NCBI GenBank assembly: GCA_944322815.1
Contig: CALUQB010000030.1
Coordinates: 1 to 34,512, forward strand
Reading direction: 5' to 3'
Length of the DNA: 34,512 nt
From: an uncultured Bacteroidales bacterium
Lineage (GTDB): Bacteria; Bacteroidota; Bacteroidia; Bacteroidales; UBA932
Part shown: positions 1-34,512 of the stretch, piece after piece
Position numbering within the stretch: position 1 is the first letter of the stretch
Layout: every line of letters begins with the position of its first letter
Translations under genes and position numbers: made by a program
Notes under the pieces: model-generated
The model's database searches: none
What the model was told of the DNA's origin: nothing
The model's input: only the letters and a program-made list of their open reading frames with translations

Positions 1-4
1 TCGG

Positions 5-256
5 CTGGACTAACCGCATTTTCGGCCCGTAACGTTGTTAGTCCAGTAGTTTTCTGTCTGGACTAACCGCATTTTCGGCCCGTAACGTTGTTAGTCCAGT
101 AGTTTTCTGTCTGGACTAACCGCATTTTCGCCACGTAGCGTTGTTAGTCCAGGGGATTTTATCTGGACTAACTGCGTTTTTGCCACGTAGCGTTGTTAGT
201 CCGGAGGATTTTGTCTGGACTAACCACGTTTTCGCCCTATAACGTTGTTAGTCCGG
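5..256. repeat. Tandem array of five hairpin-forming 52-53 bp units
   Basis: Units begin at 5, 58, 111, 163 and 215, giving periods of 53, 53, 52 and 52. Each starts with CTGGACTAAC and, 22 nt later, carries the inverse GTTAGTCCAG, so each can fold into a 10-bp stem. Units 4 and 5 end in GTTAGTCCGG; in RNA read from the plus strand this leaves a U-G wobble, so the stem is kept. The loop keeps a core resembling CGCATTTTCG...CGTAACGTT, and a 10-11 nt linker separates units. The period is not a multiple of three, so the array is not coding. The window edge may cut off further units. Confidence 0.9.
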
Positions 257-309
257 GGGGGGGGAGATCTGTGTGCAAAATATCGTTTGTTTGAAGTGAT
301 GAGGTGGAT

Positions 310-406
310 AGGGAAAGGAGGATGGCAGGGACGGGAAAAGCAGGGATAAAAAGATGGGGACGGACGGGGAACGAGGGGCGAGGGAAAGGAAGATGGCAGG
401 GATGGG
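310..406 (+). repeat. Imperfect direct repeat in a G-rich purine tract
   Basis: A 26-bp segment beginning AGGGAAAGGAGGATGGCAGG at 310-335 recurs at 381-406 with two differences (GGAGGA versus GGAAGA, and GACGGG versus GATGGG). The copies are 71 bp apart. Both lie inside the purine-rich strand, and the repeat probably arose by local duplication. Confidence 0.7.
356..384 (+). other. Canonical G-quadruplex motif
   Basis: Four G runs (356-359, 366-369, 375-378 and 382-384) are separated by loops of 6, 5 and 3 nt, which meets the G3+N1-7 rule. More GGG runs lie on either side (328-345 and 399-415). It lies in non-coding DNA downstream of the minus-strand lipoprotein gene. Folding is inferred from the pattern only. 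Confidence 0.6.
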
Positions 407-799
407 AAGGTGGGGATAAGGTGTGATAAAAAACAGAAGGGGATGACACAAAAGGAATTATTCCTCTTTGAGAATTGAATATTTGGAACCGGACTCAATC
501 AGGAGTACGAATAAAAAGAGGGCGAGTCTGACTTTTGACCCACCCTCTTCCGCAGCTGATAACAGCTGTCCTAATCTTGAATTATGTAATGATTTTTGGC
601 TATCCGCAAAATACCCTTTGCTTATGCTGGTCGTAAATGTTCGGACTGGTAAATCCCTCCCACGCTTACGGCGCGGGTCCCTCCCGTTCACGAGGCCACG
701 GGCGGCCACGCCAACCGAACTTTCACGTCCAGCAATCTTGCACGGGATGATAATGCGGATATACATGAATATTTATGAGCACTTTACCGAAGTTATCGG

Positions 800-2410
800 T
801 TAGAGTTCTGCTTTTGTAATAAACTTCACTCTCATATTCCTAAGATCGAAGACTATAAAATCTATACTCTTCAAATCCCAATATCCACCTCTTAAATCTG
901 AACCACAATCAGCGGACATCCATACATTTTTGACTATAGCCAGTCTTCCTTCTTTGGTCCCGTCAGCTTTCAGTGGAGGTGCAATAACACACGAATGATC
1001 TATTTTATAATTCGTACTTGAAATTGGTTTTCCTGAATCATATTTTGGATTCAAGTCATCGCCCCTATCCAATGAAAATGCTGCTCGACCACTATAATTC
1101 CACTGGCTGTCATATACAAGAATTTGAGGATCGGCCAAGCTCTGCTTTGGCCCCATTGACAAGCCGCTCCAGCTTGGATCGCCCCACATATAAAGCTTTG
1201 TAGTTACAGTCGTTGTCACAGATCCGTTATCCGGATTATTTGCAATATCCCATGTAATTGTAAATGGCTCATTAAACTTATTCTCTGGCGAATAGATAGT
1301 AAGAGTATTGTTCAGTTTATTATAAACAAACCTATATTGTCCTTCAGTTACAGGTAAAGACCAATGTGTTTCGGTTGTTTTCTTCAAGGAAGCTTTCACT
1401 GCAACACCATCTTGGAATGTACCATCTGCAGGACAAAGATAATATTTAGTTCCGTTGTACTGCACTGCGATATCTACATCTCCAGAAACTGAAAGAAGAT
1501 TAGCATAAACATTCTCATCCTCAAGGGTCTGAGTAAGTGTTCCTAATGTAGATCCCGCTACCTCAACAGCCACTTCAGGAGTTCCGCAAGTAACGGCAGT
1601 CGTATAAACCTTGCCTGCTACGAAATCATAACTCAAGCCATTTTTCTCAAATTCTTCATCATTCACACATACTGAAAGATCAGCAGTAGTAGCAAACGGA
1701 GCGACGGCCACATAGAAGTCGGCAGAAGACTCATTGGCCAGCACTTCGGCATCAAGAAGCACGGAAGATGCCGTGTTCGAAGTCTCGGCAGCCGTAAGCC
1801 CGCCTGTCTCGAAATCCACGGAGAATGTTCCGGACATCACGGCAGACTCGTCAGCCGAAACAAGCCCGACTTCGGAAACCTCAAGCTCTGCGCCAGACCG
1901 GTTGGCGACATTTATCTTCACCACTGCGGCAGCGTGAGCCAGAGCAATCTCCGGTGAAGCTGTCCCCTGAGCAGTCGCCTTGCCGTATAGCGGGGTCTTG
2001 ATATGTCCGGCAACGCTCAGATCGGACTGTGTTCCTGAAGAAATATTCACCACTGCGGAAGAGACGCCATCGGATACGGTAAACCCTTCATCGTAAGGAT
2101 AAAGGACATAATAAGTATATGAAGCACCCTCTACAGGCACGAAATCCGCACAAGTGAATGTATTGCCTGAAGACTTCGTGAACTTATACAACTCAGCCTC
2201 GGAACCGTCGTCAATCACCACGCCGAGCGCATCGTCTTCTTCCCATTCTACAGTATATGCATCACCGTCAAATACTGTCTTGGTACCTGGAGTGGAAACC
2301 GAGATCGAAAAGCCGTCGACTTCAGTAGCGATTCCTTCCTGCTTGGTACATCCTTCGATGAAAAGGACACCAAATGCAGCCATTGCCGCGAAACAAACAA
2401 TTTTCTTCAT
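800..2410 (-). CDS. Lipoprotein: fimbrillin-like N-terminus, SusE-like C-terminus
   Basis: This is a 536-residue SPII lipoprotein (lipobox IEGC, Cys21), likely outer-membrane or surface anchored. Residues of about 30-280 resemble fimbrillin-family proteins of Bacteroidales (KTVFDGDAYTVEWEEDDALG and following). From about residue 300 the protein matches the C-terminal half of the SusE-like protein at 13287-14651: YYLCPADG/LYICPAEG, IYSPENK/FYSPKNK, DPQILVYD/DPQILVWGD, and a closing strand of FDLRNMRVKF/IDIRNSKIRF type. I infer glycan binding or a surface-accessory role. The start has a good ribosome site (GGAGGA) and lies 15 nt after the stop of the small ORF at 2426-2551, which suggests coupling. 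The upstream operator-like motifs are shared with susC, so it probably belongs to the same regulon although it is the most distal gene. Fimbrillin assignment is at fold-family level. Confidence 0.75.
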   Translation of the reverse strand: MKKIVCFAAMAAFGVLFIEGCTKQEGIATEVDGFSISVSTPGTKTVFDGDAYTVEWEEDDALGVVIDDGSEAELYKFTKSSGNTFTCADFVPVEGASYTYYVLYPYDEGFTVSDGVSSAVVNISSGTQSDLSVAGHIKTPLYGKATAQGTASPEIALAHAAAVVKINVANRSGAELEVSEVGLVSADESAVMSGTFSVDFETGGLTAAETSNTASSVLLDAEVLANESSADFYVAVAPFATTADLSVCVNDEEFEKNGLSYDFVAGKVYTTAVTCGTPEVAVEVAGSTLGTLTQTLEDENVYANLLSVSGDVDIAVQYNGTKYYLCPADGTFQDGVAVKASLKKTTETHWSLPVTEGQYRFVYNKLNNTLTIYSPENKFNEPFTITWDIANNPDNGSVTTTVTTKLYMWGDPSWSGLSMGPKQSLADPQILVYDSQWNYSGRAAFSLDRGDDLNPKYDSGKPISSTNYKIDHSCVIAPPLKADGTKEGRLAIVKNVWMSADCGSDLRGGYWDLKSIDFIVFDLRNMRVKFITKAEL

Positions 2411-2425
2411 AAGTTTTCCTCCAAA

Positions 2426-2551
2426 TTAAAATTCCTCGCCATACTCCATGTCCGGAGCATCGATACCGTAACCAGGGCTTTGTGCAAAACCGAATTCAAC
2501 CGCCACATTGAGTTCCTCCAATGACGGCGACTCATAATTGTTTTTATTCAT
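2426..2551 (-). CDS. 41-residue peptide upstream of the fimbrillin-like lipoprotein
   Basis: The ORF runs from ATG at 2551 to TAA at 2428-2426. It encodes 41 residues starting MNKNNYESPSLEELNV and ending DMEYGEEF, is acidic, and has neither signal peptide nor membrane segment. Its stop lies 15 nt before the start of the lipoprotein gene, whose GGAGGA ribosome site fills the gap. I recall short Bacteroidales peptides with the same grammar (M, basic residues, Y-x-x-P, acidic middle, Gly/Ala/Ser, acidic or aromatic end) placed before fimbrillin-like or secreted proteins. That resemblance is from memory and is not a search result. A leader peptide controlling the downstream gene, or a small signalling or secreted peptide, are both possible. 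It is first in its transcription unit. Confidence 0.6.
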   Translation of the reverse strand: MNKNNYESPSLEELNVAVEFGFAQSPGYGIDAPDMEYGEEF

Positions 2552-2574
2552 GACTGCAATATTAGTTATAATTA

Positions 2575-2588
2575 TGTGTACTCACACA
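2575..2588. promoter_or_regulatory. Operator-like palindrome TGTGT-ACTC-ACACA
   Basis: A perfect 5-bp inverted repeat with a 4-nt spacer lies 24 bp upstream of the small ORF start. Downstream sequence (ACACAnnATTCA) is shared with the palindrome at 19877-19890 upstream of susC. A degenerate third site, AGTCTG-CATA-CACACT, lies at 2601-2616. The binding protein is unknown. Confidence 0.55.
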
Positions 2589-2649
2589 CTATTCACATAA
2601 AGTCTGCATACACACTTAAATATAAATAATTCCAATATTTTCATAATAC

Positions 2650-2672
2650 AAGTGTGTATGCACACAAAATTA
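2650..2672 (-). promoter_or_regulatory. Operator fused to a TAnnTTTG promoter box (site shared with susC)
   Basis: On the minus strand this reads TAATTTTG (the -7 consensus of Bacteroidota promoters, at 2672-2665) running straight into GTGTGCATACACACTT. The plus-strand segment AAGTGTGT-AT-GC-A-CACAAAATTA differs from 20008-20030, upstream of susC, at only three of 23 positions, all in the palindrome centre. No clear TTTG -33 box is seen at the usual distance. The palindrome would cover the start of transcription, which suits a repressor; an alternative sigma factor or activator is also possible. Confidence 0.55.
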
Positions 2673-2742
2673 AAATAAATTTTTCTGACCAGGAAATTTT
2701 ATTGATTTAATTTCATTTCCCAAGTCAGACACCGCTTTCCAA

Positions 2743-4662
2743 TCAGTCTTCCAGCATTCCCGACAGGGTACGCTTCATATTGTTATGGTCGCGGAAATCA
2801 TTTCTGAGTCCGTATTGACCGGAACGGTCGACAAGTACATACGACGGAATTCCGTCAATACCGAACTTGTCCGACAGATAATCCCACCGCTTCTGATCCA
2901 GACGATAATGCACACCTTCGATTTCCGAAATCATCTCTTTGTATTTCACCAAAGGAGACGATTCATTCGCGATATATATCCATACCATATCCTCATCTGC
3001 AAGCTCTGCGCTCTTCAGCGGCTCGACTGCCGCTATCGACGCACGACACGGAGCACACCATGTATTCCAGAAATCCACCAGCACGACCTTCCCCTTATAA
3101 GGGGCAATGATGGCGTCGAAAAGTTCCGAATCGTCCACATCAGGCACTTCCTTCATCCGCTCCATAGCCGAAAGTTCGGCCAGTGCCTTTTCAGTCTCGG
3201 CCTGCATCTTCCGGTAAGAATCCAGATAGAATTCATTGTCCATGGACTCCAGCACGGCAAAATCCTCATCAGTCAGAACGCCGTCCTGCGCTTTCTTCGA
3301 GAGCCCGTAAACCTTTCTCAAATCAGGGACCAGACCTGATTCCAGACCGGCAGCTGACGGCCAGTCAATATCAGGATCAGCGGCAGCCTCGGCAAATTCA
3401 GAAGACTTCGTTCCCATGAGAAGTTTCGGGTCGTTGATATCGAACAGGCTGCAGAACCTGGCATAATGCTCAGGATGCAGGCTCTCCATCCAGTCGAACT
3501 TCTTGTTCCAGAGATCCCACTTTCCGGTAACGTTCATGTAATTGTGCAGACGCAGATCATCAGCCTTTGCCATCGCTATGAAAGCGTCCTCTTTCAGATT
3601 CACGGTCTGGAGTTCTTTCAGCATCAAAGGAGATGAAGCGGCGGCGATACTGTCCACAGCAGCCTTGTATTTCGAAATGACATGGTCGGTATATTCATCG
3701 GCAGTCATCTTGTAATCGGCGAATTCCCCGCTGTAAAGATTCATGGAATATTGGCTGCCGCCCCCGTATGCCGCACACAGGGCTGTCAGATCACCGTACT
3801 TCCCGGAAGCATATATGAACCTGTTGCCGGCCAACTCCGGATAGACGCCTGTGACCTGTTCCATAGCTTGCAGACGGCTGAGCCAGCCCGTAATCCTCAT
3901 GTCGAACCAGACATCCATGTCATCCCCCGGAGCTATCCTGAAATCACCTCCGCAATAATTGTAAACGATCAGGGCATCCGCAGGCCCGCACTGCAGGAAA
4001 CGGAATTCGGCGATCGCCGTATCCTGGTCAATAGCTGCAGAATACGCCGTCTGTCCGAGCAACATCGAATTCACATAGATATCTATCTTGTCTCCCATTT
4101 CCGGCCTGTAATTCAGGAAATGGACCCTGACGACAGTCTCCCGGGCAGAAAAATCAGGGTCAGGAAGCGGCCTGTCGAAGTCCGGAGTTTTCCTGACCGC
4201 AGCAGGTATCCCTTTGGCAGGAGAATATTCCGTCTTTCCCGTCAGGTCTATGCCATAAAGCCGGAAACAAGTCTCGCAATCCGATTCTATGAAATCGAAA
4301 GACTTCGTACGCAACGGGAGAGGTTCGAAAACCAGCTTGAAAGATGCTTCCCCCGACTCAGGCATCCAGAAATGCTCGTCGAGCGGAATACCGTCCGCTC
4401 CTGTCAAAGCGTATTTTTCACCGTCCGCCACCAGATATGAATCAGACGAAATCTCAATCCAGTAACGAGGGATATACTGAGCCTCCACCGAAAGTACGGT
4501 GGAGGAATCCGTCAGTTCTACCTTTGAAATACCGACAATAGTCGTATTGCTGAAATCCACCAGAGGGAATTCCACCGTCTTTTCACGTGAAGACGAACAC
4601 GAGCCGAGGCAAAGGACCGCCATAACGGCGGCCAATGCCGGGATCAGAGAAAACCTGCCCAT
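2743..4662 (-). CDS. TlpA-like thioredoxin-fold lipoprotein
   Basis: This is a 639-residue lipoprotein (lipobox LGSC, Cys22). The C-terminal ~120 residues form a TlpA/ResA-type thioredoxin domain with the redox pair WCAPC at 535-539 and a cis-Pro loop, GIPSYV. The long N-terminal part (about 25-500) has predicted beta-rich then helical segments that I do not recognise; multi-domain thiol-disulfide oxidoreductases of this layout are common in Bacteroidales. It probably acts in the periplasm or on the outer membrane on disulfides of exported proteins. It is the last gene of the PUL run, starting 32 nt after bglX, and may serve the cysteine-containing lipoproteins of the locus. Its substrate is unknown. 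Confidence 0.8.
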   Translation of the reverse strand: MGRFSLIPALAAVMAVLCLGSCSSSREKTVEFPLVDFSNTTIVGISKVELTDSSTVLSVEAQYIPRYWIEISSDSYLVADGEKYALTGADGIPLDEHFWMPESGEASFKLVFEPLPLRTKSFDFIESDCETCFRLYGIDLTGKTEYSPAKGIPAAVRKTPDFDRPLPDPDFSARETVVRVHFLNYRPEMGDKIDIYVNSMLLGQTAYSAAIDQDTAIAEFRFLQCGPADALIVYNYCGGDFRIAPGDDMDVWFDMRITGWLSRLQAMEQVTGVYPELAGNRFIYASGKYGDLTALCAAYGGGSQYSMNLYSGEFADYKMTADEYTDHVISKYKAAVDSIAAASSPLMLKELQTVNLKEDAFIAMAKADDLRLHNYMNVTGKWDLWNKKFDWMESLHPEHYARFCSLFDINDPKLLMGTKSSEFAEAAADPDIDWPSAAGLESGLVPDLRKVYGLSKKAQDGVLTDEDFAVLESMDNEFYLDSYRKMQAETEKALAELSAMERMKEVPDVDDSELFDAIIAPYKGKVVLVDFWNTWCAPCRASIAAVEPLKSAELADEDMVWIYIANESSPLVKYKEMISEIEGVHYRLDQKRWDYLSDKFGIDGIPSYVLVDRSGQYGLRNDFRDHNNMKRTLSGMLED

Positions 4663-4694
4663 AAGCCTGTAGATTAAAAGTCATGTAAAACAAA

Positions 4695-7007
4695 TCAGTC
4701 CAAAGATTCGGCGGCGCATGACCTGATATCTTCATACACCACTTCGGCAGAGAGGGTCCGCTGCGAATCGGGACCGATCTCCACGACGAATTCACCGGTC
4801 TCCACTATGTATTTCAGATCCGGAGTCCAGAACCCAAGTTCGGAAACAGGCACCGTGAAATCCACTACACGGCTCTCACCCGGGGCGAGATCCACCTTGC
4901 TGAATCCTTTAAGCTCTTTCATCGGACGTGTGACGGAAGCCACGACATCACCTATGTATAGCTGTACAGTCTCGGACACAGCCCTGTCGGAAGTGTTCGT
5001 AACAGTCACCGAAGCCTTGACGGAACGGGACCCGGCATCATAAGATGCATTCATGTCGGAATAGTCCACCTGGCTGTAGGAAAGACCGTAGCCGAAAGGA
5101 TAAAGAGGATCCTGAGGACAGTCGATATAGCCGGTTCTGTATTTTCTGAACGGAATATGAGGACGGCCGGTAGATTTCATGCTGTAATATATCGGGACCT
5201 GGCCGACATTGCGAGGAAAAGTCATGGTCAGACGACCGGAAGGATTGTACTCGCCGAAAAGCACGTCAGCCACGGCATTGCCTCCCTGGAGGCCAGGAGC
5301 CCATGCATCCACTATGGCTGCGCAGTGGGCATCTTCCCATTCAAGAGTCATAGGACGGCCGCCGAGCAAGACCAGAACGACATCTTTTCCCGTAGCTACC
5401 AAAGCTTCAAGAAGACGCCTCTGAGTAGGTTGAAGGCCTATCCATGTCATGCTGGAAGACTCGCCGGACATCTTTGCGTTCTCGCCAAGCACGGCTACCA
5501 CGACATCAGACTTTTCGGCAGCCGACACCGCTTCCGCGATCAGGCTGTCCGGATCACCGGAACGTTCTATGTTCACGCCTATCATTCTGGCAAGGCCGGG
5601 ATTGTCGGTGATCGGGGCACCGACAGTGTGCATGAGAGAGGACGTATAGCGCGAGATTCCTGATTTGATGGAAACACCTTCTCCGGCCATGGCGGCAGCA
5701 CCGGCCCATGTGCCCATAAGTTCCCACTTGGTATCAGCCAGAGGGCCGACAAGCGCTACTCTGACATCTTTTTTCAGAGGCAGTACATTATGGTCGTTTT
5801 TCAGGAGCACTATGGATTTCCTGGCAGCTTCCAGAGCCAGAGAACGGTATTTCTCCCTGGCCACAGGCTCGCTGCACAGACGGAGATACGGATCTTCGAA
5901 CAGGCCGAGCTTGTATTTCGCCTCCAGGATACGGCGGCAAGCCACATCTATGTCAGCCTCGGTCAGCAGGCCGTTTTCCAGGCAATAGTCCAGATTTTTC
6001 ATCACGCCTTCTGACACCATATCCATGTCAAGCCCCGCCTTCAGTGCACGGGAAGACACTTCGGCCAGATTGCCCAGGCCATGTTCCGTCAGTTCGCCGA
6101 CAGATGTATAGTCGCTGACAGTGAAGCCGTCGAAGCCCCATTCGCCACGCAGGAGATCTGTCAGCAACCACTTGTTGGCAGTAGCCGGCACACCGTTGAT
6201 GTCATTGAACGAAGACATGATACTTCCCGCACCGGCATCCACGGCAGCCTTGTAAGGCAGGAAATATTCCTGATACATCCTGTTCGGACTCATATCCACC
6301 ATGTCATAGTCGCGTCCGCCCTCGCCTGCTCCATACAGGGCAAAGTGCTTCACGCAGGCCATCATGGACTGAGGGTCATCAAGGCTTTCTCCCTGATATC
6401 CGCGCACCATTGCCTCAGCAATACGAGAGCCGAGCCAAGGGTCTTCTCCGGAACTTTCAGCCACACGGCCCCACCTCGGGTCACGGACAAGATCCACCAT
6501 AGGAGAATATGTCCAGTCAATGCCTTCGGAAGTGGCTTCATCCGCAGCCGCACGTGCAGTACGTTCAATCAGGTCCATGTCCCAGCTGCATGAGAGCGCG
6601 AGAGGTATAGGCCATATCGTACGGTAGCCATGCACCACATCAAGCCCGAACATCAGAGGGATGCCGAGTCTGGTCTGCTCCACGGCAAGTTTCTGTATGT
6701 TGATCTTGTCCTCGAGAGTACGGACATTGAAGACGCCTCCTACCTTGCCATCGGCGATTTTCTTCGCCACACCCTTGCTCTGGGTCTCCCCCGTCATGAA
6801 GCTGCGGTCATATGTCACAAGAGTTATCTGTCCTGCCTTTTCCTCTATGGTCATCCGGGACATCAGATCGTCTATGAAGCGGTCCATTTCCGCATCTTCA
6901 GCTGTCCGGTCATCAGTATGACCCGTAGCGGCCGAGGTGGAGGCAAATGCCGGAAAAGCTGTCATCAGTGCTGCAGCGCAAAGCACCGGAAAAAACGTTT
7001 TTCTCAT
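4695..7007 (-). CDS. bglX: GH3 beta-glucosidase, BglX-like
   Basis: This 770-residue protein has an SPI-type signal peptide (to about residue 22), so it is probably periplasmic. GH3 N-terminal barrel signatures are RDPRWGR near 175-181, KHF at 220-222, and the nucleophile loop DGFTVSDY with Asp299. The second alpha/beta domain carries GENAKMSGESSS, which supplies the likely acid/base Glu. A fibronectin III-like C-terminal domain closes the protein (about 670-760). Length and order match BglX. It removes non-reducing beta-linked glucose or related sugars from imported oligosaccharides. It sits between the DUF4886 gene (18-nt gap) and the TlpA-like gene (32-nt gap), as part of the PUL operon. 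Exact sugar specificity cannot be read from sequence. Confidence 0.92.
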   Translation of the reverse strand: MRKTFFPVLCAAALMTAFPAFASTSAATGHTDDRTAEDAEMDRFIDDLMSRMTIEEKAGQITLVTYDRSFMTGETQSKGVAKKIADGKVGGVFNVRTLEDKINIQKLAVEQTRLGIPLMFGLDVVHGYRTIWPIPLALSCSWDMDLIERTARAAADEATSEGIDWTYSPMVDLVRDPRWGRVAESSGEDPWLGSRIAEAMVRGYQGESLDDPQSMMACVKHFALYGAGEGGRDYDMVDMSPNRMYQEYFLPYKAAVDAGAGSIMSSFNDINGVPATANKWLLTDLLRGEWGFDGFTVSDYTSVGELTEHGLGNLAEVSSRALKAGLDMDMVSEGVMKNLDYCLENGLLTEADIDVACRRILEAKYKLGLFEDPYLRLCSEPVAREKYRSLALEAARKSIVLLKNDHNVLPLKKDVRVALVGPLADTKWELMGTWAGAAAMAGEGVSIKSGISRYTSSLMHTVGAPITDNPGLARMIGVNIERSGDPDSLIAEAVSAAEKSDVVVAVLGENAKMSGESSSMTWIGLQPTQRRLLEALVATGKDVVLVLLGGRPMTLEWEDAHCAAIVDAWAPGLQGGNAVADVLFGEYNPSGRLTMTFPRNVGQVPIYYSMKSTGRPHIPFRKYRTGYIDCPQDPLYPFGYGLSYSQVDYSDMNASYDAGSRSVKASVTVTNTSDRAVSETVQLYIGDVVASVTRPMKELKGFSKVDLAPGESRVVDFTVPVSELGFWTPDLKYIVETGEFVVEIGPDSQRTLSAEVVYEDIRSCAAESLD

Positions 7008-7025
7008 CTTGCAATATCTTTATTA

Positions 7026-8180
7026 TCAATATTCAGACATGTCAGTGACTTCGTATGGTTTCAGGACAGCATTGTGGGCTGCAGTACGGGCGATGACAGC
7101 CTGATCGTCAGTGACGGAAGAGGGTTTCCAGGAAGTCTCGAGCACACTGTTGCCGGAAATTGACTCATACCAGGTGCAGGCGGCAGCGAAACGTCCGTAA
7201 TCCACATTCAAGTGATATCCGTCACGATTCCAGTTGTCACCGACAGAAGTGGTACGTCCGTTCTGGATGGTCGTACCGCACGGGATAAGGATCTCCAGCT
7301 CAGGATGGTTTTCCATGGAACGCCGTGAAGCATCCACTATCCCTTCATACATTACCATCTGATCCTTTCCGTAATTTGGAAACGCCGGATGGGTGGAATT
7401 CTGCGCATAGGCCCATGTCTGATGGAACATCAGTTTCATGTGCGGATTCGTCGCATGCTCACGTACATAGCCTATAAGGTCTTCAAGATACGGTTCATAC
7501 TTATCGTACATTCCGGAATAATCACTGGCCTGCTGGAGACTGATATAGTCCCAGTTCTCATCGGCAAGAGCCCTCTCCAGAGTATAACCTTTGGTATTGG
7601 TCTTGCTGCCGTTCACCACTTTCCGGTACTCGTAATCCGCAGTATTGTTCTGGGCATTGCCCCAATGCCTTTCCAGAGAACAGCCTCCGATGTACATGTT
7701 CCCTATGATCACCTCTTCTCCGGCCTCATCGAAAAGATTCCACAGATACTGCTCCACCGCATCCTGTGAAAAACTGTTTCCTATGGCGAGGATTCTCAAC
7801 GGCTCCGGCTCTGCGGGCGGTACTTCCTGTACTGTCAGACTGAATGTCCCGGACAGACGCTTGGTTTCTCCCGGGCATTCCACCTTCACCGTGGCCGTAC
7901 CGGGCTTCAGTCCGGATACAGTCACGCTGGTATTGTTGTCTTCCGTTATGGACAATATTTCCGGGTCCGATACGGACCATTCATAATCCAGGGATTCAGC
8001 CTCTTCGCTGCTGAATTTAGGGCTGACGACATATTCATCACCCACATATATGCTGGCATAAGACGGGCTTATGAGAAGCCATTTGTCATCAGGCACCGGA
8101 TCGGGTGCCGGTTCCTCGGCGCAGGAGAAGAGAACTCCTGCCAGCATGGCCATGAGGAACGATATGAGTATTTTCTTCAT
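7026..8180 (-). CDS. Ig-like plus DUF4886 SGNH-like lipoprotein
   Basis: From ATG at 8180 this is a 384-residue lipoprotein (lipobox LFSC, Cys20). Residues of about 35-118 form a bacterial Ig-like (BIG2-type) domain with GLKPGTATVKV. Residues of about 128-340 match DUF4886, an SGNH-hydrolase-like family: LAIGNSFSQD gives a probable nucleophile Ser136, and DGYHLN gives Asp320/His323. A deacylase acting on substituted glycans is plausible from family and context, but is not shown. An upstream ATG at 8210 overlaps the GH88 stop as ATGA and would add ten residues; I prefer 8180 because the signal peptide then begins MKK, but coupling from 8210 is possible. It lies between the GH88 and GH3 genes. 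Confidence 0.8.
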   Translation of the reverse strand: MKKILISFLMAMLAGVLFSCAEEPAPDPVPDDKWLLISPSYASIYVGDEYVVSPKFSSEEAESLDYEWSVSDPEILSITEDNNTSVTVSGLKPGTATVKVECPGETKRLSGTFSLTVQEVPPAEPEPLRILAIGNSFSQDAVEQYLWNLFDEAGEEVIIGNMYIGGCSLERHWGNAQNNTADYEYRKVVNGSKTNTKGYTLERALADENWDYISLQQASDYSGMYDKYEPYLEDLIGYVREHATNPHMKLMFHQTWAYAQNSTHPAFPNYGKDQMVMYEGIVDASRRSMENHPELEILIPCGTTIQNGRTTSVGDNWNRDGYHLNVDYGRFAAACTWYESISGNSVLETSWKPSSVTDDQAVIARTAAHNAVLKPYEVTDMSEY

Positions 8181-8206
8181 TTTCAGTTTTTCGGGAATAT
8201 CCTGAC

Positions 8207-9412
8207 TCATCTGAGATCACGGTATCTGAGAAGAGCCTCAAGGAAATAATAATCGCTGTATGTAAGAGGTACGTCTACTTCTACTCCGCCAGGCTTGTTG
8301 CCCACACTGTGTTTCAGCAGGAAGCCGCATTCCTCACCTGGAGCCGACATGTACTCGTCCGAAGCCAATGTCCTCAGGATACGCTCGGCTGCGGAAAGAT
8401 ATTTTTCAGCGGAAGCATCCGGAACGTATGTACTCAGCTGTACAAGGGCACTGGCCATGATGGCTCCGGCAGAAGCATCCCTCAGATCATCCGGAATCTC
8501 GTCAGAATCGAAATCCCAGTATGGCACACCGTCATCAGGAAGACGGGGAAGCAGATATTCGGCTATCCTCACGGCATGGTCGAGATACTGCCTGCCGCCG
8601 GTGTACTGATACATCATCGTGAAACCGTAGAGTCCCCACGCCTGTCCGCGAGACCAGGCTGACCAGTCTGCAAATCCCTGGACTGTCTGCTGCACGAGCA
8701 CATCTCCAGTCACGGGATCATAATCCACCAGATGAAAACTGCTGGCATCATCCCTGAAATGATTCTTCATGGTAGTCATGGCATGGCTCTCGGCCACTGT
8801 CCTGAGACTGTCATCCCCGCAGAGCTGCGAAGCTTTCAGCAACAGTTCCAGATTCATCATATTGTCGATGATGACAGGGAATTTCCAGGCTGCTATGTGA
8901 TCAGGCGCCGGGTCCCAGCTGCGGAGACACCCCACTGCAGGATTGAATCTTGTAGCCAGGGAATGCGCCCCGTCGCAGAGAACGTCCTTATATTCCGGAT
9001 TTCCGGTGAGCCTGTAGCCGTTTCCGTAGCTGCAATTCAGCTGGAAGCCTACATCATGGTCGTTTGTCCTGAATCGTATCGAATCGAGGACCACGGTATG
9101 CTTTTCGGCAAGGGCCTTCATGTTTTCGTCACCCGTGTACTCATACACCAGCCACAGTGAGCCAGGGTAAAAGCCCGAGCACCACCACCAGATGCTCGAA
9201 GTGACCAGATTACCTTCTTGGTCTGCATATCGCGGGCACAAGGCAGCATCTGCACCGAATCCTGCGGCATCGAGGTTCGAATCCAGCAGAGCCATCTGCT
9301 CTGCCGCACGGGTGAATACACGTTCTGTAAGGTCCTCCATGGACTCTGTTCTGGTACAGGCAGCCGCCATAATGCAGGAGACCACCAGGAATGTGGTAAA
9401 TATTTTCTTCAT
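8207..9412 (-). CDS. GH88 unsaturated glucuronyl hydrolase lipoprotein
   Basis: This is a 401-residue protein with a lipoprotein-type leader (AAAC, Cys19). It has the (alpha/alpha)6 GH88 signatures: SSIWWWCSGFYPGSLW, a DHDVGF loop with Asp120, IIDNMMNLELL with Asp183, and WSRGQAWGLYG. The two acidic residues are spaced much like the known catalytic pair of the Bacillus unsaturated glucuronyl hydrolase. The family hydrates and cleaves 4,5-unsaturated uronic acids from ends made by polysaccharide lyases. Its presence implies an acidic glycan substrate such as a glycosaminoglycan, although no lyase is recognisable here. The stop overlaps the alternative start of the next gene by 4 nt. GH105 is a related alternative. 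Confidence 0.9.
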   Translation of the reverse strand: MKKIFTTFLVVSCIMAAACTRTESMEDLTERVFTRAAEQMALLDSNLDAAGFGADAALCPRYADQEGNLVTSSIWWWCSGFYPGSLWLVYEYTGDENMKALAEKHTVVLDSIRFRTNDHDVGFQLNCSYGNGYRLTGNPEYKDVLCDGAHSLATRFNPAVGCLRSWDPAPDHIAAWKFPVIIDNMMNLELLLKASQLCGDDSLRTVAESHAMTTMKNHFRDDASSFHLVDYDPVTGDVLVQQTVQGFADWSAWSRGQAWGLYGFTMMYQYTGGRQYLDHAVRIAEYLLPRLPDDGVPYWDFDSDEIPDDLRDASAGAIMASALVQLSTYVPDASAEKYLSAAERILRTLASDEYMSAPGEECGFLLKHSVGNKPGGVEVDVPLTYSDYYFLEALLRYRDLR

Positions 9413-9460
9413 ATTAAAATAATCAGATGTTTATTATACGATAATATCTGTACCGATGTT

Positions 9461-11119
9461 TCAGTTTACAGTGACATTGTCGAGCTTCACCCATCCGTCC
9501 TCTGTCAGGGAATCCTTGTCCACCGCCACCTGGATACCTATCGGATGTATGCCTTCCCCGTCATCCAAAGTGGTGTCTACCAGTCCGACAGCCCAGATAT
9601 AGCCGCCGATGGCGACTTTCTTCACGGAAATGTCGAAGTCGTAGGATGCCGGCGAGCCTTTCAGCCATGTGGAAAGATCCGTACTCTCGTCCACGAACTG
9701 ATAGACCGGCTTTTCTGTCTGCATGTCGAGCAGGGCATAGGCTACTTTGTACTTCTGGTTCCACTGCTTGAGATTCGTAGGGCAGACTCCCCAGCCGAGA
9801 TTCAGCCAGCGGGATGTGACGGTCACATCGTCCCCCATTTTCACGGACTCAGGCACTGAAACCCTGTCAGGATAAAGACGGTAGCCGCCTTCCTGAATAA
9901 ACCTTTCCACGTACGGGAAAGCTTCCTCGAACCATGAACGAACCTCGTCGCCTACGCGAAAATCCATCATGTTCACGCAAGCCAGCTGTCCCTCCAGGAA
10001 TTCGCCTTCCCTGACATCACCTGCAGTCTCGTAACCCTCAGCCGCTATACTTGACTGATGTCCGGAATTCGTCCATACATAGCCGCCTTCGAGAATAATG
10101 GGAAGTACATTGTTCCACTGTCTCACGTAATTTCTTTCCCAGTCATTGTAGCCCCAGTCCTGGTTGTGCATGCCGAAAGAGTCGGCACGGAGACAGTAGC
10201 CGTTGTCTATGGCTATCTGGAGCAGATGCTCGCTGTCTGGCTGCGCGTTCTTGCCGGAACTTCTCGGATGGCCTATCTGGCGGTGATAATTGATGACCAG
10301 AGGCACCTTAGTAAAACAGCGTGAATACAGAGAGGTGATCCACTCCATGGTATTTTCCTTATACTCGACAGTCTTGTCGGACACTATACCGTCACCGTAC
10401 TTCGTATAGGTTATTCCGTTATCGACCTCTGTACCTGTCACTTCCAGGCCCTCATAGCATACGTTGTGTCCTTCACCCCATTTGCCGAGACCGTATCCGT
10501 CGATGAAGGCTATTTTGGTCGGATCATTGAATTTCTCGGCAAAAGCCTCGATGAATTTCTCGTAACACTCGCGCCATACAGGATCCGTGACATCAGGGAC
10601 TTTGCGGTCGCTGAATCTCGGGATTTCGGACGACGGCCAATAGGCTGCCCCTTTCTCATAAACCCACTCCGGCGTATTCGCTCCCTGGTCGCGGCCGTCT
10701 ACTACGACACGGAAAGCCATAGGAAGGCCGAGTTCCTGGGCACGGGTGTAGATCTTGTACAGACTGCTGTTCGGGTCATCCCAGAAATAGACGTTTTCCT
10801 CAGGATTGAAGTTCCTCCAGTTCGTCCGCACGTAAATGCAGGAGGCATAATCCGCTACTCTGACATTTTTTTTCAATGATGAGACATAGAATTCCGTATC
10901 CAGATACGATGGATCGGCAGTGCCGGAAACATACATCACCCATCCGGTCATCGGGTTTTTAAGCACGGAAGTCCTGTCAGGCAACATCTTTATCTGGACA
11001 TTTCCTGCCGTGACGGTAGATCCTCCGCCATTGTCCTCACCGTTAGGTTCCTTCTCTCCGCAGGCTGCCGCCAATGACATGGCCAGTACCGGGAAGAGAA
11101 TAAATTTACTTAGTTTCAT
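9461..11119 (-). CDS. DUF4874/DUF4832 lipoprotein, putative glycan-active barrel (copy A)
   Basis: This is a 552-residue lipoprotein (Cys20 after LAAA). The N-terminal half starts with NPMTGWVMY, typical of DUF4874, and looks like a TIM barrel. GLGKWGEGHN places Glu216 at a strand-4-like position, and IILEGGYVW places Glu344 at a strand-7-like position, which resembles the acid/base and nucleophile layout of clan GH-A. The C-terminal ~150 residues form a beta domain (DUF4832) starting near RVSVPESV. No biochemical activity is known to me for these families. The start has a strong ribosome site (AAAGGAG, 7 nt upstream), unlike its neighbours. It is paralogous with the next protein (11227-12936), and the hairpin element at 11161-11213 precedes it. 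I infer an exported hydrolase or sugar-binding role. Confidence 0.75.
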   Translation of the reverse strand: MKLSKFILFPVLAMSLAAACGEKEPNGEDNGGGSTVTAGNVQIKMLPDRTSVLKNPMTGWVMYVSGTADPSYLDTEFYVSSLKKNVRVADYASCIYVRTNWRNFNPEENVYFWDDPNSSLYKIYTRAQELGLPMAFRVVVDGRDQGANTPEWVYEKGAAYWPSSEIPRFSDRKVPDVTDPVWRECYEKFIEAFAEKFNDPTKIAFIDGYGLGKWGEGHNVCYEGLEVTGTEVDNGITYTKYGDGIVSDKTVEYKENTMEWITSLYSRCFTKVPLVINYHRQIGHPRSSGKNAQPDSEHLLQIAIDNGYCLRADSFGMHNQDWGYNDWERNYVRQWNNVLPIILEGGYVWTNSGHQSSIAAEGYETAGDVREGEFLEGQLACVNMMDFRVGDEVRSWFEEAFPYVERFIQEGGYRLYPDRVSVPESVKMGDDVTVTSRWLNLGWGVCPTNLKQWNQKYKVAYALLDMQTEKPVYQFVDESTDLSTWLKGSPASYDFDISVKKVAIGGYIWAVGLVDTTLDDGEGIHPIGIQVAVDKDSLTEDGWVKLDNVTVN

Positions 11120-11160
11120 TTCCTTATCTCCTTTAATACATTAACGTCTAATATACTGAT

Positions 11161-11213
11161 GTCAGTCCGATGAATTATTCTATTCAATACCGGAAATTTC
11201 ATCGAGCTGGCAC
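11161..11213. repeat. Hairpin element, second copy (duplicate of 12990-13042)
   Basis: This 53-bp block matches 12990-13042 at 41 positions, and all 12 differences are transitions. It lies 42 bp upstream of the copy A start, as its twin lies 54 bp upstream of copy B. The arms (GTCAGTCCGATGAA and the TTCATCGAGC side) pair imperfectly: one C-G pair has become T-A and two changes give U-G wobbles in plus-strand RNA. Confidence 0.75.
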
Positions 11214-11226
11214 TCAATCAAACATA

Positions 11227-12936
11227 TCAATCGGATACAGTGACTGTTCCGAGTTTCAGCCAGCCGTCTTCCGTATAATCACCCTGAGCTGCTATATGAA
11301 TGCCTATTCTATAGTCGCCGTTGTCAGGATCTCCGAGAGCCAGATCCACGATTCCCACACAAACATCATAGGCTCCGACAGCCAGACCTTCAGGAACGAT
11401 TTCGAAATCATATGAAGATCTTCCGCTGACCCAGTCGTGCGGACGGGCGTTCTCATCGAAGAATATATTGTCAGCCATGATCTTGCCTGTAGATGTATCC
11501 ATGATGGCAAATGCCACTTTGAACCTGTCTTCATAAGGTCTGATATTCGTCGGGCAATAGGCATGACCGAGATTAAGCCAACGGTGTTGAATAGTATAAG
11601 TGCTGCCGTTGCTGACTTTGGCAGGAATACTTACCTTGTCAGGATATATCCTGTAACAGTCTTCCTGGACAAATTTCTCGACCAGATCAAAAGCATCGTT
11701 GAACCAGGACCAGGTCTCCCCCGATGTATATGAAGCATCATAACGCAGATCCATCATGTTCACGTAAGCACTGTTCATATCCTCATACTCCCCTACGCGG
11801 AGCTCGCGCGGACCGGCATACTGTGTCAGGTAATTATGCTTTCCCTTGTCATCTTCGTAGCCTTGATTTACTATCCAGCCGCCTTCTCCTGCCACCGGCA
11901 CCTTATAAGTCCAGTTCGCTATGAACTTCTTCTCCCAGGAAGCATAGCCGAAAGACTCCGCTCTCATGCCGAAAGCATCATGTCTCATGCAGAACCCTTT
12001 TTCGATGGCACTGTTGAGCATGCCTTCCGAATCCGGGTCACCGTTCCCTTCACCAACTATGGTACCTACCATCTTGTGGTAGTTGGTAAAGCATGGCGTC
12101 TGCTTGAAGGCTTTTATATAGGTATCTGTCACCCAGTTGAATACCGGAATCTTCGGAGTCTCGTCACCTGTAGAGTAAATGCAGGTATGATATTCGCCCC
12201 ATTTGCCCATGCCAAGGCCGCTGACGAACTCGGTTATCTCGGGATCGTCATATTCAGCCGCCAAGGCATTGATGAACTTCTCGTACTCCTGCTGGAAAAC
12301 AGGATCATCGGAGTACGGGGACCAATATGGTCTCGGGGGATTTGTACCAAGGGTGAAAGTGAAGTAACCCTTGCCGGGGGTATGGACATTGTCCGTAGAC
12401 AGTTTGCCGCACGCATCCAAACCATAAGCTGCATCCATCTTGTCACGGACGAATTGAGGAGTACAGTTCGCATTGGCATCCCTGCTGTCGGTCTTGAGGG
12501 TGAATGCCAGTTTAAGCCCCCTTTCCTTCGCACCTTCTTCGAAAAGCCTGAGGCTGCGCGCAAGAGGATATTTACCTTCATCTATACCGTCCTGCCAGAT
12601 ATACACGTTCTCTTCAGGGTTGAAGTCCGTCCAGGAGCCACGCAGATATATGACATGGCCGTAGTCGAATACATTCACAGTCCCCTCGGAAGAAGGGAAG
12701 TTCTCGTATTTTTCCCAGAATTCGTCCACATTGTCGATAAGAGGAACATAAATGACCCATCCGCTAAGCGGATTGGGGTAATAACTGGTGCGATCAGCTT
12801 TTATGGTGATCTCTACATTTCCTTCCGGAACACTGCCGCTTCCGGAATCTTTCCCGTTATCAGGCCCTTCCTTTTCACCGCAGGAAACAGCCCAGGAAAG
12901 TATAATCAGGGGCAAAAATCGCTGTACAATCTTCAT
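11227..12936 (-). CDS. DUF4874/DUF4832 lipoprotein, putative glycan-active barrel (copy B)
   Basis: This is a 569-residue lipoprotein (Cys19 after WAVS). It matches copy A through its whole length: NPLSGWVIY, NPEENVY, GLGMGKWGEYH (Glu248), AGEGGWI (Glu351), VNMMDLR, YRIYPDKVSIP and the C-terminal beta domain. The two conserved Glu sites again sit in GH-A-like contexts. The copies have diverged between the first strands and the WGE loop, where copy B carries a longer insertion (about residues 160-205) rich in Gly, Pro and aromatic residues; this suggests different binding sites. It is the first gene after the SusE terminator and structured leader. The family's function is unknown, so catalysis is inference. 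Confidence 0.75.
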   Translation of the reverse strand: MKIVQRFLPLIILSWAVSCGEKEGPDNGKDSGSGSVPEGNVEITIKADRTSYYPNPLSGWVIYVPLIDNVDEFWEKYENFPSSEGTVNVFDYGHVIYLRGSWTDFNPEENVYIWQDGIDEGKYPLARSLRLFEEGAKERGLKLAFTLKTDSRDANANCTPQFVRDKMDAAYGLDACGKLSTDNVHTPGKGYFTFTLGTNPPRPYWSPYSDDPVFQQEYEKFINALAAEYDDPEITEFVSGLGMGKWGEYHTCIYSTGDETPKIPVFNWVTDTYIKAFKQTPCFTNYHKMVGTIVGEGNGDPDSEGMLNSAIEKGFCMRHDAFGMRAESFGYASWEKKFIANWTYKVPVAGEGGWIVNQGYEDDKGKHNYLTQYAGPRELRVGEYEDMNSAYVNMMDLRYDASYTSGETWSWFNDAFDLVEKFVQEDCYRIYPDKVSIPAKVSNGSTYTIQHRWLNLGHAYCPTNIRPYEDRFKVAFAIMDTSTGKIMADNIFFDENARPHDWVSGRSSYDFEIVPEGLAVGAYDVCVGIVDLALGDPDNGDYRIGIHIAAQGDYTEDGWLKLGTVTVSD

Positions 12937-12981
12937 ATGGAATAAAAATGCCGTTATTAAATTTTTCTGCTGTTATACCAG

Positions 12982-13201
12982 TAATTAACGTCAGTTCGAC
13001 GAATCATTCTACTCAGTACCAGAGATTTCGTCGAACTGACGTTACGATTTCTTCGAAATCTCTTTCCATTTACGTGTCACCCCTCTTAAATTCTCCCCTC
13101 TCGTAGGGGAGAACTTACTGCCGGATTCGTAAAACGAATCCTCTAAAAGAGGCAGTTCTCTGAAATTCACTTCGTTCTTTTCATCGAACTCACGTTAATT
13201 A
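12982..13201. repeat. 220-bp block with 22-bp inverted ends (MITE-like or structured leader)
   Basis: Left end 12982-13003 (TAATTAACGTCAGTTCG and following) and right end 13180-13201 are inverted copies matching at 20 of 22 positions. A third copy of the right arm lies inside at 13027-13044 and makes an 18-bp perfect stem with 12986-13003 over a 23-nt loop. No clear target-site duplication flanks the block, so a mobile origin is only one reading. Confidence 0.65.
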
Positions 13202-13206
13202 ATTTA

Positions 13207-13242
13207 AGGGACGGCTCTGAATTCATGATCCGAGCCGTCCCT
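13207..13242 (-). terminator. Rho-independent-type terminator after SusE gene
   Basis: Perfect 11-bp arms AGGGACGGCTC (13207-13217) and GAGCCGTCCCT (13232-13242) flank a 14-nt loop. On the minus strand the stem is followed by TTAAATTAATT. It lies 45 nt past the stop of the SusE-like gene and probably separates, wholly or partly, the SusCDE unit from the downstream enzymes. Confidence 0.75.
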
Positions 13243-13286
13243 GCTCATGCTGTAGAACCTACTAACCTATAATGGCCTTTGCATGC

Positions 13287-14651
13287 TTAATCGAAACGAA
13301 TCTTACTGTTTCTGATATCAATAGTAATTTTCTTGATATTTACAGTGGATTCAGGCTGCCATCTCTTGTTGCTGACATCTGTTGACATAGTCATCCAGGT
13401 GTTCATCTGAAGAGGAACATCAGCCTCTCTGCCTGGTGAGAATGCGGCAACACGGGACGTAAAGTTTACTTCATTGTCTTTCTCAGGATCATCACCGGTA
13501 GAACCCTTGTCCTCGTATACGAAATGTTCAAGAAGTCTTCCGACCTTGACACTGCAACCGGATGTCGGAATGCTCAATGTCGTTCCGTCTCCCCATACGA
13601 GAATCTGCGGATCTATAAGCGATGCCTCGAACTGAAGCGGATAGTTAGCCTTCCAACCGTCGGTACCGTTGTTCAAGTAGAGGTAATACTCTCCTGGAAG
13701 AATCTCTCTCGACAATACTCTGTCAGAAGAATACGCATAATTGAATCTTATGACTGCCGGCTCAAGTTTGTTCTTAGGTGAATAGAACTGAACGGTCTCG
13801 TTCTCCATATCGATGATCACTCTCCAGTCTCCTTCGACAGGAAGATTCCATGCAGGGAGTTCGTCAGGATCACCACTGTCAGGAAGATCCAGCACTTTGG
13901 CTTTATAAGCCTCGGTAGGAGCCGGCTTGCCTTCCACAAGATCAGCATCAGGTACATCGATTGTCTCACCCTCGGCAGGACAGATATACAGCGTAGCACC
14001 ATCCTGAAGAACAGGAATCGTCATCTTGCCTGCAGCCATCTTGAATTCTCCGGCATATACATACTCGTTTTCGGGAGTCGTAGACATAGTATAATTCATG
14101 GATGGCATAATTCCTCTCACTGCATCGCCGTCAAGGTTGACACGGTCAGCCTCGAAGACATTAGGCCTGTAAGGAAGAACATCCACATCTACTGTGCGGA
14201 CTTCAGGCATCACATATTTCGAACCGCCCTCCCACTTCGCAATGACCTTGAATGAAAGGGTAGTCACTTCGGAAACGGACTGCACCCACTTGTCGACTAT
14301 GTAGTTCTGAAGGTCTTCCGTTGTATAAGTCATGGAAAACACATCGTCATCCACGACTTCTCGTATAACAGTAGAAGAACTGAACTGGTTGACCTTGAGG
14401 TCAAGCATAGTAACATACGTAAGTATATACTCATCGGACATTTCCCTCGCAGGGGTCCAGGTAAATGTAAGAGCCGGCTCGTCCAGAAGCGATTCATCAA
14501 GCTCTATGCTTGCCGAAGAAGCTTCAAGAACCATGGTCTCGTCGTTGTCGAGAAGCCAGGAGTTGTCATACTCCTCGTAGTCATCAGCACAGGAAGTAAG
14601 TCCCGTGACTGAAAGTGCGAAAGCACTGAGATATAAAAGTATCTTTTTCAT
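13287..14651 (-). CDS. susE: SusE-like outer-membrane glycan-binding lipoprotein
   Basis: From ATG at 14651 this is a 454-residue lipoprotein (lipobox LTSC, Cys21). An in-frame ATG at 14675 would add eight residues before the signal peptide and is less likely. The N-terminal ~110 residues match the SusE domain, with a fibronectin-like pattern (ASIELDESLL, LTFTWTPA). Later modules contain LYICPAEG, WNLPVEGDWRVIID and FYSPKNK, typical of SusE/SusF starch-binding-type repeats, and the end is a DPQILVWGD-containing beta domain. It should sit at the cell surface and bind the target glycan. It lies 26 nt after susD, completing the SusCDE unit, and a terminator follows. Its C-terminal half is shared with the lipoprotein at 800-2410. 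Confidence 0.85.
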   Translation of the reverse strand: MKKILLYLSAFALSVTGLTSCADDYEEYDNSWLLDNDETMVLEASSASIELDESLLDEPALTFTWTPAREMSDEYILTYVTMLDLKVNQFSSSTVIREVVDDDVFSMTYTTEDLQNYIVDKWVQSVSEVTTLSFKVIAKWEGGSKYVMPEVRTVDVDVLPYRPNVFEADRVNLDGDAVRGIMPSMNYTMSTTPENEYVYAGEFKMAAGKMTIPVLQDGATLYICPAEGETIDVPDADLVEGKPAPTEAYKAKVLDLPDSGDPDELPAWNLPVEGDWRVIIDMENETVQFYSPKNKLEPAVIRFNYAYSSDRVLSREILPGEYYLYLNNGTDGWKANYPLQFEASLIDPQILVWGDGTTLSIPTSGCSVKVGRLLEHFVYEDKGSTGDDPEKDNEVNFTSRVAAFSPGREADVPLQMNTWMTMSTDVSNKRWQPESTVNIKKITIDIRNSKIRFD

Positions 14652-14677
14652 ATTGACTTTTCTGTTAAATTCCACTG

Positions 14678-16678
14678 TTACCAGCCCGGAAGCTGTCTGA
14701 GGTTAGGATTCCTGTCTATGTCATCCTGAGGGACAGGCCACCAGTAGCTCTTGAACACACGGCGCTGGTATTCAGTACGCACATAGAATTCTTCAGGAGT
14801 GCCTGCATCCATGTTCATACCATAGAACGGACCGTTGAGTTCTGTCTCTGCCAGCTTCCAGCGGCGGAGATCCTGCCAGCTAAGACCGCCTTCGCAGTTC
14901 AGCTCTATACGGCGTTCCCTGCGGATAAGATCCCTTGCTGTAAGACCGGCTGCAGCAGCTGCTGCATCAATATCTCCGAGCTCTGCAGATCCATATTCCG
15001 GAATACCGGCTCTTCTGCGGATCTTGTTGATATTTTCCGTAATCTCTTGCTTGTAACTGTCATACTCACCTATTTCGTCAGAGATGCTGTACTCGTAAAG
15101 ACATTCTGCATAAGCAAGATATGCTTCAGCAAGACGATAGATGGCACCATGTCTCTTGTTGAACTGACCTGAAGATGAAGATCCGAGATAATCAGGAGCA
15201 ATTCTTTTTTTCATCAAATAACCTGCTGTAGGATAGTCGGAGCCGTCCTTTCCGTCTTCTTGACCGACAAAGAAGTTAGCATACTTCTTATTTACAGGGT
15301 TTGCAGCTGTCTGATCCTTGTGAGTCTTGGCCCAGTTGAATGACTCGTTATACATTACGGAAATATAGAAACGAGGTTCACGGTTACAATACATATTATA
15401 TGTACCAGACTCAGTTATAATATGCTCTTTCTTTCCATCACCACTGTATCCGTTAGGGTCATTATAGAAATAGTTAGTCTTGGCAGTCATATCAACAGTA
15501 GAATAGTCACTGGCCTGAGGTGCCTCACCAAAAGCAGCTTCAGTATACCCTGAACCATTGTTCGGTATAATCGGGGAACCATCTGCATTATGACCGCTGA
15601 TAGCGACCTTTCCGTTGTTCATGAAGAACGCATCCACCAGGTCCTGGGTAACACCTACCACACCGGCCTGGGACTGAATGCTTCTTGGAGCTGATTTCAT
15701 GTCAAGCCAGCCAGCTCCGTCCTCAGTACGAGGCATTATCAGTTCATAATTACCTTCATTCCTGCGAAGCATGAGTGCACCGAAATAGCTCATATATGGA
15801 TCCGGCTGTCCCTCCACGGCATCGGCTTCATACAGAGCGTAACCGTTAGCCTCCGCCACATCGATAAGCTCTTTGTTCGCATCGGCAGCAAGTTTCCATC
15901 TGTAAGGATCATATTGTGATGTAAAGATCGCTTCTCCGTCACAGTTCACCACACCGGCCATGTCCGGATTACCGTTCACAAGCGGGCTGGCAGCAAATGT
16001 CAGCAGACGGGCACGCATGGCCAAAGCCCAGAGGGCTGTAGCACGTCCATAGTCATTAGCCATATCGGAATATGTCATAGGAAGTACTTTGGATGCCTCC
16101 TCCAATTTCTCTGCACACCAGTCAACAACCTCATAGAACGGACGCTGCTTGATCATAAGGTCCTCGGCATTCGTAGTAGGAGCCGCTTCCGAAATAATAG
16201 GAACAGAACCATAAGTCATTACCATGAGAGAATGGAAATATGCTATGAAAAATTCACATTCCGCTTTCATGATATCAATATCCTTCTGAGACACATCCGT
16301 AAGCGGATGGGCATTCTCGATAAAGATATAGGCAGATCTGATACGCTTAGGAAGATTTGACCAATAATTAATGATCTGGCCGTTGCTCGGTGTCCAGTTT
16401 CCTGTCTGATAGTTGCAGACATTGTTTCCCACGGAAATCCACTCTGCAGGAGTTGTACAGTCCTTTCCTATCATGTCCCAGTTGGAATCGCCATAGAACT
16501 GCGGGATACCGTCGTAAATGTAGGCAAGCCATCTGTCGAGATTCTTGCTGTTCTCGAATGCTGACTCTATGTCAAGCTGGTCATCAGGCCTCTTGTCCAG
16601 ATAGTCAGAACATCCGGATATGAACGGCAAGATAGCAGCCAGCATTACCAATATTATCCTATTTTTCATAATTTTCAT
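14678..16678 (-). CDS. susD: SusD/RagB-family glycan-binding lipoprotein
   Basis: This is a 666-residue lipoprotein (lipobox ISGC, Cys23), beginning the mature part with SDYLDKRPDDQLD as SusD proteins do. SusD/RagB features include the TPR-like helices (AYIFIENAHPLTDVSQKDI, ALWALAMRARLLTFAASP) and the C-terminal signature RRIELNCEGGLSWQDLRRWKLAE, ending near WWPVPQDDIDRNPNLRQ. It is longer than the usual 500-600 residues, with insertions around 370-470. It forms the lid on the SusC transporter and binds oligosaccharide at the surface. It starts 9 nt after the susC stop, so the two genes are co-transcribed. Confidence 0.95.
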   Translation of the reverse strand: MKIMKNRIILVMLAAILPFISGCSDYLDKRPDDQLDIESAFENSKNLDRWLAYIYDGIPQFYGDSNWDMIGKDCTTPAEWISVGNNVCNYQTGNWTPSNGQIINYWSNLPKRIRSAYIFIENAHPLTDVSQKDIDIMKAECEFFIAYFHSLMVMTYGSVPIISEAAPTTNAEDLMIKQRPFYEVVDWCAEKLEEASKVLPMTYSDMANDYGRATALWALAMRARLLTFAASPLVNGNPDMAGVVNCDGEAIFTSQYDPYRWKLAADANKELIDVAEANGYALYEADAVEGQPDPYMSYFGALMLRRNEGNYELIMPRTEDGAGWLDMKSAPRSIQSQAGVVGVTQDLVDAFFMNNGKVAISGHNADGSPIIPNNGSGYTEAAFGEAPQASDYSTVDMTAKTNYFYNDPNGYSGDGKKEHIITESGTYNMYCNREPRFYISVMYNESFNWAKTHKDQTAANPVNKKYANFFVGQEDGKDGSDYPTAGYLMKKRIAPDYLGSSSSGQFNKRHGAIYRLAEAYLAYAECLYEYSISDEIGEYDSYKQEITENINKIRRRAGIPEYGSAELGDIDAAAAAAGLTARDLIRRERRIELNCEGGLSWQDLRRWKLAETELNGPFYGMNMDAGTPEEFYVRTEYQRRVFKSYWWPVPQDDIDRNPNLRQLPGW

Positions 16679-16687
16679 ATATAACTT

Positions 16688-19600
16688 TTAGAATTTAATT
16701 TCAAGACCTGCAGAGAATGATCTCATGAGAGGGTAACGTCCTCCGTCAGCAGAATTAAGTTCAGGATCCCAGAGCTTGAAGTCCGAGAATGTAAGTACGT
16801 TGGATCCCCTGAGGAATATACGCGCACCTGAGACAAATGATCTGTCAGCCCATCTCTCAGGAATAGACCATCCGATTTCAATATTCTTAAGTCTCAGATA
16901 GCTCATGTTCTTCAGCCACCATGATGAAGCTACAGCGTTGTTTGTGTTCGGTCCGTAGGTCAGACGAGGATAGAACACATCCTGGCTCGGATTGTCCACT
17001 GTCCAGCGGTCCTGATAGTTGCTGAATACGTTGTAGTATCCGCCTGTATCGTAACCTGGGATGATATTTGAAGACATAAGCCTCCACATCCTTCCTGTTC
17101 CTTGGAAGAGGACACCGAAGTCGAAGCCTTTCCATGCAAGGTTCAACCCGAAACCATAGACAATCTCAGGGTCCACGGTACCCCCGATAGGTGACTGATC
17201 ATAAATATCGATCTTGCCATCGCCGTTCACATCCTTGTGTTTGATATCACCGGGACGGATATCATTATAGAGAGTATTCTTAGGGAGGTCCGGACTGAGA
17301 ATATATCTTCCACTTTCATCCTGGCCTATGAAATCCTCTTCAGTATAAAGCCCTTCATCGATGTATCCGAAGATCTGGCCTACAGGATGGCCTGTCTTTG
17401 CCCTGTTGGTACCTACTACTGATGCAGGCTCGTCCATCTCGACGATTTCATTGTGAGCATAGGTGAATGTACCCATAAAACCTACATAGAGACCATTATG
17501 AAACTGCTTTCTGAGATTGATGGTCACTTCAGCACCCTGATTCTTTACCTTACCGAAGTTCTGCCATGGTGACTTGATGAAACCTGCGGTAAGAGGAATG
17601 GAAGTACGTTCCATGAAGATGTTGTTTCTCCTTTCGTCGAATACATCGATGGACATGTCGAAGACTCCGTCGAAGAGACCGATCTCGAGACCGATATTGG
17701 CCTTGTTCACCTTCTCCCATGACAAGTCAGGCACACCGAAATCGCCTTCAGCCATACCGGTGATACCGTATCCGCCATCCATACCCCACTTGTACATATC
17801 TAGTGTATTATAGTCATCGGTGATGGTAGAAAGGTAGGCGAAACGACGGCCGCTAAGGGATGCATTACCTGTCTGACCGTAAGATGCACGAATCTTGAGG
17901 TTACTGAGTACTCGCTTGGCTGGCGCCATGAAAGGCTCTTCCGAGATCACCCAGCCGATAGCTCCTGAAGGGAAGAAACCGTAACGTTTGCCAGGAGCGA
18001 AGTTCTCGGAACCGTTGTATCCGAAGTTGAATTCTGCCACATACCTGTCATCGAATGTATAGGCAGCCCTACCTGCGATACCTTGATTTCTATAAGGGAG
18101 CTTGTCTCCGTTATCATAGTTGCTTCTCTGGGCGAGGAGCATACCTGACACGGCATGCTTGCCGGCGAATGTCCTGTCGTAGTTGACAGCAAATTCCAGA
18201 TACAATCTGCGGTTTCCATATGTACCGGATACCTCATGTCCGAGCGTATTGCTGCCGGTAGAAGTCCTGTTCAACACGAGAGTACCGTCCTCGTTTCTCT
18301 GACGGGTAGGTGTATAAAGATCCGGAGAAGTCGAACGTTTGACAGTACCTGAAGAGAAACGGTCAAAAGAGAATGTAGCCTTGGCCCTCAATCCCGGAGT
18401 AATAAACTTGAAATCCTGCTCCAGCGAGAAGAGAGTCTCTATCTTTGATTCACTGGTATTCTGGTAACCCATCTGTGTTGCCATAGCCCAAACGTTTCCT
18501 TCAGCTCCTGCAGGAATCTCTCCTGAAGAATAACGGACAGGATAATCGAAAGGAACTGTACGGAACGCACGGCTGAAAATAGTCTCGACACTCTGCGTAG
18601 TGGAGTTGCGGTCCTGAAGATATCCTCCGATGTTCACACGGAACTTGGTGGTCTTGGTGATGTTTATGTCCACATTCGAACGGACATTGTATCTCTGGAG
18701 CTTGATGGAAGGGTCCCATTCGCGGCCCGGGTCACGGGTGAGGATACCCTGCTCGTTGTAAAAGGCAGCCACCAGGGAATAAGTGAGGACATTGTTACCT
18801 CCGGAAACCTCAGCTGTCACACGCTGGTTTGATGCCCAGTCTTTAGTGATGGCATCTATCCAGTTTACATCAGGATAAAGGTCAGGGTCATATCCTGCAC
18901 GGGTTTTCGCAATACGATCCGTGTACATCGGAGTCATTCCGCAGTCCACACGGATGTCGTCGAGGAGCTGCATGTAGTCTGCCGCACCGATATAGTCAGG
19001 GAGCTTGACAGGCTGAGTACCGGCAAATTCGGCCTTTATAGTCACTCTCGGCTTTCCGATCTCACCGCGTTTGGTCTGGATCAGGATGACACCGTTCGCA
19101 CCGCGCACACCGTAAACCGCACTCGCTGCCGCATCCTTGAGGACTGAGAAAGAGGCGATTTCCTCAGGATCGATGTTGTCGATATCACGCTCGATACCGT
19201 CGACCAGCACGAGAGGGTCACGACCTGCATCCTGGAATGTGGAGATACCACGGATCCAGAATGTGGAGTTATCGTAGCCAGGCTCTCCTGAACGCTGTAC
19301 AGCCAGCACACCGGCCACCGTACCGGCGAGGTTGTTACTCAGGGAACGTGAAGTACCGACTTTCAGTTTCTCTGGCTCGATAGCCGCGATGGATGCGACC
19401 ACAGACTCTTTCTTCTGCTGTCCGTATGCCACTACCACTGCATCCTGGAGCTGTCCGATATCTTCAGCAAGTACCACATTCACCACTCTTCTGTTTCCGA
19501 CCTGGATCTCCTGGGAAATGAAGCCGATATAGCTGACTTCCAGGATGGCCCATCTGTCGGGCACTGTGAGAGAGTAGTTACCGTCGATGTCAGCGATGGC

Positions 19601-19819
19601 ATGTACATCATTGTTCCCTTTCAGGAGGATGGTAGCACCAGGAAGCGGGTCTCCGTTCTCGTCGGAGACGTTTCCTATGACATCGATGGCACTGTCCGAA
19701 TCAGGCGCCTGCTGTCGTCCGGCAGTGCCTGCGTATGCAGAAAAGGACAGCACGGCCATGAAGGCCAGTATCGCTGCGGCTTTCCTGCCAAACAAGCTTG
19801 AAATAGGGTTACATAACAT
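16688..19819 (-). CDS. susC: SusC/RagA-family TonB-dependent outer-membrane transporter
   Basis: From ATG at 19819 this is a 1043-residue protein with a cleavable leader (KAAAILAFMAVLSFSAYAG). A further in-frame ATG at 19891 would add 24 residues without signal character and would run through the operator, so I reject it. Domains in order: carboxypeptidase-regulatory-like beta sandwich (VIGNVSDENGDPLPGATILL, about 45-125), TonB plug (VVVAYGQQKKESVVASI through VYGVRGANGVILIQTKRG, about 125-260), then the 22-strand barrel ending in LEIKF. There is no STN domain, so it is not an ECF-signalling type. With SusD it imports oligosaccharides, powered by TonB/ExbB/ExbD such as those encoded divergently. 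The first gene of the PUL. Confidence 0.95.
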   Translation of the reverse strand: MLCNPISSLFGRKAAAILAFMAVLSFSAYAGTAGRQQAPDSDSAIDVIGNVSDENGDPLPGATILLKGNNDVHAIADIDGNYSLTVPDRWAILEVSYIGFISQEIQVGNRRVVNVVLAEDIGQLQDAVVVAYGQQKKESVVASIAAIEPEKLKVGTSRSLSNNLAGTVAGVLAVQRSGEPGYDNSTFWIRGISTFQDAGRDPLVLVDGIERDIDNIDPEEIASFSVLKDAAASAVYGVRGANGVILIQTKRGEIGKPRVTIKAEFAGTQPVKLPDYIGAADYMQLLDDIRVDCGMTPMYTDRIAKTRAGYDPDLYPDVNWIDAITKDWASNQRVTAEVSGGNNVLTYSLVAAFYNEQGILTRDPGREWDPSIKLQRYNVRSNVDINITKTTKFRVNIGGYLQDRNSTTQSVETIFSRAFRTVPFDYPVRYSSGEIPAGAEGNVWAMATQMGYQNTSESKIETLFSLEQDFKFITPGLRAKATFSFDRFSSGTVKRSTSPDLYTPTRQRNEDGTLVLNRTSTGSNTLGHEVSGTYGNRRLYLEFAVNYDRTFAGKHAVSGMLLAQRSNYDNGDKLPYRNQGIAGRAAYTFDDRYVAEFNFGYNGSENFAPGKRYGFFPSGAIGWVISEEPFMAPAKRVLSNLKIRASYGQTGNASLSGRRFAYLSTITDDYNTLDMYKWGMDGGYGITGMAEGDFGVPDLSWEKVNKANIGLEIGLFDGVFDMSIDVFDERRNNIFMERTSIPLTAGFIKSPWQNFGKVKNQGAEVTINLRKQFHNGLYVGFMGTFTYAHNEIVEMDEPASVVGTNRAKTGHPVGQIFGYIDEGLYTEEDFIGQDESGRYILSPDLPKNTLYNDIRPGDIKHKDVNGDGKIDIYDQSPIGGTVDPEIVYGFGLNLAWKGFDFGVLFQGTGRMWRLMSSNIIPGYDTGGYYNVFSNYQDRWTVDNPSQDVFYPRLTYGPNTNNAVASSWWLKNMSYLRLKNIEIGWSIPERWADRSFVSGARIFLRGSNVLTFSDFKLWDPELNSADGGRYPLMRSFSAGLEIKF

Positions 19820-19876
19820 AGTAATAGTATTAATTGAAGTTATTAATAATGCCGGCCTGTTCTGCATCCTGTTTAG

Positions 19877-19890
19877 TGTGTATATACACA
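19877..19890. promoter_or_regulatory. Perfect palindrome TGTGTATATACACA upstream of susC
   Basis: This fully symmetric 14-mer lies 57 bp upstream of the chosen susC start. It and the flanking ATTCA match the site at 2575-2588 upstream of the small ORF. It is likely an operator for a dimeric DNA-binding protein that is not encoded in the window. Confidence 0.6.
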
Positions 19891-20007
19891 TAATTCAATG
19901 CATTACACAACGGCAGACAGGGTGCGGAAAATTACAGTCATACATTAAATTGTTTATATTCAGTAATTTGTCTCAGTATTTCATTAACCATGTGTCAGCA
20001 ATTTTAA

Positions 20008-20030
20008 AAGTGTGTTCGCCCACAAAATTA
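20008..20030 (-). promoter_or_regulatory. Operator fused to TAATTTTG box, upstream of susC
   Basis: The minus strand reads TAATTTTG (20030-20023) then GTGGGCGAACACACTT. It agrees with 2650-2672 at 20 of 23 positions. Transcription from here would give a susC leader of roughly 190 nt containing the second palindrome. The TTTG -33 box is not evident, as in the other copy. Confidence 0.55.
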
Positions 20031-20237
20031 TATTTTTTTTGGATAAAAAACTAATTTATTTGGATTTTTGTCATCATGACTTAGCGTAAATTTCCGCCGA
20101 TAGCTTTCCCGGCCTCCTGGAATTCCTGCATATAAGGGACTGAGGAATTATAGCGGGCCGCCGACAGTGACAGAAGAAATTTGGGCCGGACTTCAGAAAA
20201 ATTTCACTCCAGATTACCGAATTGTGATTTGTTTGAT

Positions 20238-20245
20238 TACTTTTG
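20238..20245 (+). promoter_or_regulatory. Possible -7 box (TACTTTTG) for the ExbB-TonB operon
   Basis: TACTTTTG fits TAnnTTTG. No good TTTG lies at the usual -33 position, and the leader to exbB would be about 195 nt, so this call is tentative. Confidence 0.3.
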
Positions 20246-20447
20246 CAGTCTGGTTCTGTCAGACCCGCGGTCCGGACGCTGATGAAGATACGTCAGGAAG
20301 CGGCATCGGGAAATACCGGTGTCTGCCGGAAAAGCCGGCGGCGGGAACTGTAACGGGACAGAGAAAACAGAGAAAGAAGTATATTATCAATATTGTATAA
20401 ACAAAAAAAGATTGCCCGACAGAGGGCGGTCACGGACAATTCGGACT

Positions 20448-21176
20448 ATGCTGTTCAACATCTTACAAATCGCAGGAGAGGCAGGAACCTCTCTCGAAGC
20501 CGTTCCGCAGCAGGAAGTGGTAAGTTTTTCTTTACTGGAAATGGCTGCCAAGGGCGGCTGGCTGATGCTGGTGCTTCTCGCACTTTCCATCATCGCCATC
20601 TATGTATTCGGGAAAAAATGGTGGATGATACGCAAGGCTGGCATCGTGGAAAAGAATTTCATGAGAAACATCAACGAGCTGCTTCATGAAGGGAAAATGA
20701 AGTCAGCCCTGAACCTCTGCCGGAAATACGACACCCCTGTGGCACGTATCGTGGAAAAAGGGATAGGACGGATAGACAGGCCTTTGCAGGACATACAGGC
20801 CACCATGGAAAATACCGGAAATGTCGAAGTGGCGAATCTGGAGAAAGGGCTTCCGATGCTCGCAACCATAGCCGGAGGCGCCCCGATGATCGGATTCCTC
20901 GGTACTGTGATGGGTATGATCCAGGCTTTCTTCAACATGGCCAACGCAGGAAACAATATCGACATCACCCTGCTTTCCGGCGGTATATACACGGCCATGG
21001 TGACCACGGTAGGAGGTCTGATAGTCGGCATCCTGGCATATTTCGGATACAACTACCTAACTTCCAGGATATCAGATCTGGTATACCTTATGAACAGCAC
21101 CACGACCGATTTTCTGGACATGGTCCATGATGACATGAATCTCGAGAAGTTGTACGAATCGGATGTACAGTTGTAG
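20448..21176 (+). CDS. exbB: MotA/TolQ/ExbB-type proton channel
   Basis: From ATG at 20448 this is a 242-residue inner-membrane protein. Three membrane segments are visible: LMLVLLALSIIAIYVFGKKW (about 33-52), LPMLATIAGGAPMIGFLGTVMGMIQAF, and a third, ALLSGGIYTAM-type helix followed by TVGGLIVGILAYFGYNYL. The GFLGTVMGMIQAFF motif is diagnostic of the family. It forms the proton-driven stator with the ExbD-like product of the next gene (31-nt gap) to power TonB. An upstream in-frame ATG at 20319 would add 43 hydrophilic residues without family similarity and is rejected. ExbB versus TolQ cannot be settled by motif; the TonB gene two positions on favours ExbB. Confidence 0.9.
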   Translation: MLFNILQIAGEAGTSLEAVPQQEVVSFSLLEMAAKGGWLMLVLLALSIIAIYVFGKKWWMIRKAGIVEKNFMRNINELLHEGKMKSALNLCRKYDTPVARIVEKGIGRIDRPLQDIQATMENTGNVEVANLEKGLPMLATIAGGAPMIGFLGTVMGMIQAFFNMANAGNNIDITLLSGGIYTAMVTTVGGLIVGILAYFGYNYLTSRISDLVYLMNSTTTDFLDMVHDDMNLEKLYESDVQL

Positions 21177-21207
21177 CACGGCTTCCGGAACTGAAATCTG
21201 AAAGGAA

Positions 21208-21621
21208 ATGGCTATCAAGAGAAATACCAAGATATTGTCTGAATTCTCGATGTCGTCCATGACTGACATCGTGTTTCTGCTGCTTATCTTCTTTCTGGTG
21301 ACATCCACACTGGTGAATCCGAACGCGCTGAAACTTCTGCTGCCCAAGAGTACCGGACAGGTATCAGCCAAGGCTACTGTCAGCGTATCCATCAAGCATT
21401 ACCAGGATACGGATACTTACTCGTTCCATATCAACGGGGATCAGACTCCGGTAAGGTTCGACCAGATAGAGGGTGAACTGAATGAACTGCTCATGACTGA
21501 GGACGATCCGACTTTCTCGATTTATTCAGACGAGACCGTACCTATAGGGGAAGTGGTGAAAGTCATGAACATAGCTAAAAGAAACCATTACAAGGTCATC
21601 CTCGCCACTTCACCGGAATAG
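21208..21621 (+). CDS. exbD: ExbD/TolR-family biopolymer transport protein
   Basis: This is a 137-residue protein with one N-terminal membrane helix preceded by a basic start (AIKRNTK). The helix motif SSMTDIVFLLLIFFLV includes the conserved Asp needed for proton coupling. The periplasmic part keeps the LKLLLPKS and VKVMNIAKRNHYKVILAT pattern of ExbD. A good ribosome site (AAAGGAAATG) precedes the start. It lies between exbB and tonB with gaps of 31 and 3 nt, so the three are surely co-expressed. Confidence 0.92.
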   Translation: MAIKRNTKILSEFSMSSMTDIVFLLLIFFLVTSTLVNPNALKLLLPKSTGQVSAKATVSVSIKHYQDTDTYSFHINGDQTPVRFDQIEGELNELLMTEDDPTFSIYSDETVPIGEVVKVMNIAKRNHYKVILATSPE

Positions 21622-21624
21622 GAA

Positions 21625-22407
21625 ATGGCTAGTTACGAAAAGAAAGACAAGAGACAGGAGCGGGACTCCTCGCTGGCGGGAATCATTCTCACGGCAGTGC
21701 TGCATCTTGCCCTGTTTGCGATAGTGACTACAAGCGGGCTGAAATACCTGTATCCGCCTCCTCCGGAACAGAGCATGCTGGTGGAGTTCGTGGATACGGA
21801 ACCTGAAGAACCGCAGCAGATCACTTTCGGAACACAGCCGAGGGCCGCAGACGCTGATCCTGAGGAAAACATAAATCTCGTGCAGAAATCAGAGGCCCAG
21901 ATGGAGGGTACAGGGGCAAATGAGGCGCCTGAAGCCACGGTAGGAGACGATGGTGACGTGGAAGTGCCGGAACCTCCACGCAAACAGGAAATAAACCGCA
22001 GGGCACTGTTCCATGCAGCCAGGAACGAAACCGTCAAAGATACTCTGGCCCCACAGTCGGCTGAAAAGGTATCGGATGAACTCAAGGCCGGACATGCCAG
22101 AGGAAACACATTGTCGGGAAAGACTTCCGGAGAACCTAATGCGCGACTTAAAGGAAGAACCGTAGTAGGAAGACTCCCGAAACCGGCTTATGCGGTGCAG
22201 AACAGCGGGACTGTGGTAGTGGACATCCTGGTGGACAGGTATGGAAACGTCACCAGCGCAGTTCCAGGCGGTACGGGGACGACAGTCACGGACAAGACTC
22301 TGTGGGAAGCCGCCAGAAAGGCGGCATTGAACACCCAGTTCAATGTCAAGGCGGATGCCCCGCTGCAGCAGGCAGGGACCATTACGTATATTTTCAGATT
22401 ACAATAA
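21625..22407 (+). CDS. tonB: TonB-family energy transducer
   Basis: This 260-residue protein has a basic N-terminus, one membrane helix (GIILTAVLHLALFAIVTTSG, about 19-38) and a Pro/Glu-rich periplasmic linker (PPPPEQ, EPEEPQQ, EVPEPPRKQE). The C-terminal TonB domain is recognisable from GTVVVDILVDRYGNVTSAV to ITYIFRLQ. Family role: to contact the plug of TonB-dependent receptors such as the adjacent SusC and pass on proton-motive energy. It starts 3 nt after the exbD stop. The domain is of the short TonB type common in Bacteroidota; several TonBs per genome are usual, so pairing with this SusC is inference. Confidence 0.88.
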   Translation: MASYEKKDKRQERDSSLAGIILTAVLHLALFAIVTTSGLKYLYPPPPEQSMLVEFVDTEPEEPQQITFGTQPRAADADPEENINLVQKSEAQMEGTGANEAPEATVGDDGDVEVPEPPRKQEINRRALFHAARNETVKDTLAPQSAEKVSDELKAGHARGNTLSGKTSGEPNARLKGRTVVGRLPKPAYAVQNSGTVVVDILVDRYGNVTSAVPGGTGTTVTDKTLWEAARKAALNTQFNVKADAPLQQAGTITYIFRLQ

Positions 22408-22461
22408 ACCATTATTACATACAACACATTTTAAAATAAAATTGCCGGGAGGCACAAAGAA

Positions 22462-23919
22462 ATGGAACACAACGAAAAGAGCGGATTTGTCCGCAGGACA
22501 GAAGACCGTAGGGATTACGGCAGCAAAAATTATGGAAGCGAAGAAAAGACACCGAGACCTCGCAGGCCGAGGATATCCAGGTCGCAGGGCGGTGAAAAGC
22601 TTTTTTCTTCAAATGACGAAAGAAGATTCATACCGGCCGGAGAGCGCAGAAGCTTCGGGTCACACAAAGATCGCAGCTACGGGGACTCTTCGGAGAGACG
22701 CGGCTACGGCAGTTCAAGAAGCTACGGAGATTCTTCCGAAAGTCGCGGCTACGGCAGCTCACGCAGCTTCGGAGACTCCTCCGAAAGACGCGGCTACGGT
22801 AGCTCAAGAAGCTATGGAGACTCCTCCGAAAGGCGTGGCTACGGCAGCTCAAGAAGCTACGGGGACTCCTCCGAAAGACGTGGCTACGGCAGCTCCAGAA
22901 GCTACGGAGACTCTTCCGAAAGACGCGGTTACGGCAGCTCAAGAAGCTACGGAGACTCTTCAGAAAGACGCGGTTACGGAGAAGGAAGAAGATATCAGGC
23001 TGACGGGGAGAGAAAAACATACGGAAACAGGAAAAACTCTGCCCCTGCGCATAAACCTGGTGTCAGGAAACAGGCCAGACCTTTCGCCAAGGCACAGGAA
23101 ACAAACAACGCCGCCAACGGCATCAACAGAATGATCCGCAGGAAAATGGCTCAGGCTGAAGAAGCATATTCCGACTTCGATGCGGCACCGGTACCTGTTA
23201 AGGAGGAGATCAGGCTGAACAAGTTCATCGCGAACTCCGGCATCTGCTCCAGAAGGGAGGCTGACAATTTCATCCAGGCCGGAGTGGTAACGGTAAACGG
23301 CGAAGTGGTCACGGAACTCGGGACGAAGATAAATATCTTCAACGATGATGTCAGATTCAACGGCGAAAGGCTGAAAGGAGAAAAAAAGGTGTACATCGTG
23401 ATGAACAAGCCGAAAGGCTATGTCACCACCACCAGCGACCCTCACGCGGAGAAGACTGTGATGGAGCTTCTGAAAGGCTGCAAGTCCAGGGTATTCTCGG
23501 TAGGAAGGCTCGACAAGAACACCACAGGAGTGCTCATGTTCACCAATGACGGCGAGATGGCTGAAAAACTCACCCATCCTTCTTACAACAAGAAGAAAAT
23601 CTATCAGGTGACACTGAACTCGGACCTCTCGCAGGAAGACTACGAAAAGATTCTCGGCGGTGTGACACTGACTGACGGCGATATCGCTGCAGACGAACTC
23701 GAATTCATCGACGAAACCGACCACAGGAAACTGGGTATAGAAATACATTCCGGGAAAAACAGAATCGTAAGAAGGATATTCGAATCTCTGGGTTATGAGG
23801 TCAAGAGTCTCGACAGGGTGTACTTCGCGGGTCTCACGAAGAAAGGCCTGAAAAAGGGACAGTGGAGATATCTCACGGATGGAGAAGTGAATATCCTGAA
23901 AATAGGTTCTTACCAGTAG
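22462..23919 (+). CDS. rluB: RsuA/RluB-type rRNA pseudouridine synthase with repeat tail at N-terminus
   Basis: This is a 485-residue protein. Residues 1-245 are low complexity, with about seven copies of a 15-residue unit like SYGDSSERRGYGSSR (residues of about 72-173), followed by a basic linker. The S4 RNA-binding domain begins near 249 (IRLNKFIANSGICSRREADN). The catalytic domain has GRLDKNTTGVL with the essential Asp351, and IEIHSGKNRIVRRIFESLGY. It converts a uridine in ribosomal RNA to pseudouridine. RluB versus RsuA versus RluF specificity is not certain. Arg/Ser/Gly-rich tails on this enzyme are seen in other Bacteroidota and probably aid RNA binding. It ends 7 nt before era, so probably co-transcribed with it. 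Confidence 0.9.
   Translation: MEHNEKSGFVRRTEDRRDYGSKNYGSEEKTPRPRRPRISRSQGGEKLFSSNDERRFIPAGERRSFGSHKDRSYGDSSERRGYGSSRSYGDSSESRGYGSSRSFGDSSERRGYGSSRSYGDSSERRGYGSSRSYGDSSERRGYGSSRSYGDSSERRGYGSSRSYGDSSERRGYGEGRRYQADGERKTYGNRKNSAPAHKPGVRKQARPFAKAQETNNAANGINRMIRRKMAQAEEAYSDFDAAPVPVKEEIRLNKFIANSGICSRREADNFIQAGVVTVNGEVVTELGTKINIFNDDVRFNGERLKGEKKVYIVMNKPKGYVTTTSDPHAEKTVMELLKGCKSRVFSVGRLDKNTTGVLMFTNDGEMAEKLTHPSYNKKKIYQVTLNSDLSQEDYEKILGGVTLTDGDIAADELEFIDETDHRKLGIEIHSGKNRIVRRIFESLGYEVKSLDRVYFAGLTKKGLKKGQWRYLTDGEVNILKIGSYQ
22675..22980 (+). repeat. 45-bp in-frame tandem repeat in the pseudouridine synthase gene
   Basis: Units begin at 22675, 22720, 22765, 22810, 22855, 22900 and 22945, an exact 45-bp period. 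Most differences are synonymous (TAC/TAT, TCT/TCC, CGC/CGT/AGG), with rare substitutions (Tyr to Phe, Arg to Ser). The multiple-of-three period keeps several frames open and creates false ORFs on both strands. Confidence 0.95.
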
Positions 23920-23926
23920 CAGATAC

Positions 23927-24817
23927 ATGGAAAAACAGAAGAAACACCGCTCCGGCTTCGTGAACATCATCGGGAATCCGAATGTCGGGAAATCCACGCT
24001 GATGAATGCGCTGGTCGGAGAGAAACTGTCTATCGTCACGGCCAAAGCCCAGACGACCAGGCACAGGATCATGGGAATAGTGAACGGAGAAGACTACCAG
24101 ATAGTCTACTCCGACACTCCCGGTATCCTGAAGCCCAATTACAGGCTGCAGCAGAGCATGATGGATTTCGTGGACACGGCCATCGGCGATGCCGACATCA
24201 TCCTGTATGTGACCGATGTCGTGGAAAAAGGCGACAAGAACGCCGAATACATAGAGAAACTGCAGCATATAGAATGTCCTGTGATTCTGGTGATAAACAA
24301 GATAGACATCAGTACGCAGGAGAAGGTCCTGGAACTCATGCAGTGGTGGAAGGAACAGCTCCCGAAGGCCGTTATTTTTCCTGCATCGGCACAGGAGAAG
24401 TTCAACCTCGAGAATATTTTCGATGCCATAGTATCGAATCTGCCGGAGGCTCCGGCATGGTACGACAAGGACGTATTCACCGACAGGAACCTGAGATTCT
24501 TCGCATCGGAAATCATCCGCGAAAAGATATTCCTGTACTACAGCCAGGAGATACCTTACAGCTGCGAAGTGGTCATAGAAAGTTTCAGGGAAGGTGAAGA
24601 AAGATATGACATCAGCGCGGTGATATATGTCATGAGGGATTCCCAGAAAGGCATCATCATCGGCAAGGGAGGCCAGACCCTGAAAAAGGTAGGCACCAAG
24701 GCCAGAATAGACATGGAGGACTTTTTCCAAAAGAAAGTCTTCCTGAGCCTGTTCGTGAAAGTGGACCCTGACTGGAGGGAAAACAAGAAGGAACTGAGAA
24801 AATTCGGATACGAATAA
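23927..24817 (+). CDS. era: GTPase Era
   Basis: This is a 296-residue protein with the full Era layout: G1 GNPNVGKS near residues 16-23, a QTTRHRI switch I region, G3 DTPGI, G4 NKID, G5 SAQ. The C-terminal KH domain carries IIIGKGGQTLKKVGTKARIDME. It binds 16S rRNA and helps small-subunit maturation, at the membrane-cytosol interface. It starts 7 nt after the pseudouridine synthase, consistent with a ribosome-assembly pair. Length is usual for the family and all key motifs are intact. Confidence 0.97.
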   Translation: MEKQKKHRSGFVNIIGNPNVGKSTLMNALVGEKLSIVTAKAQTTRHRIMGIVNGEDYQIVYSDTPGILKPNYRLQQSMMDFVDTAIGDADIILYVTDVVEKGDKNAEYIEKLQHIECPVILVINKIDISTQEKVLELMQWWKEQLPKAVIFPASAQEKFNLENIFDAIVSNLPEAPAWYDKDVFTDRNLRFFASEIIREKIFLYYSQEIPYSCEVVIESFREGEERYDISAVIYVMRDSQKGIIIGKGGQTLKKVGTKARIDMEDFFQKKVFLSLFVKVDPDWRENKKELRKFGYE

Positions 24818-24845
24818 GGAGGGACATCCCCGGTCCCCGCGATGC

Positions 24846-24861
24846 GCGGCAACGCTGCCGC
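24846..24861. promoter_or_regulatory. GC-rich hairpin between era and parC
   Basis: GCGGCA (24846-24851), loop ACGC, TGCCGC (24856-24861). An alternative stem CCGCG-ATG-CGCGG overlaps its left arm. There is no T-run, so it may be a weak terminator, a processing site or a leader structure ahead of the parC ribosome site (AGGAAGAG). Confidence 0.4.
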
Positions 24862-24878
24862 AGAAAAGGAAGAGATAT

Positions 24879-27548
24879 ATGGATGACTTGGAGAACAGAC
24901 AGGACGAGATCAATGACGATGACTTCGGCCAGGAAATGGTGGAAGAGGGCGAATCTACCGGAAAGTATGACAAGCTGCTGAATGACAGCAGCCGGCGGTA
25001 CAGGCTGTCCGGGATGTTCAAGGAATGGTTTCTCGACTATTCCTCATACGTCATTCTCCAGAGGGCCGTCCCTCACATTGACGATGGACTGAAGCCGGTC
25101 CAGCGCCGTGTGCTTCATACCATGTTCAAGATAGATGACGGGACATACACGAAAGTGGCCACCATAGTCGGGGAAGCGATGAAGCTTCACCCTCACGGCG
25201 ACTCGTCCATTCTCGGGGCACTGGTCCAGATCGGACAGAAGAATCTGCTGGTGGACTGTCAGGGAAACTGGGGAAACATCCTCACCGGAGACTCGAATGC
25301 TGCAGGCAGGTACATAGAAGGACGTCTGACCAAATTCGCGAAAGAGGTGATGTTCAATCCGAAAATCACCGAATGGATGAATTCCTACGACGGGAAAAAC
25401 CAGGAACCGGTGGACCTGCCGGTGAAGTTCCCCCTGCTGCTGGCACAGGGAGCCGAAGGCATAGCCGTAGGGCTTGCCTCGAAGATCCTTCCGCACAATT
25501 TCAACGAACTGCTGGACGCATCCATAGCCATATTGGAAGGACAGGATTTCGAACTGTATCCGGACTTCCCTACCGGAGGATATGCCGACTGTTCAAAATA
25601 CAACCACGGACGTCGCGGAGGCGTGGTCAAGGTACGTGCGAAGATCGAAAAAATCGACAAGAATACCATAGCCATCACTGAAATCCCGTATGGGAAGACC
25701 ACGCACAACATCATCGACTCGATACTGAAGGCGAAGGACAACGGAAAGATAAAGATACGCAAGATAGATGACCTGACCACGACTCAGGCCAATATCGTCA
25801 TCCATCTTCCGAACGACGTGTCGCCTGACAAGACCATCGATGCACTGTACGCTTTCACGGACTGCGAAGTCTCCATATCGCCGAACACCTGCGTGATAGT
25901 GGACAGCAAGCCTCAGTTCATGAGCGTGGACGAAGTGCTCAGGTACAATACCGATCATACCCGCACGCTTTTGGGAAGGGAGCTTCAGCTCAGGCTCGAC
26001 GAGCTGAATGACGAATGGCACTACAGTTCTCTGGAACGGATTTATTTCGAAAACGAGATATACAGGATTCTGGAAAAGAAAGATTCGTCAAGCTGGGAAG
26101 AACAGCTGGACGAGACATTCGCCGAGATGAAGAAATACCAGGATCAGGTGCTCCGGGATATCACCATGGAAGACATCCTGAAACTCGTCGAGAAGCCTAT
26201 CAGGAAGATTTCCAAGTTCGACATCAAGGCGCTGGAGGAGAAACTGCGCGGAATAGAGGATGAAATCGACGAGGTAAAGAATCATCTGGAACACCTTACC
26301 GAATTCACCGTCAAGTACTTCAGGAATCTGAAGAAGAAATACGGGAAGGACTGGCCGCGGCTGACGGAAATAGCCAGCTTCGAGACCATCACGGCTACAC
26401 GCGTGGTCAACAACAATGCGAAACTCTATGTCAACAAGGCGGAAGGCTTCGCAGGCATAGGGCTCAAGAAGGAAGACAATGCGGAATTCGTCTGCGACTG
26501 CTCCGACCTCTCGGAAATCATCGTCATCCGCAAGGATGGAAAATATGTAGTGACCAAAGTCAGCGACAAGGCGTTTTTCGGAAAGGACATCCTGTATGTC
26601 GGCCTTTTCGACAGGAACGACCAGCGTACCATATACAATGTCATATACCGCGACGGGAAAGACAGCGTGTCGTATGCCAAACGGTTCGCGGTCACAAGCA
26701 TAACGAGAGACAAGGAGTACGACATCACCCAGGGCACTCCGGGATCGAAGATCCTGTGGTTCACCGCGAACGGCAACGGCGAGGCGGAAACTGTCAAAAT
26801 CTATCTCCGGCCGCGTCCGAAACTGAAAAAGCTGGTGGATGAATACGATTTCGCCCAGCTGGCCATCAAGGGACGGGCTGCCAGAGGCAACGTGGTATCG
26901 AAAAATCCTATCCAACGCATCATGCTGAAATCCAAAGGGGTTTCCACCATCGGCGGGAAGGATATATGGTTCGATGAAGACATAAACAGGCTGAACGAGG
27001 ATTCCAGAGGGAAATATCTGGGTCAGTTTACCGGAGACGAACATATCCTGGCAGTGTTCAAAGACGGCACCTATTATACCACTACATACGACCTGAGCAA
27101 CAGATATCAGGGAGAGCTGGCTTTCATCGAAAAACTGGAACCGGGGAAGACTTTCACGGCCATATACTATGACGGGCAGCAGAAGTGGTTCTATGTGAAG
27201 AGATTCTCGTTCGACATCAGCGACAACACACCGGTATCCTTCATTTCTTCCGGAAAAGGCTCATACCTGGTAGAGATCAGCGGAGACAGGCATCCGCAGA
27301 TAGAGGTGACATTCGGCGGAAAATACGAGCACCGCTTTCCCGAGACGATAGATGCCGAGGAGTTCATCGGGAAGAAAGGACTGCAGGCGAAGGGAAAGAA
27401 AGCCAGCCAGTACGATATCAAGACTGTCAGGTTCATAGAACCTCTGCACAAGCCTGAGGATGATATCGTCACCGAGACTGCCGGCACGCCGGAAACAGTG
27501 GAAGACACGCAGACAGATCCGGAAACGAGCGATCCTACCCTGTTTTAA
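24879..27548 (+). CDS. parC: DNA topoisomerase IV subunit A (GyrA/ParC family)
   Basis: This 889-residue type IIA topoisomerase A subunit has the 5Y-CAP core: YSSYVILQRAVPHIDDGLKPVQRRVLH, HPHGDSS, and the active-site Tyr145 in AAGRYIEGRLT. A coiled-coil region lies around 400-450 and a beta-pinwheel-like C-terminal domain follows (ITATRVVNNNAKLYV onward), then an acidic Thr/Pro-rich tail. Family role: decatenation and DNA relaxation, with ParE, in the cytoplasm. ParE is not in this window. The N-terminus has an acidic extension of about 30 residues. It is probably ParC rather than GyrA because its divergent core fits the Bacteroidota ParC branch, but I cannot run a tree. Position Gly113 aligns with the usual acidic residue of the quinolone region. 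Confidence 0.9.
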   Translation: MDDLENRQDEINDDDFGQEMVEEGESTGKYDKLLNDSSRRYRLSGMFKEWFLDYSSYVILQRAVPHIDDGLKPVQRRVLHTMFKIDDGTYTKVATIVGEAMKLHPHGDSSILGALVQIGQKNLLVDCQGNWGNILTGDSNAAGRYIEGRLTKFAKEVMFNPKITEWMNSYDGKNQEPVDLPVKFPLLLAQGAEGIAVGLASKILPHNFNELLDASIAILEGQDFELYPDFPTGGYADCSKYNHGRRGGVVKVRAKIEKIDKNTIAITEIPYGKTTHNIIDSILKAKDNGKIKIRKIDDLTTTQANIVIHLPNDVSPDKTIDALYAFTDCEVSISPNTCVIVDSKPQFMSVDEVLRYNTDHTRTLLGRELQLRLDELNDEWHYSSLERIYFENEIYRILEKKDSSSWEEQLDETFAEMKKYQDQVLRDITMEDILKLVEKPIRKISKFDIKALEEKLRGIEDEIDEVKNHLEHLTEFTVKYFRNLKKKYGKDWPRLTEIASFETITATRVVNNNAKLYVNKAEGFAGIGLKKEDNAEFVCDCSDLSEIIVIRKDGKYVVTKVSDKAFFGKDILYVGLFDRNDQRTIYNVIYRDGKDSVSYAKRFAVTSITRDKEYDITQGTPGSKILWFTANGNGEAETVKIYLRPRPKLKKLVDEYDFAQLAIKGRAARGNVVSKNPIQRIMLKSKGVSTIGGKDIWFDEDINRLNEDSRGKYLGQFTGDEHILAVFKDGTYYTTTYDLSNRYQGELAFIEKLEPGKTFTAIYYDGQQKWFYVKRFSFDISDNTPVSFISSGKGSYLVEISGDRHPQIEVTFGGKYEHRFPETIDAEEFIGKKGLQAKGKKASQYDIKTVRFIEPLHKPEDDIVTETAGTPETVEDTQTDPETSDPTLF

Positions 27549-27585
27549 CATGTTTTTCCGGCCTTTCGGCCAATATTTCCAGGAC

Positions 27586-28146
27586 ATGACCATTTCCCTC
27601 AACGGATTCATGGGCAGCGGTAAAAGCTGCGTGGCGCGGAAGCTTTCCGAGCGTCTCGGTTGTGCATTGGTCGACCTCGACCACTATATAGAAGAAAAGA
27701 CAGGAAGGAAGATTCCGGAAATTTTCGCATCCGACGGGGAATCCGGATTCAGGAAAACGGAAAAGGAAGCTCTAGAGGAAGTGCTTGAGTCTTTCTCAGG
27801 AATTGACGAAGGCAGCGAATCCGGAAACGTGCTGCTGTCGCTTGGCGGAGGTACTGTCACGACTCCGGAATGTGCCGCCATGGTGAGGGAAAAGACATTC
27901 TGCATATATCTGAGAGCTTCCGTGGATACTCTGGTGAAAAACCTGCAGAACGACTTCGCCTCCAGACCGATGCTCGGCAATGGCGGCGGACAGCCTTCGG
28001 ACCTGACGGCGCTCCGCTCACGTATCGAGGAACTCATGTCAGCCCGCAGCAGCATCTACGAATCCTGCGCCAGCCTCGTCATCGACACCGACAGTCTCTC
28101 TTTCGACGAAATCGCCGGCCACATCGCGGAAAAACTATCCGTCTGA
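27586..28146 (+). CDS. aroK: Shikimate kinase
   Basis: From ATG at 27586 this is a 186-residue kinase. It has the P-loop GFMGSGKS (residues 7-14), DLD in the shikimate site (VDLDHYIEEKTG), SGFRKTEKEALEEV, the GGG loop (LSLGGGTVT) and the lid RPML. It phosphorylates shikimate at O3 in the chorismate pathway. Longer ORFs upstream (from 27460 or 27550) overlap or abut the parC end and add non-homologous residues, so I take the start close to the P-loop as in other shikimate kinases. It lies 37 nt after parC and converges on recJ. Confidence 0.92.
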   Translation: MTISLNGFMGSGKSCVARKLSERLGCALVDLDHYIEEKTGRKIPEIFASDGESGFRKTEKEALEEVLESFSGIDEGSESGNVLLSLGGGTVTTPECAAMVREKTFCIYLRASVDTLVKNLQNDFASRPMLGNGGGQPSDLTALRSRIEELMSARSSIYESCASLVIDTDSLSFDEIAGHIAEKLSV

Positions 28147-28208
28147 CAGGCACTGGAAACGGCCGGGACTCAGGATGAATTACCGGGATATTAAAAGCGG
28201 GAAATATT

Positions 28209-29948
28209 CTATATGAAGTCATCGCGATCGTGGATATCCTTGATGCGGAGCTGGATGTTGGCAATGCCACGGTAGTAGTTCTCCACTATCGAATAACAGA
28301 TGTCGACAGGATTTCCGTTCCGGATATGCTCGAAATGTTCGGCCTTGTTGAAAGCTATGGCCGGAAAGTGATGGTACGGCTGAGTCTCCTGTATTAGCTC
28401 CAGCTTAAGATGTCCGGCATCAGCACCCACACGACGCCCGTTCCCGTTGTCATAGACATTTTCCGTCAGGAAGACAGGAGCGGTGTTTCCCGGGCCGAAC
28501 GGCTGGAACTGTTTCAGTATCCTGACAAATTTCGGGGTGATGGTATCGAAATTCAGGAGAGAATCCACGAATATGACAGGAGTCAGCATCTCGGACGTGA
28601 TCCTGTCACCGATGAATTTCTCTATCCGGCTGCAGAATTCGGGAAGATTCTCCTCCTTGAGGGTCAGGCCTGCGGCATAGAGATGTCCTCCGAAATTTTC
28701 CAGCAGATCGGAACAGCTCTCTATCGCGTCATAAAGGTCAAAACCGTGCACACTGCGTGCAGAACCGGTCACAAGTCCGTTCGACTGTGTCTTGGAAAAG
28801 ACTATGGTAGGCTTGTAGAATGCCTCGACCAGACGTGAAGCCACGATGCCGACCACACCCTTGTGCCAGGACGGATTGTAAACGATGGTAGCATTCCCGG
28901 ATGACAGGCACGAACCTGACTGAACCATCTCCAGAGCTTCCTGCGTGATTTCACGGTCTATATTCTTGCGCTCGTTGTTGTACTGGTTTATCTCCGCGCC
29001 GATTCTCTCCGCCTCTTTCTCGTCAGTAGCTGTCAGCAGCTCTACAGCCACCCGTCCGGATTCCATACGTCCGGCTGCGTTTATTCTCGGACCGATCTTG
29101 AATACTATGTCATCGATGGTCACATGCTCCGGATCAAGTCCGGAGAGGCGGATCATCGTATATAGCCCCATACGGGGATGCTCGTTCAGCTGTTTGAGCC
29201 CGTAATGGGCCAATATCCTGTTCTCCCCTACTACAGACACCAGGTCGGCGGCGATACTGACAACCAGCAGGTCCAGCAGGGATACCAGATTTTCGAATGG
29301 TATGCCGTAAACCGAAGCGTAGGCCTGTACGAGCTTGAAACCCACTCCGCATCCAGAAAGATCATCGAAAGGATAGCCGCAGTCTTCCCTTTTGGGATCG
29401 AGGACAGCCACGGCCCGGGGAATTTCGTTCTCTGGAAGATGATGGTCGCAGATAATCACGTCCACGCCTTTCCCGGTAGCATAGGAAACCTTGTCATTTG
29501 CCTTTATGCCGCAGTCCAGGGCTATGATCAGTACGAAGCCGTGGTCTGCAGCCCAGTCCACCCCCTTGAAGGAAAGGCCGTAACCTTCATCATATCTGTC
29601 AGGGATATAGAAATCTACGTGATCAGTCAGTTTTTTAAGAAAAGAATACACGAGGGCTACAGCCGTAGTGCCGTCCACATCATAGTCCCCGTAGACGAGG
29701 ATCTTCTCTCCGGACTCCACGGCCCTGTGGACACGTTCCACCGCCCGGTCCATATCCTTCATCAGAAACGGGTCATGCAGATTCTTCAGGTCCGGACGGA
29801 AAAATGCACGGGCATCCTGGAAAGTCCCGATTCCGCGCTGGGCCAGCAGTCCGGCCAGCACCGGATCGATTCCGAGTTCCGATGAAAGCCGACTCACTGC
29901 TTCCCTGTCAGCAGGATCCTTGATTATCCATTTCCTTTCCTTGACCAT
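28209..29948 (-). CDS. recJ: Single-stranded-DNA exonuclease RecJ
   Basis: This is a 579-residue DHH-family nuclease. Motif I is DYDVDG (88-93), motif III DHH (168-170, in IICDHHLP), followed by the DHHA1 domain with GRINAAGRMESG, and GGHLYAAGLTL near the C-terminal catalytic region. It degrades single-stranded DNA 5' to 3' in repair and recombination. The length suits the short RecJ of Bacteroidota. It ends 62 nt from the end of aroK on the opposite strand, with no clear shared terminator hairpin in the gap, and begins divergently from the MATE gene across a 133-bp region holding an inverted repeat. Confidence 0.96.
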   Translation of the reverse strand: MVKERKWIIKDPADREAVSRLSSELGIDPVLAGLLAQRGIGTFQDARAFFRPDLKNLHDPFLMKDMDRAVERVHRAVESGEKILVYGDYDVDGTTAVALVYSFLKKLTDHVDFYIPDRYDEGYGLSFKGVDWAADHGFVLIIALDCGIKANDKVSYATGKGVDVIICDHHLPENEIPRAVAVLDPKREDCGYPFDDLSGCGVGFKLVQAYASVYGIPFENLVSLLDLLVVSIAADLVSVVGENRILAHYGLKQLNEHPRMGLYTMIRLSGLDPEHVTIDDIVFKIGPRINAAGRMESGRVAVELLTATDEKEAERIGAEINQYNNERKNIDREITQEALEMVQSGSCLSSGNATIVYNPSWHKGVVGIVASRLVEAFYKPTIVFSKTQSNGLVTGSARSVHGFDLYDAIESCSDLLENFGGHLYAAGLTLKEENLPEFCSRIEKFIGDRITSEMLTPVIFVDSLLNFDTITPKFVRILKQFQPFGPGNTAPVFLTENVYDNGNGRRVGADAGHLKLELIQETQPYHHFPAIAFNKAEHFEHIRNGNPVDICYSIVENYYRGIANIQLRIKDIHDRDDFI

Positions 29949-29980
29949 TTTCCTCGCTCCTGCGTAAAAACGCCATCATA

Positions 29981-29988
29981 CAAATATA
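29981..29988 (-). promoter_or_regulatory. Possible -7 box (TATATTTG) for recJ
   Basis: On the minus strand TATATTTG fits TAnnTTTG, and would give a leader of about 26 nt before ATG at 29948. A TTTG -33 box is not clear at the normal spacing. Confidence 0.45.
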
Positions 29989-30004
29989 CGTATTATTCAA
30001 AAGT

Positions 30005-30035
30005 ATTGCACGAAAAATCGGTTTTTTCGTGCAAT
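30005..30035. promoter_or_regulatory. 13-bp perfect inverted repeat in recJ-MATE divergent region
   Basis: ATTGCACGAAAAA (30005-30017) and TTTTTCGTGCAAT (30023-30035) with a 5-nt centre. It lies between the two divergent promoter boxes and could bind a regulator of the MATE gene or form a cruciform. TTGCACGAAAA occurs again at 31458-31468, at the start of the next unit. Confidence 0.55.
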
Positions 30036-30051
30036 GGAATCGTTTTTTTTG

Positions 30052-30059
30052 TAGGTTTG
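30052..30059 (+). promoter_or_regulatory. Possible -7 box (TAGGTTTG) for the MATE transporter
   Basis: TAGGTTTG fits TAnnTTTG; transcription would start near 30066, about 16 nt before ATG at 30082. The T-rich stretch at 30022-30027 sits at about -33, where TTTG is expected. Confidence 0.45.
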
Positions 30060-30081
30060 GGCCGGTTTTCACGGAACGGAT

Positions 30082-31452
30082 ATGACAGCTGGCAGATACG
30101 AAGACAGGTTGGGTACGGACAGGATGCTTCCTCTGGTGTTCAGGATGGCTCTCCCGTCTGTCGTGGCGCAGATAGTGAACCTGCTTTACAATATCGTGGA
30201 CAGGATATTCATAGGCCGTATTCCCGGAATCGGTACGGATGCCCTCGCAGGGGTGGGCGTAACGGGATCGGTGATCATCCTGATATCGGCATTCTCGATG
30301 ATAGTCGGCGGAGGAGCCGCACCTCTTGCCTCCATTGCCCTGGGACAGGGTAACAGGGAACGGGCGGAAAGGATTCTCGGAAACGGATTCCTGCTGCTGA
30401 TACTGTTCGCGGTCTCTACGGCCGGACTCACCTATGCCTTCATGGAACCTCTTCTCATGCTGACCGGCGCATCCGAAAACACTATCGGCTATGCAACGGA
30501 CTATCTGAACATATACCTGACCGGAACAGTATTCGTGCAGATAGCCACAGGCCTGAATTCTTTCATCAGCGCACAGGGAAGGCCTGGGATAGCGATGCTC
30601 TCCACCGTCATAGGGGCGCTCACGAACCTGATTCTGGACCCGGTCTTCATCTTCGGTATGGACATGGGAGTGAAAGGAGCCGCCCTCGCCACGGTCATCT
30701 CGCAGGCTTTCAGCGCCTTATGGGTGCTGCGTTTCCTTTTTTCTTCCCAGGCCAGTCTGCGTATAGACAGGAGTCACCTGAAAATGGAGAGGAAGATCAT
30801 CCTGGCGATATTTTCCCTGGGAGTGGCCCCTTTCGTGATGTCATGCACGGAAAGCATAGTGGGATTCGTGCTGAACGGGAGTCTGAAACACTACGGAGAC
30901 ATTTACGTAAGCACTCTGACGGTGCTGCAGAGCGCGATGATGTTCGGAAGCGTGCCCATCACCGGATTCGCACAGGGTTTCGTCCCCGTGGCGAGCTACA
31001 ATTTCGGCCGCGGGAACGCATCCAGGGTGAAAGAGTGTTTCAGGATAGCGGTCATCACGATGTTTTCTTTCAATTTCATCCTGATGCTGCTGATGGTGCT
31101 CTTCCCCGGTGCAGTGGCTTCGTTTTTCACAGATGACCCGCACCTGATAGCCCATGTGAAGGAGATGGCCCCGTATTTCCTGACCGGCTCGATGATTTTC
31201 GGGCTGCAGCGTGCCTGCCAGAATACGTTCATAGCCCTGGGGCAGGCGAAGATATCGCTTTTCATCGCCCTGCTTCGGAAAGTCTTCCTGCTGGTCCCTC
31301 TGGCCCTGCTGCTGCCGCACTTCTTCGGTGTAGAGGGTGTATATCTGGCTGAATCAGTGGCAGATGCCACAGCCGCGCTGTGCTGCATCACGATTTTCGC
31401 ATTGACCTTTCCGAAGATTCTGGCAAAAGGATGCAGGGAAAAAGAAAATTAG
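30082..31452 (+). CDS. MATE-family multidrug/organic cation exporter
   Basis: This 456-residue inner-membrane protein has about twelve hydrophobic segments in two pseudo-symmetric halves. MATE signatures include LPSVVAQIVNLLYNIVDRIFIG in the first helix, GVGVTGSVIILISAF, and the second-half helix start VPITGFAQGFVPVASYNFGRG. The family exports cationic drugs or metabolites using a Na+ or H+ gradient; the substrate cannot be predicted. A 13-bp inverted repeat lies upstream. The gene ends just before a TATTTTTG box for the polyferredoxin gene, so the two may be separate units. Confidence 0.92.
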   Translation: MTAGRYEDRLGTDRMLPLVFRMALPSVVAQIVNLLYNIVDRIFIGRIPGIGTDALAGVGVTGSVIILISAFSMIVGGGAAPLASIALGQGNRERAERILGNGFLLLILFAVSTAGLTYAFMEPLLMLTGASENTIGYATDYLNIYLTGTVFVQIATGLNSFISAQGRPGIAMLSTVIGALTNLILDPVFIFGMDMGVKGAALATVISQAFSALWVLRFLFSSQASLRIDRSHLKMERKIILAIFSLGVAPFVMSCTESIVGFVLNGSLKHYGDIYVSTLTVLQSAMMFGSVPITGFAQGFVPVASYNFGRGNASRVKECFRIAVITMFSFNFILMLLMVLFPGAVASFFTDDPHLIAHVKEMAPYFLTGSMIFGLQRACQNTFIALGQAKISLFIALLRKVFLLVPLALLLPHFFGVEGVYLAESVADATAALCCITIFALTFPKILAKGCREKEN

Positions 31453-31460
31453 TATTTTTG
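31453..31460 (+). promoter_or_regulatory. Possible -7 box (TATTTTTG) for the polyferredoxin gene
   Basis: TATTTTTG fits TAnnTTTG directly after the MATE stop. Transcription would start near 31466, about 34 nt before ATG at 31500. The -33 region overlaps the MATE coding end and has no clear TTTG. Confidence 0.4.
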
Positions 31461-31499
31461 CACGAAAAGATCCATTCATCCAACCGTCTGACTGACGTT

Positions 31500-33050
31500 A
31501 TGTTAAGAAAAATCAGAATTGCACTGGCAGCCATAGTGTTCATACTCGTGACGCTGCTTTTCCTCGACTTTACAGGCACTGTCCACCGATGGTTCGGCTG
31601 GCTGGCTGAAATCCAGTTCCTGCCGGCCGTCCTGGCCATGAATTTCGCCGTCACAGCACTGCTCGTCATCCTGACTCTGCTGTGCGGCAGGGTCTACTGC
31701 TCCGTGATCTGTCCTTTAGGCGTGATGCAGGACATCATCTCGTGGATTCACGGAAAGACGAAAAAGAAGAACCGCTTCCGTTTCTCATGGTCTCCGGCCA
31801 AAAACCTGCTCAGATACGGGATACTCGTGATATTCATCGTCCTGATGGCAGCCGGTCTCATGTCCATAGCCGCCATCATAGCCCCGTACAGCGCATTCGG
31901 ACGCATAGCCAGCAGTCTTCTCGCCCCATTATGGCAGTGGGGGAACAACCTCCTGGCCTGGTTTGCGGAGAGAATCGGCAGCTATGCTTTCTACAGCACC
32001 GAAGTATGGCTGAAGAGCCTGCCTGTTTTCATCATAGCCGCAGTGACATTCATCGTGATTTTCATTCTGGCATGGAAAAACGGCAGGACATGGTGCAACA
32101 CCGTCTGTCCCGTAGGCTCCGTCCTCGGACTGCTGTCTCGTTTTTCCGTTTTCAAGCCTGTCATCGATACGGAGAAATGCCGGAACTGCGGACTGTGCGG
32201 TCGACAGTGCAAGGCGTCCTGCATAAACATGAAAGAGCACAAGATCGATTACAGCCGCTGCGTGGCATGCTTTGACTGTCTCGACACCTGCAGCGAAGGT
32301 GCGATCAGCTACCGCCCTGTCTGGAAGAAAAAGGTCGCGGAAAATGTCCCGGTTCAGGATGCCCTTCCGGGCAATAAGGATGTCCATGACCATGTCTCCG
32401 GACATCCGGAGCCAGGTCCGGACAATGGCAGACGCGCTTTCATCGCGTCTGCAGCCGTGGCTCTGTCCGCAGCTGCCGTCAAGGCCCAGGACATGAAGGT
32501 GGACGGCGGCCTGGCCGCAATACTTCCGAAAAAGGCTCCGGTGCGCAGGACTCCTCTGAAACCTGCCGGTTCGATGAGCCTGAAGAACTTCACCGCGCAC
32601 TGTACTGCATGCCAGCTGTGTGTATCGGTGTGCCCGAATCAGGTATTGAGACCTTCCGGGAATCTGATGACGCTGATGCAGCCGGAAATGTCGTATGAAA
32701 AGGGCTGGTGCCGTCCTGAATGCACGAAGTGTTCCGATGTGTGCCCGTCAGGGCCTATCCGCCCGGTAACCGTAGAGGAAAAATCTTCCATCCAGATAGG
32801 ACACGCAGTGATCGTGTATGAAAACTGCGTGGTGAATTCAGACGGAGTTTCATGCGGGAACTGCGCAAGGCATTGCCCTTCCGGGGCCATCAGGATGGTA
32901 CATTCCGTACCGGGTGACAAGGGTTCGCTGATGATTCCAACTGTGGTGGAGGAGAGGTGCATCGGCTGCGGGGCTTGCGAGAATCTGTGTCCGGCACGGC
33001 CTCTGAGTGCGATTTATGTGGAGGGGCATGAGGTGCATAAAGTTTTGTGA
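31500..33050 (+). CDS. NapH-NapG-like membrane polyferredoxin fusion
   Basis: From ATG at 31500 (MLRKIRIALAAI) this is a 516-residue protein. The first ~240 residues resemble NapH/NosR-type membrane proteins: several transmembrane helices and two CxxxCP loops (CGRVYCSVICPLG, CNTVCPVG). Two ferredoxin motifs follow (CRNCGLCGRQC, CVACFDCLDTC). After a Pro/Asp linker an internal RRAFIASAAVAL resembles a Tat signal, then a NapG-like part with four more Cys clusters (CTACQLCVSVCP, CRPECTKCSDVCP, CGNCARHCP, CIGCGACENLCP). It would pass electrons from the quinone pool across the membrane. No nitrate reductase is nearby. The likely partner is the adjacent Tat aldo-keto reductase. An ORF start at 31380 inside the MATE gene is rejected. 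Confidence 0.85.
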   Translation: MLRKIRIALAAIVFILVTLLFLDFTGTVHRWFGWLAEIQFLPAVLAMNFAVTALLVILTLLCGRVYCSVICPLGVMQDIISWIHGKTKKKNRFRFSWSPAKNLLRYGILVIFIVLMAAGLMSIAAIIAPYSAFGRIASSLLAPLWQWGNNLLAWFAERIGSYAFYSTEVWLKSLPVFIIAAVTFIVIFILAWKNGRTWCNTVCPVGSVLGLLSRFSVFKPVIDTEKCRNCGLCGRQCKASCINMKEHKIDYSRCVACFDCLDTCSEGAISYRPVWKKKVAENVPVQDALPGNKDVHDHVSGHPEPGPDNGRRAFIASAAVALSAAAVKAQDMKVDGGLAAILPKKAPVRRTPLKPAGSMSLKNFTAHCTACQLCVSVCPNQVLRPSGNLMTLMQPEMSYEKGWCRPECTKCSDVCPSGPIRPVTVEEKSSIQIGHAVIVYENCVVNSDGVSCGNCARHCPSGAIRMVHSVPGDKGSLMIPTVVEERCIGCGACENLCPARPLSAIYVEGHEVHKVL

Positions 33051-33079
33051 CCGGTAGAAGACATTAAATTAAAGGAACC

Positions 33080-34432
33080 ATGAAAGAAGACATATCGAGA
33101 AGGGAGTTTCTGAAGAGAACGGGAGCAGGCGCAGCGGCATTGGGTCTGGCAGCAGCAGGCTGCACGCCCGGAAAAGAACAGGAATTGCCGGAAGGCACTG
33201 GCGAAATGACGTTCAGGACGAATCCTGCGACCGGAGACCGGGTATCGCTTCTGGGCTACGGCTGCATGAGGTGGCCGATGACGACTGACGGCGACGGAAA
33301 CGAAATCATTGACCAGGAACAGGTGAACAGGCTTGTGGACAGGGCATTGGCGAGTGGAGTGAATTATTACGACACCTCGCCGGTGTATTGTCAGGGGCTG
33401 TCGGAAAAAGCCACGGCCATTGCCCTTTCAGGGCACCCGAGAGAATCTTATTTCCTGGCGACGAAGCTGTCGAATTTCAGCAATTGGTCGAGGGAAAATT
33501 CGATCCTGATGTACAGAAAGTCTTTCGAGAACCTGATGACGGACTATATCGACTATTATCTTCTGCATTCCGTCGGGAACGGCGGCAGTTCGCAATTCGA
33601 TGCGAGGTATGTGGATAACGGGATGATCGATTTCCTGATGAAAGAGCGTGAGGAGGGTCGTATCCGGAATCTTGGATTTTCCTATCATGGGGACAGGAAG
33701 ACTTTCGACTATGTGCTTGGCCTGCATGAGAAGGTGCATTGGGATTTCGTGCAGATACAGATGAATTATGTGGACTGGCGGCATGCTGCATCGCGGAATG
33801 TGGATGCGGAGTATCTTTATGCGGAGCTGGCGGACAGGGGGATTCCTGCCGTGATCATGGAGCCTCTGCTCGGAGGCCGTCTGAGCAATGTCCCTGAGTA
33901 TATTGCAGACCGTCTGAAAGAGCGCGATCCGTACAGCAGCGTGGCTTCCTGGGCTTTCAGGTTCGCGGGGACTTATCCGGATGTGCTGACTGTGCTGAGC
34001 GGGATGACCTATATGGAGCATCTGGAGGAAAATATCGGCACTTACTCCCCTCTCAGGCCGCTGAATGAGGATGACATAAGGTTTCTGGAGGAGACGGCAG
34101 TGCTGATGATGCAGTATCCTACCGTTCCTTGCAACGACTGCAAGTACTGCATGCCTTGCCCTTACGGGATAGATATCCCTGCCGTGCTGCTGCATTACAA
34201 CAAGTGCGTGAATGAGGGGAATATCGCCCGGGATCCGGGTTCTGAGGATTACCGGCGGGCACGCAGGGCCTATCTGGTGAGTTATGACAGGGCTGTGGAG
34301 AAGGTCCGCCAGGCGGATCACTGTATCGGGTGCAAGCAGTGTATTCCGCACTGCCCTCAGAGTATCGACATTCCGCACGAGCTGCACCGCATAGCCCGGT
34401 ATGTGGAGGAGTTGAAACGGAATCTAGTATAA
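33080..34432 (+). CDS. Tat-exported lipoprotein: aldo-keto reductase with two 4Fe-4S clusters
   Basis: This 450-residue protein has a Tat motif SRREFLK (6-12) and a lipobox-like AAAGC (Cys28). The aldo-keto reductase barrel keeps the tetrad as Asp98, Tyr103 (DTSPVYCQG), Lys129 and His163. A C-terminal ferredoxin region has CNDCKYCMPCPYG and CIGCKQCIPHCPQ, enough for two 4Fe-4S clusters. This class is common in anaerobes, and a substrate is not known. A ribosome site (AAAGGA) precedes the start, 29 nt after the polyferredoxin stop, so the pair is likely an operon in which the membrane polyferredoxin supplies or accepts electrons. Confidence 0.88.
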   Translation: MKEDISRREFLKRTGAGAAALGLAAAGCTPGKEQELPEGTGEMTFRTNPATGDRVSLLGYGCMRWPMTTDGDGNEIIDQEQVNRLVDRALASGVNYYDTSPVYCQGLSEKATAIALSGHPRESYFLATKLSNFSNWSRENSILMYRKSFENLMTDYIDYYLLHSVGNGGSSQFDARYVDNGMIDFLMKEREEGRIRNLGFSYHGDRKTFDYVLGLHEKVHWDFVQIQMNYVDWRHAASRNVDAEYLYAELADRGIPAVIMEPLLGGRLSNVPEYIADRLKERDPYSSVASWAFRFAGTYPDVLTVLSGMTYMEHLEENIGTYSPLRPLNEDDIRFLEETAVLMMQYPTVPCNDCKYCMPCPYGIDIPAVLLHYNKCVNEGNIARDPGSEDYRRARRAYLVSYDRAVEKVRQADHCIGCKQCIPHCPQSIDIPHELHRIARYVEELKRNLV

Positions 34433-34512
34433 GGCAGAAAACCGCAGTGTACTCCCGTACATGAGGATTTGCGAATCAAGTATAACGCAGAAAGCACCTT
34501 TTACCATCATTC
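34433..34512. other. Tail of the window, no feature recognised
   Basis: Only a weak stem TGTAC-TCCC-GTACA (34448-34461) is visible. It has no T-run, so I do not call it a terminator. Confidence 0.4.

Follow-up and report, generated by a model that had tools for sequence, protein, structure and literature searches.

The window, by which we mean the whole 34,512-nucleotide stretch of DNA analysed here, carries a minus-strand polysaccharide utilization locus that runs from susC through enzyme genes to a small ORF and a lipoprotein gene, referred to hereafter as the distal unit (Table 1). Relatives of the small ORF were found at locus L058 (61%, E 3e-6) and, weakly, at L006 (42%, E 0.013). The lipoprotein is 48% identical to a protein of L058, and its C-terminal part matches, at 39% over 272 amino acids, a stretch of L151 located at the susE place of that locus. 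The preliminary description of this DNA had reported no HTCS, ECF or SusR regulator in the window. This was borne out, as no match to an HTCS gene was obtained in the window and inspection of its ORFs by eye revealed no ECF or SusR gene.

Table 1. Genes and predicted regulatory features of the window
Feature	Position	Strand	Remarks
SusE/fimbrillin-like lipoprotein, distal unit gene 2	800..2410	-	no Pfam match
Small ORF, 41 aa	2426..2551	-	opens distal unit
Inner operator (predicted), distal unit	2575..2588	.	TGTGTACTCACACA; 24 bp before small ORF; matrix rank 4
Degenerate copy	2601..2614	.	2 mismatches; probably no strong site
Outer operator (predicted), distal unit	2653..2666	-	minus-strand TGTGTGCATACACA; matrix rank 2
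-7-type box TAATTTTG, distal unit	2665..2672	-	fused to outer operator
Thioredoxin-like protein	2743..4662	-	
GH3 glycosidase	4695..7007	-	
DUF4886 protein	7026..8210	-	
GH88-like protein	8207..9412	-	unsaturated glucuronyl hydrolase family
Protein resembling DUF4832-like neighbour	9461..11119	-	resemblance by eye; no Pfam match
DUF4832-like lipoprotein	11227..12936	-	under Pfam cut-off
susE-like lipoprotein	13287..14651	-	
susD	14678..16678	-	
susC	16688..19819	-	SusC/RagA TonB-dependent transporter
Inner susC operator (predicted)	19877..19890	.	TGTGTATATACACA; matrix rank 1
Outer susC operator (predicted)	20011..20024	-	minus-strand TGTGGGCGAACACA, central CG; matrix rank 3
-7-type box TAATTTTG, susC	20023..20030	-	fits TAnnTTTG; 2-base overlap with outer operator

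Four TGTG-N6-CACA palindromes lie 5' of susC and 5' of the distal unit, as the preliminary description had proposed. A motif scan of the window placed exact copies of TGTGTNNNNACACA at 2575-2588, 2653-2666 and 19877-19890, and the site at 20011-20024, TGTGTTCGCCCACA, differs from it by one mismatch. The inner susC site is in the leader, 58 bp 5' of the susC start codon (19819). The two outer 23-mers, 2650-2672 and 20008-20030, share 20 of 23 positions, and each contains TAATTTTG on the minus strand, in agreement with the earlier claim that they are fused to an identical box. A further, degenerate copy had also been listed next to the distal unit; it is indeed present, but it is not special, falling outside the 15 best matrix matches.

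A scan of the window for TGTGTN4ACACA with up to two mismatches gave 16 places as compared with 11.5 expected. This excess is not significant, and exact, box-fused and matrix tests were therefore used instead. The exact motif occurs at five places genome-wide, three of them in the window, while its reversed control occurs at two. The box-fused motif TAATTTTGTGN6CACA is found exactly at only three places in the 2.68-Mb genome; two are in the window and the third is on contig C13, before the gene for an FAD oxidoreductase in a different glycan locus. When up to two mismatches were allowed, it was found 16 times genome-wide, as compared with three for the reversed control. These counts exceed chance.

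The box TAATTTTG fits the Bacteroidetes -7 promoter consensus TAnnTTTG (PMC7366714). It is read here as a putative core promoter -7 box overlapped by the outer operators, a layout that looks like repression. This reading goes beyond the preliminary description, as does the assignment of the motif to the family of even, central-CG palindromes typical of LacI regulators. A sigma-70-type promoter scan of 12900-20400 revealed no excess (12 versus 11.3); such an excess is not expected for this phylum.

A candidate regulator is encoded elsewhere in the genome. LacI-A (G000:C16:8567-9631) is transcribed divergently from the glucuronate-catabolism genes uxuB and uxuA, which encode a D-mannonate oxidoreductase and a mannonate dehydratase and also adjoin it in relatives, and the same palindrome (C16:9856-9869) lies in the intergenic region between LacI-A and uxuB. 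The protein has a LacI-type HTH domain (PF00356, 46 bits, cut-off 27) and a Peripla_BP_4 effector domain (PF13407, 93.7 bits, cut-off 35.1); its closest solved chain is 3gbv, a putative LacI regulator. The palindrome was found within 320 bp upstream in 21 of 22 LacI-A relatives from other genomes (at least 52% identity), with 12 exact sites and nine having one mismatch and a central CG. Raw dyad counts in 23 upstream regions, which include that of the window's own genome, were highest for TTTT-N12-AAAA (17), AAAA-N10-TTTT (14) and TGTG-N6-CACA (13); after correction for base composition TGTG-N6-CACA was the top dyad (13/23 regions versus 0.12 expected). The palindrome is fused to TAnnTTTG in 16 of these 23 LacI-A-type regions.

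A scoring matrix was trained on the palindromes upstream of LacI-A relatives from 21 other genomes. The trained motif is an even palindrome with a central CG (0.92), the typical form of LacI-family operators (PMC4052901). Within the window the central CG is present at 20011-20024, and the other three sites are even palindromes lacking it. The four sites ranked first to fourth in the window, with scores of 12.5-16.6 as compared with 16.8-24.8 for the 20 distinct training sites; the fifth-best match, inside susC at 18661-18674, scored 11.3. The missing central CG and the scores below those of the training sites count against LacI-A as their regulator. Simulated windows contained on average 0.21 equally good sites, and none of 300 contained four, although single stronger chance sites do occur (best 22.7). 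Elsewhere in the genome C13:31524 (within a coding region), C1:7930 and C4:87614 also gave good scores; they have no clear promoter context and were not counted as targets.

We consider it probable, at about 0.8, that the palindromes are operators of LacI-A, a predicted UxuR-like repressor of the LacI family acting in trans. The presence of the operator in the intergenic region of LacI-A, together with its retention ahead of susC in nine further genomes, each with a LacI-A gene, argues strongly for control of susC by this protein. Hence the earlier proposal of one regulator outside the window serving both units stands firmly for susC and less so for the distal unit.

The most serious alternative, although an unlikely one, is that a paralogue, LacI-B (G000:C48:9939-11021), or both paralogues together, mainly bind these operators. 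LacI-B is 47% identical to LacI-A, its residues in the recognition-helix region of the HTH appear by eye to be the same, and its contig also carries a GH3 gene with TATATTTGTGCTCGTGCACA in the promoter. Nevertheless, the susC operator is kept in genomes G139 and G127, where LacI-A is accompanied only by a relative of 29-31%, and G377 has LacI-A alone at E 1e-40; nor did a search of 400 bp in front of LacI-B genes L114, L115 and L116 find a palindrome in any of the three.

An operator precedes susC in 10 of 20 orthologous loci, and the LacI-A gene is present in 10/10 of those genomes. The susC promoters of the nine other such loci score 15.4-22.8 with the matrix, and L154 has a comparable inner site (score 12.8). 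In G139 and G230, however, 505-548 bp separate the operator from the first ATG in the susC frame, which counts against control by LacI-A. None of the 10 operator-bearing loci has a full HTCS in the examined upstream stretch, whereas an HTCS lies upstream in 8/9 testable operator-less loci, at 0.06-5.1 kb from susC in these eight related genomes. The susC operator and an upstream HTCS are thus mutually exclusive, and the operator co-occurs with LacI-A, in a set of genomes most of which are incomplete, such that an absent gene may reflect a missing piece. The association of operator with LacI-A is modest on its own (Fisher p 0.033). G393 has the locus and an HTCS and lacks both operator and LacI-A. 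In five genomes (G178, G290, G343, G368 and G311) LacI-A and the locus are both present but susC has no operator, so carrying LacI-A need not mean that it controls the locus. In favour of LacI-A, its gene is on the same contig as susD in G311 and G368, at a distance of 11-12 kb. A tree forces at least three switches between operator and HTCS.

An HTCS or other AraC-type regulator encoded elsewhere could in principle control the window locus, the palindromes being incidental. The HTCS gene that follows LacI-A on C16 is one candidate, and the HTCS genes of the operator-less loci lend the idea some weight. We regard it as improbable, because the motifs of HTCSs have been described (PMC3878776) as direct repeats, unlike the palindromes here, and because it does not account for a palindrome being conserved in 10 loci whose examined upstream stretch shows no full HTCS. 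An HTCS could act in addition to LacI-A. The pattern is best read as the takeover, by a UxuR-like repressor, of a locus that is under HTCS control in relatives. We also lean, by a small margin over even odds, towards a broader picture in which this one locus switched at least three times between HTCS and trans-acting repressor within the genus, and in which the repressor of the window genome has become a hub for glycan loci on C30, C13, C32 and C48 and for uxuBA. What is sensed would then have changed from the oligosaccharide in the periplasm to a breakdown product in the cytoplasm.

Very improbable is binding by a CRP-family regulator of the Cur/BT4338 type exerting global carbon control. TGTG-N6-CACA does resemble the classical CRP site, and the palindromic site and the link to sugar catabolism are shared with BT4338. 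The Bacteroides BT4338 consensus is wwwTATGTTnTAnAACATAwww (PMC3878776, PMC6989115), whereas the half-sites here, compared by eye, are TGTG/CACA and not of the TATGTT-N4-AACATA type; CRP/BT4338 was rejected on this published consensus. Moreover, the genome has just 26 TGTGN6CACA sites, of which the window contains four, a number that fits a global regulon poorly. It is scarcely credible that the palindromes are chance occurrences or RNA features (a hairpin or terminator) instead of protein operators: they can fold as hairpins, and we found no other support for this idea, while an Rfam search of the window gave nothing at gathering score, the simulations never produced four such sites, and other genomes have the motif in their uxuR promoters too, at distances that vary.

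Most LacI regulators bind DNA as a dimer in the absence of ligand. For LacI-A we infer that it binds the sites, which effector it senses, the sign of its control, what the inner sites do and that the distal unit is among its targets, as follows. As the start of the outer operator lies within the -7 box, a ligand-free LacI-A dimer would sit across the transcription start; the inner operator, located in the leader, would make repression stronger by acting as a road-block or through a loop. Degradation of the glycan would yield an intermediate of the glucuronate pathway, releasing LacI-A, such that susCDE and the enzyme genes, the distal unit and uxuBA would be turned on together. A glucuronate-pathway metabolite is suggested as effector by uxuB/uxuA and the GH88-like gene.

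UxuR (BT1434), UxaR and KdgR are known LacI-family hexuronate regulators of Bacteroides (PMC3878776, PMC4052901), and LacI-A resembles UxuR in its family and in adjoining uxuB and uxuA. In all three distant loci compared, from two Bacteroides genomes and one Parabacteroides genome, TGTGNNCGNNCACA lies upstream of uxuR-uxuB-uxuA. These relatives beside uxuBA are only 30-34% identical to LacI-A (30% for those in Bacteroides), however, and their genes are in line with uxuBA, whereas LacI-A is divergent; furthermore, the operator described here also precedes a glycan-locus susC and the distal lipoprotein unit. UxuR-type regulators being already known, the wiring to a glycan locus is the new part. 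ManR (BT2103) of B. thetaiotaomicron is likewise a cytoplasmic regulator for a monosaccharide and has a SusC/SusD system under its control as well (PMC3878776); it belongs to another family (GntR) and responds to another sugar. The window locus resembles HTCS-controlled polysaccharide utilization loci in that its orthologues in eight related genomes have the upstream HTCS; it differs in lacking one and in having a palindromic operator in place of direct repeats. In the part of the literature covered, we found no paper on control of SusC polysaccharide utilization loci by LacI-family repressors in Bacteroidetes.

When a polysaccharide utilization locus has no regulator gene of its own, the way in which it is switched on has to be explained; here a candidate can be named from sequence. 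The versions of the locus in sister species display two alternative control logics, so that the replacement of regulators at loci of this kind can be tested. It also suggests searching other orphan loci for operators of monosaccharide repressors.

The evidence for LacI-A control of the distal unit is weaker than that for susC, because it consists of the window's own two sites and one relative. The related unit on C13 of the same genome (L006) is not preceded by a site scoring at least 11.5. At the one relative, L058 of G114, the preceding site fits TAATTTTGTGN6CACA, with a matrix score of only 6.9.

The preliminary description had claimed that the same palindromes precede susC and a distal unit (a small ORF followed by a second SusE/fimbrillin-like lipoprotein), and had suggested one shared regulator for both. 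The palindromes were confirmed at the positions in the table, and the two outer 23-mers are, as claimed, identical at 20 of 23 positions. On the minus strand, TAATTTTG overlaps the start of each outer core and fits TAnnTTTG, the −7 element of Bacteroidetes promoters (PMC7366714). The inner operators lie in the leaders, 58 bp 5′ of susC and 24 bp 5′ of the small ORF, and both lack the central CG pair. Outer and inner centres are 134 and 78 bp apart, respectively. LacI regulator sites are as a rule even palindromes with a central CG (PMC4052901). In gene content this is a glycan locus of the ordinary Bacteroidetes kind, in the order susC, susD, susE, genes for DUF4832-type proteins, GH88-like, DUF4886, GH3, thioredoxin-like, small ORF and second lipoprotein. 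Separately, the pseudouridine-synthase-like protein (by eye) encoded in the window has a RRGYGSSRSYGD-type repeat array toward its N-terminus.

Operators and other features in the window, with match to TGTGTN4ACACA and rank and score in the matrix built from upstream regions of LacI-A relatives
Feature	Position	Strand	Core	Rank	Score
Inner operator, susC	19877-19890		exact	1	16.6
Outer operator, distal unit	2653-2666		exact	2	14.8
Outer operator, susC	20011-20024		one mismatch	3	14.0
Inner operator, distal unit	2575-2588		exact	4	12.5
41-residue ORF ahead of distal lipoprotein	2426-2551	−			
Pseudouridine-synthase-like protein	22462-23919	+			

A scan for TAnnTTTGTGN6CACA gave 70 matches (our own count) in 45 of 151 genomes of the genus, against 5 for a reversed control in which the promoter box was not preserved. 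A LacI-type gene, identified by its HTH, was present in 11 of 20 inspected flanking stretches, 2 from the window's own genome (contigs C16 and C48) and 18 from sister genomes, a non-random selection that favoured genomes with multiple sites or matches whose centre resembled CG. The own genome has five LacI genes. One, LacI-A (C16, 8567-9631), is divergent from genes for an SDR protein (NCBIfam: D-mannonate oxidoreductase) and mannonate dehydratase, with TTTGTGCACGTACACA in between; a second, LacI-B on C48, is 47% identical to it. A full HTCS gene directly follows LacI-A (L053 2512-6543, on C16).

The palindrome was found within 320 bp upstream of 21 of 22 LacI-A relatives from other genomes (at least 52% identity); 12 copies are perfect, and the other 9 have a central CG but deviate at one position. 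These sites were collected by a TGTG/CACA search, so the collection was not blind. In a dyad count free of this assumption, TGTG-N6-CACA was the most enriched, present in 13 of 23 regions where 0.12 were expected, A/T tracts outnumbering it in raw counts. On the side facing uxuB, the operator adjoined TAnnTTTG as a fusion in 16 of the 23 regions, a layout matching the outer sites of the window. A symmetric matrix built from 20 distinct regions (consensus TGTGTACGTACACA) placed the four operators as its top four sites in the window. None of 300 simulated windows held four such sites, the mean being 0.21 sites that good. The training sites, at 16.8-24.8, all outscore these four, though 19877 falls short by a narrow margin. 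More distantly, Bacteroides xylanisolvens, B. finegoldii and a Parabacteroides have LacI relatives (30-34% identity) that uxuB and uxuA follow, and all three loci with uxuBA adjacent carry TGTGNNCGNNCACA upstream. Across eight distant genomes, 15 loci were scored and 8 had a matrix site of at least 12.

The own genome (2,675,811 bases, 64 contigs) contains TGTGTN4ACACA at 5 places, 3 of them in the window (control pattern, 2). TAATTTTGTGN6CACA occurs exactly three times, twice in the window and once on C13, where it precedes a gene for a FAD-dependent oxidoreductase in a different glycan locus. For TGTGN6CACA there are 26 sites against 11 for the control, and 12 of the 26 score at least 12, the window supplying 4. 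That pattern search is blind to sites with an altered TGTG or CACA and overlooked one on C13 (45799; score 18.3) before a GH3-looking gene (by eye). Other strong sites precede, with a TATATTTG box, a C48 gene for GH3, the susC of another locus on C32 (by 74 bp) and, on C48, a gene for a DUF4832-type-looking product (by eye; 44 bp). Within this one genome, these sites on C48, C13 and C32 hint at a multi-locus regulon. The site at C48:15011 is within a 28-base inverted repeat (L054 15004-15031), 24 of whose 28 positions are self-complementary. In the related genome G114, a pair of box-fused operators whose centres are not CG, TGTGTGTGAACACA and TGTGTGTAAACACA (L055 5669 and 9275, contig C4), precede an array of small genes that resemble one another and look lipoprotein-like (by eye).

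Of 400 genomes from the genus, 19 have a SusD ortholog (E < 1e-180); with G405 these gave 20 loci, window included. An operator scoring at least 14 lies upstream of the susC frame in ten: the window, G110, G139, G114, G377, G236, G127, G346, G181 and G230. None of the ten had a full HTCS within the 4.9-14.6 kb upstream examined (G110, 4.9 kb). Eight loci (G393, G178, G290, G313, G106, G405, G368 and G311) have an HTCS 0.06-5.1 kb from the susC frame and no such operator; assignment was by Pfam in four (L152, L156, L248, L249) and by phmmer with the C16 HTCS as query in the remainder. G106 and G405 have a weak operator-like site (10.6), and G178 matches of 14.8 and 11.4, inside the HTCS coding frame, were left out of the operator count. 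G343 had neither in the stretch examined upstream of susC; an HTCS-like gene without a recognised kinase domain lies near its uxuA, on a different contig. G272, whose stretch ends too early, was left out. For operator against HTCS, Fisher p is 1.2e-4, uncorrected for kinship. On a SusC+SusD tree, which has long outgroup branches, the operator label requires 3 changes, each forced by well-supported branches, against a mean of 6.3 for shuffled labels (3 of 500 shuffles as low); a single gain followed by two losses is one possible reading. G377 keeps the operator and encodes, just 5′ of susC, a short protein of AraC type that probably has a membrane segment (by eye) and shares 52% identity with an HTCS output domain. 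This looks like an intermediate stage; possibly the protein is instead a functional regulator in its own right. Short proteins of this kind encoded just 5′ of susC, at L150:6116-6703 and L255:174-719 (G000:C32), have AraC-type HTH_18 as sole domain and a likely membrane segment (by eye), resembling sensor-less HTCS output domains.

LacI-A is encoded in all ten operator genomes, at 56-83% identity in the nine others. It was found in five of the nine operator-less genomes (G178, G290, G343, G368, G311) and not in G393, G313, G106 and G405, some of these genomes being incomplete. Among 300 genomes counted by hand, LacI-A (at least 55% identity) was present in 10 of 12 with the SusD ortholog versus 11 of 288 others. 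In G311 and G368, LacI-A, uxuB, uxuA, HTCS and susCD share one contig within 20 kb, with an operator in the uxuR-uxuB region and none at susC. LacI-B is not required, because operator-bearing G139, G127 and G377 lack it.

Because the outer operator begins within the −7 box and extends downstream, a bound dimer would block initiation. The linkage to uxuB/uxuA, the presence of a GH88-like gene and usual LacI behaviour lead us to infer repression that a metabolite of the glucuronate pathway would relieve, most LacI regulators being DNA-bound when ligand-free (PMC4052901). In Bacteroides, the hexuronate LacI regulators UxuR, UxaR and KdgR are known, as is control of SusC/SusD by a monosaccharide regulator, ManR (PMC3878776). 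A limited literature search found no description of a UxuR-type operator serving a SusC/SusD locus as the alternative to an HTCS.

Control of the distal unit by LacI-A is less certain than that of susC. The evidence for it is the pair of window sites: the one close relative of the unit among the loci examined is in G114 (L058; lipoprotein 48%, small ORF 61% identical), with TAATTTTGTGTGTTTGCACA upstream scoring just 6.9, and the stretch examined in G110 did not show the unit. The 41-residue ORF also has a weak relative at L006:15348-15458 (42%, E 0.013). As these relatives too stand ahead of similar lipoproteins, the ORF may be a conserved small gene.
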